Position numbers and translations under genes: made by a program. This document shows, piece after piece, positions 1 to 64,000 of a DNA stretch of 64,000 nucleotides (positions are counted from its first letter, which is position 1; each line of letters begins with the position of its first letter). The notes beneath the pieces were generated by a model, which searched no databases, was not told the origin of the DNA, and saw only the letters and a list, made by a program, of their open reading frames with translations. The stretch is from the NCBI GenBank assembly GCA_947497175.1, contig CANMFM010000006.1, forward strand, positions 124,001 through 188,000. Direction: 5' to 3'. The stretch is from an uncultured Aquimarina sp. Its GTDB lineage: Bacteria; Bacteroidota; Bacteroidia; Flavobacteriales; Flavobacteriaceae.

Positions 1-1495
1 TTTTAAGATTAAAAAAGCTATTTAATTTATATAAACTATGTAGTTTAATACCGCTTTCTAAAACGTCATTTTCTTGCAATAAACGCTGGTCACTTAAAAT
101 ATCAGAATTTATTGCTTCAAGTCCATAATTCGTACCGTATAATAATAGTTCACTTCTAAAAGAGTCATTCCAGTTTCTTTGATACGAGATGCCGGCTGCG
201 CTATTATTTTGTTGTATACTACTTTCTCGGGCAATATTTATTTGATCGATTAATGTATTTTCCTGAAAAACAAGACTGTTTTTAATAATTAGTCCATTAA
301 TTTTTAATAAATCCTTTGGAGTTAATTGATATAACCATCTCAGGCTGGCGTCATAAAAAGAAAATTCATCATCTGTATTGAATATACCTTCTGTTGTGTT
401 TACAACTTCAGAATCTTGAAAAACTTTGTCAAAAAATTGAGAATAAGTTGGAGTCTCCACAAGTTCGCTTATAGATTTTCTAACGGATAGTTGCAATGAT
501 GATTTTGTACCCAAAGGAGTGTCGATATAAGCATCTGCACTAATCATATTTATCCCCAAACTTGCATCTAAAGATTGATTGATCTCATTTGTTGTATTCA
601 TGGCAATAACACTGGATACACCGTCTCCGTAACGTGCACTGGTTCCATTTTTGATAAGCTGAACATTTCTGGTCAGGTATGGATTAAATGCAGATATAAG
701 ACCAAAAAAATGCCCTGATTGATACATTTTGATTCCATCCCAGAGAATTAGATTTTGATCATTAGTACCGCCTCTTACATTGATATCTGATACCGTTTCT
801 TCTACACTGAGTATACCAGGAAGCGCTTGTATGGTTTGTAATAAATCAGGTTCAATTAGGCCAGGTAATATGCCAAAATCAGTATAGTCAATAACAATGG
901 ATCCATCAGATTTTTTATCAATTCCTTTTATCAAATAATCGTTGAGGATTACTTCGGTCAAATATTGAACTTCAGGAGTTAAGTATACCACTATGCATGG
1001 TGTTTTTAATAAGTCTTTGGCAGGAATTATTACAGTCTTAAACCCTATAAAATTAATCGTTATTAGTGTTTTTGGGTTATCGATGATAAGATTAAACGAA
1101 CCATTTTTATCACTAATAGTAGAATTTGTTTTTGTCTGAATTGTTGCATTTTCCAATACTTTATTATCCAAAAGGGATTGGATGACTCCGCAAATTTGAT
1201 ACTTTTGATTTTTACGATTTAATGCAATGTCTTTTTCATTTAAAAAAGTGTACTCCAAAGGAGTATTTTGTCTTAAATATTCAATGGTTTTTTTTAAATT
1301 TAATGTGTCAGAGGGGCTTTGTATTAGTATCTCATCTATATCTTCATCTATATAAGTAAAGCGACAATTAAATTTTTCCTGAACCTGATTTAGTACTGAC
1401 AAAAGGGTGAATTTATCCTTGTCAGACTGTGAGTACGTCTGGTAACTTGAAAAAAAAAGGATGATAAGTATAGCTGTGATATTGGTTTTGATCAC
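1..1495 (-). CDS. TonB-dependent receptor with N-terminal STN domain (partial, C-terminus beyond window)
   Basis: I translated this frame by hand; it is open from a GTG at 1495 to the window edge (about 498 codons). After a signal peptide comes an STN-like domain (about residues 25-90, FTLLSVLNQVQEKF), then a carboxypeptidase-regulatory-like beta domain (about 105-185) and a TonB plug with SVEETVSDINVRGGTNDQN and DGVSSVIAM. The beta-barrel starts but is cut off. An in-frame stop lies two codons upstream of the GTG, so GTG is the only plausible start; it overlaps the fecR TGA (GTGA), which suggests translational coupling. STN-bearing receptors normally signal substrate binding through FecR to an ECF sigma factor, and both partners lie directly upstream. 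The ligand (siderophore, glycan or other) cannot be told; no SusD gene is visible, though one could lie outside the window. Confidence 0.88.
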   Translation of the reverse strand, partial: MIKTNITAILIILFFSSYQTYSQSDKDKFTLLSVLNQVQEKFNCRFTYIDEDIDEILIQSPSDTLNLKKTIEYLRQNTPLEYTFLNEKDIALNRKNQKYQICGVIQSLLDNKVLENATIQTKTNSTISDKNGSFNLIIDNPKTLITINFIGFKTVIIPAKDLLKTPCIVVYLTPEVQYLTEVILNDYLIKGIDKKSDGSIVIDYTDFGILPGLIEPDLLQTIQALPGILSVEETVSDINVRGGTNDQNLILWDGIKMYQSGHFFGLISAFNPYLTRNVQLIKNGTSARYGDGVSSVIAMNTTNEINQSLDASLGINMISADAYIDTPLGTKSSLQLSVRKSISELVETPTYSQFFDKVFQDSEVVNTTEGIFNTDDEFSFYDASLRWLYQLTPKDLLKINGLIIKNSLVFQENTLIDQINIARESSIQQNNSAAGISYQRNWNDSFRSELLLYGTNYGLEAINSDILSDQRLLQENDVLESGIKLHSLYKLNSFFNLK

Positions 1496-2403
1496 TCTTT
1501 ATACAGGGTTATGTTGTTATTGTCAATCTCATATTTCAAACGCATTGGTATGGTTATAGATTGTAATGCGGTTTTAATATCTGAATGTACAAAATTACCA
1601 GTAAAAAGTTTATCTCGATCTATGTTTTTTGCAATAATTATGACATTATATTGTCTTTCAAATTCTTGAAGAACATGCCAAAAAGGAGTGCTACTGAAGG
1701 AACTCAAATTATTCATCCAGTCTGGTTTTGCTAGAGAAGTCGTCGTGTCAAAGATTTCATTTTTTTGTATTCTAAAAACGGTACCTGCAGAAAGTTTAAT
1801 ACTGTTTTCGTTGTGCGTAACACGTACAAGACCTTCGAAGCAAGCTACTTCAAAATAATTCTCTCTTTGCTTAACATTAAATTCTGTTCCTAATACACTA
1901 ATGATACCCGATTCGGTATGCACATCAAATTTTTTTCCTTTAGCAACCTTAAAATAAGCCTCACCCTCTAATTTTATGTTACGATTATCTTCCCAGTTTT
2001 TTTTATCATATCGTATGGATGACAAAGCATTAAGTTGGACCAAAGATTGATCAGGAAGTTCCACCGATTTTTTTTGACCCGCTATCGTACTTGTATGTGT
2101 ATCTGTACTATAAAACAACGTAAAATAAGTACCAATTCCCAAAATAAATATGGCGGCAATTCTGATTAGAAAATTAAGTGAAAACTTTTTAGTAGTTCGT
2201 GTATTTCTATGCTCATGCGCTAAAGAAACCTTAAGATCCTGTAAGTTCTCTTCGGTGTTAAATTCTGGAGATTTAAATTTTTTAGCAACTTCAGAAATCT
2301 TTACAAAAGAATTATAAGCGTCTAAATTTTTAAACGCTTCTAATTCTTCCTGGGTTAATTTTTCATGGTCTAACCACTTTGTAATGAGATCTTTCTTTTT
2401 CAT
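1492..2403 (-). CDS. FecR-family anti-sigma factor
   Basis: 303-residue single-pass inner-membrane protein. Residues 1-75 form the cytoplasmic anti-sigma region (LTQEELEAFKNL), a transmembrane helix spans about 78-98, the periplasmic FecR domain covers about 105-200 (VELPDQSLVQLNA, GEAYFKVAKG, ISVLGTEFNV), and the last 70 residues look like the DUF4974/STN-like tail typical of Bacteroidota FecR proteins. It should hold the ECF sigma factor encoded just upstream inactive until the downstream TonB receptor signals. Length and domain order are normal for the family. The stop codon overlaps the receptor GTG. Assignment of the exact partner receptor is by gene order. Confidence 0.93.
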   Translation of the reverse strand: MKKKDLITKWLDHEKLTQEELEAFKNLDAYNSFVKISEVAKKFKSPEFNTEENLQDLKVSLAHEHRNTRTTKKFSLNFLIRIAAIFILGIGTYFTLFYSTDTHTSTIAGQKKSVELPDQSLVQLNALSSIRYDKKNWEDNRNIKLEGEAYFKVAKGKKFDVHTESGIISVLGTEFNVKQRENYFEVACFEGLVRVTHNENSIKLSAGTVFRIQKNEIFDTTTSLAKPDWMNNLSSFSSTPFWHVLQEFERQYNVIIIAKNIDRDKLFTGNFVHSDIKTALQSITIPMRLKYEIDNNNITLYKE

Positions 2404-2472
2404 AACAAGATTTCTGTATATATAACAATCATCAATTAAAAATTCCTACCTGTACATGTCTTATCCTTTACT

Positions 2473-2988
2473 TTATATGCCGTCGATATCTTTTCTTAGT
2501 TTTTCTAAAGCACCATAAATTCGTTTTTCGACTGCTTTTCTTGAGATTCCTAAGTAGTTTGCAATTTCTTTGTGTTTTTTACCTTCTACCCGATTAAGAA
2601 GAAAAGCTACCCGTTGAGCTTCGGTAAGATTAGAAAGAGCCTTTTGATATTTTTGTAAGTACTCTTTTTCTTGTAAGATAAACTCTGGATTCTCATTAGT
2701 TCTGTCGTTATGATCGATTTGTTGAAATTTCAACTTTACCTTATTGTGTTTTATCTGATTTAAGGATAGATTATTGGCAACTGTAAACAAAAAGCTTTTG
2801 GCTTTCTGAAGAGGGATTTTTTTACAATTATCCCAAAGCTTTATAAATGCCTCTTGTACTTTGTCTTTAGGATTAATATGCTCTCCATATTTATAATAGA
2901 TGAAATCATGTAACTCTTGTGAATGTTTTCGAAAAAGTCCTGAGAATAATTTTTCTTCACAAACATCAGTAAATAAGTCTTTAGACAT
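2473..2988 (-). CDS. ECF RNA polymerase sigma factor (FecI-like)
   Basis: 171 residues with sigma region 2 at about 18-88 (HDFIYYKYG, DKVQEAFIKLWDNC, AKSFLFTVANN) and region 4 helix-turn-helix at about 112-166 (LTEAQRVAFLLNRVEG, HKEIANYLGISRKAVEKRI). This is the size and layout of Bacteroidota 'sigma-70 family, ECF subfamily 1' proteins that pair with FecR. It lies 69 bp upstream of fecR on the same strand and should direct transcription of the fecR-receptor cassette. The divergent neighbour at 3096 starts about 107 bp away, so the short AT-rich gap 2989-3095 must carry both promoters. Confidence 0.93.
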   Translation of the reverse strand: MSKDLFTDVCEEKLFSGLFRKHSQELHDFIYYKYGEHINPKDKVQEAFIKLWDNCKKIPLQKAKSFLFTVANNLSLNQIKHNKVKLKFQQIDHNDRTNENPEFILQEKEYLQKYQKALSNLTEAQRVAFLLNRVEGKKHKEIANYLGISRKAVEKRIYGALEKLRKDIDGI

Positions 2989-3095
2989 TATTAGTATTTT
3001 TGTTAAAATTAAAAAAAATAAGATTGATGCGTAGGAATTTGCGGAAGTATGTTGTTATTATTTAAATTAGAGTGTTGGAAAAAAAAGTAAGAAGA

Positions 3096-3758
3096 ATGAA
3101 GAATTGGATATTGATTTTTGTAATTAGTTCAGTAATTCTATTGATTTCTTGTCAGGAAGAAGAAAGAGAATTTATTAATCCGGATATCGATACTACGATT
3201 CCTAGAAATTCTCAATTGGCTGGTTTAATGAAGAATGTAGTAACTCATGATGGCTCTTTCGATGATATTGTAGATCAAGGTCACTGCTTTAGCGTTAAAC
3301 TACCATATCGTATTCTGCTAAATGGTGATGAATTGGTAATTACGAGTAATCTTGATTATCAAAACATTTCTACTACTGATAGTATTGAAATTCAATTCCC
3401 AATACGAATCATTCAATCGAATCACCAAGAAAATCTAGTCGAAAATCTAGCCGAACTTGAAAATTTTAGGAATAATTGCAAATCCAATGATGAGGATATA
3501 GAGTGTATAGACTTTGTATATCCTATACTACTGTCAACCTTTGATAGTACTTCAAATCAATTAAAGACAACCGAAATTGGGCACGACTCACAAATGTTTA
3601 GTTTTATGTTAGATGTAAATCAAACCACATCTATAAGTATTAATTACCCTATAAAGTTGCTTTTACATGATGGAGCAGAGATTGAGGCACAACATAATAC
3701 TGATTTGTTAAATGAAATTCTTGATGCAGCTTCAGTGTGCGATGAGAATGACGGTTGA
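3096..3758 (+). CDS. Hypothetical lipoprotein
   Basis: 220 residues. I chose the ATG at 3096 because it gives a clean lipoprotein signal (hydrophobic core then LLISC, Cys19); an upstream GTG at 3072 would add eight basic residues. The mature part is acidic, mostly beta-strand-like, with a few cysteines (GHCFSV, NNCKSN, DIECIDF) and no motif I recognise. Segments such as GDELVITSNLDYQNI and ISINYPIKLLLHDGAEIEAQ look like two repeats of a beta domain. It sits directly upstream of two FAS1 lipoproteins and ends at a strong terminator, so it is probably its own transcription unit. Function unknown; a surface or periplasmic location is inferred from the lipobox only. Confidence 0.7.
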   Translation: MKNWILIFVISSVILLISCQEEEREFINPDIDTTIPRNSQLAGLMKNVVTHDGSFDDIVDQGHCFSVKLPYRILLNGDELVITSNLDYQNISTTDSIEIQFPIRIIQSNHQENLVENLAELENFRNNCKSNDEDIECIDFVYPILLSTFDSTSNQLKTTEIGHDSQMFSFMLDVNQTTSISINYPIKLLLHDGAEIEAQHNTDLLNEILDAASVCDENDG

Positions 3759-3783
3759 TGATGCCCTAAAAAATAAAGATTTT

Positions 3784-3809
3784 AAAACCGCCCAATGGCG
3801 GTTTTTTTT
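3784..3809 (+). terminator. Rho-independent terminator
   Basis: Nine-base-pair stem AAAACCGCC / GGCGGTTTT with a CAAT loop followed by a T-run. It lies 25 bp after the stop of the hypothetical lipoprotein and about 120 bp before the next start. Confidence 0.9.
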
Positions 3810-3927
3810 GTTTAACATTTTAAATGCAAATGTTAAACAAAAAGTTAAAGTAATGCTAAAGTCAATTTTTAGGGTTAGAGTTTTCTCTGATGAATTGTTT
3901 AATGGTCGAACAATAAATTTAAAAACC

Positions 3928-5271
3928 ATGAAAATTAAAACCATTTTTAAGACAATACTCATTACATTTTTAGTAGTAACCATGTATTCCTGCAGTGATG
4001 ATGACGATACTACTTTTCCGCCAGCATCAGAAACCATTGCAGATTTTGTTGCGGCCAATCCTAATTACAGCTCACTTTTGGCGGCTTTAGAAAGAGCAGA
4101 TTTAGTATCGGTGCTTTCCGGAAATGATAATTTCACTGTTTTTGCACCTGATAATGATGCTTTTAGTGCTTTTCTTAACGGGGCAGCTTTAACAGATATT
4201 CCTGTAGAAGATTTAAGAGAGGTATTATTAAATCATGTCATTAGTGGAACGATCACTTCTGATCAATTAACGACCGGATATGTAGGTAACGCCGCTGACC
4301 TTAGTGCTTATATTGATGTATCTAATGGAGTTGTTATCAACGGCGACGCAACTGTCACTACTGCTAATATAGATCGGTCAAACGGGGTGATTCACGCGGT
4401 AGACCAAGTAATAGAGGTACCTACAATGCTGGATTTTGTCACTTTAGATCCTAATTTGTCTTCATTGGCATCTGTGGCATCTGCTAATAGTAATGATTTA
4501 GTAATTGCGGCTTTGGGGGATGTAGATGCTGATTTGACATTGTTGGCCCCAGATAATGCAGCCTTTACTGCGCTCGGTGATGTGTCAGGATTTACATCAG
4601 CCGAGATAGAGCAAATTTTATTAAATCATGCTATTTCAGGAGGCTTACTGTCTACCGCTTTGTCAAATTCATATGCAAATACACTTGCATCATATGGGAT
4701 GCCATCTGATGAAATTAACCTAAGTATTTACATTAATACTGATGATGGTGTTTCTTTCAACGGGATTTCTAATGTAACCACGGCAGATGTTGTAGCGGTT
4801 AATGGTGTGATTCATATCGTAGATACCGTAATAACGTTACCAGATGTAACGACTTTTGCTACGGCAGATCCTAATTTCTCGACTTTAGCTACGTTGCTAG
4901 GTAATGCTAATTTGGTTCTAACATTACAAGCAGAAAACGGATCAGGAACACCACAGGCACCTTTTACAGTTTTTGCACCAACAAACACTGCCTTTTCTGT
5001 TGTGGATCCTGTACCAACAGGTCAAGATTTAGTTGATGTACTTACATACCATGTTATTGAGAATAATAATGTAAGATCTACAGATTTGGCCAGTGTAGCG
5101 GGAGCTGTTGAAACAGTAAATGGCGCTGATGTAACAATATCAGCTGATCCTGCAACAGTACAAGGTGGAGATAATGCTACCGCAAGTGCTATTATTGCAG
5201 TTGATGTGCAAGCGTCTAATGGAGTAATCCACGCTATAGATCAAGTGTTGTTGCCACCTTCAGCACGATAA
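3928..5271 (+). CDS. FAS1 (fasciclin) domain lipoprotein, three repeats
   Basis: 447 residues from the ATG at 3928, which opens a typical lipoprotein signal ending in MYSC (Cys22). The reading frame is open further upstream through the terminator at 3784-3809, so earlier starts are implausible. Three FAS1 domains of about 130 residues follow, each with the family signatures: a FTVFAPDNDAF or FTVFAPTNTAF strand, a L..HVI segment, and an SNGVIHAVDQV or NGVIHIVDTV ending. The middle domain has the more divergent LTLLAPDNAAF. FAS1 proteins are extracellular adhesion or matrix components; in Bacteroidota they are common surface lipoproteins. It precedes a second FAS1 lipoprotein with its own terminator between, so the two are probably transcribed separately. 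Binding partner unknown. Confidence 0.92.
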   Translation: MKIKTIFKTILITFLVVTMYSCSDDDDTTFPPASETIADFVAANPNYSSLLAALERADLVSVLSGNDNFTVFAPDNDAFSAFLNGAALTDIPVEDLREVLLNHVISGTITSDQLTTGYVGNAADLSAYIDVSNGVVINGDATVTTANIDRSNGVIHAVDQVIEVPTMLDFVTLDPNLSSLASVASANSNDLVIAALGDVDADLTLLAPDNAAFTALGDVSGFTSAEIEQILLNHAISGGLLSTALSNSYANTLASYGMPSDEINLSIYINTDDGVSFNGISNVTTADVVAVNGVIHIVDTVITLPDVTTFATADPNFSTLATLLGNANLVLTLQAENGSGTPQAPFTVFAPTNTAFSVVDPVPTGQDLVDVLTYHVIENNNVRSTDLASVAGAVETVNGADVTISADPATVQGGDNATASAIIAVDVQASNGVIHAIDQVLLPPSAR

Positions 5272-5281
5272 AATTTAATAT

Positions 5282-5332
5282 ATCTAAGGTTGTTCAACAA
5301 CGTTTCTTCCTTTGGGCAGCCTTAGATTTTTC
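5282..5332 (+). terminator. Probable terminator between the FAS1 genes
   Basis: Perfect 8-bp stem ATCTAAGG / CCTTAGAT followed by a T-run, with a small nested hairpin GTTGT-TCA-ACAAC inside the loop. Confidence 0.6.
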
Positions 5333-5370
5333 ACACACATCTTAATATTCTAACTTTAAAAATTATTACA

Positions 5371-7158
5371 ATGAAAACACTAATCAAAAGATTAATGGTA
5401 CCCTTGTTGTGCCTAATTTTAACAAACCTATTTGTCGCTTGTCAAGATGATGATAGCTTTCAACCTCAACAAGAACAGGAATTTGTAGAGTTTGAAGAGT
5501 CTAAAATCATTAGCTTTGATGCTATTGAAGAAATGACCCAAAATAGTATTGAGGGAGAGCTGGTAGTAGAAGAAGATATTGCTGGAAAAAATGATAAAAT
5601 ATTTAGGATTAGTAGAGAAAAAAGAGTTTATGATTTCTCAGCGACCGTAAATACCGGAGCAGGAACAGGTGCCGAAATAACGGGAGAGCTAAAGCTTAAT
5701 TTTACATTATATCACGCTAGCTTCACTATTGTAAGGGGTAATCTCACATTACCCGATGGAACCAAGGCAAGAACACGAGGTGCTATTGTAAGTGATGGAA
5801 AAGTCTATTTAATAATCAATCCACCAGGAAGAGATTTAATATTTGGTATCGGTCGTGTTGGCGATAACGGTAATTTAGAAGGTAGTTTTAGATTATTCAC
5901 ATCTGGAGGAGTCGGTAGAGGTAACTGGAATGCTGCATTAACCGAAGTTACATTTCCCGATAAGACGATAGTAGAATTAGCGGTTGAAGATGGTAGATTT
6001 ACAACTTTGGTAGCCGCATTACAAGAAGCAGAATTAGTAGATGCTTTATCAGGAGATGGCCCATTTACAGTGTTTGCTCCAACAGATGATGCTTTTGCAG
6101 CGTTAGATGAGCTCCCAAGTGGCGATACCCTTAAAGAGATTTTGTTGTATCATGTAGCTAGTGGTAGATTAAATACTTCAGAATTGTTAGCACAAGAATT
6201 AATTACAACCTTACAAGGAGAAGATGTAAAAGTAAGTCTTAATAGTGATAATGAAATTGTTATAAACGATACCGTTAAGTTACTTTCTGCAAATATCGGA
6301 GGATCAAACGGAATAATACAGGTAATCGATGCAGTTTTACTTCCACCATCATTTCAACCGTTATCATCAATAGTAGAAATAGCGGTAAATACTCCAGAAC
6401 TGTCTACTCTTGTCGGCGCATTGCAGGCTGCAGATCTGGTTGATGCACTTAGCGGCGATGGACCTTTTACAGTTTTCGCTCCAACTAATGCTGCCTTTGA
6501 TGCCTTGGATGCAATACCAAGTGGAGATGCATTAAAAGAAGTATTATTATATCATGTGGCTTCAGGTAAATTTACTGCAGAAGATCTTTTAGAAAAACAA
6601 ACGGTTACAACATTACAAGGTGATGAAGTAACCATCCAAGCTGATGAAGACGGTAACGTATTTCTTAATGAGACGATAAAAGTTGCTATAGCCGATATCC
6701 AGGCTTCAAACGGTATTATTCATGTTATTGAAGGAGTGCTACTACCTCCTGCAGATTTACAATCCATAGTAGAGATAGCGATAAACACTCCAGAACTATC
6801 TACGCTTGTTGGCGCATTGCAGGCAGCAGATCTGGTTGATGCACTTAGCGGCGACGGACCTTTCACAGTTTTCGCACCAACCAATGCTGCCTTCGATGCT
6901 TTGGATGCAATCCCCAGCGGAGATGCACTAAAAGAAGTGTTATTGTATCATGTTGCATCTGGCAAGTTTACTGCCGATGATCTATTAACAAAAGAAACCG
7001 TAACTACCTTACAGGGAGAACAAGTTACTATCGAAATGCTTAATGGAGAAGTTATTCTAAATGAGAGCATACGAGTTGCTTTGGCAAATGTTGAAGCTTC
7101 TAATGGTATTGTACATGTCATAGAAGGAGTTTTGATACCGCCATCATCAGTACATTAG
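5371..7158 (+). CDS. FAS1 (fasciclin) domain lipoprotein with unique N-terminal domain
   Basis: 595 residues. Lipoprotein signal ends at FVAC (Cys24). Residues about 60-195 form a unique beta-rich region (DFSATVNTGAGTGAEITGEL, LPDGTKARTRGAIVSDGKVY, GRGNWNAAL) that I do not recognise. Then come three FAS1 domains at about 200-325, 330-462 and 463-595, each with the TVFAPT.DAF or TVFAPTNAAF and ASNGI(I/V)HVIEGVL signatures. Domains two and three are nearly identical in protein and form a 396-bp direct repeat at DNA level. The gene follows another FAS1 lipoprotein and precedes ffh. It is probably a cell-surface adhesion or matrix protein; the N-terminal domain could confer the specific role. Confidence 0.92.
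   Translation: MKTLIKRLMVPLLCLILTNLFVACQDDDSFQPQQEQEFVEFEESKIISFDAIEEMTQNSIEGELVVEEDIAGKNDKIFRISREKRVYDFSATVNTGAGTGAEITGELKLNFTLYHASFTIVRGNLTLPDGTKARTRGAIVSDGKVYLIINPPGRDLIFGIGRVGDNGNLEGSFRLFTSGGVGRGNWNAALTEVTFPDKTIVELAVEDGRFTTLVAALQEAELVDALSGDGPFTVFAPTDDAFAALDELPSGDTLKEILLYHVASGRLNTSELLAQELITTLQGEDVKVSLNSDNEIVINDTVKLLSANIGGSNGIIQVIDAVLLPPSFQPLSSIVEIAVNTPELSTLVGALQAADLVDALSGDGPFTVFAPTNAAFDALDAIPSGDALKEVLLYHVASGKFTAEDLLEKQTVTTLQGDEVTIQADEDGNVFLNETIKVAIADIQASNGIIHVIEGVLLPPADLQSIVEIAINTPELSTLVGALQAADLVDALSGDGPFTVFAPTNAAFDALDAIPSGDALKEVLLYHVASGKFTADDLLTKETVTTLQGEQVTIEMLNGEVILNESIRVALANVEASNGIVHVIEGVLIPPSSVH
6367..7158 (+). repeat. Intragenic 396-bp direct repeat (FAS1 domains 2 and 3)
   Basis: Two adjacent copies, 6367-6762 and 6763-7158, encode FAS1 domains whose first 70 residues differ essentially only by Glu/Asp (KFTAEDLL versus KFTADDLL). 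The DNA copies differ at many third positions, so the duplication is not brand new but the protein sequence is held constant. Confidence 0.85.
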
Positions 7159-7180
7159 AATTGTATTAAAAAATTATTTT

Positions 7181-7225
7181 AAGCGACTATAATGAGTGTG
7201 AATTTATCATACGTTGTAGTCGCTT
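7181..7225 (+). terminator. Rho-independent terminator after FAS1 gene
   Basis: Twelve-base-pair stem AAGCGACTATAA / TTGTAGTCGCTT (one G-T pair) with a 21-nt loop; the stem runs into a T-rich tail (TTTTTTA). Located 22 bp after the stop codon. Confidence 0.8.
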
Positions 7226-7303
7226 TTTTATGTTAATACTTCAAAACATCTATATCTCCATGAATTCTGTAATTCCATACTTTATTTATACATCACAAAT
7301 CCT

Positions 7304-7311
7304 TAAATTTG
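7304..7311 (+). promoter_or_regulatory. Candidate -7 box upstream of ffh
   Basis: TAAATTTG matches the Bacteroidota -7 consensus TAnnTTTG and lies 45 bp upstream of the ffh start. The -33 element is not clear. Confidence 0.45.
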
Positions 7312-7356
7312 CATTTCTCTATCTAAAAAGATAGATTTTCTAAATAGAAGAAATAT

Positions 7357-8685
7357 ATGTTTGATAATTTAAGTGATAAGTTAGATAAAGCCTTACATGT
7401 TTTAAAAGGGCATGGTCAGATAACCGAAATAAATGTTGCCGAAACACTTAAGGAAGTACGACGAGCATTAGTTGACGCCGATGTAAATTATAAAATAGCC
7501 AAAGAGTTTACGGCAAGGGTAAAAGAAAAAGCATTAGGTCAAAACGTTCTTAAAAGTCTTAAGCCAGGCCAGTTAATGGTTAAATTGGTCAAAGATGAGC
7601 TTACAGAATTGATGGGAGGAGATGTTGCAGGTGTTAATCTGTCTGGAAATCCGTCAGTAATATTAATGTCTGGTTTGCAAGGTTCTGGTAAAACTACTTT
7701 TTCAGGAAAACTTGCCAATTTTCTTAAAACTAAAAAAACCAAAAAACCATTACTTGTAGCGTGTGATGTATATAGGCCTGCGGCAATTGATCAGTTGCAT
7801 ATCGTTGGAGAGCAGATTAATGTAGAGGTTTTTAGTGATAAGGGTAACCAAGATCCAGTAGCTATCGCTAAAGCAGGTGTAGCCCATGCAAAAGCTAATG
7901 GATTTAATATAGTAATCATTGATACAGCAGGTCGTTTAGCAGTTGATGAAGCGATGATGACCGAAATTAAAAACATACATCAGGCCGTAACTCCAGATGA
8001 AACTTTATTTGTAGTAGATTCTATGACAGGGCAGGATGCCGTAAATACAGCAAAAGCCTTTAATGATGTGCTTAATTTTGACGGGGTCATCCTTACAAAA
8101 CTTGATGGTGATACCAGAGGTGGTGCGGCAATATCCATTAAATCAGTGGTTAATAAACCTATTAAGTTTATTGGAACCGGTGAAAAAATGGAAGCTATTG
8201 ATGTATTCTATCCTTCTCGTATGGCTGATCGTATATTGGGGATGGGAGATGTCGTTTCTCTTGTAGAGCGAGCTCAGGAACAGTTTGATGAAGAAGAAGC
8301 TCGAAAGCTTCAGAAAAAAATTGCTAAGAATCAGTTTGGTTTTGATGATTTCTTGAAACAAATTCAGCAGATCAAAAAGATGGGTAATATGAAAGACCTT
8401 GTCGGAATGATCCCGGGAGCAGGAAAAATGATGAAAGATATGGATATAGATGATGATGCCTTTAAACACATTGAAGCGATTATACATTCTATGACTCCGG
8501 CAGAAAGAGCAAAACCACAAATTATAAATGCCAGTAGAAAAAAACGTATTGGTAAAGGTTCTGGAACATCCATCCAGCAAGTAAATCAACTACTTAAACA
8601 ATTTGATCAGATGAGCAAAATGATGAAGATGATGCAAGGCGGTGGTGGTAAACGAATGATGCAAATGATGGGTAAAATGAGATAA
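7357..8685 (+). CDS. ffh: Signal recognition particle protein Ffh (SRP54)
   Basis: 442-residue SRP GTPase that binds 4.5S RNA and signal sequences and targets nascent membrane proteins to FtsY and SecYEG. The N domain covers about 1-85; the G domain about 86-295 has the P-loop GLQGSGKTT, the DVYRPAAIDQL insertion-box region, DTAGR and TKLDGD; the Met-rich M domain follows (MKDLVGMIPGAGKMMKDMD, MMKMMQGGGGKRMMQMM). Length is normal. A -7 box lies 45 bp upstream, and folD begins 42 bp downstream on the same strand, so co-transcription is possible. Confidence 0.98.
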   Translation: MFDNLSDKLDKALHVLKGHGQITEINVAETLKEVRRALVDADVNYKIAKEFTARVKEKALGQNVLKSLKPGQLMVKLVKDELTELMGGDVAGVNLSGNPSVILMSGLQGSGKTTFSGKLANFLKTKKTKKPLLVACDVYRPAAIDQLHIVGEQINVEVFSDKGNQDPVAIAKAGVAHAKANGFNIVIIDTAGRLAVDEAMMTEIKNIHQAVTPDETLFVVDSMTGQDAVNTAKAFNDVLNFDGVILTKLDGDTRGGAAISIKSVVNKPIKFIGTGEKMEAIDVFYPSRMADRILGMGDVVSLVERAQEQFDEEEARKLQKKIAKNQFGFDDFLKQIQQIKKMGNMKDLVGMIPGAGKMMKDMDIDDDAFKHIEAIIHSMTPAERAKPQIINASRKKRIGKGSGTSIQQVNQLLKQFDQMSKMMKMMQGGGGKRMMQMMGKMR

Positions 8686-8727
8686 CAAACATATAATTTA
8701 AACTTTTATTAAGCACAACTAGGGGGA

Positions 8728-9615
8728 ATGGAAATATTAGACGGAAAAAAAGTAAGCAATGACATTAAAGATGAAATTGCTGCCGAAGTTCTTAAGATGA
8801 AAGAACGTGGCGAAAAAGTGCCACATTTAGCAGCGGTTTTAGTAGGTAATGACGGAGCTAGTTTAACTTACGTGGGAAGCAAGGTCAAAGCCTGCGAACG
8901 TATAGGTTTTGAATCTACTTTGGTAAAAATGCCAAGCACAACAAGTGAAATCGAATTGTTGGCAAAAATCAAAGAACTCAACCAAAACGATGACATCGAT
9001 GGTTTTATCGTTCAGTTACCGTTGCCTCCTCAAATTGATACTCAAAAAGTATTGTTAGCTGTTGACCCAGATAAAGATGTAGATGGTTTCCATCCTATGA
9101 ATTTTGGTAAAATGGCATTAGATATGTCTACGTTTATCCCGGCTACTCCTTTTGGTATTTTAGAATTACTAGAACGATATAATGTTGATACCAAAGGAAA
9201 ACATACAGTGGTAATCGGAAGGAGTCATATTGTAGGTCGGCCAATGAGTATTTTGATGGGAAGAAAAGGATGGCCCGGAAATTCTACAGTAACTTTAACT
9301 CACAGTCATACCAAAAATATTACCCAAATTATTTCTCAGGCCGATATCGTGATCTCTGCACTGGGAGTACCTAATTTTCTCAAAGCAGAAATGGTTAAAG
9401 ACGACGCAGTGGTTATCGATGTGGGGATTACCAGAGTCACAGATGAGTCCAGACCAAAAGGATATAAAATTGTTGGTGATGTAGATTTTGATAAAGTAAG
9501 TAAAAAAGCATCATTTATAACACCAGTACCTGGTGGAGTAGGACCCATGACTATTGCTATGCTACTTAAAAATACCTTATTGGCTAGAGAAAGACATCGT
9601 AGCACTTCAAAATAA
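8728..9615 (+). CDS. folD: Bifunctional methylenetetrahydrofolate dehydrogenase/cyclohydrolase FolD
   Basis: 295-residue cytosolic enzyme that oxidises 5,10-methylene-THF with NADP and hydrolyses 5,10-methenyl-THF to 10-formyl-THF. Family motifs are present: YVGSKVKACERIG with the catalytic-lysine region, DGFIVQLPLP, DKDVDGFHP, GRSHIVGRPM (nucleotide-binding loop) and TPVPGGVGPMT near the C-terminus. A purine-rich stretch (AGGGGGA) before the ATG is one of the better ribosome-binding sites in the window. It follows ffh closely and ends before a strong terminator. Confidence 0.98.
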   Translation: MEILDGKKVSNDIKDEIAAEVLKMKERGEKVPHLAAVLVGNDGASLTYVGSKVKACERIGFESTLVKMPSTTSEIELLAKIKELNQNDDIDGFIVQLPLPPQIDTQKVLLAVDPDKDVDGFHPMNFGKMALDMSTFIPATPFGILELLERYNVDTKGKHTVVIGRSHIVGRPMSILMGRKGWPGNSTVTLTHSHTKNITQIISQADIVISALGVPNFLKAEMVKDDAVVIDVGITRVTDESRPKGYKIVGDVDFDKVSKKASFITPVPGGVGPMTIAMLLKNTLLARERHRSTSK

Positions 9616-9672
9616 AATTAATTTATAATAATAGCTAGCGGGTATACCTGCTCTTTTTCTTTTACTTATAGA

Positions 9673-9711
9673 AAAAATCCCCAGTACATTTATAGTACTG
9701 GGGATTTTTTT
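9673..9711 (+). terminator. Strong terminator after folD
   Basis: Fifteen-base-pair perfect stem AAAAATCCCCAGTAC / GTACTGGGGATTTTT with a 7-nt loop and T-tail. The flanking A-run and T-run would let it work on both strands. Confidence 0.92.
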
Positions 9712-9762
9712 AGTGTATATATTACTGCGCTGAGTAACTCTTAAACCATTAATACACTAACC

Positions 9763-9795
9763 AAAAATGCTAGGACAACTTGTCCTAGCGTTTTT
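9763..9795 (-). terminator. Terminator of the SH3 protein gene
   Basis: Near-palindrome with core GCTAGGACAA / TTGTCCTAGC flanked by A5 and T5. It lies 52 bp beyond the stop of the minus-strand gene at 9847-11001 and faces the folD terminator, a normal arrangement between convergent genes. Confidence 0.82.
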
Positions 9796-9846
9796 GTTAC
9801 ATTTATATTTTGGTGATTATAAATTGTATGTATTGTATTTTTTATT

Positions 9847-11001
9847 CTAGTTAGCGTTAAAAGCCTTAGCGGAAATATTATCGTCACTACCTGTAACATA
9901 TCCACCACTACTTGGTTGTAAGTCTAGTGTTAAGTTATATGATGGTACGTTAATTCCTTTAGACGTTTTAACAGTGTTAAAATCTAAGATTTGTGGTGCT
10001 TTTTCGTATAAAGCGTTCTTAGTAAAGGTACCGAACTTCTTACCGTCAACTACTTTTTCTCTCCAGTCCTTACCGTAAGCGATTTTTAAGTAATACTCAC
10101 CTTCGGGTACGTTTCTGATAAATTGAGTAGTGCTGCTGTTGATATAGGTTACTCGCACTAACTCATCCTGAGCAGCAGTTTTACCCATTTTGTACATCTT
10201 TACAACAACCTCAGTGTTTTTACCTACTTTTATTTTAAGGTAGTTGTCTAATTTGTAGTCAAACTTACCTTTAAAGTTGAACGATTTTGGAGTAGCACCA
10301 GACTTATACGTCTTTTTCTCCCAGCTAGAATACTTATCCTCTCTAGTTACTGATATTGCAGTTGACTTAGGAGAACTAGTATTAGATGAACTAGAACCAT
10401 AAGAAGGAGTTGTAGACTCTATAGGAGTTGAAGCGTAGCTACTACCTTGAGCAGCTCTTCTGTTTGCCTCTTCAACAGCTCTTCTTGTTTCTTCAGCTTC
10501 TTGTGCAGCTCTTCTTGCAGCTGCATCTTTAGATTTCTTTGCAGCTTCCGCATCTGCGATTGCTTTTGCAGCACTAGCTTCAGCTTCTCTTTGTAAACGC
10601 TCTGCATCTGCAATAGCTCTTCTTGCAGCTTCCTCGGCAGCTCTTTTTGCTGCTTGTGCCTGTGCAATTGCTGCTTGTGCCGCCGCTTTAGCAGCTTCTC
10701 TTTTTGCTGCAGCTTCTTTTGCTGCTGCTTCTGCATCAGCAATTCTGCTATCTGCAGTTAATAAATTGGTAAGTACAAAACCGTTCATTTTTTTGAACTG
10801 GATTGCACTCCAGTCTCCGTAACCAGAACTGATTACGTATACCTGGGTTCCTTGAGGAACTTCGGCGATTGTATTAAAGTTTAGACCTGGACCACTTCGA
10901 ACTTCTAATTTCTGTGCAGACATTAGATACTGCTCTGATTGAGCATGAGCAGTAGAGAAAGTAATCACCAAAAGCAGAATAAATGTAAAAATAGACTTCA
11001 T
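9847..11001 (-). CDS. Secreted SH3-domain protein with Ala-rich coiled coil
   Basis: 384 residues from the ATG at 11001, which directly opens a signal peptide (MKSIFTFILLLVITFSTAHA); an upstream in-frame ATG at 11043 would add 14 polar residues and is less likely. Residues about 23-85 form a bacterial SH3 domain (KLEVRSGPGLNFNTIAEVP, GDWSAIQF, GFVLTNLL). Residues about 90-190 are an Ala/Glu/Arg/Lys-rich helix, with repeated AEAAKEAA and RRAAQEAEE patterns suited to a long coiled coil. A Ser/Thr-rich hinge leads to a C-terminal beta domain (YKLDNYLKIKVGKNTEVVVKM, EYYLKIAYGKDWREK). SH3b domains often bind peptidoglycan or other periplasmic partners. Exact role unknown. Confidence 0.8.
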   Translation of the reverse strand: MKSIFTFILLLVITFSTAHAQSEQYLMSAQKLEVRSGPGLNFNTIAEVPQGTQVYVISSGYGDWSAIQFKKMNGFVLTNLLTADSRIADAEAAAKEAAAKREAAKAAAQAAIAQAQAAKRAAEEAARRAIADAERLQREAEASAAKAIADAEAAKKSKDAAARRAAQEAEETRRAVEEANRRAAQGSSYASTPIESTTPSYGSSSSNTSSPKSTAISVTREDKYSSWEKKTYKSGATPKSFNFKGKFDYKLDNYLKIKVGKNTEVVVKMYKMGKTAAQDELVRVTYINSSTTQFIRNVPEGEYYLKIAYGKDWREKVVDGKKFGTFTKNALYEKAPQILDFNTVKTSKGINVPSYNLTLDLQPSSGGYVTGSDDNISAKAFNAN

Positions 11002-11548
11002 ATCTCTTGTTTTTAAGTAGATTGGGTTATAATTTAAATTCAATATTATTAATTCTTTATTTAATTAAAATTTTTATTCAAAATTTCTAATTTACCGTCA
11101 AAATTGCTTTTCAAAAAAGATGCCAAAAACGTTTTAACGTCAATTTCATCGTAAATTCTGATCCTTACTACAACGTAAAAAATCAGTAAATTTAAAAGAA
11201 CAATTCAGATGTTAATGGCTTTGTTTTCAATGTGTTACCAAATGTTTTCTTTAGTAAAACTTCAATATTTTTGATTAAAATACTGGAAAGAAAACCATTA
11301 AATCAGATTCAAAAGTAGTGTTTTAATATTAAAAACACAACATGTTTCCATTTTATTTGCATAAAAATATCAATTTTTTTTTAGGTTTTTGTGTTTTTCA
11401 ACGATTTTTTTGTGCATTACAACTGATTTACCTCTTATTTTTTATGCCTGTAGTCGGTTTTGCAAATTTGAGCAATTCTGTAGTGTATATAACGGTTTGG
11501 TGTAAAAAAACAGTTAGGATAGTTGTAGATAAAATAAAATATAACTTT
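11002..11548. other. Gene-poor AT-rich intergenic region
   Basis: 547 bp between the SH3 protein start and the end of msrA. It holds the 5' region of the SH3 gene, including long A/T tracts and an AAAACGTTTT palindrome at 11126-11135 of unclear meaning. A plus-strand frame at 11342-11599 (85 codons) is rich in Phe and Leu, runs antisense into msrA and has no recognisable domain, so I do not call it a gene. I see no tRNA or other RNA gene. Confidence 0.6.
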
Positions 11549-12208
11549 TTAATGTTTTTCTTTGATCAATTCGGGAAATTTGGATTGAAATCTTTTTAAT
11601 CTAGGTATAGATACATTTCGAATGTATCCATTATTGGGATTTCTTTTCTCATAATCTTGATGATACGCTTCTCCTTTCCAGAATTTTTGAAAAGGCATAA
11701 CTTCTGCCGCTATCCTTTTGTTTAGTTTTTTACTTAGTGCAGCTTTCTTTTCTTCTATTATCTTTTTCTGTTCTTCATTTTGGTAAAAAATGATGGATCG
11801 GTATTGCGAACCATGATCGGGTCCCTGGCCATTTATTTGTGTAGGATTTTGAGAACCAAAATAGACATCGACCAGGGTTGCAAAGGATACGATTTTTGGA
11901 TCATAGTATATTTCTACAGCTTCGGCATGACCTGTTCGGCCTGTATTACTTGCCTCATATGTTGGGTTTTCGGTGTGACCTCCTGCATATCCTGATATTG
12001 ATTCTTTCACTCCTTTTACGCTTTCGTATATAGCTTCTACGCACCAAAAACATCCACTCGCAAAGTAGGCTCTTTCAAGCCCGTCAATAGGCTTCACCTC
12101 AACAGGGGGTAAATGTTGTACATTCTTTTTTTGGGTTGGCTGGCTATTACTTTGACAACTAGTCATTAAAAGTAGCGTTGTCATTATTATAAATGGTATT
12201 TCTCTCAT
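11549..12208 (-). CDS. msrA: Peptide methionine sulfoxide reductase MsrA, lipoprotein form
   Basis: 219 residues. Reduces Met-S-sulfoxide in oxidised proteins or peptides. The catalytic signature GCFWC is at residues 52-56 (nucleophile Cys53), followed by VKGVKESISGYAGG, GRTGHAEAVEIYYDP and the DHGSQYRSIIFY strand. Unlike the cytosolic enzyme it starts with a lipoprotein signal ending MTSC (Cys18) and a 25-residue linker, so it should act in the periplasm or at the outer membrane on envelope proteins. No MsrB domain is fused. Monocistronic; rho lies 160 bp upstream on the same strand with its own terminator between them. Confidence 0.96.
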   Translation of the reverse strand: MREIPFIIMTTLLLMTSCQSNSQPTQKKNVQHLPPVEVKPIDGLERAYFASGCFWCVEAIYESVKGVKESISGYAGGHTENPTYEASNTGRTGHAEAVEIYYDPKIVSFATLVDVYFGSQNPTQINGQGPDHGSQYRSIIFYQNEEQKKIIEEKKAALSKKLNKRIAAEVMPFQKFWKGEAYHQDYEKRNPNNGYIRNVSIPRLKRFQSKFPELIKEKH

Positions 12209-12308
12209 GATAATTTAGAATTTTGTAGTTGGTCAACGTTTTCAATTAAAACTTTCAAAAAGATTTTTTTTGCTAAAATTAAAGAAATTGATGATTTTAT
12301 AAAGAAGA

Positions 12309-12345
12309 ATAAAACAAAAATGGCCATCAAGAAAATGATAGCCAT
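12309..12345 (-). terminator. Terminator of rho
   Basis: On the minus strand, an imperfect stem ATGGC.ATCA / TGAT.GCCAT followed by a T-rich tail (TTTTTGTTTT), 24 bp after the rho stop codon. Confidence 0.7.
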
Positions 12346-12368
12346 CTAATAAGGTTGTATGCTTTTGA

Positions 12369-14006
12369 TTATCCGTTCATCGAAATTAGGAATTCATCAT
12401 TGTTTCTTGTTTGTTTAAAACGTTCGTTAATAAATTCCATAGCTTCTACCGGGTTCATGTCTGCAAGATACTTGCGCATTACCCACATTCTTTGAATTGT
12501 ATTATCATCCAGTAAGAGGTCGTCTCTACGAGTACTTGAAGATGTAAGATCAATTGCAGGGAAAATTCGACGATTCGAAATTTTACGATCTAATTGCAGT
12601 TCCATATTACCAGTACCTTTAAATTCTTCAAAGATTACTTCATCCATTTTTGATCCGGTCTCTGTTAATGCAGTTGCAATTATGGTAAGTGATCCACCAT
12701 TTTCGATATTTCTGGCAGCCCCAAAGAAACGTTTAGGTTTGTGTAATGCATTGGCATCAACACCACCACTCAATATTTTACCAGAGGCGGGTTGCACGGT
12801 ATTGTATGCTCTGGCTAAACGAGTTATCGAATCCAATAAAATCACTACGTCATGTCCACATTCAACTAATCTTTTAGCCTTTTCTAAAACAATGTTGGCA
12901 ACTTTTACATGTTCGTTTGCTTCTTTATCAAATGTAGAAGCAACAACTTCTCCTTTAACATTACGTTGCATATCGGTTACCTCTTCAGGTCTTTCGTCGA
13001 TGAGAAGTATCATTTGGTATACTTCCGGATGATTTGCGGCAATCGCATTGGCAACATCCTTAAGTAACATGGTTTTACCGGTTTTAGGTTGAGATACAAT
13101 CATACCACGTTGCCCTTTACCAATAGGGGCAAAAAGATCCATAATTCTGGTTGAAATAGTGCTTTGTCTTTCGGCTATATTAAATTTTTCCTGAGGAAAT
13201 AGAGGTGTTAAGTGTTCAAACGAAACTCTATCTCTAACGACTTGTGGATCCAGTCCATTAATTTTGTTTACCTTAATAAGAGGGAAGTATTTTTCACCTT
13301 CTTTAGGAGGTCTTACTTGACCTAAGACAGTATCACCGGTTTTAAGCCCGAAAAGTCTAATTTGCGATTGAGAAACATAAATATCATCGGGAGACGAAAG
13401 ATAGTTGTAGTCACTAGATCGCAAGAACCCATATCCATCTTGCATAATATCTAAAACTCCTTCGCTTTCTATGATAGCATCAAATTCGAAGTCAGGTTCT
13501 TTATAGCGGTTTCTATTATCTCTATTTCCGTTATCTCGATTATTCCCTTCTTTTTTGGTATTTCTGTTTTTGTTTTGAGGTTGTTTGTCGCCACCTCTAT
13601 TTCTATTATCTCTTTTATCGTCTCTTTTTTCTTCCTTAACAGGTTGTTGTTTTTTGCCATCGTCAACACCTTTAGAAGTTTTATCGTCTTGAGTAGAAGG
13701 AGTAGTCTCCTTTTTATTTTCTTGAGGCGTTCTTGTATTTTTTTCGGTAGGATTTGACTCGTCTGTCTTACGAGTCCTCGGACGTCTTTGACGGGGGTTA
13801 GCCTTGGGCTTTTCAGATTCTTTTTTTTCTGAAGAATCTTCTTTGATTGCTTCTTTTACTTTGTTGGGATTTGCAGCTTGATGATCTAATATCTGATAAA
13901 CCAAATCCAATTTCTTTAGGGTGCGAAATTTTGGTACGTTCAAGGTTTTTGCAATCTCCTGTAATTCAGGAAGCTTTTTTGCTTTTAATTCGGAAATCTC
14001 TAACAT
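12369..14006 (-). CDS. rho: Transcription termination factor Rho
   Basis: 545-residue hexameric RNA helicase that ends transcription at C-rich rut sites. Residues 1-40 form the Rho_N helix bundle ([20 protein letters not shown]). Residues about 55-170 are a long disordered insert rich in Lys, Arg, Asn, Asp and Gln, as seen in many Bacteroidota Rho proteins. The cold-shock RNA-binding domain ([20 protein letters not shown]) follows, then the ATPase core with P-loop [20 protein letters not shown], Walker [17 protein letters not shown] and the Q/R loops ([20 protein letters not shown]). No parts are missing. The insert adds a basic, low-complexity tail that may add RNA contacts. Confidence 0.98.
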
Positions 14007-14174
14007 TTAAATTTGTTGTATAATTTATGTTTTGGTATAAATTTTCTAAAGAAGAATTCTAGGAAAATTTTATTTCGAAGGTAAGTAACCTTAATTGAGA
14101 AGGTTACATGTTTTGTGCTGCAAGTATACGACTTTATTTTTGATTTTTTACACATAATTATAAAAAGAAACTCT

Positions 14175-14182
14175 TATTTTTG
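14175..14182 (+). promoter_or_regulatory. Candidate -7 box upstream of DUF4293 gene
   Basis: TATTTTTG matches TAnnTTTG and lies 23 bp upstream of the ATG at 14206, which would leave a very short leader. Confidence 0.45.
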
Positions 14183-14205
14183 CTTTTCCGTAAGAAAAAA
14201 TTGTA

Positions 14206-14616
14206 ATGTTACAGAGAATTCAAACTTTATACCTGTTATTAGCCTCTATTGTTTCTGTAGTGCTTTGTGTGTATTTGCCCTATGGCATGGATCAAAATGG
14301 GGTAGAGTTATACGCTGTAGAGGAGCAATTTCTTTTAGGATTGTTTATGGGATCTGCGTTTTTATCGTTGATCGCGATTTTTCTATTTAAAAACAGAAAG
14401 CTTCAGTTTGTATTGGGGCGTTTAAATATAATATTAAACTTTATTTTACTAGGAGTATTTGTTTATTGGTCGCTAACGGTATCTGGAGAAACTAAAATTT
14501 CTGAGAAAGGTATTGGGATGTTGATTCCTATTATTTCTATCGTTTTATTAGTGATGGCAAACAAAGCCATTAAAAAGGATGAGAATCTCGTAAAATCTGT
14601 TGACCGATTACGATAA
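14206..14616 (+). CDS. DUF4293 family integral membrane protein
   Basis: 136 residues with four predicted transmembrane helices (about 5-24, 43-61, 71-91 and 100-120) and short polar loops. It begins MLQRIQTLYLLLA, the usual start of this Bacteroidota-specific family, commonly found next to rho as here (divergent). Function unknown. It ends 30 bp before a strong terminator and is probably monocistronic. Confidence 0.85.
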   Translation: MLQRIQTLYLLLASIVSVVLCVYLPYGMDQNGVELYAVEEQFLLGLFMGSAFLSLIAIFLFKNRKLQFVLGRLNIILNFILLGVFVYWSLTVSGETKISEKGIGMLIPIISIVLLVMANKAIKKDENLVKSVDRLR

Positions 14617-14645
14617 ACCTAACATCTTAGTAGTATTAGTGCGTT

Positions 14646-14675
14646 AAAACCCGGAGCATGCCAACTCCGGGTTTT
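14646..14675 (+). terminator. Bidirectional terminator between convergent genes
   Basis: Stem AAAACCCGGAG / CTCCGGGTTTT with an 8-nt loop and a following TATTTTTT. It separates the DUF4293 gene from the convergent phosphoesterase, whose stop lies at its right edge. Confidence 0.9.
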
Positions 14676-15168
14676 ATTTTTTGCCTAATTCTATGACTTC
14701 CAGATTTTCAATTTTTCCACTATCTACAGTAAACCGAAGCATAGTTCTTATTTTGTGGAAACCGTGCGTGCCGGCAGCACCGGGATTCATATGTAATACA
14801 TCATTTTTGTGGTCGGGGATTACTTTTAATATATGCGAATGCCCGCAGATAAATAACTTAGGTGGATTGGATCTGATTTCATCTCTGGTGTTTACATTAT
14901 ATTTTGGAGGATATCCGCCAATATGGGTTATCCATACCGATACTTCTTCGCAAACAAATCGTTGGTGTAAAGGAAATGTAGCTCTTACTTTATCATCGTC
15001 AATATTACCATAAACGGCTCTTAAGGGGGTTAGGGCTTCAATGCTATCAGTAACTCTTAGATCCCCTATGTCTCCGGCATGCCATACTTCATCGGCTTCT
15101 TTTGCATAATGTAGTATGCGATCGTCAATATAGCTATGAGTGTCACTAAGTAGAAGAATTTTTTTCAC
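14674..15168 (-). CDS. YfcE/MJ0936-type metallophosphoesterase
   Basis: 164 residues, a compact calcineurin-like phosphodiesterase fold. Metal-binding motifs are complete: SDTHSYIDD (residues 8-16), HAGDIGD, YGNIDDD, WITHIGGYPP, CGHSHILKV and NPGAAG. The family hydrolyses phosphodiesters, including artificial substrates and some cyclic nucleotides, with Mn or Ni; the natural substrate is usually not known. No signal peptide, so cytosolic. It lies divergent from truA. Confidence 0.92.
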   Translation of the reverse strand: MKKILLLSDTHSYIDDRILHYAKEADEVWHAGDIGDLRVTDSIEALTPLRAVYGNIDDDKVRATFPLHQRFVCEEVSVWITHIGGYPPKYNVNTRDEIRSNPPKLFICGHSHILKVIPDHKNDVLHMNPGAAGTHGFHKIRTMLRFTVDSGKIENLEVIELGKK

Positions 15169-15247
15169 AAAAAAAGGTATAAAAATGATTTATAGAGTTA
15201 TAAGAAAACTGAGGTTATATAGTAATATTTATCTATATTTTTAGAAC

Positions 15248-15255
15248 TATATTTG
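15248..15255 (+). promoter_or_regulatory. Candidate -7 box upstream of truA
   Basis: TATATTTG matches TAnnTTTG, 31 bp upstream of the TTG start of truA. Confidence 0.45.
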
Positions 15256-15285
15256 CGCTCTGCATCAATACAAAAATAGAATACT

Positions 15286-16032
15286 TTGAGATATTTTTTA
15301 GAACTTTCTTACAACGGAACACAATATCATGGGTGGCAACGGCAACCTAATGCCATTTCTATACAGGAAGTTTTAGAAGATTCGTTATCAACAGTATTAA
15401 GGACAAAAACAGATATTGTAGGAGCAGGACGCACGGATACAGGTGTGCATGCTAAACAAATCATGGCTCATTTTGATTGCGATTCAGAAATAGAACCGAC
15501 TAGATTAAGGTATAAACTTAATTCGATCTTACCAGCTGAAATTGCTATTAAGAAAGTTCATGTCGTAAAAAACGATGCCCATGCCCGTTTTGATGCCATT
15601 AGCAGATCCTATAAATATTATATTACGTTTGTAAAAGATCCTTTTCAAATCAATACTTCTTATTATTTGAAGAAACCATTGGATGTAGATTTGATGAATG
15701 AAGCTGCTAAATTACTGTTAAACTATACTAATTTTAAATGCTTTAGTAAGTCCAAAACCGATGTAAAAACGTATAATTGTACGATAACAGAAGCATTTTG
15801 GATTCAGGATAATAATCAATTAGTGTTTAAGATTTCGGCTAATCGTTTTCTCAGAAACATGGTAAGAGCTATCGTAGGAACTCTAATCGAGATCGGCGAA
15901 CATAAACTCAATACAGAAGATTTAGAAAGGATCATCAAAAGCGAAGATCGTAGTCAGGCAGGGTATTCGGTTCCGGCACACGGATTATATTTAACAAGGG
16001 TACAGTATCCCAAAACTATATACATTTCATAG
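15286..16032 (+). CDS. truA: tRNA pseudouridine(38-40) synthase TruA
   Basis: 248 residues, the standard length. Converts uridines 38-40 of the tRNA anticodon arm to pseudouridine. The catalytic Asp sits in GAGRTDTGVHA; YNGTQYHGWQ and ANRFLRNMVRAIVGTL are further family signatures. The start is a TTG at 15286: it places RYFLELSYNGT at the N-terminus as in other TruA proteins, and no ATG fits. The stop codon is immediately followed by the ATG of the ABC exporter with no gap, so the two genes are co-transcribed and perhaps translationally coupled. Confidence 0.97.
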   Translation: MRYFLELSYNGTQYHGWQRQPNAISIQEVLEDSLSTVLRTKTDIVGAGRTDTGVHAKQIMAHFDCDSEIEPTRLRYKLNSILPAEIAIKKVHVVKNDAHARFDAISRSYKYYITFVKDPFQINTSYYLKKPLDVDLMNEAAKLLLNYTNFKCFSKSKTDVKTYNCTITEAFWIQDNNQLVFKISANRFLRNMVRAIVGTLIEIGEHKLNTEDLERIIKSEDRSQAGYSVPAHGLYLTRVQYPKTIYIS

Positions 16033-17799
16033 ATGGCAAAAAAGAGTGGTAACGCATTTGATTTTAAATTGTTCAGAAGATTGATTAGGCATACTAATCC
16101 CTATCGTCTGACTTTTTATTTTGTAGCATTTTCGGCTATTCTGTTATCCGTATTTGCAGTGCTACGACCTTATTTATTGCAACAAGTTATCGATAAAACC
16201 ATTATACCAAAGGATAGTGAGTTATTGGTATATTTTATTAGCATGATGCTAGGGGTTTTGTTTCTAGAAGTCATCTCACAATTTCTATTCATTTATTTTG
16301 CAAATTGGTTAGGGCAAGAAGTGATTCGTGATATCCGGGTTACTCTTTTTAAGCATATGCTTGGTTTTAAAAAACAGTATTATGATCAATCTGCGGTTGG
16401 TCGATTAGTAACAAGAGCCGTTAGCGATATCGAGACGATTGCTAGTATTTTTAGTCAGGGATTATTTATGATTATCAGTGATCTGTTAAAAATGGTAGTG
16501 ATTTTGGGATATATGTTATATCAAAGTTGGCAGCTTACCGTACTTGTTTTAGCGGTACTTCCATTAATATTATATGCGACAAGAATTTTTCAAAAGAAAA
16601 TGAAAGCAGCTTTTGAAGAAGTGAGAACGCAAGTCTCTAATCTTAATTCTTTTGTACAGGAGCGAATCACCGGGATGAAGATTGTTCAGTTGTTTACCAG
16701 AGAAGAAACAGAATATGCCAATTTCAAAGAAATCAACGAAAAGCATAAAAAAGGATGGATAAAAACAGTTTGGTATAATTCTATATTTTTTCCTATAGCT
16801 GAAATGTCAAGCTCTATTACTATAGGGCTTATCGTTTGGTTTGGAGGACTTAGGGCTGCCCAGGGAGATGTAATAACATTAGGGGTGGTGATCGCTTTTA
16901 TAGAGTTATCTCAGATGCTTTTTAGACCATTGCGTCAGATAGCAGATAAGTTTAATACGCTGCAAATGGGTATGGTAGCGGCCAATAGAGTATTTGCAAT
17001 ATTGGATACAGATGCTAAGATTGAAGATAAAGGAAATTTATTGATTGAGCATATCCATGGTAAGATTTCATTTGATAATGTTCGATTTAGTTATGTAGAA
17101 GACGAAGAAGTGTTGAAGGGGGTATCGCTTAAAGTCAATGCAGGTGAAACGATTGCAATAGTTGGTGCCACGGGAGCAGGAAAATCTACTATCATTAATT
17201 TATTGAGTAGGTTTTACGAGATTGATAGTGGGGTAATTTCTATTGATGACACTAATATTAAAGATATAGAAATACAATCTTTGAGAAATCATATTGCCGT
17301 AGTGCTACAGGATGTATTTTTGTTTGCAGATACAATTTTGAACAACATCACACTAAATAATCCTGATATCTCTGAAGAGCAAGTATATCGAGCTGCTAAG
17401 GAGATTGGAATTCATGATTTCATATTAAGTCTTCCAGAAGGGTATCATTATAATGTAAAAGAGAGAGGTGTTATGCTATCTTCTGGACAACGACAGCTGA
17501 TTTCTTTTTTAAGAGCTTATGTTACAAATCCGGGTATACTGGTTTTGGATGAGGCAACGTCTTCTATAGATTCTCATAGCGAAGAGTTAATTCAGGATGC
17601 AACCAATAAAATTACCAAAGGAAGAACCTCGATCGTAATTGCGCATCGATTGGCAACCATTAAAAATGCTGATAAAATTATAGTTATGGATCAAGGTAAA
17701 ATTGTCGAGCAAGGCAACCATAATGAGCTTCTTGAGATCGCTGACGGATATTATCGAAATCTCTATGAAGTTCAGTTTGCCGCGGTAGTTGAAGAATAG
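16033..17799 (+). CDS. ABC exporter, MsbA-like (permease-ATPase fusion)
   Basis: 588-residue half-transporter. The N-terminal membrane domain (about 20-310) has six helices; the NBD (about 340-580) has Walker A VGATGAGKST, a Q-loop (VVLQDVFLFADT), the signature MLSSGQRQLISFLRA, Walker B ILVLDEATSSID and H-loop VIAHRLAT. All catalytic residues are present, in contrast to the degenerate transporter at 27829. Such homodimers export lipids, lipid A precursors or drugs; the substrate cannot be read from sequence. It follows truA with zero spacing and ends 5 bp from the convergent cdaA stop. Confidence 0.93.
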   Translation: MAKKSGNAFDFKLFRRLIRHTNPYRLTFYFVAFSAILLSVFAVLRPYLLQQVIDKTIIPKDSELLVYFISMMLGVLFLEVISQFLFIYFANWLGQEVIRDIRVTLFKHMLGFKKQYYDQSAVGRLVTRAVSDIETIASIFSQGLFMIISDLLKMVVILGYMLYQSWQLTVLVLAVLPLILYATRIFQKKMKAAFEEVRTQVSNLNSFVQERITGMKIVQLFTREETEYANFKEINEKHKKGWIKTVWYNSIFFPIAEMSSSITIGLIVWFGGLRAAQGDVITLGVVIAFIELSQMLFRPLRQIADKFNTLQMGMVAANRVFAILDTDAKIEDKGNLLIEHIHGKISFDNVRFSYVEDEEVLKGVSLKVNAGETIAIVGATGAGKSTIINLLSRFYEIDSGVISIDDTNIKDIEIQSLRNHIAVVLQDVFLFADTILNNITLNNPDISEEQVYRAAKEIGIHDFILSLPEGYHYNVKERGVMLSSGQRQLISFLRAYVTNPGILVLDEATSSIDSHSEELIQDATNKITKGRTSIVIAHRLATIKNADKIIVMDQGKIVEQGNHNELLEIADGYYRNLYEVQFAAVVEE

Positions 17800-17804
17800 C
17801 GATA

Positions 17805-18581
17805 TTATACTAAATCCCGTTTTATTATTTCAATTAATTCTTCTGGAGTTTTAAATATTTTAAACTCACCGTTTTTTACATATGAAATTTTACCGGTTTC
17901 CTCACTTACTGCAAGAGCTAAAGCATCAGTTTTTTCAGTAATACCAACTGCAGCCCGATGGCGTAAACCAAATCGTAGAGGCATTGTGTTACTATTGGTT
18001 ACAGGCAAAATAACACGGGTTGCCACAATGTGGTTATCTTCAATAATCAGAGCACCGTCATGAAGCGGGCTGTTTTTATAAAAAACACTTTCTAGTATAG
18101 GTGTGTTAATAAGGATATCCATCGTGTCCCCCGAGGTTTTTACAAAATCAAGAGAAGTGTTTCTTTTTATTACAATCAACGCTCCCGTATTGGTTTTACC
18201 CATACTTACACAAGCTTCCACGATGGCTTTTATGTTGGTCACACTATCTTCTGGAGTATCTCTTATAAACTTTAGCTGACGCAAAAATTTACGACGCCTT
18301 CCAAAATTTGTAGAACCTATCATCAACAAAAACTTTCTAATCTCCTGCTGGAATACCACAATAAGCGCAAACATTCCAACGCCAATAAACTCACCTAGTA
18401 CGCTACTTAGCATTTCCATAGCAAGAAATTGAGTAAGTTTCCATACCAGATAAATAATAACGATCCCTATAAAAATATTGATAGCTGCCGTTCCTTTAAC
18501 TAATTTATAGATGTAGTACAACAAAAAAGCGACTAGAACAATATCTAGTACATCAAGTATTCTAAGGTTAATTAAATCCAA
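17805..18581 (-). CDS. cdaA: Diadenylate cyclase CdaA (c-di-AMP synthase)
   Basis: 258 residues: three N-terminal transmembrane helices (about 10-85), then a DAC (DisA_N) domain at about 110-245. The catalytic signature DGALII follows SPLH, and the second motif RHRAAVGI is present, along with SEETGKISY. It condenses two ATP to c-di-AMP, a second messenger that controls potassium and osmotic balance and wall homeostasis. It lies downstream of folP on the same strand, a pairing common in Bacteroidota. The 200-bp gap between them contains repeats, so co-transcription is uncertain. Confidence 0.96.
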   Translation of the reverse strand: MDLINLRILDVLDIVLVAFLLYYIYKLVKGTAAINIFIGIVIIYLVWKLTQFLAMEMLSSVLGEFIGVGMFALIVVFQQEIRKFLLMIGSTNFGRRRKFLRQLKFIRDTPEDSVTNIKAIVEACVSMGKTNTGALIVIKRNTSLDFVKTSGDTMDILINTPILESVFYKNSPLHDGALIIEDNHIVATRVILPVTNSNTMPLRFGLRHRAAVGITEKTDALALAVSEETGKISYVKNGEFKIFKTPEELIEIIKRDLV

Positions 18582-18609
18582 AGTCCGGAGTTTTTGTAAA
18601 AATAGAAAA

Positions 18610-18671
18610 ATTAGTGAAACCTTGTTTTGAAAAGCTTGAAAAGCGTATTCAAAATAATTGGTTTCACTAAT
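18610..18671. repeat. 12-bp inverted repeat enclosing a repeat copy
   Basis: ATTAGTGAAACC (18610-18621) and GGTTTCACTAAT (18660-18671) are perfect inverse complements 38 bp apart. The space between them is filled by copy one of the direct repeat described next. A short hairpin, CCGCT-GTAT-AGCGG, follows at 18673-18686. It lies between folP and cdaA. Confidence 0.8.
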
Positions 18672-18746
18672 ACCGCTGTATAGCGGGATCTAATATTTAA
18701 GAATACTGATTTGTCTTGAAAAGTTTGAAAAGCGTATTCAAAATAA
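18622..18746. repeat. Direct repeat pair in the folP-cdaA gap
   Basis: Two copies of about 36 bp (18622-18657 and 18711-18746), starting TTGTTTTGAAAAG and TTGTCTTGAAAAG and sharing GCGTATTCAAAATAA at the end, with two mismatches. The first copy sits inside the 12-bp inverted repeat. No ORF or known element spans them; they could be a small intergenic repeat family or a regulatory duplication. Confidence 0.8.
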
Positions 18747-18782
18747 ACTCTGCTACAAACTAAGTGCTTATAATGCTTTAGA

Positions 18783-19604
18783 TCAATTTAAAGAGTCCAT
18801 CAGTTTTATGCACTGTATGGCTTCTTTTACATCGTGAACTCTTAAAATAGAAGCTCCATTTTGCAATGCAATTGTATGCAATACCGTGGTTCCGTTTAAC
18901 GCTTCTTGAGGCAGAATGTTAAGGGTTTTATAAATCATAGATTTTCTGGAAATACCACATAAAATGGGGAGATCATGTATTTGCATCAACGCGAGGTTTT
19001 TCAAGAGTTCAAAATTTTGATCTATATTTTTTGCAAAACCAAAACCTGGATCTATAATTATATCATTAATACCATTTTTTCTTGCTTCGGCAATCTTATC
19101 GGCAAAGTAGCTATGTAATTCATGAATCAAATCATTATATTGATCTTCTGATTTCATGGTTTGAGGTGTTCCTTTCATGTGCATCATGATATATGGAACT
19201 TTCAGTTTTCCAGCACAACTAATCATATCTTGATCCATGTTTCCAGCTGAGATGTCATTAATCATTGAAGCCCCAGCCTCAATACACTCTTTGGCAATCC
19301 TACTTCTAAACGTATCTATAGATACTATAATTTCAGGGAAAGTACGTAGTAGTAGTTCAATAATGGGTAGTATCCTCTTTTGTTCTTCTTTATACGGAAT
19401 ATGCGCTGCCCCAGGTCTTGATGAATACGCCCCAACATCAATAAATGTTGCGCCTTCGTTTAGCATTTTTTCTGTCTGTGCCAAAATTTGAGTTTCATCT
19501 TTATATGCGCCTCCATCGTAAAACGAGTCTGGGGTAAGATTTAGAATTCCCATTACTTTTGGAGCGGATAAATCAATTAACGAACCTTTGCAGTTGATTG
19601 TCAT
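18783..19604 (-). CDS. folP: Dihydropteroate synthase
   Basis: 273 residues. Joins p-aminobenzoate to dihydropterin pyrophosphate to make dihydropteroate in folate synthesis; the target of sulfonamides. Motifs: MGILNLTPDSFYDGG, FIDVGAYSSRPGA, SIDTFRSRIAKEC, INDISAGN, MHMKGTPQTM, IIDPGFGFAKN and CGISRKSMIY. The phosphate-binding loop and the conserved Lys/Arg/His near the C-terminus (ILRVHDV) are present. Divergent from the DUF1599 gene. Confidence 0.97.
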   Translation of the reverse strand: MTINCKGSLIDLSAPKVMGILNLTPDSFYDGGAYKDETQILAQTEKMLNEGATFIDVGAYSSRPGAAHIPYKEEQKRILPIIELLLRTFPEIIVSIDTFRSRIAKECIEAGASMINDISAGNMDQDMISCAGKLKVPYIMMHMKGTPQTMKSEDQYNDLIHELHSYFADKIAEARKNGINDIIIDPGFGFAKNIDQNFELLKNLALMQIHDLPILCGISRKSMIYKTLNILPQEALNGTTVLHTIALQNGASILRVHDVKEAIQCIKLMDSLN

Positions 19605-19686
19605 TAGGTAGTATTTGGTTTTTTTAGTTTTTTATTTGGTATAATTCCCATATTAAAGCGAAATTTACGCAAAATTCAATACTTAT

Positions 19687-20232
19687 ATGCAAGATACATC
19701 TACACAATATGATGAGGTCATTCATACATGTCGTGATTTATTTATAAAAAAGATGAAAGATTATGGAAGTGCTTGGAGAATCCTTAGACTTCCGTCATTG
19801 ACTGATCAGATTTTTATCAAAGCACAACGGATTCGAAGCTTACAAGAAAATGAAGTGAGAAAAGTTGATGAAGGAGAAGCTTCAGAATTCATAGGTATCA
19901 TTAATTATAGTATTATGGCATTGATACAAATCGAAAATGGGATTGCAGAACAACCTGATTTATCTGTTGATCAAGCGACACAATTGTATGATAACCATGT
20001 ACAGATCACTAAAGAATTGATGATGAATAAGAATCATGATTACGGAGAGGCATGGCGTGATCTTAGAGTAAGTTCGCTAACAGATTTGATTCTTCAAAAG
20101 TTGCTTCGTGTAAAACAGATTGAGGATAATAAAGGAAAAACCTTAGTAAGTGAGGGTATTGATGCTAACTATCAAGATATGATTAATTATGCAATATTTG
20201 CGATGATTCATTTAGGAGAATCAGATTCGTAA
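19687..20232 (+). CDS. DUF1599 domain protein (tandem repeat)
   Basis: 181 residues made of two copies of one helical domain: MKDYGSAWRILRLPSLTDQI / KAQRIRSL at about 20-60 and NHDYGEAWRDLRVSSLTDLI / LLRVKQIED at about 115-155, each ending in an INY.I.A(L/M)I segment. This is the DUF1599 family, also called nucleotide-modification-associated domain 1, usually encoded beside folP in Bacteroidota as here. Function unproven. No signal peptide. Confidence 0.85.
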   Translation: MQDTSTQYDEVIHTCRDLFIKKMKDYGSAWRILRLPSLTDQIFIKAQRIRSLQENEVRKVDEGEASEFIGIINYSIMALIQIENGIAEQPDLSVDQATQLYDNHVQITKELMMNKNHDYGEAWRDLRVSSLTDLILQKLLRVKQIEDNKGKTLVSEGIDANYQDMINYAIFAMIHLGESDS

Positions 20233-20321
20233 ACATTTAAAATACTGTTAACCTGATCGAATAAGATTCGAACTGTTGTTATCTTGCTCAAAATAAATTA
20301 AAAAATTATAATTATTATAGT

Positions 20322-21986
20322 ATGAAAATACTGGTTACTATTTCTAGAATATTTGTAGCAGCACTCTTTTTATTTTCAGGATTTATAAAATTAAATGATC
20401 CATTAGGATTTTCATATAAACTTCAGGAATATTTTGGAGAAGGGGTTCTTAATTTAGAATTTTTGATTCCTTATGCTTTATTAATAGCGATCTTTTTGGT
20501 GATTTTTGAAATTGTATTAGGGATCACATTACTACTGGGATATTTACCCAAATTTACAGTATGGTCTTTATTATTGATGATTGTGTTTTTTACATTTCTA
20601 ACATTTTATTCTGCATATTTTAATAAAGTTACAGATTGTGGGTGTTTTGGAGATGCACTGCCATTAACACCATGGGAGTCGTTTACCAAAGATGTTATTT
20701 TACTGATTTTAATTTTAGTCTTATTTTTTGGAAGAAAATACATTACGCCAATTCATCCTGTGGCCGTACACAAGTGGGTTGTTTTTGGAGCGTTTACGGC
20801 TTGTCTAGTATTCGCGTATTATGTTTTAATGCACTTACCGGTTTTTGATTTCAGAGCCTATAAAATAGGAACGAATATTGAAAAAGGAATGGAAATTCCG
20901 GAAGGAGCGCCTAAAGCAGAATTTGCTTATCATTGGAAATTTAATATTGATGGTGAAGAACAAATAGTTACTACTACTGGCGAGTACCCAAAAATCGATG
21001 GAGATTTTATAACTGTTGAAACAGAAATCATAAAAGAAGGATATGAACCACCTATTCATGACTTTGCAATAACAAAAGATGATGTTGATTATACCTCAGA
21101 GTTTTTGCAAAAAGAGAATCTGATATGTATTGTAGCCTATAATTTATCAAAAAGCGAGGCTGAAGGGTTTAATGCCGTTAAAGAAATGACCGATCGGGCG
21201 CTGTCTCAAGGATACGAGGTAATAGGGCTTACAGCATCCACACCAAAAGATATATCTCAGATCAAAGAGCGATTTGATCTTGAGTTTGATTTTTATACTA
21301 CAGATGAAACTGCGTTAAAAACAATTTTGAGATCTAATCCTGGTATCGTAAGACTGCAAAAAGGAACCATACTTGAAAAGTATCATTGGAACGATGCTCA
21401 TAAAGCTTCGCTGGAAAAAGTAAAACAACCAGAACCAAAAATTAATGAGCGACTCAAAGCGCAATTGGATAGTATAATGATTCTGGATCAGGATGCCAGA
21501 AATCAACGTATCCCTCTCGAAGAATTAAAAATTTTAGATAGTACGAATACGGCATTTGTCGAAAAAGTATTCGAAAACTATGGATATCCAGGAAAATCCC
21601 TTGTAGGAGAACAAACCAGTATGGCAGCTTGGCTGATAATACATCATTCCAATAAAATAGGAACATATTTACCAAGTATTAAAGAAGCTTCAGAAAAGGG
21701 GGAGCTAGATTTCAAATTTGTTGCGATGATGGAAGACAGGCACTTGATGACACAAAATTTGGAGCAAATTTATGGCACACAAAGTACCTTTGGAAGTGAT
21801 AACAAAGGCTTTATATGGCCTATTAAAGATCCGGAAACTGTTAATGAAAGAAGAAAAAAGGCAGGTTTTACCGAAACTATAGAAGAGTATAGTGAGCGTA
21901 TTGTAGGAACACCGTATAGAGTTTATACACTGGCAGAAGTTGAAGCTCTTAAAAAGGCAGATGAACAGAAAGAAAAATCCAACTAA
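20322..21986 (+). CDS. DoxX/MauE-type membrane protein with thioredoxin-like domain (BT_3928 family)
   Basis: 554 residues. The N-terminal quarter (about 1-175) is a DoxX-like four-helix membrane domain (RIFVAALFLFSGFIKLNDP, TDCGCFGD). A periplasmic region with a thioredoxin-like fold but no CxxC pair follows (NLICIVAYNLSK, GYEVIGLTAST, NPGIVRLQKGTILEKY), then a C-terminal part of unknown fold. The family is widespread in Bacteroidota next to folP/DUF1599 and tpiA. Function unknown; DoxX relatives act in quinone or thiol redox processes. It is spaced by 2 bp from the downstream permease gene, so they form an operon. Confidence 0.85.
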   Translation: MKILVTISRIFVAALFLFSGFIKLNDPLGFSYKLQEYFGEGVLNLEFLIPYALLIAIFLVIFEIVLGITLLLGYLPKFTVWSLLLMIVFFTFLTFYSAYFNKVTDCGCFGDALPLTPWESFTKDVILLILILVLFFGRKYITPIHPVAVHKWVVFGAFTACLVFAYYVLMHLPVFDFRAYKIGTNIEKGMEIPEGAPKAEFAYHWKFNIDGEEQIVTTTGEYPKIDGDFITVETEIIKEGYEPPIHDFAITKDDVDYTSEFLQKENLICIVAYNLSKSEAEGFNAVKEMTDRALSQGYEVIGLTASTPKDISQIKERFDLEFDFYTTDETALKTILRSNPGIVRLQKGTILEKYHWNDAHKASLEKVKQPEPKINERLKAQLDSIMILDQDARNQRIPLEELKILDSTNTAFVEKVFENYGYPGKSLVGEQTSMAAWLIIHHSNKIGTYLPSIKEASEKGELDFKFVAMMEDRHLMTQNLEQIYGTQSTFGSDNKGFIWPIKDPETVNERRKKAGFTETIEEYSERIVGTPYRVYTLAEVEALKKADEQKEKSN

Positions 21987-21988
21987 AA

Positions 21989-23062
21989 ATGCTGTCCTGG
22001 TATTTCAATAAATTAGGGTACGCTTTACTTACTTTATTAGGTGTAGTAACAGTAATTTTTTTGCTTTTTACATTATTGCCAGGAGACCCTGCACAAATGA
22101 TGTTAGGTCAAAATGAGAGTGAAGAACAATTGGAAAATGTTAGAAGAAAGTACGGTTTCGATAAACCTATAACTACCCAGTATAAGTTCTATTTAAATGA
22201 TCTTTCTCCAATATCGTTTCATAGTCTTGATCCAAAAGACTTTTCTTATTTTGATAACGATAAATATTCTGCAATTCAATTATTTAGTATCGGAAGTACT
22301 ACGACAGTGATTAAATTTCCATATTTAAGGGAGTCCTTTCAGAAAAACGGAAAAAAAGTGAGTGAGGTGATACGAGAAACATTGCCAAATACAGCAGTTT
22401 TAGCAGTATCGGCAATTTGTATTGCAATATTTTTAGGGATTTTGCTGGGGATCTTAAGTGCGTTGTCAAAAGATCAATGGATCGATAAACTCATTCAGCT
22501 GATTAGTACGCTGGGGATGAGCATACCTTCTTTTTTTAGTGCGATTATTTTTGCCTGGTTATTTGGTTATATTTTACACGAATATACAAATTTGAACATG
22601 ACAGGGAGTTTATACGAAGTTGATGATTTTGGAGAAGGAAGTTACATACAGTGGAAAAATTTATTACTTCCGGCAATTGTTTTAGGAATTAGACCCTTAG
22701 CCGTTGTTACCCAATTGATGCGAAACTCTTTACTCGAGGTATTAAGTCAGGATTATATACGTACCGCTAAAGCAAAAGGGCTTTCGATGTTTCAGGTGAT
22801 TAGAAAACACGCTCTAAAAAATGCATTAAATCCTGTGGTAACAGCAATTTCAGGGTGGTTTGCTTCGATGTTGGCGGGTGCGGTTTTCGTAGAATATATT
22901 TTCGGGTGGAACGGCTTAGGAAAAGAGATTGTAGATGCATTAAACACCTTAGATCTTCCAGTTATTATGGGTTCTGTATTAGTTATAGCAACTATGTTTA
23001 TACTAATCAATATATTTGTCGATATTATTTATGGGTGGTTAGACCCAAGAGTAAGGGTATAA
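21989..23062 (+). CDS. ABC transporter permease, OppB/DppB family (lone)
   Basis: 357 residues with six transmembrane helices. The N-terminus GYALLTLLGVVTVIFLLFTLLPGDPAQMMLG is typical of OppB-type permeases; the cytoplasmic EAA loop is DYIRTAKAKGLSMFQVIRKH. An insert of about 50 residues after the first helix (residues 60-120) is longer than usual. Normally OppB works with OppC, two ATPases and a binding protein, but none is encoded nearby. The gene is squeezed between the DoxX-type gene (2-bp gap) and tpiA. Confidence 0.9.
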   Translation: MLSWYFNKLGYALLTLLGVVTVIFLLFTLLPGDPAQMMLGQNESEEQLENVRRKYGFDKPITTQYKFYLNDLSPISFHSLDPKDFSYFDNDKYSAIQLFSIGSTTTVIKFPYLRESFQKNGKKVSEVIRETLPNTAVLAVSAICIAIFLGILLGILSALSKDQWIDKLIQLISTLGMSIPSFFSAIIFAWLFGYILHEYTNLNMTGSLYEVDDFGEGSYIQWKNLLLPAIVLGIRPLAVVTQLMRNSLLEVLSQDYIRTAKAKGLSMFQVIRKHALKNALNPVVTAISGWFASMLAGAVFVEYIFGWNGLGKEIVDALNTLDLPVIMGSVLVIATMFILINIFVDIIYGWLDPRVRV

Positions 23063-23117
23063 TACCTCATACATAATATATAACCACGCTTTTAACCAAA
23101 ACATAAAACTTAAATTA

Positions 23118-23870
23118 ATGAGAAAAAAGATTGTTGCAGGAAACTGGAAAATGAATAAAAACCTATCAGAGACTGGGGTTTTACTTTCTGAACTAAAGTC
23201 AAAATTAGGAGAAAGCAAAGAAGCTAATATTGTGGTGGCGCCTACATTTACAAACTTGTACAAGGCAACCCAAGACTTAAAAGGATCTTCTATCACAGTC
23301 GCAGCACAAAATATGCATCAGGCAGAAAATGGTGCCTTTACAGGAGAAATTTCTGCAGATATGCTTAAAGATATAGGAGTCAATACAGTAATATTGGGAC
23401 ATAGTGAACGTAGAGCATATTTTGGAGAGACCGATGCTTTGTTGGCAGATAAAGTTAATACGGCCTTAAAACATGATATGACTATCATTTTCTGTTTTGG
23501 AGAGGAACTACAGGATAGAAAAAGTAATAGTCATTTTTCTGTTGTAGAAAATCAATTGAAAAATGGTCTGTTTCACATCAAAGCTGAAAACTGGAAAAAT
23601 GTAGTACTTGCATATGAACCGGTATGGGCAATTGGTACAGGCGAAACAGCATCACCCGATCAGGCACAAGAGATGCATGCATTTATTCGCAATACCATTG
23701 CAAATGCTTTTACTCCATCCATAGCTGATGAGGTCTCTATCTTATATGGAGGGAGTGTTAAACCCAATAACGCTGAAGAAATTTTTGCTAAGCCAGACGT
23801 TGATGGGGGATTAATTGGCGGTGCAGCTCTAGATGCGGTTAGTTTTGAAGCGATTGCTAATGCTATTTAG
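23118..23870 (+). CDS. tpiA: Triosephosphate isomerase
   Basis: 250 residues. Interconverts dihydroxyacetone phosphate and glyceraldehyde 3-phosphate in glycolysis. Active-site residues are all visible: Lys in GNWKMNK, His in ILGHSERRAYF, Glu in AYEPVWAIGTG, the flexible loop 6, and LYGGSVKPNN plus GGLIGGAAL for phosphate binding. Ends before a good terminator. Confidence 0.98.
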   Translation: MRKKIVAGNWKMNKNLSETGVLLSELKSKLGESKEANIVVAPTFTNLYKATQDLKGSSITVAAQNMHQAENGAFTGEISADMLKDIGVNTVILGHSERRAYFGETDALLADKVNTALKHDMTIIFCFGEELQDRKSNSHFSVVENQLKNGLFHIKAENWKNVVLAYEPVWAIGTGETASPDQAQEMHAFIRNTIANAFTPSIADEVSILYGGSVKPNNAEEIFAKPDVDGGLIGGAALDAVSFEAIANAI

Positions 23871-23897
23871 TCGTATATAAGATAAAATATATATGTA

Positions 23898-23927
23898 AAA
23901 GCATTCTGTATTTGGAATGCTTTTTTT
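23898..23927 (+). terminator. Terminator after tpiA
   Basis: Stem AAAGCATTC / GAATGCTTT with an 8-nt loop, running into seven T. Confidence 0.87.
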
Positions 23928-23939
23928 GTAGTAAAAACG

Positions 23940-23947
23940 TAAATTTG
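23940..23947 (+). promoter_or_regulatory. Candidate -7 box upstream of prmA
   Basis: TAAATTTG matches TAnnTTTG, 20 bp upstream of the prmA ATG and just after the tpiA terminator. Confidence 0.45.
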
Positions 23948-23967
23948 CTGCATCATAAAAATCAAAT

Positions 23968-24807
23968 ATGTCAAGTACAAAATATCTGGGCTATTATTTT
24001 ATTGTTTCTCCGATTCAGCCAACTACAGAAATCTTAATTGCCGAGCTTGGAGAAGCCGGATTTGAAAGTTTTGTTGAAACCGAAAACGGAGTTAACGCAT
24101 TTATTCAAAAAGAAGATTGGAGAAAAAACATTTTGGATGATGTATATGTACTGAATTCTGATGAATTTGATATTCAGTTTACTTCTGAAGAAATCGAACA
24201 AGTTAACTGGAATAAAGAATGGGAAAAGAATTTTGATCCTATACTTGTAGATGATATTTGTAGTGTAAGGGCTCCCTTTCATGAAAAGCCCAGCACACAA
24301 TATGACATTATTATAGAGCCAAAAATGTCATTTGGTACGGGTCATCACGAAACTACTCATATGATGATCCAGCATTTACTAAAAACAGACCTTACCAATA
24401 AGAAAGTATTAGATATGGGATGTGGTACTGGAGTATTGGCGATTTTATCCGAAATGAGAGGAGCAAAGCCTATAGATGCAATTGATATAGATAATTGGTG
24501 CTACCTTAATACTATAGAAAACGTAGAAAGAAACAATTGTTATCATATATCAACATACGAAGGTGATGCCTCGTTGCTATCGGATAGAAACTATGATATT
24601 ATTATAGCCAATATTAATCGTAATATCTTACTAAATGATATTAAAATATATGCAAAATGTTTAAATCCTAACGGGAAGTTATTTTTAAGCGGATTTTATA
24701 AAGAAGATCTAGAGATGATATCTGAGGAATGTTCAAAAAATGATATGTTTTTTGTTACTAAATTTGATAGAAATAATTGGATTGCAGCGCTTTATGATCT
24801 AAAATAA
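23968..24807 (+). CDS. prmA: Ribosomal protein L11 methyltransferase
   Basis: 279 residues. SAM-dependent methyltransferase that trimethylates ribosomal protein L11. An N-terminal substrate-recognition domain (1-110, NWNKEWEKNFDPI) precedes the catalytic domain: EPKMSFGTGHHETTHMM, motif I DMGCGTGVLAI, IDIDNW and the IIANINRNI active-site segment. Length and layout match bacterial PrmA. clpS follows after 56 bp with its own promoter-like box, an arrangement common in Flavobacteriia. Confidence 0.95.
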   Translation: MSSTKYLGYYFIVSPIQPTTEILIAELGEAGFESFVETENGVNAFIQKEDWRKNILDDVYVLNSDEFDIQFTSEEIEQVNWNKEWEKNFDPILVDDICSVRAPFHEKPSTQYDIIIEPKMSFGTGHHETTHMMIQHLLKTDLTNKKVLDMGCGTGVLAILSEMRGAKPIDAIDIDNWCYLNTIENVERNNCYHISTYEGDASLLSDRNYDIIIANINRNILLNDIKIYAKCLNPNGKLFLSGFYKEDLEMISEECSKNDMFFVTKFDRNNWIAALYDLK

Positions 24808-24841
24808 TAACCAGTAGATCATTTTAATATTTTAAAGTTAT

Positions 24842-24849
24842 TATATTTG
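24842..24849 (+). promoter_or_regulatory. Candidate -7 box upstream of clpS
   Basis: TATATTTG matches TAnnTTTG and lies 15 bp upstream of the clpS ATG. Confidence 0.4.
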
Positions 24850-24863
24850 TAAAAAAAGTTGCC

Positions 24864-25139
24864 ATGAGTACACAAGAAAAAGTTTTAGAAGAAGTACTTG
24901 AAAAATCTGTAGATCAAGGTAATAATGAGATTGTTCTATATAATGATGATGTAAATACTTTTGATCATGTCATCGAAACATTAATATATAGCTGTGAGCA
25001 TACTCCTTTACAAGCAGAACAATGTGCCTTATTAGTACATTATAAGGGTAGGTGTACTGTTAAAACAGGTACTTATAAAGAGTTAGAGCCAAGGTGTTCA
25101 AAAATACTTGAAGCAGGTCTTAGTGCTGAGATTGTTTAG
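24864..25139 (+). CDS. clpS: ATP-dependent Clp protease adaptor ClpS
   Basis: 91 residues. Delivers N-degron substrates (bulky hydrophobic N-termini) to ClpAP. The fold signatures are clear: IVLYNDDVNTFDHVIETL, HTPLQAEQCALLVHYKGRC, and VKTGTYKELEP. The acidic Asn-Asp-Asp pocket that binds the N-degron amino group is intact. Followed by a palindromic terminator. Confidence 0.95.
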   Translation: MSTQEKVLEEVLEKSVDQGNNEIVLYNDDVNTFDHVIETLIYSCEHTPLQAEQCALLVHYKGRCTVKTGTYKELEPRCSKILEAGLSAEIV

Positions 25140-25162
25140 TTCTTAGCATTCTTAATATAAAT

Positions 25163-25187
25163 AAAAGCCTTTATAAAGGCTTTTTTT
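25163..25187 (+). terminator. Terminator after clpS
   Basis: Perfect palindrome with arms AAAAGCCTTTA and TAAAGGCTTTT, followed by further T. It starts 23 bp after the stop codon. Confidence 0.9.
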
Positions 25188-25679
25188 ATGCTTTATGCTT
25201 ACATTTAATATCAGTGCTACTGGTTCAACTTTGTGTTAAATTAGGGTATAAATTACAGATTGATGTTAAATATGTAAAACCTTTCTTCCTTTTAATTCCA
25301 AAATATCTAAATTTTATAATTTGTAAGAAAAAACCTTCTTTTTCGTATTTTTTGATTATAGATTTAAGCTCCAAAGGATTATTGTTTTGTCAGTATTTTA
25401 GAAGTTTGGAAAACGAATTTTCTGACAAATTGAAGATGTATTTAATCGATTTTTAACAGAATTTGAAATCCGAAAATCCTTATTTTTATTAAATTAATCT
25501 TACGGTTTTACCGTATTTGTAAATAATAGTTTAAAAATTTAACGTATTTTAAAGAAAAAATATCATATCTTCAAACCGCAATTTTGAGAAAAGTTCAAAG
25601 TTTTTACATAATTGTAATCAGATAAAACCTTAAAAGTTTTATCATGATTTAATAACTACACAAACTCAACTTATTAAAA
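25188..25679. other. AT-rich leader region upstream of the metallopeptidase gene
   Basis: 492 bp with no convincing gene; an 80-codon open frame at 25214-25456 lacks a sensible start and is AT-driven. Two small inverted repeats occur: TACGGT-TTT-ACCGTA at 25501-25515 and GATAAAAC-7nt-GTTTTATC at 25621-25643. The second is 36 bp before the peptidase ATG and could be a regulatory hairpin in the leader. Confidence 0.5.
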
Positions 25680-26543
25680 ATGAAAAAAATCAAAGTATTG
25701 GCGCTTTGCGCTATCGTGGCTGGTTTTGCCACATCTTGTCAAAAAGAAGATATTGCTACAGAAACACAAGAAGTAGTAAAGGAAGAATTATCTAAATTAC
25801 AAGTTGAAGCTCTAAAAAAGGCTGGGGTAAATCCTGGAGGAGCTGAAATAGTTACCGTTAAAGGTATGTTACCGGGTGATAAAGATTTTAAGGCCATTAG
25901 TGTTACAGATTACATTTTGCCCTTGAATGAATTAGAAAGTGGTAAGTTTGCCCTTAATAGTGACGATGGAATAAATAAGCAGTACAGAACTAACAATCTG
26001 GTTACAGGATCTAATCGTAGTTTCAGAGTGGTAGGATATACTGGTTCTTGTTGTGCGCTTACTTCTAAAATGAGAACAGCTTTACAGTGGGCTGTTAACA
26101 ATTACAACAGATTAAATACAACACTTAACTTAAGCCTTGTTTTCCAAAGTAATTTCAACAATAGCGATATGGTTGTTTATAACAATGGTCGAAGTGGTGG
26201 AGGAGGATCTGCTGGTTTCCCATCAGGGGGTCAGGCTTTTAAGCGTGTGCAGATTAATGCTGGTACAGATTCTTTCAGTACTAATGTTGTAGAGCACGTA
26301 ATGACTCATGAGATTGGTCACTCTGTAGGTTTTAGACACACAGATTATGCAAGAAGAAAGTGTGATGGTTCTAATGAAGGAACTGCAGGTATAGGTGCTA
26401 TTTTAATCCCAGGAACGCAAAGTGGTAACCAATGGGGTGGTAGTAATATCGATTCTAACTCAATCATGATTTCTTGTTTCGATGGAGATGAAGATGGAGA
26501 GTTTAGTTCAGGAGATATTACGGCATTAAATGCTCTTTACTAA
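25680..26543 (+). CDS. M57-type (dual-action HEIGH) metallopeptidase, lipoprotein
   Basis: 287 residues. The lipoprotein signal ends ATSC (Cys20). The zinc site HEIGHSVGFRH covers residues 210-220: His210, His214 and His220 bind zinc, Glu211 is catalytic. This matches the M57 'dual-action HEIGH' group (Pfam Peptidase_M57), common as secreted proteases of Flavobacteriia. The segment before it (about 110-205, VGYTGSCCALTSKMRTALQWA) fits the N-terminal half of the catalytic domain. The C-terminal DGDEDGEFSSGDITALN resembles a calcium-binding or dockerin-like Asp-rich loop. Expected at the cell surface or in the periplasm; the substrate is unknown. Confidence 0.88.
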   Translation: MKKIKVLALCAIVAGFATSCQKEDIATETQEVVKEELSKLQVEALKKAGVNPGGAEIVTVKGMLPGDKDFKAISVTDYILPLNELESGKFALNSDDGINKQYRTNNLVTGSNRSFRVVGYTGSCCALTSKMRTALQWAVNNYNRLNTTLNLSLVFQSNFNNSDMVVYNNGRSGGGGSAGFPSGGQAFKRVQINAGTDSFSTNVVEHVMTHEIGHSVGFRHTDYARRKCDGSNEGTAGIGAILIPGTQSGNQWGGSNIDSNSIMISCFDGDEDGEFSSGDITALNALY

Positions 26544-26573
26544 ATAATAAATTTAAAACTTTGAACTTTTCCT

Positions 26574-26603
26574 AACCATCCCGATCATCGGGATGGTTTT
26601 TTT
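26574..26603 (+). terminator. Terminator after the metallopeptidase gene
   Basis: Arms AACCATCCCGAT and ATCGGGATGGTT around a single C, followed by a T-run. It also lies beside the stop of the convergent gene at 26618. Confidence 0.9.
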
Positions 26604-26617
26604 GTGATGCAACTATG

Positions 26618-26968
26618 CTATTTTACTAATAGAATTTCTTTTTCTTTTAACGCTTTTTCAAGATTTGCGTTTACAGTTGTAATAGAGTTAAAAAACTTTT
26701 TTCCATCATCCTTTTTAAAAGAAACTTTAGTATATCCATCTTGTTTGGCTACTTCAGTAACAACAACACGATTTCCAATCAAAGCATTATAATTCGGGAT
26801 ACCTCCTTTTTTAATGATAAAGTTTGTCTTCGGAAAATAAACATATTTATAATACTGAGCAGAGGGTGCACCAACGGTTAATATATCTCCTACGACTATT
26901 TCTTTCGTGTTTTCCTGACCTTGAGCACCAAAAAATGATAATAACGCAATAAATATTAGTTTTTTCAT
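26618..26968 (-). CDS. Small secreted protein of unknown function
   Basis: 116 residues with a cleavable signal peptide (MKKLIFIALLSFFGAQGQ). The mature part of about 98 residues looks like a small beta protein: VGDILTVGAPSAQYYKYVYFP, NALIGNRVVVTEV, YTKVSFKKDDGKKFFNSI. Similar short secreted proteins occur in Flavobacteriia without known function. Convergent with the metallopeptidase gene and divergent from the tetR operon. Confidence 0.7.
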   Translation of the reverse strand: MKKLIFIALLSFFGAQGQENTKEIVVGDILTVGAPSAQYYKYVYFPKTNFIIKKGGIPNYNALIGNRVVVTEVAKQDGYTKVSFKKDDGKKFFNSITTVNANLEKALKEKEILLVK

Positions 26969-27092
26969 GACTATTTTGTTGTATTAATTAAATATAGTTG
27001 ACAATATTATAAAATTATCAATTTAAGATGATTTTGTAAAATTGAGATGGTTAAATAAAAGTTAATCTATTATGCTCTAATAGTAATACTTT

Positions 27093-27100
27093 TATTTTTG
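27093..27100 (+). promoter_or_regulatory. Candidate -7 box of the tetR export operon
   Basis: TATTTTTG matches TAnnTTTG, 49 bp upstream of the tetR-family start. Confidence 0.45.
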
Positions 27101-27149
27101 CAATGAGTAATTTCATGAAATTGGTAAAGCAAGATTATAAAAAATAAGG

Positions 27150-27836
27150 ATGAAATATTTACTTCAAAATTTAAAAGTCACTATTAACGAAAAAATCTAC
27201 TTGAAAGATCCCGAGTCATCATCTCTTGGTAAACGAATTGTAGAAAATAGTATTCTAATGATTGATCAAATGGGCTTCGAAAGTTTTACATTTAAAAAAT
27301 TAGGAATACAAATCGGATCTAATGAGAGCTCTATTTATCGTTATTTCGAAAACAAACATAAGCTTTTACTGTATCTAACATCTTGGTATTGGGGTTGGTT
27401 AGAGTATCAACTTGTGTTTTCAACAAATAGCATTTCTGATCCTAAGAAAAAACTAAAAATGGCTATAGAAATTATTACAAGAACTATTGAAGAAGATTCA
27501 TCATTTTCGCATATTAATGAAGTGCTGTTAAGCAAAATCGTCATTAATGAAAACTCTAAGTCTTATCTTACAAAAGAAGTTGATAAAGAGAACAAAGAAG
27601 GTTATTTCTCCATTTATAAAAGATTAGTAGCTAGAATTAAAGACATGATTAGCGATTTTGATCAGGCGTATCAATATCCATCAAGTCTTGCTAGCACGGT
27701 TGTAGAAGGAGCCTTGCACCAGCATTTTTTAAAAGACCATTTTTCTTCATTAACAGATTGTAATGATGAAAATACTCCTACCAAATATTTTACAGATCTA
27801 GTCTTTAACTCTTTAAAAGAAAATGTAGATGGATAA
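27150..27836 (+). CDS. TetR-family transcriptional regulator
   Basis: 228 residues. The N-terminal HTH (about 25-75: ENSILMIDQMGFESFTFKKLGIQ, then SNESSIYRYFENKHKLLLYL) is a canonical TetR_N domain, with a helical ligand-binding part behind it. It heads a four-gene operon with an ABC subunit (8-bp overlap), an HlyD adaptor and a TolC-type porin, and probably represses it. The inducing ligand is unknown; export of the inducer would be the usual logic. Confidence 0.9.
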   Translation: MKYLLQNLKVTINEKIYLKDPESSSLGKRIVENSILMIDQMGFESFTFKKLGIQIGSNESSIYRYFENKHKLLLYLTSWYWGWLEYQLVFSTNSISDPKKKLKMAIEIITRTIEEDSSFSHINEVLLSKIVINENSKSYLTKEVDKENKEGYFSIYKRLVARIKDMISDFDQAYQYPSSLASTVVEGALHQHFLKDHFSSLTDCNDENTPTKYFTDLVFNSLKENVDG

Positions 27837-29496
27837 AAACTTATTGACTGCATGGCAAAGGTTAATTGGACTTTTGCAATTAGACAAAAAAGATATTCTA
27901 CAAACGTTTTATTATGCAATATTCGCCGGATTGGTTAATCTGTCTTTGCCACTTGGTATACAGGCTATTATCAATCTCATTCAAGGAGCACAGATTAGTA
28001 CTTCCTGGATTGTTTTGGTGATTTTGGTTACCATTGGTGTCGCGTTTGTAGGTTTATTACAATTAATGCAAATCAGGATAATAGAAAATGTACAACAAAA
28101 AATATTTACCCGAGCCTCTTTTGAGTTTTCGTATCGTTTTCCAAAGATTAAAATGAGCGAATTACGTAATTACTACCCTCCTGAGTTAGCAAATCGATTT
28201 TTTGATACGTTAACCGCCCAAAAGGGATTAGCAAAAATCTTAATAGATTTTCCTGCGGCCTTAATACAGATCATTTTTGGATTGATGTTACTTTCGTTTT
28301 ATCATCCTTTCTTTATCATTTATGGGCTGTTGTTAATAGGATTAATCTATGTGGTATTTAAATATACTGCGCAACGAGGTTTAGAAACAAGCTTAAAAGA
28401 ATCAAAAAGTAAATATAAAGTAGCTCACTGGATTCAGGAGGTAGCCAGAACTATTGTTAGTTTTAAACTATCTGGAAAAACAAATCATGCTTTAGATAAA
28501 AATGATGCTTTGGTGTCTGAATATTTAGAAGCCCGCGAGAGTCACTTTAAAGTTTTGGTTTTACAATTCATTCAAATGATTGGGTTTAAAGTCTTGGTGA
28601 CCGCAGGATTATTAATTATCGGTGGAATATTAGTAATCAATCAGGAAATGAATATAGGTCAGTTTGTTGCCGCAGAGATTATCATTGTATTGGTCATTGG
28701 TTCTGTAGAAAAATTGATTGTAGGTTTAGAATCGTTTTATGATGTATTAACTTCTATGGAAAAACTTGGTCAGGTAGTTGATAAAGAATTAGAACCTCAA
28801 GACGGAGAAAAGCCATTTCGTGATCAAGAGGGGTATACTGTAGAGTTATCAAACATCACTTACATTGCTCCTGGTAGCACAAAAAAAATATTAGATGATG
28901 TTTCTCTTACGATAACGCCTAGTTGTACCATATTGATTCAGGGGTCTAATGGTTCTGGTAAAACAACATTGCTTCGTTTGATCGCAGGCCTGATAGAACC
29001 AACTCATGGTAATATCTATGTAAATGATGTAGAGCTACGAGGGGTAAATCTCAATTATTACAGAGCTCATTTGGGGCAATCATTAACAGAAGAATCTCCT
29101 TTTGAAGGTACCTTGTTAGAGAATATAACTTTTGGTGATGAATCCATATTGCATGAAGATGTGTATTGGGCCTTAGAAAAAGTTGGGTTGACACAATTTG
29201 TAAAAGAACAACCTAAAGGATTGAAAACAATAATATATCCCGAAGGAAAACAAATATCATATAGCGTATCTAAAAAGATAGTTTTAGCAAGAAGCATAGT
29301 TAGAAAACCAAACCTTTTAATTTTAAAAGATCCATTGGATCAATTTGATGAGAAAGAAGTAACACGGATAATGGATTTTCTTACCGAACCCTCTAACCCT
29401 TGGGCTTTGGTTATCGTAAGCCAAAATCAAAAGTGGATCCAGAGATGTGGTAGAGTAATCAATGTCGAGAATGGTAAAATCGTAAGCGAAAAATAG
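27829..29496 (+). CDS. ABC exporter subunit with degenerate ATPase domain
   Basis: 555 residues. Membrane domain about 25-310, nucleotide-binding domain about 335-555. Walker A is intact (QGSNGSGKTT, 371-380). The rest of the catalytic set is not: the signature region reads ISYSVSKK (476-483) where LSGGQ-type sequence is expected, Walker B reads LLILKDPL with Lys500 in place of Asp and Asp501 in place of the catalytic Glu, and the H-loop reads VSQNQ without His. Architecture resembles a type I secretion or RTX-exporter ABC subunit without the peptidase domain. Overlap with tetR and close spacing to hlyD-like and tolC-like genes define a tripartite exporter. Confidence 0.88.
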   Translation: MDKNLLTAWQRLIGLLQLDKKDILQTFYYAIFAGLVNLSLPLGIQAIINLIQGAQISTSWIVLVILVTIGVAFVGLLQLMQIRIIENVQQKIFTRASFEFSYRFPKIKMSELRNYYPPELANRFFDTLTAQKGLAKILIDFPAALIQIIFGLMLLSFYHPFFIIYGLLLIGLIYVVFKYTAQRGLETSLKESKSKYKVAHWIQEVARTIVSFKLSGKTNHALDKNDALVSEYLEARESHFKVLVLQFIQMIGFKVLVTAGLLIIGGILVINQEMNIGQFVAAEIIIVLVIGSVEKLIVGLESFYDVLTSMEKLGQVVDKELEPQDGEKPFRDQEGYTVELSNITYIAPGSTKKILDDVSLTITPSCTILIQGSNGSGKTTLLRLIAGLIEPTHGNIYVNDVELRGVNLNYYRAHLGQSLTEESPFEGTLLENITFGDESILHEDVYWALEKVGLTQFVKEQPKGLKTIIYPEGKQISYSVSKKIVLARSIVRKPNLLILKDPLDQFDEKEVTRIMDFLTEPSNPWALVIVSQNQKWIQRCGRVINVENGKIVSEK

Positions 29497-29502
29497 AAAG
29501 CT

Positions 29503-30855
29503 ATGTTGAATATTTCACATAATAAACTTAATAAAACAGTCGACCTTTCTGAGTATAATGCAGTACAGAAAGTATTTCATAAACGCCACTATAAGTACTT
29601 TAATCGTTTTCTTAAAGTATTTACAGTTCTGGCCATCATAGTACTTTTTCTTCCTTGGACGCAAAATATTTCTGGGAAAGGTTTTATAACAACCTTAAAA
29701 CCAGACCAACGCCCTCAAACAATACAATCGCCCATTCCTGGTAGGATAGAAAAATGGTATGTGCAAGAAGGAGATTTTGTAAAAAAGGGAGACACAATAT
29801 TATTTATTTCCGAAGTGAAGAATGAATATTTTGATCCAAATTTAGTAGAAAGAACCGGACAGCAGATCAAAGCAAAATCCATGGCGGTAACCTCGTATCA
29901 AGAAAAAGTGAAAGCCTTGGAAACGCAAGTAGAAGCGTTAATGAATGAACGTGTACTAAAATTAAAACAGGCCCAGAACAAGTTGATGCAATCAAAACTT
30001 AAGGTACAAAGTGATAGTATCGATTTTGAAGCCGCAAAAACAAATATAGGCATTGCAGAGCGTCAGTACAATCGTATCCTTCAGTTAGAAAAAGAAGGCT
30101 TAAAATCATTAACCGATGTTGAAGAAAAACGTTTAAAACTGCAAGAAACACAAGCGAAAATAATTTCGCAGGAAAATAAACTATTAGCCAGTAAGAATGA
30201 TGTGATTAACGCACAGATAGAGCTTAATCGTATCCAGGCTGAATATGCTGATAAAATTGCAAAATCCCGCAGTGATAAGTTTACCGCAAAATCTAATCAA
30301 TTTGACTCAGAAGCACAGGTTACCAAACTAGAAAACGAATACACTAATTACGAGATACGTAATGATATGTATTATATTAAGGCTCCGCAAAACGGTTTCA
30401 TTAATAAAGCATTATATTCTGGTGTAGGAGAAACATTTAAAGAAGGCGATCAGTTAGTAAGTATTATGCCTTCAGATTATGAATTGGCAGTTGAGACCTT
30501 TGTTAGTCCTATAGACCTTCCGTTAATACATATTGGAGAAAAAGTAAGAATACAATTTGACGGTTGGCCGGCAATTATATTTAGCGGTTGGCCCAATGTA
30601 TCTTATGGAACATATGGAGGCAAAGTTGTCGCGATAGAAACCTTTATAAGTGATAACGGGAAATATAGAATACTTATAGCTCCTGATGAAGATGATCATG
30701 ATTGGCCAAAAGATATACGTGTCGGTTCTGGAGCAAATTCTATGGCACTGTTAGAAGATGTGCCCATCTGGTTCGAATTATGGCGAAAACTCAACGGATT
30801 CCCCCCAAATTATTATCAACCCAATAGTAATATTGCCAAATCTGAAAAGAAATAA
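29503..30855 (+). CDS. HlyD-family periplasmic adaptor (membrane fusion protein)
   Basis: 450 residues. One N-terminal transmembrane helix (about 38-55), a lipoyl/biotinyl half-motif (PIPGRIEKWYVQEGDFVKKGDTIL, about 75-100), a long coiled-coil hairpin (about 115-280, rich in Lys, Glu and Gln), the second lipoyl half (YIKAPQNGFINKALYSGVGE) and beta-barrel domain (VSPIDLPLIHIGEKVRIQFDGWP). It would link the inner-membrane ABC subunit to the TolC-type channel. Six bp after the ABC gene; the TolC-type gene starts 1 bp after its stop. Confidence 0.93.
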   Translation: MLNISHNKLNKTVDLSEYNAVQKVFHKRHYKYFNRFLKVFTVLAIIVLFLPWTQNISGKGFITTLKPDQRPQTIQSPIPGRIEKWYVQEGDFVKKGDTILFISEVKNEYFDPNLVERTGQQIKAKSMAVTSYQEKVKALETQVEALMNERVLKLKQAQNKLMQSKLKVQSDSIDFEAAKTNIGIAERQYNRILQLEKEGLKSLTDVEEKRLKLQETQAKIISQENKLLASKNDVINAQIELNRIQAEYADKIAKSRSDKFTAKSNQFDSEAQVTKLENEYTNYEIRNDMYYIKAPQNGFINKALYSGVGETFKEGDQLVSIMPSDYELAVETFVSPIDLPLIHIGEKVRIQFDGWPAIIFSGWPNVSYGTYGGKVVAIETFISDNGKYRILIAPDEDDHDWPKDIRVGSGANSMALLEDVPIWFELWRKLNGFPPNYYQPNSNIAKSEKK

Positions 30856-30856
30856 A

Positions 30857-32260
30857 ATGAAGAAAAATCTTTGGTATGGCTTTTTATTTTTAGCTACAAC
30901 ATTTTATGCTCAAGAGGTAGATACAACCATTCTTAATTTTAAAGAGTATTTAGGATATGTAAAAAAGTATCATCCGATAGCTAAACAAGCACAACTAAAT
31001 ATAGATATTGGGCAAGCTAACCTTATGAGGGCTAGAGGTGGTTTTGACCCTAAAATGGAGGTTGATTATGATCGTAAAAAATTTAAAGGAACCGAATATT
31101 ATGATCTTCTTAATGCAACATTTAAAATACCAACGTGGTACGGGATAGAACTGAAAGGTGGGTTTGAACAAAATGAGGGTGATTTTTTAAACCCCCAGAA
31201 TTCAGTTCCCGAAGATGGTCTTTTTAATGCAGGGGTTTCTGTTTCGGTAGCTCAAGGATTATTGATTAATGATAGGATGGCGACTTTACGAAAAGCCAAA
31301 TTTTTCAGAGAGCAAACCAAGGCGACCAGAGACCTCTTAGTGAACCAGATTCTATATGATGCTTCATTGGCTTATTTTGATTGGTTAAAAGCATATAATG
31401 AAAAAGAAATTTATAGTAACTTCTTAGATAACGCAAAAATTCGATTTGATGGAATTAAAAGAAGTGCCTTAGTCGGAGATAAAGCTGCTATCGATACTAT
31501 TGAAGCCAAAATTGCTTATCAGAATAGGGCTTTAAGTCTGGAACAAGCAAAGGTTTCACTTATGAAAAAATCATTAGAATTGTCTAATTTTTTGTGGTTA
31601 GAAAATGATATCCCTGTCGAGTTGCAACCCAACGTAATTCCAGACATTAATGTCGAACAAAATATCGATACTACATTAGAAATTCAAGGAAATCCATTAG
31701 ATAGTTTTACTATCGAAAATCATCCTAAGCTAAGAGCATTAAATTATAAAATTGAGAGCCTAGAGGTGGATAGAAAACTTAAAGCAAACAAATTACTTCC
31801 TAAGATCGATTTAGAATATAATTTTTTGACTGAAACTCCAGAGGTAGGTAATTCTTTTAATACCGCTGAGTATAAAGGAGGAATATCCTTTAGATTTCCG
31901 TTGTTTTTAAGAAAAGAAAGAGGAGATCTTAAATTAGCAAAATTTAAAGTAGTAGATGCGCGATTTGAGCGGGAAACTACACAATTGCAAATTAAAAATA
32001 AGGTGATGGCCATTTTTGCCGAATTAGAATCTTTTATTGACCAAAACAAATTGATATCCGATATTGTTAGGGATTACAATACACTACTTAGGGCAGAAGA
32101 ACGTAAATTTAGCTTTGGGGAAAGCTCATTATTCTTGATCAACTCCAGAGAAAGAAGTCTCATTGATGCCAAATTGAAAGAAATCGAGGTCAGAAATAAG
32201 TTTTTTACGGCAAAGGCCAAACTATTTAATAGTCTTGCTCTTAATCCTGTAAACCTGTAA
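30857..32260 (+). CDS. TolC-family outer-membrane efflux protein
   Basis: 467 residues from the ATG at 30857, which opens the signal peptide MKKNLWYGFLFLATTFYA; longer in-frame starts lie inside the adaptor gene. Two outer-membrane efflux repeats are visible: the N-terminal one with YHPIAKQAQLNIDIGQANLM and the C-terminal one with HPKLRALNYKIESLEVDRKLKANKLLP. It forms the outer-membrane duct of the exporter encoded upstream. The gene lacks an obvious terminator; a 7-bp inverted repeat AATACTC / GAGTATT sits at 32264-32310. Confidence 0.92.
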   Translation: MKKNLWYGFLFLATTFYAQEVDTTILNFKEYLGYVKKYHPIAKQAQLNIDIGQANLMRARGGFDPKMEVDYDRKKFKGTEYYDLLNATFKIPTWYGIELKGGFEQNEGDFLNPQNSVPEDGLFNAGVSVSVAQGLLINDRMATLRKAKFFREQTKATRDLLVNQILYDASLAYFDWLKAYNEKEIYSNFLDNAKIRFDGIKRSALVGDKAAIDTIEAKIAYQNRALSLEQAKVSLMKKSLELSNFLWLENDIPVELQPNVIPDINVEQNIDTTLEIQGNPLDSFTIENHPKLRALNYKIESLEVDRKLKANKLLPKIDLEYNFLTETPEVGNSFNTAEYKGGISFRFPLFLRKERGDLKLAKFKVVDARFERETTQLQIKNKVMAIFAELESFIDQNKLISDIVRDYNTLLRAEERKFSFGESSLFLINSRERSLIDAKLKEIEVRNKFFTAKAKLFNSLALNPVNL

Positions 32261-32453
32261 TACAATACTCGATATAACCTATTTCTTTCTACTGATTGGC
32301 AAAGAGTATTCCTGATAATTTTCTTTTCTATAGATTGCAGGAGTAGTTTTTAAATATGACTTTATAAATAATATTTAAAAATTAAAAAACCTGAAAACCT
32401 ATCTTCTGGCACCCTGGTGTCTATATTCGGTACTCCTAGAAGTTTTAATCTTT

Positions 32454-32498
32454 TACTGTTCTTTTATATCTAATCATTTACAGTTGTAAAGAACAGTA
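32454..32498. promoter_or_regulatory. 11-bp inverted repeat in the susC control region
   Basis: TACTGTTCTTT and AAAGAACAGTA are perfect inverse complements separated by 23 nt; a smaller hairpin TTTAC-AGTT-GTAAA overlaps the right arm and is mutually exclusive with it. It could be a binding site for the PUL regulator or an RNA structure. Confidence 0.5.
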
Positions 32499-32505
32499 TA
32501 ATTTA

Positions 32506-32519
32506 CGTAAACGTTTGCG
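32506..32519. promoter_or_regulatory. LacI-type operator-like site upstream of susC
   Basis: CGTAAACGTTTGCG is a near-perfect palindrome centred on AAAC/GTTT, one mismatch pair (T/G). It resembles the CG-centred operators bound by LacI/GalR-family regulators, one of which is encoded at 53485-54519. The same core occurs at 11126-11135 far from the PUL, so the motif alone is weak evidence. Confidence 0.5.
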
Positions 32520-32734
32520 AAAAAAAGAATGTGCTCCTTTTTTTATTTTTTAATTAACTGAAAATCAATTATTTAAATTATGATTATTGAGTGAAATGTT
32601 TTGTTGAAAATTTAGCTTTCGGCTGTCTTTATCTTGTGGTTATATCCTAATTTTTTTGAATGGACCATCATAAAATTTAATTTAGAACTATTAAAATTCG
32701 AAAAACAATCAATTAATAATTTAAAACAGTCAGT

Positions 32735-35700
32735 ATGAAAAATAACTTACTAAAGATTCTTTTTATCGGAATCGTTTTGATGGTAAGTAGGACTTATTCA
32801 CAAAGTATTTCGGGTATAGTTACTGGAGAAGACGGAATTCCGGTTCCAGGTGTAAATGTAATTGTTAAAGGAACGGCAAATGGATCTTCTACAGATTTTG
32901 ATGGTAATTATACGATCAATAGTGTATCTGGAGACGCAGTTTTAGTTTTTAGTTACGTAGGTTTTCAGACTCAGGAAATTTCAGTTTCTGGTCAAACGGT
33001 AATTAACGTTTCTTTACTCACAGATTCTCAATCGTTAGAAGAGGTAGTGATTTTGGGATATGGCCAGGTTCAAAATAAGAAATCGCTAACCACTGCGATC
33101 GCTACGGTAGACCCCGATATCATAAAACGGTTACCAATATCTCAGGCAGAAGCTGCACTACAGGGAACAGTACCAGGAGTTGTCGTACAACAAAACTCTG
33201 GATCTCCAGGATCTCCACAAACCGTTAGAGTAAGAGGTATAGGAACACCAAATAATTCAGATCCTCTATATATAGTTGATGGGGTTCAGGTACCTAACTT
33301 AACATTTTTAAATCCTAACGATATACAATCTCAAACAGTGCTTAAAGATGCTGCATCCAGTGCTATTTATGGTTCTAGAGGGGGTAATGGTGTAGTTTTA
33401 ATAGAAACATTAAGTGGTAAAAGAAGAATTTCAAAACCTGAAATCTCAATTCGTGGTTATTACGGTATCCAAAGTTTGGCAAACAAACCAGATCTAATGA
33501 CTCGAGACGAGTATGTTCAATATTATAACCAAGGAGTTGCAGCAGCTGGGGCAAATCTGGCAGAAGGATTTAGAGAAGCGTTTACAGATGCAGAACGACA
33601 AGCACTACCTGATACAGATTGGTATGATGTACTGTTTAACGACGCACCTACTCAAGATATTTATGGCTCAATAGTAGGAGGAGGCGAGAGAGTGTCTTAT
33701 GCAGTCTCAGGTGGTTATTTTGGGCAAGAAGGTATACTTGGAGGGGATAATAAGGCAGAGTTTAACAGAAGAAACATTAGAGGAGCATTTGATGGGGATA
33801 TTACAGACCGTATTGGATTTAATGTGGTTGCACAGTATCAGAACCAAGAACGGTTTAATGTATCTCAAAATAATGGAGGAGCAGGAGTAGGTATAAGTAG
33901 TTTTATAAACGCGCTGCCTCCAATTTATCCTGCATTTGATGAGCAAGGTAATTTTTTCAATCCAGGTTTACAACGAAGTAGTCCAACCGTAAATGGAGTG
34001 CCATTAAATAGCCTTGGTGCTGTACAAAATCCATTATTTTCTCTTGCATTACTAGATTCGCAAACTGATCAGGATATCCTTAATCTTTCAACTTCTTTAG
34101 ATTGGAAACCAGTAGATAATTTAAAGTTTAAAGTAAGTTATGGAGTGTTTAGTGCTTCTATTTTTAATAGGTCTTTTTTGCCATTAATCGATCAAGAAGC
34201 TCAGGAGTATGATACGGCTAATAATGTATTTTATCAAGAGGTATTAAATAAAACCAGAAACAGACAATATGGGGTTACAGGAGAGTATTCCTTCGCTAAG
34301 CTGGCACAAAAATATCATTATTTGAGTATACTTGCTGGTTACGAGGTTGTTGAAAACAGATTTGATGGTGGAGCTATAGTAAGAGATCCAGGCCTTTTCT
34401 TAGTTAATGATTTTGATAGTGTTAATTTTGCATTATCAGAAGATAATACCGACGCTGTAATAACGCCCGGAATCTCTTCAGATGTGGGATTACGATCTTT
34501 TTTTGGTAAAATAGATTATGCGTACAAAGAGAAATATGTATTAAGTGCAGTAGTAAGAAATGATAGTTCTTCTAATTTTGGATCTAACAATCGTTCTGGT
34601 TGGTTTCCAGCCGTATCTGCAGGTTGGGTAATCTCTGAAGAGCAATTTTTACAAGATAGCAATACTATAAATTTACTAAAAATCAGAGGTAGTTGGGGGA
34701 TTAGTGGTAATGATGGATCACCCAGGCCATTAGCTTATCTGTCTTCAGTAAATACTCAGGTTAGTTATGCAGGTCAACCAGGAATAGTACTGACAGGATT
34801 ATCTAATCCGGATTTAAAATGGGAAGAAATTTCTCAGTTAAATATAGGTTTAGATATGAATGTGTTTAATAATAAACTTGGATTCACTGCTGATTACTAT
34901 ATAAAAGAAACCAGCGATATATTATTACAGGCAACTACACCATTGACTTCTGGATTACAACCTTCTGTTGAAAATACAGGGGATATAGAAAACAGGGGAT
35001 TCGAGTTTATAGTGTCTTGGAGAGATACGTATGCTAGTGGATTTTCTTGGAACATCAATGTAAACCTTGGATTTAATGAAAATGAAGTAACAAGTCTTGG
35101 AGAGACTTCTTTCATAGATGCAGCCGCAATACAACCACAATTTCAAGGATTTGCATCAAGAACCAGAGTTGGAGATCCTATTGCCAGTTTCTTTGGGTTT
35201 GTTGTCGAAGGTAGAGATGCAGCAGGTAATCTGGTCTTTGCAGATTTAGATAATAGCGGTAATAATAAATTAACACCAGATGCCGGAGATAGAACGATTA
35301 TAGGAAATCCTAATCCCGATTTCACATATGGTATGAATTTAGGCTTTGGTTATAAAGGATTTGATTTTTCTGCATTTATGTCAGGAACGGCTGGCAATGA
35401 TATTTTTGATGCTACAAATCGATATGATGCTGTAGGTTCAAATAGACCTTCATCCTATATTACTGAAGCAAACACTCCACGAAACATTGCGGCTACTACA
35501 CTAACCAACGGAGAGCAACTTATATCAGATTTTCATGTAAAAGATGGCTCTTTTGTAAAGCTAAAAAATGTAACTCTTGGGTATACCATCCCAGATGCCG
35601 CAGCAAAATCAATAGGAGCAGAGGCCGTGAGAGTTTATGTTTCTGGACAAAATTTATTTATCCTAACCGAATATGATGGCTTAGACCCAGAAATTGGGCA

Positions 35701-35794
35701 AAATAATTTAGGTAGCCCACTAAATATAGGAATTGATCAAGGGTTCTTCCCACAATCACGTAACTTTTTATTAGGCTTTAATTTTAATTTTTAA
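32735..35794 (+). CDS. SusC/RagA-family TonB-linked outer-membrane transporter
   Basis: 1019 residues. Signal peptide to about residue 22 (TYSQS), a CarboxypepD_reg-like domain at about 24-100 (ISGIVTGEDGIPVPGVNV), a plug with QALQ-type features (SQAEAALQGTVPGVVVQQ, VRVRGIGTPNNSDPLYIVDG, LKDAASSAIYGSRGGNGVVL) and a long beta-barrel ending in FLLGFNFNF. It should pull oligosaccharides delivered by the SusD partner through the outer membrane with TonB energy. susD starts 5 bp later. No STN domain, so control is unlikely to be through FecR. The substrate is inferred from neighbours to be an algal xylan. Confidence 0.96.
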   Translation: MKNNLLKILFIGIVLMVSRTYSQSISGIVTGEDGIPVPGVNVIVKGTANGSSTDFDGNYTINSVSGDAVLVFSYVGFQTQEISVSGQTVINVSLLTDSQSLEEVVILGYGQVQNKKSLTTAIATVDPDIIKRLPISQAEAALQGTVPGVVVQQNSGSPGSPQTVRVRGIGTPNNSDPLYIVDGVQVPNLTFLNPNDIQSQTVLKDAASSAIYGSRGGNGVVLIETLSGKRRISKPEISIRGYYGIQSLANKPDLMTRDEYVQYYNQGVAAAGANLAEGFREAFTDAERQALPDTDWYDVLFNDAPTQDIYGSIVGGGERVSYAVSGGYFGQEGILGGDNKAEFNRRNIRGAFDGDITDRIGFNVVAQYQNQERFNVSQNNGGAGVGISSFINALPPIYPAFDEQGNFFNPGLQRSSPTVNGVPLNSLGAVQNPLFSLALLDSQTDQDILNLSTSLDWKPVDNLKFKVSYGVFSASIFNRSFLPLIDQEAQEYDTANNVFYQEVLNKTRNRQYGVTGEYSFAKLAQKYHYLSILAGYEVVENRFDGGAIVRDPGLFLVNDFDSVNFALSEDNTDAVITPGISSDVGLRSFFGKIDYAYKEKYVLSAVVRNDSSSNFGSNNRSGWFPAVSAGWVISEEQFLQDSNTINLLKIRGSWGISGNDGSPRPLAYLSSVNTQVSYAGQPGIVLTGLSNPDLKWEEISQLNIGLDMNVFNNKLGFTADYYIKETSDILLQATTPLTSGLQPSVENTGDIENRGFEFIVSWRDTYASGFSWNINVNLGFNENEVTSLGETSFIDAAAIQPQFQGFASRTRVGDPIASFFGFVVEGRDAAGNLVFADLDNSGNNKLTPDAGDRTIIGNPNPDFTYGMNLGFGYKGFDFSAFMSGTAGNDIFDATNRYDAVGSNRPSSYITEANTPRNIAATTLTNGEQLISDFHVKDGSFVKLKNVTLGYTIPDAAAKSIGAEAVRVYVSGQNLFILTEYDGLDPEIGQNNLGSPLNIGIDQGFFPQSRNFLLGFNFNF

Positions 35795-35799
35795 GAACA

Positions 35800-37377
35800 A
35801 TGAAAACATTTAATAATACTATATTAAAAATGAGAACAAAACGATTTTTTCTATTGTTTTTTGGCGGGATAATGTTCATGCCTTCTTGTTCTGATGATTT
35901 GTTAGATAAAGTTCCCATTACAGAGCTCGTTGCAGATACGGCATTTACTACAGAAGATGATATAGTAGCCAGTCTTAGTGCTGCATATGATGCATTGCAA
36001 TGGCATAATGTTGGAGGAAACCAAACATTTCCCTTAATGCAACAAGGTGTAAGAGCAGATGATTTGCATTCACAATCAGCCGCATTTTGGTCCATAGGTG
36101 CACAGTATGATCAGTTTAGTACTATAACACCTACTTTGGCTTCGGTAGCTTCTGTATGGAGCAAGTGGTATCAAGGGGTAGCACGAGCCAATTTTACAAT
36201 TCAATTAGCAGAAGAATTTACTAATTTTGAAACTCTAGAATTGCAAGAGCAAATTATAGCAGAAGCAAGGTTTTTAAGAGGATTTTATTATTTTGAATTA
36301 GTACGCCTTTTTGGTGGTGTTCCGCTTTTTGATGAACCCATAACTTCAGCAACTCAAGAACAGTTTAAGCCTAGGTCTTCTACAACAGACGTATATGCAT
36401 TTATAGAAGCTGATTTAGAAAATGCTGCTATGATACTACCATTAAAAGGTGGCGAAAGAATACAAGGTTCTGCCACCTCAGGAGCAGCATATGCATTGCT
36501 TGCTAAAGTATTCTTATATCAAGAAAAGTGGGCAGAAGCTGTTAACGCGGCAGAACAAGTGATTAATCAAGGAGTATATGGTCTAGAATCAAACTTTTCA
36601 AGCAACTTCGTTCAAACTAATGAGTTTGGCTTAGAGTCTGTTTTTGAAATCAATTATGTAGATGGTTTATCCGCGGGTGATTTTAATGATGGTTCACAAT
36701 CTCAAGAAGGCTCGGGAATGTGGAAATGGAGTTTCCCTTTCTTAGAAGCGTACAACTCATTTAATAATTTTATTCCAAGACAAGAATTGGTTGACTTTTT
36801 TGATGAGAGTGATCAAAGGAAAGCGGCTACATTTTTGCTGCCCGGGCAAAATACAAACTCTCCAGGATTGGCAGCCCTGGGGTGGGATCCTGTTCCCGAT
36901 GATTTTGGATATGCAATAGGAGTAAATACAGGCGTAAGAAAGTACTTTTTAACTTTTGAAGAAGTACAGAATTTACTTACAGATTTTCAATCACCTTTAA
37001 ACGAGAAAGTAATCAGGTATGCGGATGTATTATTAATACATGCAGAAGCATCTTTAATGGGAGGAGGCGGAAACGGCTCAAATTCCTTTAATCAGGTGGT
37101 AGAAAGAGCATATGGAACAACATCTAGTCCTGCACCTGCATATTCTAAACAAGGAGTAAGAGATGAAAGGCGAAGAGAACTTGCGACAGAAGGATGGAAT
37201 CGTTTTACTGATTTAGTGCGCTGGGAAAAAGTTGATGGAGGCGGAGTCATCCAAGATGCATTAAATGCTATTGGTAAGTCTGATTTTAGAATACCAAGAG
37301 ATCTGTTGTTGCCAATTCCTCAACAAGAAATAGATACCTATCCTGAAGGAATGCTGGCACAAAACCCAGGTTATTAA
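35800..37377 (+). CDS. SusD/RagB-family surface glycan-binding lipoprotein
   Basis: 525 residues. Lipobox FMPSC (Cys30 from the first ATG; a second ATG at 35830 would give a shorter, more usual signal, and I cannot decide between them). RagB/SusD helical TPR scaffold: AEARFLRGFYYFELVRLFGGVPLF and ERRRELATEGWNRFTDLVRW are highly characteristic. It caps the SusC barrel and binds incoming glycan at the cell surface. Sits directly after susC (5-bp gap). Glycan specificity cannot be read from sequence. Confidence 0.96.
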   Translation: MKTFNNTILKMRTKRFFLLFFGGIMFMPSCSDDLLDKVPITELVADTAFTTEDDIVASLSAAYDALQWHNVGGNQTFPLMQQGVRADDLHSQSAAFWSIGAQYDQFSTITPTLASVASVWSKWYQGVARANFTIQLAEEFTNFETLELQEQIIAEARFLRGFYYFELVRLFGGVPLFDEPITSATQEQFKPRSSTTDVYAFIEADLENAAMILPLKGGERIQGSATSGAAYALLAKVFLYQEKWAEAVNAAEQVINQGVYGLESNFSSNFVQTNEFGLESVFEINYVDGLSAGDFNDGSQSQEGSGMWKWSFPFLEAYNSFNNFIPRQELVDFFDESDQRKAATFLLPGQNTNSPGLAALGWDPVPDDFGYAIGVNTGVRKYFLTFEEVQNLLTDFQSPLNEKVIRYADVLLIHAEASLMGGGGNGSNSFNQVVERAYGTTSSPAPAYSKQGVRDERRRELATEGWNRFTDLVRWEKVDGGGVIQDALNAIGKSDFRIPRDLLLPIPQQEIDTYPEGMLAQNPGY

Positions 37378-37395
37378 TAATTTTAAGCATAGAAA

Positions 37396-38274
37396 ATGAA
37401 ACATATAAGCAATATAAAATCATTTAGAAAAGCGGGAATACTTGTAATGATGATAAGTCTTTTCGTGGTTGTCCTGTCTTGTACTGAAGATACAGACTTT
37501 AATCTGGGACCCGTTTTACCATCGAGTTCTGATGGAATCCAAAACCTTGATGAAGAAGGAATAGACTGTGGAGGAACAAATGCACCAAATCCTTGTCCAA
37601 GTTGTACCGATGGGATACAAAATCAAGATGAAGAAGATGTTGATTGTGGCGGTCCATGTACCAATGAATGTCCTGAACTTACCCCTAGAGCACAAGCTTT
37701 ACTGTCCCAAGGGTTACCAAGATTTTTTACATTTGAAGCGGGAGATTTATCTTCTGGATTAAATTTAAGACCAAGAACCACTAATGCAGATGGCAGTCCA
37801 TATGGACAAGGGGTCATACCAACATTTGGCGTTGCAGATCCTGCAGGTAGTGATGACCTGGTAACACAGATAGTCAGACCAGAAAATGGACCTTTTGGGG
37901 GCTTTGAAGACTTAAAGTTTCAGCCTCAGGATGCTGTAATCGATTTTTCAGAATATAATAAGTTCAAAATAGATGTATTTATCCCTTCTACAAATGACTT
38001 TTCAGGAGCTTTAACACCCATGGTAGAATTGATATTACATGATGATGACCCCGAGTTCTTTACGCGTTGGACTGTGATTTCTCAATCCGTAGCCGACACA
38101 GATTTTGATAGCTGGGTTACTTTAGAGTTTGATGGATCTAGTGCAGTAGCAGCAGGGTCTGGGACTTTATTACCAGATAATACTACCTATACCATCTTTA
38201 CTCTACGTTTAGGAGGTAGTGGTCATGGAGAATCAGGAGTATTCTTTGTTAAGGATTTTGTACCTTTTAAATAA
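37396..38274 (+). CDS. Surface lipoprotein with two Cys-rich linkers and a beta-sandwich domain (candidate glycan-binding protein)
   Basis: 292 residues in the position where PULs place a SusE-like protein, 19 bp after susD. Lipobox VLSC (Cys29). Two copies of a Cys-rich motif (SSDGIQNLDEEGIDCGG... and CTDGIQNQDEEDVDCGGPC) occupy residues about 44-93. The remaining 190 residues look like a jelly-roll carbohydrate-binding module (RFFTFEAGDLSSGLNL, DFSEYNKFKIDVFIPST, SWVTLEFDG, YTIFTLRLGGSG). I do not recognise a named family. A surface glycan-binding role is inferred from position and lipidation. Confidence 0.72.
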   Translation: MKHISNIKSFRKAGILVMMISLFVVVLSCTEDTDFNLGPVLPSSSDGIQNLDEEGIDCGGTNAPNPCPSCTDGIQNQDEEDVDCGGPCTNECPELTPRAQALLSQGLPRFFTFEAGDLSSGLNLRPRTTNADGSPYGQGVIPTFGVADPAGSDDLVTQIVRPENGPFGGFEDLKFQPQDAVIDFSEYNKFKIDVFIPSTNDFSGALTPMVELILHDDDPEFFTRWTVISQSVADTDFDSWVTLEFDGSSAVAAGSGTLLPDNTTYTIFTLRLGGSGHGESGVFFVKDFVPFK

Positions 38275-38328
38275 AAAAATAACTAAAAAAGAGAAGAACT
38301 TTTTCTCCCTTAAGGTAATGCAATTATA

Positions 38329-39309
38329 ATGATAAAAGAAAAAACATACATATACGTATCCATTATTTTAGGAATGCTGTTAACAACGTTATCTTGCTCG
38401 TCTGGTGATGATGAGAATTCTGCAGTACCAAATCCGGTAGCCACTGTTACGTGTACCGATGGAGTTCAAAATGGTAGTGAAACTGGTATAGATTGCGGTG
38501 GGAGTAGTTGTAGCAAATGCCCAACCGGAGTTGTTATTCCGACCACAGGATTTGATGCACCTTCATCATACGACGGATTTGATTTGGTGTGGGGTGATGA
38601 ATTTAATGATAACAAATTGTCTCTTCAAAACTGGTCTTTTAATATAGGAGATGGTTGTCCTAATCTATGTGGATGGGGTAATGAAGAACTACAATCTTAC
38701 ACAAATAGCAGTGATAATTTGTTTTTTGAAGAAGGTAATTTGGTTATAGCAGCCAGACATGAAGGAGGATCTAATTATTCTTCATCTAGAATTAATTCGG
38801 ATAATAAATTTGAGTTTCAATATGGTAGAGTGGATATAAGGGCGAGTATGCCTTCTACCACAGGGTCCTGGGTAGCTTTATGGCTTTTAAACCATAATTA
38901 TACTATCAATAACCCTGGAGAATGGTGGCCAAGTGGTGGCGAAATAGATATTATGGAATATCTGGGAGAAGATCCAGCCGAGGTTTTTGGTACGGCACAC
39001 TACGGAAGTGATTTTAATAGTCGAAGATTTAACTCTAAAGAATATCCAGCCCCAGAAGAAAATTATAACAACATATATTATGTGTTTTCTATTCTTTGGG
39101 AAGAAAATAAAATTACTTGGCTAGTAAATGATATAGAATATCATTCTATTACGCCTTCTCAAACTAATGGACAACCATACCCTTTTAATGATGAGTTTTA
39201 TCTAATCATGAATCTTTCTGTAGGAGGTAATTTACCTGTTCAGCCTATTGCAACAGAGTACCCCGCATTTTTAATAATAGATTACATAAGGGTACACCAG
39301 AAAAAATAA
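38329..39309 (+). CDS. GH16 family glycoside hydrolase, lipoprotein
   Basis: 326 residues. Lipobox TLSC (Cys23), a Cys-rich linker (residues 42-64, CTDGVQNGSETGIDCGG), then a GH16 jelly-roll from about 80 to the end. The active site is GGEIDIMEYLG: Glu205 nucleophile, Asp207, Glu210 acid/base. GWGNEELQSYT and the MPSTTGSWVALWLL strand are typical of the laminarinase-like branch (beta-1,3-glucanases). It may cut beta-1,3-glucan mixed into the target wall; activity on another beta-linked polymer is possible. Last gene of the susCD block; a 232-bp gap follows. Confidence 0.93.
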   Translation: MIKEKTYIYVSIILGMLLTTLSCSSGDDENSAVPNPVATVTCTDGVQNGSETGIDCGGSSCSKCPTGVVIPTTGFDAPSSYDGFDLVWGDEFNDNKLSLQNWSFNIGDGCPNLCGWGNEELQSYTNSSDNLFFEEGNLVIAARHEGGSNYSSSRINSDNKFEFQYGRVDIRASMPSTTGSWVALWLLNHNYTINNPGEWWPSGGEIDIMEYLGEDPAEVFGTAHYGSDFNSRRFNSKEYPAPEENYNNIYYVFSILWEENKITWLVNDIEYHSITPSQTNGQPYPFNDEFYLIMNLSVGGNLPVQPIATEYPAFLIIDYIRVHQKK

Positions 39310-39357
39310 AAATACCCCAAATTATATTTGAATAACAAGCTAGTTTTTGATTGATTA

Positions 39358-39402
39358 AGAAAGGGAGTTCTTTCTCTTGTTCTCAAGAAATGACCCCTTT
39401 CT
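39358..39402 (+). terminator. Possible hairpin after the GH16 gene
   Basis: Arms AGAAAGGG / CCCTTTCT around a 29-nt loop, 48 bp after the stop. No T-run follows, so termination is uncertain; it may only process or stabilise the transcript. Confidence 0.35.
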
Positions 39403-39446
39403 AATCGTATTCACGAGCTTAATAAAGAAATTGTTTTAACAAATTA

Positions 39447-39471
39447 CGAAAACTATACACACTGGTTTTCG
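39447..39471. promoter_or_regulatory. Inverted repeat upstream of xylulokinase gene
   Basis: CGAAAAC (39447-39453) and GTTTTCG (39465-39471) are perfect inverse complements 11 nt apart, about 70 bp before the xylB ATG. This is the only gap (232 bp) inside the PUL before the catabolic genes, so it is a reasonable operator or second promoter for them. Confidence 0.4.
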
Positions 39472-39541
39472 ATAATTCTTTAGATAGAAGTTTTGTTTCT
39501 GTACAATAAGTCGAACTTTTATCATCAGCAAAAATTGCATA

Positions 39542-41029
39542 ATGTATTATATAGGATTTGACATAGGAAGTTCTTCAATAAAGGCAGCTTTGGTTCATGC
39601 CCGAACTGGTAAATCTATTGCATCAGTAAATGAACCCGAAGAAGAAATGGATATTATCTCTATCCATAAAGAATGGGCAGAACAAAACCCCGAACATTGG
39701 TGGCACAATGTCTGTAAAACTTCTAAACGTATACTCAAAGAAAATGCAATTCGTCCTGATCAGATTAAAGGCATAGGAATCTCATACCAAATGCATGGTT
39801 TAGTATTGTTAGATAATAAAGGTGAATTAATTCGAAACTCTATTATCTGGTGCGATAGTAGAGCAGTAGAAATAGGAAGCAAAGCATTTAATGAAGTGGG
39901 AGAAAGCAAATGTATGAGGGCTTTATTGAATTCACCAGCTAATTTTACAGCATCAAAGCTGAAATGGGTACGGGATAATGAGCCCGAAAACTATAAAAGA
40001 ATTTATAAATTTTTATTACCGGGAGATTATATCGCATATAAATTTACAGGTGCTGCTAACACTACAAAATCTGGGCTTTCTGAAGGTACACTCTGGGATT
40101 TTAGAAATGAGCAACCTGCAAGTTGGTTATTAGAGTATTATGATATTAATTCAGAACTCATACCCGAAATAGTACCTACATTTTCATATCAAAGCGAGTT
40201 ATCACTACAAGGGGCAGAAGAAAGTGGACTTAAAGAAGGAATACCTATTCTATATAGAGCAGGAGATCAACCCAATAATGCATTATCCCTTAATGTGTTT
40301 AACCCCGGAGAAGTAGCGGCTACTGGTGGTACATCCGGGGTAATCTATGCGATCACAGATAACCTTTCTGCAAAAGAAGGAGTGAAACTCAATAATTTTG
40401 CACATGTTAATCATTCAGAAGAAAAAGCCAGTATTGGAAAACTTCTGTGTATTAACGGAGCCGGAATTCAATACAGATGGTTAAAAAATAACCTTAATCT
40501 TGAAACAAATTCTTACCAAACTATGAATTCTCATGCTTCAAAAGTACCGGTGGGATCTAATAACTTACAACTCATTCCTTTTGGAAATGGTGCAGAGCGA
40601 ATGTTTGATAACCAGACTATTGGAACACATATTTGTAACCTTAATCTCAATAAACATACACGCTCACATATTTTTAGAGCAGCTTTAGAAGGAATTGCAT
40701 TTTCTTTTGTCTACGGAATGGAGATTCTAAAAAAAGATAATACAGAAATAAAAGTAATTCGAGCTGGGAACGATAATCTCTTTCGCTCAGAAATTTTTTC
40801 GAACACAGTGGCAACGCTAATTAATCAAGAAATAGAAATTTATAATACAACTGGTGCCATTGGAGCAGCTCGGGCGGCTGGTCTAAGTGATGGTACATTT
40901 AAAGATTTAGGTACCATGATTACCAAAAATGATCATGTGATGACATATCACCCGCTACAGAATCAAGATGATTATATACAAGCATATAAAAATTGGAAAA
41001 AAGAATTAAATAGAATTATAGAAAAATAA
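39542..41029 (+). CDS. xylB: Xylulokinase
   Basis: 495-residue FGGY-family sugar kinase that phosphorylates D-xylulose to xylulose 5-phosphate. Phosphate-binding start [16 protein letters not shown], substrate-loop region [19 protein letters not shown] and catalytic Asp in [11 protein letters not shown]; the second domain has [10 protein letters not shown] and [12 protein letters not shown]. Length and motifs fit XylB rather than glycerol or gluconate kinase, and xylA follows 7 bp later. Cytosolic. It heads the eleven-gene run to 53082, all plus strand with gaps of 0 to 26 bp. Confidence 0.94.
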
Positions 41030-41036
41030 AGTACAG

Positions 41037-42362
41037 ATGGCTTTGATAGGAAAAAAAGAATATTTTAAAGGTATTAATGATATAAAGTTCGAAGGAGCTG
41101 CTTCAGATAATCCAATGGCATTCAAATACTATGATGCTGATAAAGTGGTTGCCGGTAAAACGATGAAAGAGCATTTTAAATTTGCCATTGCATATTGGCA
41201 TACCTTCTGTGGTACAGGAGCTGATCCCTTTGGACCAGGAACATTAAAATACGTGTGGGATCAATCGGAAGATGCCATTACAGCGGCCAAAGAAAAAGCC
41301 GATGCAGCGTTTGAGTTTATAACTAAAATGGGGTTTGATTACTTTTGTTTTCACGATTATGATTTGATTAGAGAAGCAGCGACGTTTTCAGAATCTGAGA
41401 AAAGATTAGTAACAATTGTTGATTATATCAAAGAAAAGCAAAAAGCCTCAGGAGTAAAACTTCTTTGGGGTACGGCGAATTGTTTTTCGAATCCACGTTA
41501 CATGAACGGTGCAGCTACTAACCCAGATTTTAAAGTATTGGCTAGAGCAGGTGGGCAGGTAAAGCTGGCTTTAGATGCTACTATTGCTTTAAATGGTGAG
41601 AATTATGTGTTTTGGGGAGGTCGAGAAGGCTACATGTCACTTCTTAATACCCATATGAAACGTGAATTGGATCATATGGCTACGTTCTTAACGGCAGCTC
41701 GTGATTATGCAAGAGCCCAAGGATTTAAAGGTTCTTTTTTCATAGAACCCAAACCTATGGAACCCATGAAGCATCAATATGATTTTGACACCGCTACATC
41801 CATTGCTTTCTTAAAAGAACATGGTCTTGACAAAGACTTCAAAATTAATATCGAAGTAAATCATGCTACCTTGGCACAACATACTTTTCAACATGAAATA
41901 CAAGTAGCCGCAGACGCAGGAATGTTAGGCAGTATAGATGCTAATAGAGGTGATTATCAAAATGGTTGGGATACAGATCAGTTTCCAAATAATATAGCAG
42001 AAGTCACCGAAGCAATGCTAGTATTCCTCAAATCCGGAGGGTTACAAGGTGGAGGTGTTAATTTTGATGCGAAGGTAAGAAGAAACTCTACAGATATGGA
42101 AGATGTTTTCCTGGCTCACATCGGAGGCGCAGATGTATTTGCTAGAGCACTAACCATAGCAGACAAAATCATTTCTTCATCTTCATATGATAATTTAAGG
42201 GAGAAAAGATATAGTTCTTTTGATTCTGGAAATGGTAAAGCATTTGAAGAAGGAAAATTGGATCTAAACATGCTTTATAATATTGCCCAAGAAAATGGAG
42301 AGTTAGAGTTACAAAGCGGTAAGCAAGAATTATTCGAAAATATCATCAATCAATATCTCTAA
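41037..42362 (+). CDS. xylA: Xylose isomerase
   Basis: 441 residues, the length of class II enzymes. Converts D-xylose to D-xylulose using two divalent metals. Active-site signatures: [20 protein letters not shown] (His106, Asp109), the metal-ligand segments [32 protein letters not shown] and GSIDANRGD, and a C-terminal aromatic/Asp cluster. The set is complete. With xylB directly upstream and a GH43 downstream it shows that the sugar released by this locus is xylose, an important clue to the polysaccharide. Confidence 0.98.
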
Positions 42363-42369
42363 AATTCAT

Positions 42370-43986
42370 ATGGGACCAGTATTAGAGTTTGGGGATTGGA
42401 TTGTTTTAGGGATATATTTTTTAGCCTTAATAGGAGTAGCCGTATGGGTGATTCTTCAAAAAAACAAAAATACCGAAGATTACTTTCTGGCCGGCAGAAA
42501 TGTAGGTTGGTTTGTAATAGGTGCGTCTATCTTTGCTTCTAATATTGGTTCTGAACATGTGGTAGGTTTAGCCGGTACCGGTGCAGAATCCGGGATGCCA
42601 ATGGCACATTACGAGCTTCATGCATGGATCGTATTGGTCCTTGGTTGGCTGTTTCTTCCCTTTTATATGCGAAGCAAAGTCTTCACAATGCCAGAATTTC
42701 TTGAGAAACGGTTTGATAGCCGATCCAGATGGTTTTTATCCGTTTTTTCATTAGTCGGATATGTAATTACCAAAGTATCGGTAACCATATATGCAGGCGG
42801 AATTGTGGTTTCAGAATTAATAGGAATTCCATTTTGGTATGGTGCTATAGGGATTGTTGTCTTTACAGGAATCTATACTGTAGTGGGCGGTATGAAAGCT
42901 GTAATTTATACCGAAACTTTACAAACTATCATCCTTATCGCTGGTTCTGTAATCATTACCATATTAGGGTTACAGGAAGTTGGTGGTTGGGACACATTAA
43001 AAGAAACTGTGGGCTCTAACCATTTTAATATGTGGAGACCAACAAATGACCCGGATTTTCCATGGACAGGATTATTATTTGGCGGAACCATCGTTGGTAT
43101 CTGGTATTGGTGTACAGATCAGTATATAGTGCAACGTACATTGGCCGCCAGTACTATTAAAATAGGAAGACGAGGAGCAATATTTGGAGCCTATCTTAAG
43201 ATTTTACCTATTTTCATATTTCTTATCCCTGGTATTATAGCATTTGCATTAGCAAAACAAGGAGCGCTGAGCTATGAAAAAGCAGATGAGGTATTTCCGG
43301 TGCTGGTAAAAACATTATTGCCTGTTGGATTAAAAGGACTCGTAGCAGGAGGATTAATGGCCGCGTTAATGAGTTCGTTGGCATCGGTGTTCAATTCTTG
43401 TTCTACGATTTTTACAATAGATATCTATAAAAAACTAAAACCATATACTTCAGAAAGAAGGTTACTAAACGTTGGTAAACTAGCTACCGTAATTATGGTA
43501 ATTATGGGTATTATTTGGATCCCAATCATGAATAAAATTGGTGGAGGTGTTTTATATCAGTATCTACAAAGTGTACAATCCTATATTGCTCCACCCATAA
43601 CGGCCGTATTCTTATTGGGTGTTTTATGGAAAAGAGTAAACTCAAAAGCAGCCATAGTAACCTTATTTTCTGGGTTGGTAATGGCAGTATTAAGAATTAC
43701 CGCAGAGATATTTAAGGATGATGTATCAGGAATCATATACCAGTTTGCAACCATAAATTTTGCCCATATGGCAATATTTATGTTCATCTTTTCTGTAATC
43801 ATATGTTGTACAGTAAGTCTGCTTACTAATCCACCAAGTTATGCTGCCATTGCAGGATTATCCTTGGAGACATTAACCAAAGAACACAAATTAGAAAATA
43901 AAGAAAGTATTACATTATCAGATATTATTCTATCTGTTGTATTAGTACTTATAGTAATAACCATACTGTCCTACTTCGTAGGATAA
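42370..43986 (+). CDS. Sodium/sugar symporter (SSS family)
   Basis: 538 residues, about 14 transmembrane helices. N-terminal helices with [27 protein letters not shown], a classic SGLT-type signature, then [22 protein letters not shown] and [20 protein letters not shown]. Catalyses Na+-driven uptake of a monosaccharide across the inner membrane; in this operon xylose is the natural guess. A second sugar transporter of the MFS type is encoded at 47737, so the two may split xylose and short xylo-oligosaccharides or serve different conditions. Confidence 0.92.
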
Positions 43987-43997
43987 AACTAGCAGAA

Positions 43998-44654
43998 ATG
44001 AAATTTTTTATAGATACAGCAAATTTAGATCAGATAAAAGAAGCACAAGCACTTGGAGTATTAGATGGCGTGACCACAAATCCTTCATTAATGGCCAAAG
44101 AAGGTGTCAATGGTAAAGAAAATATACTAAATCACTATTGCAATATTTGCGAAGTTGTAGAAGGAGATGTGTCTGCCGAGGTTATAGGGACTACTTTTGA
44201 TGAGATGATTAAAGAAGGTGAAGAATTAGCAGCTCTTCACTCTCAAATTGTTGTCAAAATACCTATGATCAAGAATGGAATAAAAGCCATAAAGTATTTT
44301 ACAGATAAAGGAATCAAAACCAATTGCACTCTTGTTTTTTCATGCGGTCAGGCATTACTTGCTGCAAAAGCAGGGGCATCTTATGTATCTCCATTTATAG
44401 GGAGATTAGATGATGTTTCAACAGACGGTTTGTTACTTATCAATGAGATCCGAAGCGTATATGATAACTATGGTTTTCAAACACAAATTCTTGCGGCATC
44501 AGTAAGACATACCATGCATGTTGTGAATTGTGCCAAAATAGGAGCAGATGTCATGACAGGTCCGCTTTCGGCAATAGAAGGATTACTAAAACATCCGTTA
44601 ACAGATAGTGGTCTGAAGAAATTTCTGGAAGACGCACAATTGATGCAGGTATAA
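43998..44654 (+). CDS. Transaldolase-like fructose-6-phosphate aldolase
   Basis: 218 residues, the short MipB/TalC subfamily. [29 protein letters not shown], the Schiff-base Lys in VVKIPM (Lys87), [26 protein letters not shown] and [11 protein letters not shown] are all family hallmarks. It should act as a transaldolase in the non-oxidative pentose phosphate pathway, or as a fructose-6-phosphate aldolase, downstream of XylB; the placement next to xylAB favours transaldolase use. Cytosolic. Residues that separate the two activities cannot be judged safely by eye. Confidence 0.92.
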
Positions 44655-44680
44655 TATCATTAATTATAAATGGAAACGAT

Positions 44681-45382
44681 ATGGATGAGGATTCAATACT
44701 AGAAGAATTTTGGGAAAATGGTTTCATTGTTTTTGAAAACTTTTTCGGTCCGTCATTAATGGATGAGTATAATCATAAGATCCTAGATCATTATGGAGTA
44801 AATCCAGACTGGGAGCATACCAGCGAGTTTATTACAAAATCTGCTGTAGAAGTAATCCCCTGGTTTCCATATAGAGAAGGAAAACGATATTTTGACAGGA
44901 TCAATGATGATAAACATTTTAATTCGATCACGGATATTATTTTAAAAGAAGGATGGAACAACCTGTATTGCATGATGATGTTTTCTAAAGCGGGTAGTAT
45001 AGGTCAGGCATGGCATCAGGATTGTTTACCAGATGATAAAAAATTATATAACCTTAATCGATTGGTATATACCCATGATATTACCGAAGAAACAGGAGGA
45101 GAAATAGTGATTTTTCCTAAAACACATAAAACAGGAACGCTCACCGTGGGAGTTCCTCATGAAGATTTAGAAGGACAACTGGTGTTGAGACCCAAAAAAG
45201 GAACTGTAATTTTCTTACATGGACATTGCTGGCATAGAGTAATGCCAGTCAAAAAAGATAGAGTTTCATCTAATTTCAGAGCAGTGCCAAAAGGTACACC
45301 AGAAGATATAACAGATGTATGTGTCTATAGAAATATGCGCTATAGGTTTTCAACAAGTGAAGTAATAGAAGAACGCAGTTAA
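44681..45382 (+). CDS. PhyH-type Fe(II)/2-oxoglutarate dioxygenase
   Basis: 233 residues. N-terminal WENGFIVFENFF is the usual start of phytanoyl-CoA dioxygenase-like proteins. Iron ligands: His112 and Asp114 in AWHQDCLPDD, and a distal His, probably His185 in HGHCWHRVMP; an Arg for 2-oxoglutarate follows in SSNFRAV. No signal peptide, so cytosolic. Members hydroxylate small molecules, including sugars and amino acids, or remove O-methyl groups. Inside a xylose operon it may act on a substituted xylose, for example a methylated one, but there is no direct evidence. The downstream gene starts on the base after its stop. Confidence 0.85.
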   Translation: MDEDSILEEFWENGFIVFENFFGPSLMDEYNHKILDHYGVNPDWEHTSEFITKSAVEVIPWFPYREGKRYFDRINDDKHFNSITDIILKEGWNNLYCMMMFSKAGSIGQAWHQDCLPDDKKLYNLNRLVYTHDITEETGGEIVIFPKTHKTGTLTVGVPHEDLEGQLVLRPKKGTVIFLHGHCWHRVMPVKKDRVSSNFRAVPKGTPEDITDVCVYRNMRYRFSTSEVIEERS

Positions 45383-46720
45383 ATGAGAAAGCACAGTTTT
45401 TTATGGGTACTAATTATACTCTTTTTATTCTCTTTCGCAATGACAGGTCAGAAAAAGAGGAATACTAATATGCCTTCATTGGTTCAGGTAAAAGAAGTTG
45501 ATCAACATTATAATTTTTATGTCAATGGAGAAAAATTTGAAATAAAAGGAGTAGGAATTAATTATGCCGATGGTCATGATTTTGAAGCTTTGCATCAAGC
45601 TGGAGGTAACGCTTTTAGAACCTGGACGGTAAAAAATGCAAATATGGAGCTTGCTGCTGCAAAAAAATATGGATTTATGGTGGCAATGGGAATTAATATT
45701 GGTAAAGAACTCTATGGCTTTGATTATAATGATAGAAGAGCAGTTGCTGAACAACTTAAGAAAGTAAAAGCTATTATAAAGAGGTACAAGAATCATCCTA
45801 ATGTACTCTGTTGGGTAGTAGGTAACGAATTAAATTTGCTATTTAACAAGAATGGTACTTTGCGACCAGTAAATCCAAAAGTGTATGATGCCATGGCCGA
45901 TATCATAGATTTTATACACAAAGAAGATCCCAATCATCCCGCTACGATCACATTTGCTGGGGTTATTAAAGAGCATTTAGAAGTCGCCTTAGAACGTTGC
46001 CCTCAGATCGATATTGTTTCGGTACAGGTATATGGAGATCTGGAAAATGTAGAAGAGCGCATTAAGAATACCGGAATAAAAAAACCGTATATGATTACCG
46101 AATTCGGCCCGATGGGATTTTGGGAAATGCCAAAAACAGCTTGGAATAGAGAAATTGAAGAAGTTAGTGGTCCCAAAGCCGATGGTATATTATACAGGAT
46201 GCAAAAAGGGCTGATTAATAATACATCGGGTAAATGCTTAGGAGGATTTGCTTTTGAATGGGGACAAAAACAAGAACGTACACCAACCTGGTACGGGATG
46301 TTTCATAAAGACGGAAGTCAAACAGAAACCATAGACAATCTAACCAAATTATGGACTGGGAAGCATCCCGAAAACCAGGCACCAAGAGTGGATTCATTGT
46401 GGCTTGATGGTAAAAAAGCAACCGATAATGTGTATTTGAAGCCAAACCAAAAATATACAGCAGAGGTATTTGCTTCAGAACCGGACAATGATACCTTAGT
46501 GTATAAATGGATAGTTTCCAAAGAAGTCATTACCAAGAGTCAAGGGGGCGAAAAAGAATTAGAGCCGCCTATCGTATATGTTGAGGTCGTTCTCGATAAA
46601 GAAGGTAAATTTACATTTGTTGCGCCAAAAAAAGAAGGAGAATATAGAATCTTTGCATATGTCTACGATAACAAAGGTAAAGCAGGAGGTGGTAATATTC
46701 CGTTTATGGTAAAAAGGTAA
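45383..46720 (+). CDS. Glycoside hydrolase of clan GH-A (GH2-like TIM barrel), secreted
   Basis: 445 residues. A signal peptide or anchor at 1-22 (FLFSFAMTGQ), then a TIM barrel from about 50 to 330: FEIKGVGINYADGHDFEAL, WVVGNELN (acid/base Glu149) and MITEFGP (nucleophile Glu240), which fit GH2-type catalytic barrels lacking the usual N-terminal beta-sandwiches. A C-terminal immunoglobulin-like domain (about 335-445, RVDSLWLDGKKATDNVYLKP) follows. I cannot settle the exact family. Likely periplasmic; substrate may be a side chain or a beta-linked oligosaccharide from the target polymer. Confidence 0.78.
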   Translation: MRKHSFLWVLIILFLFSFAMTGQKKRNTNMPSLVQVKEVDQHYNFYVNGEKFEIKGVGINYADGHDFEALHQAGGNAFRTWTVKNANMELAAAKKYGFMVAMGINIGKELYGFDYNDRRAVAEQLKKVKAIIKRYKNHPNVLCWVVGNELNLLFNKNGTLRPVNPKVYDAMADIIDFIHKEDPNHPATITFAGVIKEHLEVALERCPQIDIVSVQVYGDLENVEERIKNTGIKKPYMITEFGPMGFWEMPKTAWNREIEEVSGPKADGILYRMQKGLINNTSGKCLGGFAFEWGQKQERTPTWYGMFHKDGSQTETIDNLTKLWTGKHPENQAPRVDSLWLDGKKATDNVYLKPNQKYTAEVFASEPDNDTLVYKWIVSKEVITKSQGGEKELEPPIVYVEVVLDKEGKFTFVAPKKEGEYRIFAYVYDNKGKAGGGNIPFMVKR

Positions 46721-46728
46721 ATCGATTA

Positions 46729-47721
46729 ATGGCAAGGTATAAAAAGATAAAATGGGGGATCATTGGTTTAGGTAATATTGCACATCAATTTGCAAAAGAC
46801 CTGGCGCTAGTACCTGATGCAGAATTATCTGCAGTAGGTTCTCGAACCATAGCTAAAGCACAAAGTTTTGCAAAGCAATACGGAGCCAAAAGAGCGTATG
46901 GATCATATGATGAATTAGTAGCAGATCCGGATCTTGATATGGTTTACATTGCTACACCACATGATTCTCATGCCAGTTTAACGATATTATCTTTAGAACA
47001 CAATAAACACGTGCTTTGTGAGAAACCAATAGCACTAAACTATAAGGAAGCCAGACAAATGATAGAAACTTCCAGAATACATCATAAATTTTTTATGGAA
47101 GCCTTTTGGACGCGTTTTAATCCATCTATACAAGACGTTTTATTAAAAATAAAAAATGGAGAAATTGGTGATGTGAAATATATTAACGCAGATTTTGCTT
47201 TTAATATAGGTGCTCCACAAGAAAGAATGATTGATCTCAAAACAGGGGGTGGATCGCTATTAGATATAGGTGTATATCCATTATTTTTAGCTTATGTTGT
47301 TTTAGGAATACCTGATGGAGTATTGGCTTCTTCTAATTTTTATGAGTCAGGAGCTGATAGGCAAACTTCAATGATTTTGCAGTATGACAATGCACAAGCC
47401 GTTTTACATAGTAGTTTTGTGTCTCCTTCAGATATGGTGGCAACAATTAGTGGTACCGAAGGTAGAATTCGTATAAACGCAATATGGCATGAAACACAAT
47501 CTTATGTACTAATTAAAAACAATCATAGTGTAGTGTATCAATTTCCAACCAAAGGGAAAGGATTTACCTATGAAATTGAAGAAAGCCATCAATGTATTAG
47601 AAATAAAAAGATAGAAAGTAACCTCTGGTCACATCAAAATAGCCTAGATCTTATTAAAATAGTAGATGAGGTAAGAAATCAAACAGGATTAAAATTTCCT
47701 TCAGAAAATCAGCTTAATTAA
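46729..47721 (+). CDS. Gfo/Idh/MocA-family oxidoreductase
   Basis: 330 residues. N-terminal Rossmann domain WGIIGLGNIAHQFAKDL, VYIATPHDSHA and the catalytic-lysine motif VLCEKPIALN; the C-terminal domain has GGGSLLDIGVYPLFLA, as in the trans-dihydrodiol dehydrogenase / NADP-D-xylose dehydrogenase branch. It could oxidise xylose or another pyranose, or process a modified sugar made by the adjacent dioxygenase. Cytosolic. Nine bp after the GH-A gene and 15 bp before the sugar porter gene. Confidence 0.88.
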   Translation: MARYKKIKWGIIGLGNIAHQFAKDLALVPDAELSAVGSRTIAKAQSFAKQYGAKRAYGSYDELVADPDLDMVYIATPHDSHASLTILSLEHNKHVLCEKPIALNYKEARQMIETSRIHHKFFMEAFWTRFNPSIQDVLLKIKNGEIGDVKYINADFAFNIGAPQERMIDLKTGGGSLLDIGVYPLFLAYVVLGIPDGVLASSNFYESGADRQTSMILQYDNAQAVLHSSFVSPSDMVATISGTEGRIRINAIWHETQSYVLIKNNHSVVYQFPTKGKGFTYEIEESHQCIRNKKIESNLWSHQNSLDLIKIVDEVRNQTGLKFPSENQLN

Positions 47722-47736
47722 TTTTAGAAAATAATT

Positions 47737-49275
47737 ATGTCAAGAAAAACACTTTTTATAGCATTCGTAGTTTCCCTGGGAGGGTTTTTATTTGGTTTTG
47801 ATGCAGGGATTATCTCAGGAGTCATGGAATATGCCGGTCCGCAATTCGATTTAAGTGTTGGCCAACTAGGGTGGGCAGTAAGTAGCCCATCTTTTGCGGC
47901 TATGATTGCCATGCTATTGGCAGGTAGATTAAGTGATCTTGTTGGTCGAAAAAAAATATTGCTAATGGTAGCATTTTTATACGCATTATCAGCCTTACTC
48001 TCTGCATATGCAATATCTTACCATATACTCTGGATTGCCAGAATGATAGGAGGATTGGCTTTTGGAGCTGCATTGATCCTGGCGCCTACTTATATTGCAG
48101 AAATTTCAACAGCAAATAATAGAGGGAAACTAGTCTCTATACAACAGCTAAATATTGTGTTGGGTTTTTTCGGAGCTTTTCTTTGCAATAATTATTTAAA
48201 CAATCTCAATAACATAGAAGGTAGTTTTTTTACCGATGAAAGTGTTTGGAGATGGATGTTGGGCGTAGAGTTAATACCCGCACTATTGTATTTTATACTC
48301 TTGTTCTTTGTACCGAGAAGTCCACGTTGGTTGTTTGTAAAAGGAAAAGAAGAAGAGGCAAAAGATGTGTTAATTAAATTACATGGAAAATCCACTGCCA
48401 ATATTGAAGCCGAAGCCATAGCTAATAATGTCAATAAAGAAAAAAGCAACAAAAATGTTTCTATAACTGAGTTATTTAAGCCCGCCATTCGTTTTATCCT
48501 TATCGTTGGATTAACTATAGGAGTATTACAACAAATAACAGGGATTAATGCTATCTATTTTTATGCGACCTCTATTTTTAAACAAACCGGAATAGGAACC
48601 GATGCTGCGTTTGCTTCTGGTGTATTATTAAGTTTTACGACTGTGGTATTCACAGTTATTGCCATGTTCCTGATTGATAAACTAGGAAGAAGACCATTAC
48701 TTTTGATTGGCATTGGTGGAATTGCAATAAGTCTGTTACTCTGCGCTTACGGATTTAACCAGGCCACATATCAATTAACCAGAGAACAAATCGTACAACT
48801 CGAAGATATTGATCAACAAAAACTGATGCCGATTTCAGGTATAATTTTTGAAAATGATGTCGATTTTAAAAATAAAATGATAAAAAGCCTGGGTTCTCAA
48901 AAGTATGCAAAAAATGAAGGAGCGATATTAGAAGCTGCAACAAATATGAATGCTACTTTGGTCCTCATTGGGATTTTAGGATTTATCGCATGTTTTGCAT
49001 TTTCGCTAGGTCCGGTAATGTGGGTAATGCTTTCAGAGATGTATCCCAATAAATATAGAGGTTTAGCTATTGGTTTCATTGGTTTTGTAAACTCGTTTGC
49101 CAGCTGGGTCGTACAACAAATATTCCCTTGGGAGCTTGCTACGTTAGGAAATGCTATGAGTTTCTTGATTTTTGGAGTAATCGCCGTTGTTGGCTTCTTT
49201 GTATTACTCAAAATTTTACCAGAGACTAAAGGAAAATCATTAGAACAACTAGAAAAAGATTTGATTACGAGTTAA
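47737..49275 (+). CDS. MFS sugar porter (XylE-like)
   Basis: 512 residues, twelve transmembrane helices. Sugar-porter signatures: GFDAGIISGVM near the N-terminus, GRLSDLVGRKK between helices 2 and 3, PRSPRWLFVKGK after helix 6, QQITGINAIYFYA in helix 7, DKLGRRPLL between helices 8 and 9 and PETKGKSLEQLE at the end. Residues about 345-390 form an unusually long extracytoplasmic insert (DIDQQKLMPISGI...). Proton-coupled xylose uptake is the best guess from family and operon. Confidence 0.93.
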   Translation: MSRKTLFIAFVVSLGGFLFGFDAGIISGVMEYAGPQFDLSVGQLGWAVSSPSFAAMIAMLLAGRLSDLVGRKKILLMVAFLYALSALLSAYAISYHILWIARMIGGLAFGAALILAPTYIAEISTANNRGKLVSIQQLNIVLGFFGAFLCNNYLNNLNNIEGSFFTDESVWRWMLGVELIPALLYFILLFFVPRSPRWLFVKGKEEEAKDVLIKLHGKSTANIEAEAIANNVNKEKSNKNVSITELFKPAIRFILIVGLTIGVLQQITGINAIYFYATSIFKQTGIGTDAAFASGVLLSFTTVVFTVIAMFLIDKLGRRPLLLIGIGGIAISLLLCAYGFNQATYQLTREQIVQLEDIDQQKLMPISGIIFENDVDFKNKMIKSLGSQKYAKNEGAILEAATNMNATLVLIGILGFIACFAFSLGPVMWVMLSEMYPNKYRGLAIGFIGFVNSFASWVVQQIFPWELATLGNAMSFLIFGVIAVVGFFVLLKILPETKGKSLEQLEKDLITS

Positions 49276-49276
49276 T

Positions 49277-50875
49277 ATGAGTATGATCAACAACCCGATA
49301 CTAAAAGGTTTTAATCCCGATCCTTCAATTGTTAGAGTAGGTAAGGATTATTATATCGCTACTTCTACTTTTGAGTGGTTTCCAGGTGTGCAAATTCATC
49401 ACTCCAGAGATCTTAAAAACTGGAAGGTAATTGCACAACCTCTTAATAGAATCTCTCAATTAGATATGAAAGGAAATCCAGATTCTTGTGGTGTTTGGGC
49501 ACCTTGTTTATCGTATGATGATGGCGTTTTTTATCTGGTATATTCTAATGTGCGATCATTTGACGGGGTCTGGAAAGACACCCCCAATTACCTCGTGACT
49601 ACAACCGATATTACAGGAGAATGGTCAGATCCTATTTATTTAAGTTCTAGAGGGTTTGATGGATCTATGTTTCATGATACTAATGGAAAGAAATATTTCC
49701 TCAACATGTTGGTTGATCACCGAGAAAACAAACTTTTTGGAGGTATAGAATTACAAGAATATAATCCTATACAAAAAAAACTGACAGGAGAAGTGTATTA
49801 CCTGCATTCCGGCTCATCATTTGGATGTACTGAAGGCCCTCATGTTTTCAAGAAAGATGAATACTATTATTTGTTATTAGCCGAAGGAGGAACAGAATAT
49901 GGCCATGCGACATCTATCGCAAGATCAAAATCATTATTAGGGCCTTATGAAATGCATCCGGATACAACAATCATTACTTGCACATCTGATCCATCTCATG
50001 GGCTTCAGAAATCTGGTCATGGTGATTTTGTAGAAACCCCTAATGGGCGATGGTATTTTGTGTTTTTAGTAGGTAGACCTTTATCAGAATTAGGTCGATG
50101 TATTCTGGGACGCGAAACTGCCATCGAAGAAATCGAATGGAAACCTGATGGTTGGCCATATCTAAAAAACGGATCCCAATTACCTAGGATAGAGGTTCCG
50201 GGACCTGATGTAGAAGAATATCCGTTCGAAAAAACGTTAATAAGAGATGATTTTGATACTAAAGATCTAAGTATGGATTTTCAGTCTTTAAGGATCCCTA
50301 AAGATGAACGCTGGATTTCACTTCAAGAAAGAAAAGGTTTTCTAAGACTTAAAGGAAAAGAGAGTCTAACTTCTACCCATACACAAGCATTAGTAGCCAG
50401 AAGAGTACAGCATTTTAAGATTGAAACTTCAACAAAGTTAGAATTTAATCCCAGTGATATATTAGAAATGGCAGGGTTAGTATTTTACTATAATACAGGT
50501 CATTATCACTATTTGCACGTAACTTCAAATTATAACGGAACCAGAAAATTACTTAGAATCATTTCTGCTAATCATTTTGAGATGTCAGAACAACAACAAG
50601 AAATAGATATTACAGGACAAGATAGTATCATTCTAAAAGGTGTTTTAGATCATGAAACCCTTCAGTTTTACTACAGTATAGCTGATAAAACTAATTTTCA
50701 TCCTATAGGAGAAAGGTTAGACGCAAGCATATTGTCTGATGACTATGTTCGAGAAAGGGATGAACGTTATAGACCTGCATTTACTGGAATGTTTGTTGGG
50801 ATGTGTTGCCAGGATCTTGGATATCATAGAAAGCATGCCGATTTTGACTGGTTTGAGTACAAAGAAATAAACTAA
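49277..50875 (+). CDS. GH43 beta-xylosidase, cytoplasmic
   Basis: 532 residues. Five-bladed propeller catalytic domain (1-300): Asp15 in GFNPDPSIVR (general base), Asp128 in RGFDGSMFHD (pKa modulator) and Glu186 in GCTEGPHVF (acid). TFEWFPGVQIHHSRDLKNWK is typical of GH43 beta-xylosidases. The C-terminal ConA-like beta-sandwich (about 310-530) is the module seen in subfamilies 11/12. No signal peptide, so it should act in the cytoplasm on imported xylo-oligosaccharides. It starts 1 bp after the MFS porter stop. Linkage specificity (1,3 or 1,4) cannot be read by eye. Confidence 0.94.
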   Translation: MSMINNPILKGFNPDPSIVRVGKDYYIATSTFEWFPGVQIHHSRDLKNWKVIAQPLNRISQLDMKGNPDSCGVWAPCLSYDDGVFYLVYSNVRSFDGVWKDTPNYLVTTTDITGEWSDPIYLSSRGFDGSMFHDTNGKKYFLNMLVDHRENKLFGGIELQEYNPIQKKLTGEVYYLHSGSSFGCTEGPHVFKKDEYYYLLLAEGGTEYGHATSIARSKSLLGPYEMHPDTTIITCTSDPSHGLQKSGHGDFVETPNGRWYFVFLVGRPLSELGRCILGRETAIEEIEWKPDGWPYLKNGSQLPRIEVPGPDVEEYPFEKTLIRDDFDTKDLSMDFQSLRIPKDERWISLQERKGFLRLKGKESLTSTHTQALVARRVQHFKIETSTKLEFNPSDILEMAGLVFYYNTGHYHYLHVTSNYNGTRKLLRIISANHFEMSEQQQEIDITGQDSIILKGVLDHETLQFYYSIADKTNFHPIGERLDASILSDDYVRERDERYRPAFTGMFVGMCCQDLGYHRKHADFDWFEYKEIN

Positions 50876-50881
50876 AAAGGG

Positions 50882-52033
50882 ATGACGTATAAAAAAATAA
50901 TCTTGGTATTAAGCATTCTAAGCATTATCGGATGCAAGAATGAATCGCAAACGAGCAGAAGTTCAGAAACAGAAGTTAAAGAAGGTAACATTAAAACATC
51001 TAAAAGAAAGTTAGCCAAATTTGAACCTGAAGATGGGAAAGTACTTCTTTTTGTTGGACAAGAATTAGAAGCAGTTGGGGGGTTAGAAAAATATAATGAC
51101 GGCTATCTTGATCATTTTGATAAACCAGCCGGCTGGACCACATATACAAATATCAATCCAGGAGAAAATTCTTTTGGAAGAATTCAAGAAGGTTTAGATG
51201 GCATATGGGAGACTCATGACTGGGGAGATCATCACTATAACGCAACCTTGCAATTAAATGATCCCAATTATTCAAATATGGCCCTGGCGATAGGGCTTCA
51301 GTTTGTAAATCATGAAGAAAAAGTGGCCGATGGTACTCATGATCAATACATCAATAGATTAGCCGATTTCTTGCTGTCACTAGGCAAAAGACCAGTGTTT
51401 TTACGTATAGCGTATGAGTTTGACGGCGAACCATGGAACCATTATGATCAAAAAAGTACGGTAAAAGCCTATAGAAGAATGGTAGATATGATTAGAACCA
51501 AAGGAGTTACCAATACAGCTTTTGTTTGGCAGTCCACCGGGTTTATGTCTCCCAAAGATGGTCAACTAGAAGCTTGGTACCCTGGTGATGCGTATGTAGA
51601 TTGGTTAGGGTTCTCCTTTTTTAATCGCTGGGAAGAACAAAAAATGATAGCATTTGCGCGCAAAAAAGGAAAACCGGTGTTTATTGCCGAGGCTTCTCCG
51701 ACTATTTCGGCTCCCGATACCAAAACTACCGGAAACACTATTGAAACACAATTGAGTAACCCTAAACAAGCAGAAGAAGCATGGCAAAAATGGTTTATAC
51801 CATTCTTTAAAACTATTGATGATAATCCTGATGTGGTCAAAGCCGTTCATTATATAAATTGCCACTGGGACTCACATCGTATGTGGTTTAAGAATCCCAC
51901 GTTTAAGAATATCGATGCACGGTTACAGCTTAGTGATTCTATAAGTAAACGTTGGAGAGAAATTACATCAGATCCAAAATATATAAAATCCTCTCCAGAG
52001 TTATACGATCAACTTTGGAACAAAGCCCAATAA
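50882..52033 (+). CDS. GH26 lipoprotein, beta-1,3-xylanase-like
   Basis: 383 residues. Lipoprotein signal ends IIGC (Cys18). A GH26-type barrel follows: VLLFVGQELEAVGGLEKY at the start, RIAYEFDGEPWNHY with the acid/base Glu179, AFVWQSTG, and PVFIAEASP with nucleophile Glu270. The YEFDG motif replaces the RPLHEMNG type seen in GH26 mannanases and recalls GH26 beta-1,3-xylanases of marine bacteria. It probably acts at the cell surface or in the periplasm on oligosaccharides, while the exported paralogue at 57506 attacks polymer. Six bp after the GH43 gene. Confidence 0.87.
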   Translation: MTYKKIILVLSILSIIGCKNESQTSRSSETEVKEGNIKTSKRKLAKFEPEDGKVLLFVGQELEAVGGLEKYNDGYLDHFDKPAGWTTYTNINPGENSFGRIQEGLDGIWETHDWGDHHYNATLQLNDPNYSNMALAIGLQFVNHEEKVADGTHDQYINRLADFLLSLGKRPVFLRIAYEFDGEPWNHYDQKSTVKAYRRMVDMIRTKGVTNTAFVWQSTGFMSPKDGQLEAWYPGDAYVDWLGFSFFNRWEEQKMIAFARKKGKPVFIAEASPTISAPDTKTTGNTIETQLSNPKQAEEAWQKWFIPFFKTIDDNPDVVKAVHYINCHWDSHRMWFKNPTFKNIDARLQLSDSISKRWREITSDPKYIKSSPELYDQLWNKAQ

Positions 52034-52044
52034 AAAATTTTCAA

Positions 52045-53082
52045 TTGAAGTCAAAAACTAGAAAAATAAAACAGAAATCACATGGTTTTCATAACCAAAA
52101 TGAACTTCTGATCTTATCTATAAAGAATGATAATGGTATGCGATTACGCATAACCAACTTTGCGGCTACAGTCATGAGTTTAGAAGTTCCTGATAGTAAA
52201 GGAAAACGAACTAATGTAGTGGTCGGTTTTGATTCGCTACAAGATTATATCGAAAAATCGAAGAATAAAATATCAAGATTTCTAGGGGCTTCTATAGGTA
52301 GGTATGCAGGTAGAATTTCAGAAAAAATAACGGTTAACGGTGTTGATTATCCGCTATATCAAGAAGATGGAATACATTTACATGGTGGTAGACATGGTTT
52401 TGATGAACGCACGTGGGACATCGATTATATAGATGAAGATGAAATGTTGATCTCTCTTTCGTATGTAAGCGAGCATCTGGAAGAAGGATATCCCGGGAAT
52501 CTAAGAGTAAAAGTGACATATCAATTGACCAATGATAACGAATTAAAGATTATATACCGCGCAGTTTCTGATCAGGATACTGTTGTTAACCTTACAAATC
52601 ATGCATACTATAATCTAAATGGTGCAAATACAATTACCGATCATTTACTTCAGCTAAATTGTGCCGATTATTTAGAAGTAAACGATAAACAACTTCCCAC
52701 TGGGGTTAAAAAACCTGTAGTCAATACAAAATTTGATTTTCGCATCCCGCAAAAACTAAATATATTAAAAACCAGAGGTAGTATTGATGATACTTTGATT
52801 TTTGATCCCCAAAAAGATTTAAAAGCAATACTTAGTGCTGAAGAAAGTGGTATTAAAATGGAGGTCATAACCAATCAACCCGCTGTTGTGATATATACAC
52901 CAGAAGAGTTTCCGGATTGGAATTTTAGAAAAGACACTACATATCGCAATTTTCCGGCTATATGCTTTGAAACTCAGAATTATCCTGATGCTCCTAATCA
53001 TGATAACTTTCCAAACGCACATATCAAAGCTGGTGAGTTGTATGAAAACCGAAGTGTTTTTAGATTTAGTATACAGCATTAA
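52045..53082 (+). CDS. Aldose 1-epimerase (mutarotase)
   Basis: About 345 residues. The frame is open from 51952 inside the GH26 gene, but the first sensible start after the GH26 stop is a TTG at 52045 (LKSKTRKIKQKSHG), and I choose it; the exact start is uncertain. Galactose-mutarotase-like beta-sandwich: FAATVMSLEVPDSKG, GASIGRYAGRIS, LHGGRHGFDERTW, VNLTNHAYYNLNG (catalytic His region) and FETQNYPDAPNHDNFP with a Glu base. Converts alpha and beta anomers so XylA gets its preferred anomer of xylose. No signal peptide. Last gene of the operon before the 41-bp repeat array. Confidence 0.9.
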   Translation: MKSKTRKIKQKSHGFHNQNELLILSIKNDNGMRLRITNFAATVMSLEVPDSKGKRTNVVVGFDSLQDYIEKSKNKISRFLGASIGRYAGRISEKITVNGVDYPLYQEDGIHLHGGRHGFDERTWDIDYIDEDEMLISLSYVSEHLEEGYPGNLRVKVTYQLTNDNELKIIYRAVSDQDTVVNLTNHAYYNLNGANTITDHLLQLNCADYLEVNDKQLPTGVKKPVVNTKFDFRIPQKLNILKTRGSIDDTLIFDPQKDLKAILSAEESGIKMEVITNQPAVVIYTPEEFPDWNFRKDTTYRNFPAICFETQNYPDAPNHDNFPNAHIKAGELYENRSVFRFSIQH

Positions 53083-53194
53083 GAAAGAACTTCTACATAA
53101 GACATATTCAATGCTATGAGTGTACATCGATAGTATTCAAGACAGAATACAAAAATGTAGTGACTTTGTGTAATTATTTGATTTCTAAATATGT

Positions 53195-53461
53195 AAATAG
53201 CTCCTGCCAGTGCCGAGAGCTCTTCGCAAAACTAAAAATAGCTCCTGCCAGTGACGAGAGCTCTTCGCAAAACTAAAAATAGCTCCTGCCAGTGACGAGA
53301 GCTCTTTGCAAAACTAAAAATAACTCCTGCCAGTGGCGAGAGCTCTTTGCAAAATCAGAAATAACTCCTGCCAGTGGCGAGAGCTCGATGATAGCTTACA
53401 AATAGCTCCTGCCAATGACGAGAGGTCGCTATATAACATACAAATAGCTCTGGCGGGGGCA
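53195..53461. repeat. Seven-copy 41-bp tandem repeat
   Basis: Cores beginning AGCTCCTGCCAGTG or AACTCCTGCCAGTG start at 53199, 53240, 53281, 53322, 53363, 53404 and 53446: a period of exactly 41 bp for five steps and 42 for the last. Copies one to three are nearly identical, later ones drift, and the seventh is degenerate. Each unit can fold on itself (AGCTC / GAGCT outside, GCCA / TGGC inside in copies four and five). GC content is clearly above its surroundings. It lies between the convergent aldose epimerase and lacI-type genes; I see no ORF in it. Confidence 0.95.
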
Positions 53462-53484
53462 AATGGGGTTGTTATATACGATAT

Positions 53485-54519
53485 TTAATAGGGAAGAGGC
53501 TTAGTGGTTTCTCGTTCGATCAGATTGGTTTTTACCACCTTTGTAGTATGAGAAGTTTCAGAATTTTCATTTTCTAATTTTTCAATTAACATCTTTGTAG
53601 CTGTTTCACCCAAATAGATACCGTGCTGACTTATGGTAGTGATAGCAGGTGTTACATGTCTTGGGAGCACCCCATTAGTAAAACCAATAATAGAAATATC
53701 TTCAGGGACTTTGTATCCTTTTGAACGTACCATTCTTAGAGTGCTTACAGCAGAATCTTCTTCAAGACATAGCATAGCATCTACTTTTTTTGAGTCCAGG
53801 AGTATTTTTAATAATGTATCTATATCATGAAACTCATCTACTTTTAAAATTAGAGATTCATCAAGGGGCAAATTAGCTTCCAGAAGTGCTTTCTCATACC
53901 CTTCTAACCTTAATTTTCCTACGCTAAGATTATGAATAGTGGACACAAGAGCAATATTTTTGCAACCTGTTTCAATAAAGTGATTCGTGGCGTTATAGGC
54001 TCCTTCTTTATCATTAACAATAACTTTATCACATTCTATCTCGTCAGTAACTCGATCAAACATTACTATAGGAATGCCCTGGTTAATGGTATTCTGAAAA
54101 TGACTAAAATTTTGTTTTACTTGTGTTTCTTCTGCTATTGATAAAATAAAACCATCCAAAGCAGAATTTTTGAGCAGCTCCATAGCACTTACCTCTTTTT
54201 CATACGATTCGTTAGAAATACAAGTGATGAGATTGTATCCTTTTTCGGTTGCGATTTTTTCAATCCCTACAAATACTTTGGTAAAAAAATGGTTGAGAAT
54301 ATTTGGTATAATGACTCCAATGGTTTTGGTTTTTCTATTTTGTAAGTTTAGTGCTATGCTATTGGGTTTATAATGATGCGCTTTAGCATACTCCTGAATC
54401 TTAGCTTTTGTCTTCGTACTTATTTCATAACTATCATTAAGAGCTTTGGAAACTGTTGCAATAGAGACATTAAACTCATTTGCAATATCTTTTAATGTTA
54501 TTCTTTTTTTCTTGGTCAT
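53485..54519 (-). CDS. LacI-family transcriptional regulator
   Basis: 344 residues. N-terminal HTH RITLKDIANEFNVSIATVSKALN and hinge helix (YKPNSIALNLQNRKT), then a periplasmic-binding-protein-like sugar domain (TIGVIIPNILNHFF, IVMFDRVTDEIECDKV, ISIIGFTNGVLPRHVTPAITTI). It is encoded at the end of the xylose operon on the opposite strand. The best predicted operator is the CGTAAACGTTTGCG site upstream of susC; a weaker AAAAACGTATAC lies at 54571-54582 before its own start. The effector is probably a xylose-derived sugar or phosphate. Confidence 0.93.
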   Translation of the reverse strand: MTKKKRITLKDIANEFNVSIATVSKALNDSYEISTKTKAKIQEYAKAHHYKPNSIALNLQNRKTKTIGVIIPNILNHFFTKVFVGIEKIATEKGYNLITCISNESYEKEVSAMELLKNSALDGFILSIAEETQVKQNFSHFQNTINQGIPIVMFDRVTDEIECDKVIVNDKEGAYNATNHFIETGCKNIALVSTIHNLSVGKLRLEGYEKALLEANLPLDESLILKVDEFHDIDTLLKILLDSKKVDAMLCLEEDSAVSTLRMVRSKGYKVPEDISIIGFTNGVLPRHVTPAITTISQHGIYLGETATKMLIEKLENENSETSHTTKVVKTNLIERETTKPLPY

Positions 54520-54590
54520 TACACAAAAATAATATGCCTTCGTTTTATAGGTAAGAGGGCAATAATTTCAAAAAACGTATACATAGAAAT

Positions 54591-54621
54591 AAGGGTTCGG
54601 TAGTTTTATCACCGAACCCTT
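54591..54621 (-). terminator. Hairpin after the EF-hand lipoprotein gene
   Basis: Perfect 11-bp stem AAGGGTTCGGT / ACCGAACCCTT with a 9-nt loop. It lies 63 bp beyond the stop of the minus-strand gene 54684-55712; the following T-run is weak (TTATTTC). Confidence 0.6.
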
Positions 54622-54683
54622 ATCATTCATACAGGGGCAATACTACACAATTCTTAATTGCGGATTATTAAAACTGGGGAATT

Positions 54684-55712
54684 TTAATTATTTGAATCGT
54701 ATCGCTTAGATTCAGCATTGACACCAGGTTGCCATGTTCTGGTAAAATTTGCCATATTATCCTGAACTACTTGAGGTAAATCTCCTGCATATTTATCTAA
54801 TGCACCATCACCTAAGTATAATCCAACATAGGCCAATACATCATCTGTTGCCAATCCACCATCAATACCAAAGATAGGTTCAAGGTTTAATACTTGACGC
54901 GGGTCAGAACCTTTAGCCTGGCTTGCCTCGTTTCTTGTTAAAATGCCATCATTATTAGTGTCGAGTAAATCTGCAAATTCAGTAGCAAATTGATCACCTG
55001 TTTTACCATTAATATTGATATTTATAAATAAAGCCTTCATATATATAATAAAGTCACTCTTTGTCATTGTGGGGTTAATAGATGGAACATCTCCCTGATA
55101 ACCACTCTGTTCAATAAATTGATTTTCAATATCAATTCCTAAATTTCTTTCAATGTCTAAAACAGCTTCCTTGGTATTACATGGGTTACTTACAACTCCT
55201 TTAGAACTTACAAATAAACCATCACTGTTCATACATCCACTTCCGTTGGCAACGACAGTTACACATGCTGTATTATTGGGATCGTAGTTGTAATCTCCGC
55301 AAGGTGTTCCGCTACCACCGTTTCCGCCGCCGTTATTTCCGCCACCATTTCCATCGTCATTACAACCTCCGGCTTGTGCCTGGTTTGCATCAGTCCAGCA
55401 TTGGCCACAAGCCGAATATGGGTGAGAAGAAGGACAATTATTGTTTTGGTCGCCACCATTATCTCCGCCACCATTGCCATCACCACTGTTTCCACCCCCG
55501 GTATCATTACAACCACCAGATTGAGCTTGGTTTGCATCTACCCAACATGCCCCGCAGGCTTCATAGGGGTGTGAACTGGGGCAACTTGCTTTACCATTAG
55601 CATCAATAACTTTTGGCACAGAGGTCTCTGAATCGAATCCATCACTTTCGCAAGCGACTGTTACTACTAATAGTAGCATAGAAAAAATAGCTAAATTAAA
55701 TACGTGTTTCAT
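54684..55712 (-). CDS. EF-hand lipoprotein with Cys-rich and Gly-rich repeats
   Basis: 342 residues. Lipobox VVAC-type end (VTVAC, Cys21). Two copies of a Cys-rich motif CPSSHPYEACGACW / CPSSHPYSACGQCW, each followed by DANQAQ(S/A)GGCND (residues 44-69 and 93-118), are joined by Gly/Asn/Asp-rich spacers. A third Cys cluster is at 138-178. The C-terminal half is helical with a canonical EF-hand loop DTNNDGILTRNE (251-262), probably calcium-binding. No known enzyme motif. It sits between the lacI-type gene and the CxxCH lipoprotein; a structural or Ca-dependent binding role at the surface is plausible but unproven. Confidence 0.7.
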   Translation of the reverse strand: MKHVFNLAIFSMLLLVVTVACESDGFDSETSVPKVIDANGKASCPSSHPYEACGACWVDANQAQSGGCNDTGGGNSGDGNGGGDNGGDQNNNCPSSHPYSACGQCWTDANQAQAGGCNDDGNGGGNNGGGNGGSGTPCGDYNYDPNNTACVTVVANGSGCMNSDGLFVSSKGVVSNPCNTKEAVLDIERNLGIDIENQFIEQSGYQGDVPSINPTMTKSDFIIYMKALFINININGKTGDQFATEFADLLDTNNDGILTRNEASQAKGSDPRQVLNLEPIFGIDGGLATDDVLAYVGLYLGDGALDKYAGDLPQVVQDNMANFTRTWQPGVNAESKRYDSNN

Positions 55713-55785
55713 TTCTTACAATTTTAATGTTTACTTACAAGATTTAGTTGATCCATAAAGCTGTATTACAAAAAACTTTATGTTG

Positions 55786-55828
55786 TTTTTTAACGAACTC
55801 AATCGTTTGAGCTAATTTCGTTAAAAAA
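55786..55828. promoter_or_regulatory. Nested perfect hairpin between divergent genes
   Basis: Outer arms TTTTTTAACGAA and TTCGTTAAAAAA (12 bp, perfect) enclose an inner stem CTCAA-TCGT-TTGAG. It lies 74 bp upstream of the EF-hand lipoprotein gene (minus) and 135 bp upstream of the CxxCH lipoprotein gene (plus), so a shared operator or a bidirectional attenuator is possible. Confidence 0.55.
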
Positions 55829-55963
55829 GCTCTTCAGCTAATAGTTAATAATACTTTTACAGTTCCTAATCGATACACTTTTACCACGCATTTTGCGCTA
55901 AATGCAATTTTCACCCTTCTTTTTTATATAAAATTCTGTTTTTTTGCTAAAAAAATAAGATTA

Positions 55964-57394
55964 ATGAGGTTAGTGTCAAGTTGTATAGTTTCGGTATGGG
56001 CTTTTGTCATAGCATTGGGTTGTAACTCTGAAACACATCAAAAAAAGAAGCCAATTGCGCAATCTACAGATAAGTATGTAAGTACAGGTGGAAAAATGAA
56101 TGAAAAACTGTTATGCCCAAATACAGTAAATGATGTTATTGTTAATTTGAATAGTTTAAACCCTCCTGCAAAGCCGGGAGAGCCTACAATGACAATCAAT
56201 GGCGTCCTAGAATTTATTCAGAAGAATAATATCAAAACGATTGCCGCTTTATTAAATCAACTACCAGTGCAGTATCGAAATAATTTTTCTCTGGTAGAAG
56301 AAACTAAAGGTGAAGGACAATCTAATTTACGATTTCCAAGAATTGTATTATTTGGTCCTGATGGTAGATTCTTAATGAACATTAGTACCAAACCGGATGA
56401 TCCAAAATATGATTTGTTAGATTGTGCAGAGCTTAACGAAGAAACTGGCATGTGGGAGTTTTCTCAATTTGATTTTACAGAAGAACGTCCAAAACTTCAT
56501 TCACGTCCTGAATCCTGTATTCGATGCCACGGAGATACGCCAAGACCAGTGTGGGGGACTAATATGGATTGGCCGGGAGTTTTTGGTGATAATGAAGCTG
56601 CAGGTCCTAATGGCGAAGCGTTGTCGTATAAACACGTATTAAGAATGAGAGAAATTATTGAGGGAAAGACATACTCTGATCGATTTGATTTTCTAAAATG
56701 GTCAGACCAGAAGTTACGTTCTGGAGGTATTCGACGTATAGCAGATCATGTTTTTGGAGCAGAGTTGTTGGTTTCTAATATGGCTATTGGTACTGCAACA
56801 GCCAGGGGAGTATTTAAACGAATGAAAAAAGAAAATCCAAAGACGTATAAGCAAACTAGAGAAGCATTACTATTATTAGGTTATGAATATATGATTCATG
56901 GTATTTTAAGTGATAATGAAAAAGTAGGTTTGGAAAAAATGATAGAAAACCTTGGAGGATCTGGTAATACTATAGATGATTTATTATTGGTATTAGGAAT
57001 TGACACCAAAGAAGCATTTTCATTAAGTACTTTGGCAAAAGAAGAACCACCAAAGACAGATTGGAGCCTTGGTGCCGGTGATTTATATGAACAGGTACTG
57101 CTTCAGGTTTTGCATGATTTAGCAATAGATGATCATGACCTGAATACCTTGTTAATTTCTGTTCCTAATACTCCCGGGGTTTTTGGATGTAAGGATTTAG
57201 GGAAAAATATAAAAGAGGTGGTTGATTTTAAAATGCTGCATATGCATCAATTATTGGGGAGTTCCAGATATGAAGTCAATAAGGTATACTACTCACAAGA
57301 TGCAGAAAATATAAAAGCGAAGGTTTTTATTCCTGCTTATGAAAAAATAGCACCATATTTAAAAAAGAAAATAAGAATAGATAACGTATTGTAA
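55964..57394 (+). CDS. Lipoprotein with a single CxxCH (haem c) motif, function unknown
   Basis: 476 residues. Lipobox ALGC (Cys20). The motif SCIRCHGD gives a CxxCH at residues 185-189, the covalent haem c attachment site, followed by RPVWGTNMDWPGVFGDNE. The rest is mostly helical with no second CxxCH and no di-haem peroxidase pattern that I can see. Family unknown to me. It would be a periplasmic or surface redox lipoprotein if haem is attached. Convergent with the big GH26 gene, with a terminator between. Confidence 0.72.
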   Translation: MRLVSSCIVSVWAFVIALGCNSETHQKKKPIAQSTDKYVSTGGKMNEKLLCPNTVNDVIVNLNSLNPPAKPGEPTMTINGVLEFIQKNNIKTIAALLNQLPVQYRNNFSLVEETKGEGQSNLRFPRIVLFGPDGRFLMNISTKPDDPKYDLLDCAELNEETGMWEFSQFDFTEERPKLHSRPESCIRCHGDTPRPVWGTNMDWPGVFGDNEAAGPNGEALSYKHVLRMREIIEGKTYSDRFDFLKWSDQKLRSGGIRRIADHVFGAELLVSNMAIGTATARGVFKRMKKENPKTYKQTREALLLLGYEYMIHGILSDNEKVGLEKMIENLGGSGNTIDDLLLVLGIDTKEAFSLSTLAKEEPPKTDWSLGAGDLYEQVLLQVLHDLAIDDHDLNTLLISVPNTPGVFGCKDLGKNIKEVVDFKMLHMHQLLGSSRYEVNKVYYSQDAENIKAKVFIPAYEKIAPYLKKKIRIDNVL

Positions 57395-57419
57395 ACGTAT
57401 TGCAATTTGATCAGAAATA

Positions 57420-57455
57420 AAGGGTTGATTCTACAAGAATCAACCCTTCTGTTTT
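57420..57455 (+). terminator. Bidirectional terminator between convergent genes
   Basis: Twelve-base-pair perfect stem AAGGGTTGATTC / GAATCAACCCTT, 5-nt loop, then TCTGTTTT. It starts 26 bp after the CxxCH lipoprotein stop and 51 bp beyond the GH26 stop on the other strand. Confidence 0.85.
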
Positions 57456-57505
57456 AAGTAATTAGTACCACAAAAAGACTATCCCCCCTTGCAAATTGAG
57501 CATGA

Positions 57506-60500
57506 TTAATCTAGTATTAAGGGCATAGTGGTTATAGATTTGTTGGTGTTGAGAATCGTAATTAAATACATTCCTTTTTCTACCGTACTTAAATTAACTT
57601 TTACTTTTGGTTCTGATGGTTTTGAGCGTATGGTCTTAATGAGCCTACCATTTAAATCACTAATTAATATTTTCGAGATATTTTTACTGTGTACAACAAA
57701 TACTCCTTTAGTCGGATTGGGAAATAGTAATGGTTTAGCTTCAGTTTTTTTACCTAATTGACGATTTGATGATAATTGTGATTGTAATAATTGATTGTTA
57801 AGATCGCTACTGCCGTGTAACCATATGGGTTTTTCTATTTCAGTTTTCCAGTTATTAGCAATAGTTGAGTGTACATGAACCCCGGCACGACCCCAATATC
57901 CATTAGCTCTGTTTCCTTGGCCAAATAATGCAGTATCATCTTCCCAATTAGCATTGATATAATGTACATGTCGTATGATATCACTATTAGTATATATATA
58001 TTCAAAGAAAGGAGTAAACCATTCACCCCAAACCTCATTTGCAGATTGGTTTACACAACCTTGAGCAGCAGTGCCATCCCATACATTAGAAATGTTGCAA
58101 TCTCTTAGATTGATCAAATCATACCCCTGTGGGGTAGACTCTGCGATATATACGGGCTTATTTTTACTTCTTGCAAAGGTAAGAACCTCGTTGGCTTTTT
58201 CTCTTTGAGTAGGAATTCTTGGTAAGACGGTCGTGGTTTCATCTGGAGTTACAAACCATGACAATCCCATCCAATCTACATAATCGTCACCTGGATACCA
58301 ACTTTCAATATTTCCAAAATTACCTTCTCCAAATTGTATATCAAGAACATCATCAATAGGAGAGGAGCTAGATTGCCAAACATAAGCTACATTAGCAACA
58401 CCTTCTGCACGCATGATATCAACTACGCGTTTGTAAGCAGCGATATAATTAGCTCTGTTTTCATAGCCTACATTCCAATTTCCATCAAATTCATATCCAA
58501 TTCTTAAATAGATTGCCCGATCACCGTATCTTTTGCAAAATGAGGCTAACCTTTTAATTTGATTATCCCATTGCCCTTGTCCAACTTGGGCCAGACATCC
58601 CTGACACCAATAATTAATTCCGTTTAGGGTAGCTTCGCCTTCGGTCATGCTTAATCCGATAGATACACTTGAATTCGGATAGGCCAAAATAGAACTCCTG
58701 GCATTTAGAGGGCCTGCTCCCCAATCTACATCAATAGTAGAGCCATTACCGTTAGTGGCTAATGCTCCATTAATAGTTTCTCCGAGTGCTCCATATTGGG
58801 GAAATTGAGAATCCAGTAGACTATAAAATGAAATATAAGTAGTAGTTCCTCCCATTGCAGGAAACCCTTTTCCCTGAACTCCACCATCATTATAATCTTT
58901 TATGGTTTTAAGATCTTGTCCTATGGTAAGTAAGATCTTATCGTTTGGAGGTAACAATTTTGCATTAAGAGTACTTGCGCTACAGGGTTGACAACTTCCT
59001 CCACAATCGACTCCTGTTTCATCTCCATTTTGGATACCATCATTACAAGTAGGAACACCTCCATTTTCATAAATTCTAACATTCCGAAAATAACTGGTAT
59101 TGCCTGATCCATTATCAAAATCATTTACCAGTACAAGATACATGTCAGTTTCTGTATAATAAGCTCCTACCGGAATACTAAATGAAGTATACCCGTTTGA
59201 CGTATAATCGAAATCACGATTTCCCCAGTTTTGGGTTCCGTATACTTGAAAAATCTGTGAAGAAGTTAACGATTCGTTGCTATCAAAACCTATCCCATGT
59301 ATTTCGCCTTGCGAGTTGCTTTGAAATTCAAATTCTAAAACAGTATTTGGTGTAATTGTATATCTAGTATTGGTTCTTCTCCAGGTATTATCTGTAAGCA
59401 CTGCTGTGGCACCATTATCCTGAATAGTAATAGTAGCAGCACTATCTTGATTAGAAAAAGAAGAAGTGCCTGTTTGATTAAAATTGATACAATCATTGCA
59501 ACCACCGCTGCTATTTGTATTAATGATTAATTCTCCAAGAGTTTGCGCACATTCATTGTTGCCCCATCTTGTATACAGTGTATATGACCCTGGAGATACA
59601 TTGGATATTGTAGTAGATCCGCTATTGTCCAGAACGTTATATGGATAGGTTATACCGCCGTCTATGCTAAACTCTATGTTTGTTCTTCCGGGGGTATCAG
59701 AGAAACTAAAAGTAATACTACCATCATTTGCGCCTTGAGAAGTCTCGTCTGTTTTATTTACTACAGCATTTGGGATATCTGCGCCAGTACAAGGTTCATT
59801 GCCGTCTCCGCTATTTTCGTTTATAAAGTTGAGGTAATCTACATTTAGAGCACTATCGCCGGTATTGTTTATTACTTGAAAAGAATCTCCTGTAGAAACC
59901 GTTGTATCAAAAGTAACCTTGGAATACGACCCTACCCAAGCGCCGTTAGAAGTAAAATTAAGATCGCCCTTATCTTGACCATTAATGAATACCGATATTT
60001 TTCCGGAGTTTTGTGAAGCATAAACAAACTCTACCTTGTTTGCTTTAGGAGCATTACTAATGGTAAAACTATTGCCAGGATCGTCAAGGTATGCAACTCC
60101 CTGTCCATTACTCGCTGCACCATCATTATAGTATTGAGATTGTCCAGAAAGAATACTGGTTTCAGCTTCTATCTTGGTAGTTGTGCTTCCTCCTGCGGGA
60201 TTACAAGGAGCACAGCTGCCACCACAATCTATGCCTGTTTCATTTCCATTTTGGATGCCATCACTACATGTAGGCTCTGGTCCGGTTGTTATACCGAGAT
60301 CACTTAATAGATTTGGGCCACCATGCAAAAAATTACCATTATTGATATAAGTATTCCAATTGTTAGCTATGGTATTGTTTGTTTCGATTCTGGTATCTCC
60401 CCAAAAACCATTATTGGCATCGGGCCATTTCCATTGTGGTTGTGATTGCCAATCGGCATTGATATAGGCAACCGCTCGTATCACATCTCTATTATTATCT

Positions 60501-61393
60501 ACAAAAGGGATTAATTGATCCTTGAAGAATTGATTCCAAATACCTTGACCTCCTAATTGTTGCGGTGATCCTGGATTGTCAAATGGATGAAACGTTCCTT
60601 GATCAAATTCATGATATTGCGCGGATACTTCGGCCATCATAATGGGCTTATTTTTGCTTCTTGCAAAGCTTAAAATATAATCCAGATTATCACCATTAAA
60701 GTTTTGATCAAAAAAGAAAAATGATAAGCCTACATAATCTACATACTTATCACCGGGATAATAACTATCAATACCATTTGGAGGGGTTTCTCCCCAGGTT
60801 GCAGATTGCCATACATAAGCTACGTTAGTTACCTGTCTTTGATTTAGGTAGTTTACGATATAACGATATGCAGCTTGATATTTATTTGGATTATAATTAT
60901 TCCAGGGGCCATCAAACTCGTATCCAATTCTTAAATAAATGGGCCTGGGTGCGTTTCTATTTGCAAATGCAGCAAATTTATCCAGTTCATCATTATGTTG
61001 GCCATTAACGATTTCGGTTAATCCATTAGGGTGATCTTCTCCCTGACCGTCTGCCTCTTCAACCATCCACAGACCAATGATCAATGCAGAATTAGGATAT
61101 CGATCTAATGCTGCTTGTGAGCCAATATCACCTGCGCCATAATTTGTAATATTATTTAATCCACCCATAGTATATATATCGGTATACATGGTGACTCCAG
61201 CTGGAATAGGAAATCGCCCGCTATTAACATAACCCGAAACAGATCCCAGATCCTGACCAAGTATGAGCATGGTTTTCCCGTTAATAGGGGCAAATTTTCC
61301 TGGTATCGTATTTTGTGGAAATAATGTAAAGCATCCTATTAAAAATGCACAGCACCATAAAAGTACATCTGTTGTTTTTTTAGTAATTAACAT
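57506..61393 (-). CDS. T9SS-exported bimodular GH26 enzyme, probable beta-1,3-xylanase
   Basis: 1295 residues. Order: signal peptide (1-26); GH26 barrel A (about 38-360; MLILGQDLGSVSGYVNSG, YLRIGYEFDGPWNNY with Glu159, MMAEVSAQ with Glu255); Cys-rich linker (376-397); CBM6/35-like module (about 405-525, TKIEAETSILSG ... LNVDYLNF); SprB-like beta repeat (535-625); a second beta-sandwich module (632-778, HGIGFDSNESLTSS, QVYGTQNWG) of unassigned family, CBM31 being one candidate; second Cys-rich linker (783-804); GH26 barrel B (about 812-1200, Glu968 in GYEFDGNW, Glu1085 in YIAEST); T9SS type-A sorting domain (about 1222-1295, LLFPNPTKGVFVV, KGMYLITI). Both barrels keep the two catalytic Glu. 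Secreted or surface-attached attack on the polymer is inferred. Confidence 0.9.
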   Translation of the reverse strand: MLITKKTTDVLLWCCAFLIGCFTLFPQNTIPGKFAPINGKTMLILGQDLGSVSGYVNSGRFPIPAGVTMYTDIYTMGGLNNITNYGAGDIGSQAALDRYPNSALIIGLWMVEEADGQGEDHPNGLTEIVNGQHNDELDKFAAFANRNAPRPIYLRIGYEFDGPWNNYNPNKYQAAYRYIVNYLNQRQVTNVAYVWQSATWGETPPNGIDSYYPGDKYVDYVGLSFFFFDQNFNGDNLDYILSFARSKNKPIMMAEVSAQYHEFDQGTFHPFDNPGSPQQLGGQGIWNQFFKDQLIPFVDNNRDVIRAVAYINADWQSQPQWKWPDANNGFWGDTRIETNNTIANNWNTYINNGNFLHGGPNLLSDLGITTGPEPTCSDGIQNGNETGIDCGGSCAPCNPAGGSTTTKIEAETSILSGQSQYYNDGAASNGQGVAYLDDPGNSFTISNAPKANKVEFVYASQNSGKISVFINGQDKGDLNFTSNGAWVGSYSKVTFDTTVSTGDSFQVINNTGDSALNVDYLNFINENSGDGNEPCTGADIPNAVVNKTDETSQGANDGSITFSFSDTPGRTNIEFSIDGGITYPYNVLDNSGSTTISNVSPGSYTLYTRWGNNECAQTLGELIINTNSSGGCNDCINFNQTGTSSFSNQDSAATITIQDNGATAVLTDNTWRRTNTRYTITPNTVLEFEFQSNSQGEIHGIGFDSNESLTSSQIFQVYGTQNWGNRDFDYTSNGYTSFSIPVGAYYTETDMYLVLVNDFDNGSGNTSYFRNVRIYENGGVPTCNDGIQNGDETGVDCGGSCQPCSASTLNAKLLPPNDKILLTIGQDLKTIKDYNDGGVQGKGFPAMGGTTTYISFYSLLDSQFPQYGALGETINGALATNGNGSTIDVDWGAGPLNARSSILAYPNSSVSIGLSMTEGEATLNGINYWCQGCLAQVGQGQWDNQIKRLASFCKRYGDRAIYLRIGYEFDGNWNVGYENRANYIAAYKRVVDIMRAEGVANVAYVWQSSSSPIDDVLDIQFGEGNFGNIESWYPGDDYVDWMGLSWFVTPDETTTVLPRIPTQREKANEVLTFARSKNKPVYIAESTPQGYDLINLRDCNISNVWDGTAAQGCVNQSANEVWGEWFTPFFEYIYTNSDIIRHVHYINANWEDDTALFGQGNRANGYWGRAGVHVHSTIANNWKTEIEKPIWLHGSSDLNNQLLQSQLSSNRQLGKKTEAKPLLFPNPTKGVFVVHSKNISKILISDLNGRLIKTIRSKPSEPKVKVNLSTVEKGMYLITILNTNKSITTMPLILD

Positions 61394-61456
61394 GATTAGT
61401 GAGTTTAGATTGGCAATCGAATAGATAATTGCGGTATATTTTATTAATTAACTAAA

Positions 61457-61487
61457 ATTATTACATATTTTATAAAGATGTAATAAT
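61457..61487. promoter_or_regulatory. Inverted repeat upstream of the GH26 gene
   Basis: ATTATTACAT (61457-61466) and ATGTAATAAT (61478-61487) are perfect inverse complements 11 nt apart, 64-94 bp before the GH26 start. Spacing fits a dimeric regulator site over or near the promoter; the neighbouring LuxR-type regulator is the obvious candidate. Confidence 0.5.
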
Positions 61488-61579
61488 GCGTGTACGGCGA
61501 AAATACGAGAAGACTACAGTTTTACTACTCAAATTACATGTTGGGGGATGTTACCCTATTGGTTGATAAAATAAGTTGC

Positions 61580-64000
61580 TTAGAATCGAATGATATAGTC
61601 AGTAAGATTAACAGAGGTATCAAGATTCATTTTTTTCCTTACTCTGAAACGCAATGACTCAACACCCCGATATGAAATTCCCATTAAGGGTGCAATTTCT
61701 TTACTGGATAGGTTTAATTTTAAATAAGCACATAGTCTTATTTCTCGATGGCTTAACTCTGGATATTTTTCTTTTAATCGTTCTAACGAGTTGTCATGAA
61801 TTTGATTAAAGTGCGTTTCAAAATGTTTCCAGTTGTTATCACCTTTTATTTGATCTTCCAGTAATTTTATAGCGTACCTCAGTTGTTTCCTAATTCTTCC
61901 ATCAGACTGATTATAAATCTCATCTAAAGATTTTTTTAATTGTAATAACTGATTATCTATTTGTACAGTTTGCATAGCGGATGATGCAAGCTCTTTATTT
62001 CTGGATTCGAGATTTTCTTTAAGAAATTTATTGTCTTTCTTTATTTTTTCATTTTTGGCCTTTAATCGTTTTTCTTCAAATTTTATTTTCTGAATTTCAA
62101 TCTCTCTCTTATGTGCAATTTTTAATTTTTCCACACTTTTTTTACGTTGCTCATTTTTGATCCGGATAAACGCATATAAGCCAAGAAGCAATAAGGCTCC
62201 ATAAACAATAAACATAGGTATTGATCTATACCACGGAGGATTAATTTTAAATTTGAAAGAAGTTTCGTTTCCAATTTTATGATACACATTTTTTGCTCTT
62301 ACCCTAAATGTATATTCGCCCGCAGGTAAAAAATTATATTCTTTTTGTGTTTCGGTACTCCAATCAGACCACTCTTCATCAAGTCCTTCGAGATAGGTTT
62401 GGTACATGATCAAATTTGGATGCTCATACAGCGGGGCGACGAACGAAAAACTTAATTTATTGAGCCTAAAAGGTATGGCTTTAGTAATTGAATCTTTTCG
62501 GATACCAGTTACATAATTTTCAACATTACCATAAATCATTGAATCTTTCACAGAAACATTTCTTAATAATGTATTGAAATCTTTATTGTAGTTTAGGTTC
62601 ACATCTTCACGGTAGATGATCAATCCATTTTTAGAAGTGAACCCTATGTCCTTATTGTCAAAAACTATAAACTCTTCGAAGGCGGGAACAAGTTGTGTTT
62701 TTAATCGTTGAAACGGAACACGTTCTAGCGTATGATTTCCGTTTGAAGAAAAATTTATAATCCCAATATCATCTTCTCTATCATATCCCTGAATAAAAAG
62801 TACCCTGTTCTCTGATATGTTGGTTAAGTTGCGCACCAAGTTATGATTGGTTAATATGCTTGTATATTTACTATCAACAAGCATGGAGTCTGTTTTTTTA
62901 TCATAATGATAAACCCCAAGTTGAGTGCCGAATAATTGTTCATCATTGGTGTCGAGCAAACTGATAAATAAATTTCCAGGAAATCCTTTTTTTTGATCAT
63001 AAAGGGTGAGATCGACCACTTTGGTTATATCAGAATTTAACTGTAGATGGTAGACACCTTTATATCCATGCGATATCCAAATTGAATTTGAGGTATCAAA
63101 AATGACTTCCCTGGAAGTTTTATCAAACCCCTGGATCTTATGTTTTATTTTCCACGAACCATTACTCTTTTGATATACATATAGACCTTTATATGTTCCT
63201 TGAAGTATAAGATCTTTTTTACCTGGAACTTTTATAAAGTTCCATCCACCATTAATATTACTTATAGGGATTGCCTTATTATTTTGAAGAATAAAAGATC
63301 CATCGTGCGCTCCTATAAATAATTGTTGTTCAATTACGGATAAGTTCCAGATTTGCCCATTTACTCCAGGAATTTTCTCAAATACATCATCATGATTAGT
63401 TAGGGGCCATTTACTAGAATACAAACCATTAGATGTAGCAACATATAAGGTGTCATTGTATTTTTCTACATCGTAGGTTGTGCCAAAAATTCCATCATTT
63501 TCTGATAAGGTATAAAAAGGTGATTTTAACTCAACATAGCTAATACTTCCTTCTAGAGTGATCCATAAGTTTTTAGATTCATCTAGATATAAATCTAATA
63601 CTGTATTGCTTAGAAGTTTATTATCTCTATTTAGGTTCTGTAAGAGATTACCTTGTTTATCAAGAAATAAGACTCCGTTATTAGTGGTGCCAATACAATA
63701 TATATTTTCTTCAATACAGATACTGGAGGTGATATTAATTGTTGAAGAGTCAAAATGTTCTGGATTTCCCCAAGGTTTCATTTCGTTATTCTCAAATAAG
63801 TAAATACCCTTTTTAGCCGTGAAAATTAATAGTGAACTGCTGTCATAAGGCAATATTTTTTCAATGGTATATTTAGAGAATAATGAAGCAGGATACATTG
63901 GTTGGATTAGGTCATCATTGAGCGTATATATCGTATTTAAATAATCTACAAAATAGAGTTTACCATTACTCTTTGTGACATATTTGATTCCATTAATTTT
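61580..64000 (-). CDS. Propeller/Y_Y_Y transmembrane LuxR-type regulator (partial, N-terminus beyond window)
   Basis: 806 residues are visible; the frame stays open to the window edge, so the start is missing (an internal ATG at 63898 is not the true start). The first 570 residues are two-component-regulator-type propeller repeats (TNNGVLFLDKQGN, ATSNGLYSSKWP). A Y_Y_Y domain follows (YQTYLEGLDEEWSDWSTETQ, FLPAGEYTFRVRAKN), one transmembrane helix (IPMFIVYGALLLLGLYAFI), a long coiled coil rich in Lys/Glu, and a C-terminal LuxR HTH (YPELSHREIRLCAYLKLNLS, SKEIAPLMGISYRGVESL). No histidine-kinase or receiver domain is present, so it must signal directly from periplasm to DNA. Likely senses an oligosaccharide of the PUL. 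Confidence 0.9.
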   Translation of the reverse strand, partial: KINGIKYVTKSNGKLYFVDYLNTIYTLNDDLIQPMYPASLFSKYTIEKILPYDSSSLLIFTAKKGIYLFENNEMKPWGNPEHFDSSTINITSSICIEENIYCIGTTNNGVLFLDKQGNLLQNLNRDNKLLSNTVLDLYLDESKNLWITLEGSISYVELKSPFYTLSENDGIFGTTYDVEKYNDTLYVATSNGLYSSKWPLTNHDDVFEKIPGVNGQIWNLSVIEQQLFIGAHDGSFILQNNKAIPISNINGGWNFIKVPGKKDLILQGTYKGLYVYQKSNGSWKIKHKIQGFDKTSREVIFDTSNSIWISHGYKGVYHLQLNSDITKVVDLTLYDQKKGFPGNLFISLLDTNDEQLFGTQLGVYHYDKKTDSMLVDSKYTSILTNHNLVRNLTNISENRVLFIQGYDREDDIGIINFSSNGNHTLERVPFQRLKTQLVPAFEEFIVFDNKDIGFTSKNGLIIYREDVNLNYNKDFNTLLRNVSVKDSMIYGNVENYVTGIRKDSITKAIPFRLNKLSFSFVAPLYEHPNLIMYQTYLEGLDEEWSDWSTETQKEYNFLPAGEYTFRVRAKNVYHKIGNETSFKFKINPPWYRSIPMFIVYGALLLLGLYAFIRIKNEQRKKSVEKLKIAHKREIEIQKIKFEEKRLKAKNEKIKKDNKFLKENLESRNKELASSAMQTVQIDNQLLQLKKSLDEIYNQSDGRIRKQLRYAIKLLEDQIKGDNNWKHFETHFNQIHDNSLERLKEKYPELSHREIRLCAYLKLNLSSKEIAPLMGISYRGVESLRFRVRKKMNLDTSVNLTDYIIRF

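Follow-up and report, generated by a model that had tools for sequence, protein, structure and literature searches.

Siphonous green algae have beta-1,3-xylan as a major polymer of their walls. In 2025 a complete Vibrio pathway for this polymer was published together with 47 strains carrying loci for it, 38 of them Bacteroidota (PMC12125979), and the picture of these loci as little studied, drawn in an earlier note on the present DNA, is thereby outdated. The gene set given in the text and legends of that paper consists of GH26, GH3 or GH43, XylA, XylB and SusC/D, and a figure legend also names LacI and a transaldolase (PMC12125979).

The window considered here, that is, the whole stretch of 64,000 nucleotides that was analysed, contains GH26 domains of the beta-1,3-xylanase group, a GH43 without a signal peptide, xylA, xylB and susC/susD, which corresponds to the gene set of that paper as far as its text and legends go, and on this published basis the locus is a member of an already catalogued kind. 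It is very probably a polysaccharide utilization locus (PUL) for Caulerpa-type beta-1,3-xylan in an Aquimarina-like marine flavobacterium, and the window would offer a full flavobacterial version of such a locus together with a candidate operator. Gene content, catalytic residues, phylogeny, the recurrent palindrome and co-location were computed; activities, substrates, directions and induction are what we infer.

Layout of the locus

A single same-strand gene run (plus strand, 32735-53082, ORF list and Pfam) extends from SusC through the epimerase, and two further members lie outside it on the minus strand, a LacI-family regulator and a T9SS-secreted protein with two GH26 barrels. The observation of the locus in the earlier note was confirmed by ORFs and Pfam, beginning with the SusC/SusD pair, which is formed by a SusC-type TonB-dependent transporter (32735-35794; CarbopepD_reg_2, Plug) and a SusD-type surface glycan-binding lipoprotein (35800-37377; Pfam SusD). 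The laminarinase-type GH16 that it named is also there, as a lipoprotein with the motif GEIDIMEYLGE (38329-39309; Pfam GH16), as are all the components that it listed for xylose metabolism: the xylulokinase XylB (39542-41029; Pfam FGGY), whose best model, TIGR01312, scores 300 bits and thus stays under the curated cut-off of 380; the xylose isomerase XylA (41037-42362), with no Pfam family at E 0.001 and 661 bits against NCBIfam TIGR02630 (cut-off 533); a fructose-6-phosphate aldolase/transaldolase-like protein (43998-44654; TIGR00875 above cut-off); two sugar transporters, one a sodium:solute symporter (SSS; 42370-43986; Pfam SSF) and the other an MFS sugar porter (47737-49275; Pfam Sugar_tr, TIGR00879); and an aldose 1-epimerase or mutarotase of uncertain start (51952-53082, the ORF from TTG 51952; Pfam Aldose_epim on 52108-53082). 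Three genes of the run were absent from that account, a GH158 (45383-46720), an Fe(II)/2-oxoglutarate (2OG) dioxygenase (44681-45382) and a Gfo/Idh/MocA oxidoreductase (46729-47721).

The 20 ORFs scanned with Pfam, between 32735 and 63898, include no GH10, GH11, GH67 or GH115, as had been claimed, and neither an ABC transporter nor a GH3; within the run there is no GH3 or GH1. GH3 genes occur elsewhere in the same genome, in three places, and a GH17 search of that genome gave no match, nor did its control. By eye, positions 1-32260 hold no obvious part of the locus; at the other end, a Y_Y_Y/LuxR-type regulator (61580-64000, minus strand; Pfam Y_Y_Y, GerE below cut-off) continues past the window edge (to L168:519).

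The GH26 domains and the linkage of the substrate

All three claimed GH26 domains were found, one in a lipoprotein (50882-52033, lipobox by eye) and two in the T9SS protein (57506-61393, minus strand; Pfam GH26, Por_Secre_tail), with barrels at about 60269-61393 and 57809-58906. Pfam shows only one GH26 stretch in the latter protein, and the second barrel is nevertheless real, as residues 807-1208 match the beta-1,3-xylanase of PDB 2ddx. The YEFDG..W acid/base motif that had been pointed out is present in all three domains, as is the nucleophile Glu, so that in the alignment each of the three keeps both catalytic Glu. From the linker domains of the T9SS protein, three fragments gave no Pfam family above cut-off at E up to 10, and a CBM31 or other named CBM in these linkers was accordingly rejected.

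For every domain the best PDB match is the beta-1,3-xylanase XYL4 (E 7e-40 for the lipoprotein, 5e-53 for T9SS barrel 1 and 3e-35 for barrel 2). Mannanase-named chains reach at best E 0.0057 and 0.024 in the lipoprotein and T9SS protein searches, none appears for barrel 2 at E 1, and two chains labelled just "GH family 26" reach 0.0011 and 0.01. An alliance of these domains with mannanases, the outcome that the earlier note set against its own reading, is thus not what the PDB match scores give, XYL4 being far ahead, and mannan as target was rejected on these scores, the GH26 trees (34 and 106 rows) having left mannanases out. In the 34-row tree the lipoprotein domain forms one group (100/100) with both GH26 proteins encoded in the locus of Bacteroides cellulosilyticus DSM 14838, to which it is 48% and 43% identical, and both T9SS barrels form another with XYL4 (97/86); in the 106-row tree the XYL4 branch is long and 45 of the 103 inner branches are weak. 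Two GH26 of B. cellulosilyticus DSM 14838 are described as tested beta-1,3-xylanases in the text of PMC12125979, and presumably these are the two locus genes compared here. The identity of the barrels to XYL4 is low and counts against a Caulerpa-type beta-1,3-xylan, at 30-34% by BLAST and 34-35% in the multiple alignment, that is, below or at the screening threshold of 35% given in the same text (PMC12125979).

An alternative that the earlier note had left standing is that the target is the mixed-linkage beta-1,3/1,4-xylan (MLX) of red algae, since the GH26 family is shared with MLXases. The GH43 xylosidase, which indeed lacks a signal peptide by eye (49277-50875; Pfam GH43 and GH43_C2), could be cited in the same sense and against a pure beta-1,3-linkage, for its closest solved structure is PDB 1yrz (E 2e-180) and its solved relatives are beta-1,4-xylosidases, so that the sequence does not settle which linkage it cleaves. 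However, a grouping with the MLXase AlXyn26A was rejected for the clade of each of the three domains (AU p 9.3e-8, 3.2e-6 and 2.3e-11, for groups named after sight of the earlier 106-row tree), and each domain scores higher to XYL4 than to AlXyn26A (149/88, 181/101 and 153/86 bits). MLX as target was rejected on the AU tests, and we regard it as highly improbable. The three GH26 domains are, by sequence, of the beta-1,3-xylanase group, and beta-1,3-xylan, the target first proposed for this locus, is the best-supported one on these matches and on the grouping with characterised beta-1,3-xylanases.

GH16, GH158 and the glucose question

The GH16 matches ULam111 (E 6e-49) and the laminarinase 3azx (E 1e-47) in the PDB, and the ORF at 45383-46720, exported by eye, is by sequence a GH158 (PDB 9oro, E 2e-70, also 6pal) in which the GNE and TEFGP motifs are aligned, the Glu of each forming what we take to be the catalytic pair. 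Both are glucan families, which does not sit easily with a Caulerpa-type beta-1,3-xylan, and neither is constant: within flanks of at most 10 kb, a GH158 is present in 6 of the 79 GH26 loci compared and a GH16 in 4, while the four other full loci include none with GH158 and two with GH16, and two genomes (G086 and G096) keep the core without either.

It is quite conceivable, if short of probable, that the true target is a beta-1,3-glucoxylan, in which GH16 and the GH158 clade would cut at or next to glucose and GH26 between xyloses. Depending on the species, Caulerpa beta-1,3-xylan is reported to contain anything between no detectable glucose and about 10% of it, and Glc-Xyl-Xyl is among the products of XYL4 (PMC13351767). 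In the tree, the GH158 belongs to a clade (100/100, stem 0.88) of enzymes from xylan loci of Aquimarina, Tenacibaculum and Flammeovirga, spanning Flavobacteriaceae and Flammeovirgaceae and separate from the laminarin-type group; such a clade is a matter of shared descent, as far as sequences go, and not proof of specificity. The glucoxylan reading also draws on the GH16 of two of the four other full loci, and on a gammaproteobacterial GH26 locus (L072) in which GH16 and GH158 are both present; the GH158 of L072, however, falls in the other type (92/93), and the low counts among the 79 loci weigh against a glucoxylan too.

A different origin for the same genes would be that the locus is composite, a laminarin PUL chassis (SusC/D, CBM lipoprotein, GH16, GH158, MFS) that still serves laminarin and to which a beta-1,3-xylan module has been added. 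Of 20 other flavobacterial stretches with a GH158, 9 do combine it with SusD and GH16, in most cases alongside an MFS gene, and these 20 gave no matches for GH26, GH43 or XylA. The candidate surface glycan-binding lipoprotein (37396-38274, no Pfam family) has one CBM-like domain, where many relatives in the family alignment have two, and its best Foldseek match is the laminarin-binding CBM 8qx6 (E 3e-6). Against this, the top five SusD matches in 249 Flavobacteriaceae genomes (100, 74, 71, 46 and 43%) are those of the five full GH26 loci, at least 43% identical, where the next match stands at 38% and none of the others listed is above 39%; the GH158 belongs to its separate clade, the run is without GH3 or GH1, and G086 and G096 have the core alone. 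We consider a composite of this kind unlikely, and prefer a beta-1,3-xylan locus whose SusD and binding lipoprotein may have been derived from beta-1,3-glucan systems.

The oxygenase and its possible partner

In the dioxygenase (44681-45382; Pfam PhyH, cytoplasmic by eye), HxD, His and Arg are invariant among 35 sequences, presumably as the HxD...H triad and the 2OG-binding Arg, and the model has a dioxygenase fold. Its gene adjoins GH26 in all four other full loci, and lies near GH26 in 17 of the 79 loci, from four phyla (flanks of at most 10 kb). Among the 120 homologues listed of 1311, the 66 on contigs of at least 10 kb were examined, and 25 of these share the exact longest-contig size with one of 120 listed GH26 homologues, whereas none of the 66 did so in any of 20 shifted controls. 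That the oxygenase is found in every such locus was nonetheless rejected on the count of 17 in 79: it is absent in 12 of the 35 genomes searched through loci, and in three (G217, G026 and G102) of the eight with a close GH26 lipoprotein (at least 69%), in which the only locus genes are MFS and GH26, joined in two of the three by GH43. That it is exclusive to xylan was likewise rejected, as two genomes without a GH26 match (E 1e-20), G056 and G288, have oxygenases 60% and 62% identical to it, and the five neighbours scanned with Pfam comprise an S9-type peptidase, a weak match to an aspartyl protease and three without family.

The Gfo/Idh/MocA protein (46729-47721) is nearest in the PDB to the dihydrodiol dehydrogenase 2o48 (E 1e-49), sugar oxidoreductases coming lower, and its matches are 31-84% identical. 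This pairing is weaker evidence than the oxygenase itself, because the family is large and common.

In open-licence PMC articles, no report of the oxygenase at such loci was found, none that brings together phytanoyl-CoA dioxygenase, xylan and polysaccharide utilization, or this dioxygenase, xylose isomerase and polysaccharide, and none on Caulerpa xylan with methyl-xylose.

Regulation

Upstream of susC lies a 20-bp LacI-type palindrome (32503-32522), a putative operator, whose candidate reader is the LacI-family regulator (53485-54519, minus strand; Pfam LacI, Peripla_BP). Each of the five full loci compared, the window and the four others, has a similar palindrome 232-252 bp ahead of the susC ORF, and these four also have LacI homologues. 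The comparison of loci was confined to palindromes centred on CG, and unrelated ones turned up in three further regions (win_CysLP_up, G086_upXylB and G102_upMFS). The window holds one such site, where 0.03 would be expected by chance. Since the pattern with one mismatch is found in four places of the same genome and its reversed control in one, the susC site alone stands out.

Proposed pathway

In the pathway that we would propose, the T9SS-secreted double GH26 and the surface lipoprotein GH26 would release beta-1,3-xylo-oligosaccharides, SusD and the CBM-like lipoprotein would grip the chain and SusC would take the pieces in, while stretches that contain glucose or resemble laminarin could be cut by GH16 and GH158, either on the cell surface or in the periplasm. 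The oligosaccharides would then pass the inner membrane through the MFS or the SSS porter, cytoplasmic GH43 would yield xylose, and mutarotase, XylA and XylB would lead to xylulose 5-phosphate, with the aldolase as a link to central metabolism. LacI would keep susC repressed through the palindrome until the arrival of a xylose-type inducer.

Some non-standard sugar unit could be remodelled by the 2OG oxygenase together with the Gfo/Idh/MocA protein ahead of the xylose route; an oxygenase step in the pathway is a conjecture. More specifically, and by analogy with KanJ/KanK of kanamycin biosynthesis, we put forward as a doubtful though possible scheme that the cytoplasmic oxygenase would produce a keto-sugar from a modified or non-xylose unit (or strip an O-alkyl group), that the Gfo/Idh/MocA protein would reduce it for entry into xylose metabolism, the two forming an unreported oxidative side branch, and that a dedicated GH158 clade would have passed in parallel from beta-1,3-glucan to beta-1,3-glucoxylan. 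If the oxidative branch were true, native algal beta-1,3-xylan would carry an as yet undescribed chemical feature. From the recurrence of the 2OG oxygenase and of the GH158 clade at such loci one would predict that the natural polymer has glucose in its chain and perhaps an unknown modification.

Comparison with known systems

The words "phytanoyl", "dioxygenase", "oxidoreductase", "GH158" and "glucanase" are absent from the main text of PMC12125979. As presented there, the beta-1,3-xylan locus xul, from Vibrio sp. EA2, and those of Bacteroidota resemble the window in GH26 beta-1,3-xylanases, cytoplasmic GH43, XylA, XylB and MFS, and the Bacteroidota loci share SusC/D with it as well; the LacI and transaldolase of the figure legend are a further likeness. 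By contrast, the window has in addition GH16, GH158, the 2OG oxygenase, Gfo/Idh/MocA, the CBM-like lipoprotein and the double-GH26 T9SS protein, the published loci being judged by text and legends, and its scanned ORFs are without ABC transporter and GH3.

With XYL4 (PDB 2ddx, 3vpl), the closest solved structure and the tree neighbour of the T9SS barrels, the window enzymes share both catalytic Glu, but they are only 30-34% identical to it and are lipid-anchored or T9SS-secreted. Laminarin-type PULs, so labelled by gene content, have SusC/D, GH16, GH158 and MFS in common with the window, whereas their GH158 is of another clade and GH26, GH43 and XylA have no matches in the 20 stretches. Finally, in KanJ/KanK of kanamycin biosynthesis, an Fe(II)/2OG oxygenase and an NADPH reductase work on a sugar ring, in this case that of an aminoglycoside (PMC5533434), and the oxygenase model has KanJ structures among its close structural matches, at 18-20% identity in structural alignment only.

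GH26 enzymes and the extent of the locus

The source genome (4.59 Mb in 21 contigs, the window being positions 124001-188000 of contig C6) holds two GH26 genes above the Pfam cut-off, encoding three barrels, namely that of a lipoprotein (50882-52033) and barrels 1 and 2 of a T9SS protein (57506-61393, - strand); the nearest named relatives of the window's GH26 and oxygenase proteins belong to Aquimarina. Among solved structures the top match is always the beta-1,3-xylanase XYL4 (PDB 2ddx), with E values of 7e-40 for the lipoprotein, 5e-53 for the whole T9SS protein, where it is located in barrel 1, and 3e-35 for barrel 2; the mixed-linkage xylanase AlXyn26A comes next, and lichenases and mannanases rank far lower. 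In a quick tree of 106 rows, the three barrels, XYL4 and GH26 of Flammeovirga pacifica and Bacteroides cellulosilyticus form one 84-row group (SH-aLRT 98), with AlXyn26A and a lichenase fragment outside it. Since 45 of its 103 inner branches fall below 80 and the XYL4 branch is long, the tree was redone with 34 hand-picked rows, in which the lipoprotein GH26 joins that of B. cellulosilyticus (100/100) and both T9SS barrels join XYL4 (97/86). The grouping of AlXyn26A with each window domain's clade was rejected on these rows by an AU test, whose groups were defined with the 106-row tree already known. PMC12125979 reports two B. cellulosilyticus DSM 14838 enzymes as demonstrated beta-1,3-xylanases, presumably the two GH26 of the locus fetched from this species (L035), and Xyl88 of F. 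pacifica is described as a characterised beta-1,3-xylanase (PMC7563424), linked to the tree rows at organism level only. In five fetched stretches (L125, L126, L127, L128, L129) a GH26 gene whose product shares 46-50% identity with the window lipoprotein stands alone, without homologues of other locus genes nearby.

From 32735 to 52033 the genes share one strand with intergenic gaps of 0-54 bp, except for 232 bp ahead of xylB; the mutarotase gene follows this run. Inspection by eye of 1-32260 found no obvious locus member. Beyond the window's right end (L168, by eye) come genes resembling ApbE and beta-lactamases, then a contractile phage-tail-like injection cluster (L168:6592-17000; sheath, tube, LysM and gpV-like proteins), so that the locus seems to extend no further than the regulator at about 64.5 kb. 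In other Aquimarina and Flammeovirga aprica (L047, L055, L056, L065), homologues of the Y_Y_Y regulator and the double GH26 occur together with those of a Cys-rich lipoprotein with a repeated CPSSHPY..CG.CW.DANQAQ.GGCN motif (54684-55712, -) and of a lipoprotein-like protein (55964-57394, +) that carries a haem-type CIRCH (CxxCH) motif, the latter two adjoining the double GH26; this second block may therefore be a separately inherited module.

The oxygenase and the full loci

The Fe(II)/2OG dioxygenase of the PhyH family (44681-45382, +), here termed the oxygenase, also occurs at some GH26 loci of other genomes. Four other full loci (G211, G086, G096, G120) share SusC, SusD, XylA, MFS, GH43, GH26, oxygenase, Gfo/Idh/MocA and LacI, with XylB and SSS each in three of the four; only G211 and G120 also have GH16 and the binding lipoprotein. 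The oxygenase gene directly adjoins GH26 in these four; in the window it lies upstream of GH158, 5.5 kb away from GH26. Three genomes with close GH26 (G217, G026, G102) have only MFS and GH26, plus GH43 in two, and no oxygenase.

Among 79 fetched GH26 loci (from the best 80 of at least 209 relatives; flanks up to 10 kb) the oxygenase is close to GH26 in 17, from Flavobacteriaceae, Flammeovirga, Saprospiraceae, Balneolota, Chitinophagaceae, Cyclobacteriaceae, Acidobacteriota, and Alpha- and Gammaproteobacteria; 14 of the 17 have a Gfo/Idh/MocA match (one partial), and GH158 and GH16 occur in 6 and 4 of the 79. In an evenly drawn sample of 249 Flavobacteriaceae genomes, the source included (E <=1e-40 for oxygenase, <=1e-20 for GH26), 6 have the oxygenase and 19 have GH26, close (>=69%) in 8; five unite both in one locus (hypergeometric P for co-occurrence 4e-8 against the 8, 9e-6 against the 19, uncorrected for kinship). 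Among 296 Bacteroidota genomes from a wider draw, again including the source, the oxygenase occurs in 2 and GH26 in 5, both only in the source. The oxygenase was present somewhere in 23 of 35 genomes reached via 36 of 37 selected loci, a chosen subset of the 79 in which 16 of the 23 carriers were known beforehand. Away from GH26 loci, oxygenase homologues in L118 and L135 lie near secreted hypothetical proteins of ~370 aa, alike by eye (L118:655-1776, L135:8600-9715), apparently a second genomic context for the family.

Regulation

In all five full loci a 20-bp palindrome (32503-32522 in the window; consensus near TTACGnAAaCGnTTnCGnAA) lies 232-252 bp ahead of the susC reading frame, and we infer a putative operator read by the adjacent LacI. 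It is the only one in the window (chance expectation 0.03 at up to two mismatches); the pattern was built from the same five sites, so that only recurrence at one position counts as evidence. Of 138 fetched loci, only the four other full ones carry its 19-base core without mismatch, most of the remainder being without the region upstream of susC. Genome-wide, the pattern at up to one mismatch has four places, this site and three others, against one for the reversed control. One of the three (L141, contig C2) lies between another LacI-family gene (1705-2733) and a SusC-type gene, possibly a paralogous regulon.

A possible beta-1,3-glucan link

The gene at 45383-46720 (+), unnamed in the earlier note, proved to encode a GH158 (PDB 9oro, E 2e-70; 6pal). 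In a 29-row tree it forms a 100/100 clade (stem 0.88) with two other Aquimarina, one Tenacibaculum and two Flammeovirga sequences, and that of L072 groups with the other GH158 type (92/93). GH158 is found in 33 of the 249 Flavobacteriaceae genomes, with only the window's copy at a GH26 locus. The window SusD has its five best matches there in the five full loci (100, 74, 71, 46, 43%), the next being at 38% and none above 39% among the other matches listed, with some match in 158 genomes; 9 of 20 other GH158 stretches hold SusD (29-33% identity) and GH16 together, with no GH26 or XylA match. This gap and this company suggest, at the level of sequence, that the xylan importer could have diverged from laminarin-type importers. 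The binding lipoprotein (37396-38274, +) has a single domain, tandem in many relatives in the family alignment; in a model weak overall (mean pLDDT 76.1, the domain mostly >85) it is a CBM-like beta-sandwich whose top Foldseek match is a laminarin-binding CBM (E 3e-6), equalled in Z score by an unrelated protein. As glucose can sit in the chain of Caulerpa xylan (PMC13351767), a role for GH158 and GH16 on it is plausible. Elsewhere in the genome (L166:8591-18999, contig C1) a GH16-bearing protein adjoins very large cellulase-like proteins (by eye), and cellulose may be a further target of the strain.

Comparison with known loci

We found no paper in the open-licence PMC literature linking the oxygenase to xylan, and the main text of PMC12125979, which defines such loci, mentions neither it nor a xylan-locus GH158. 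The locus is predicted to serve beta-1,3-xylan use, and is of a kind already known.
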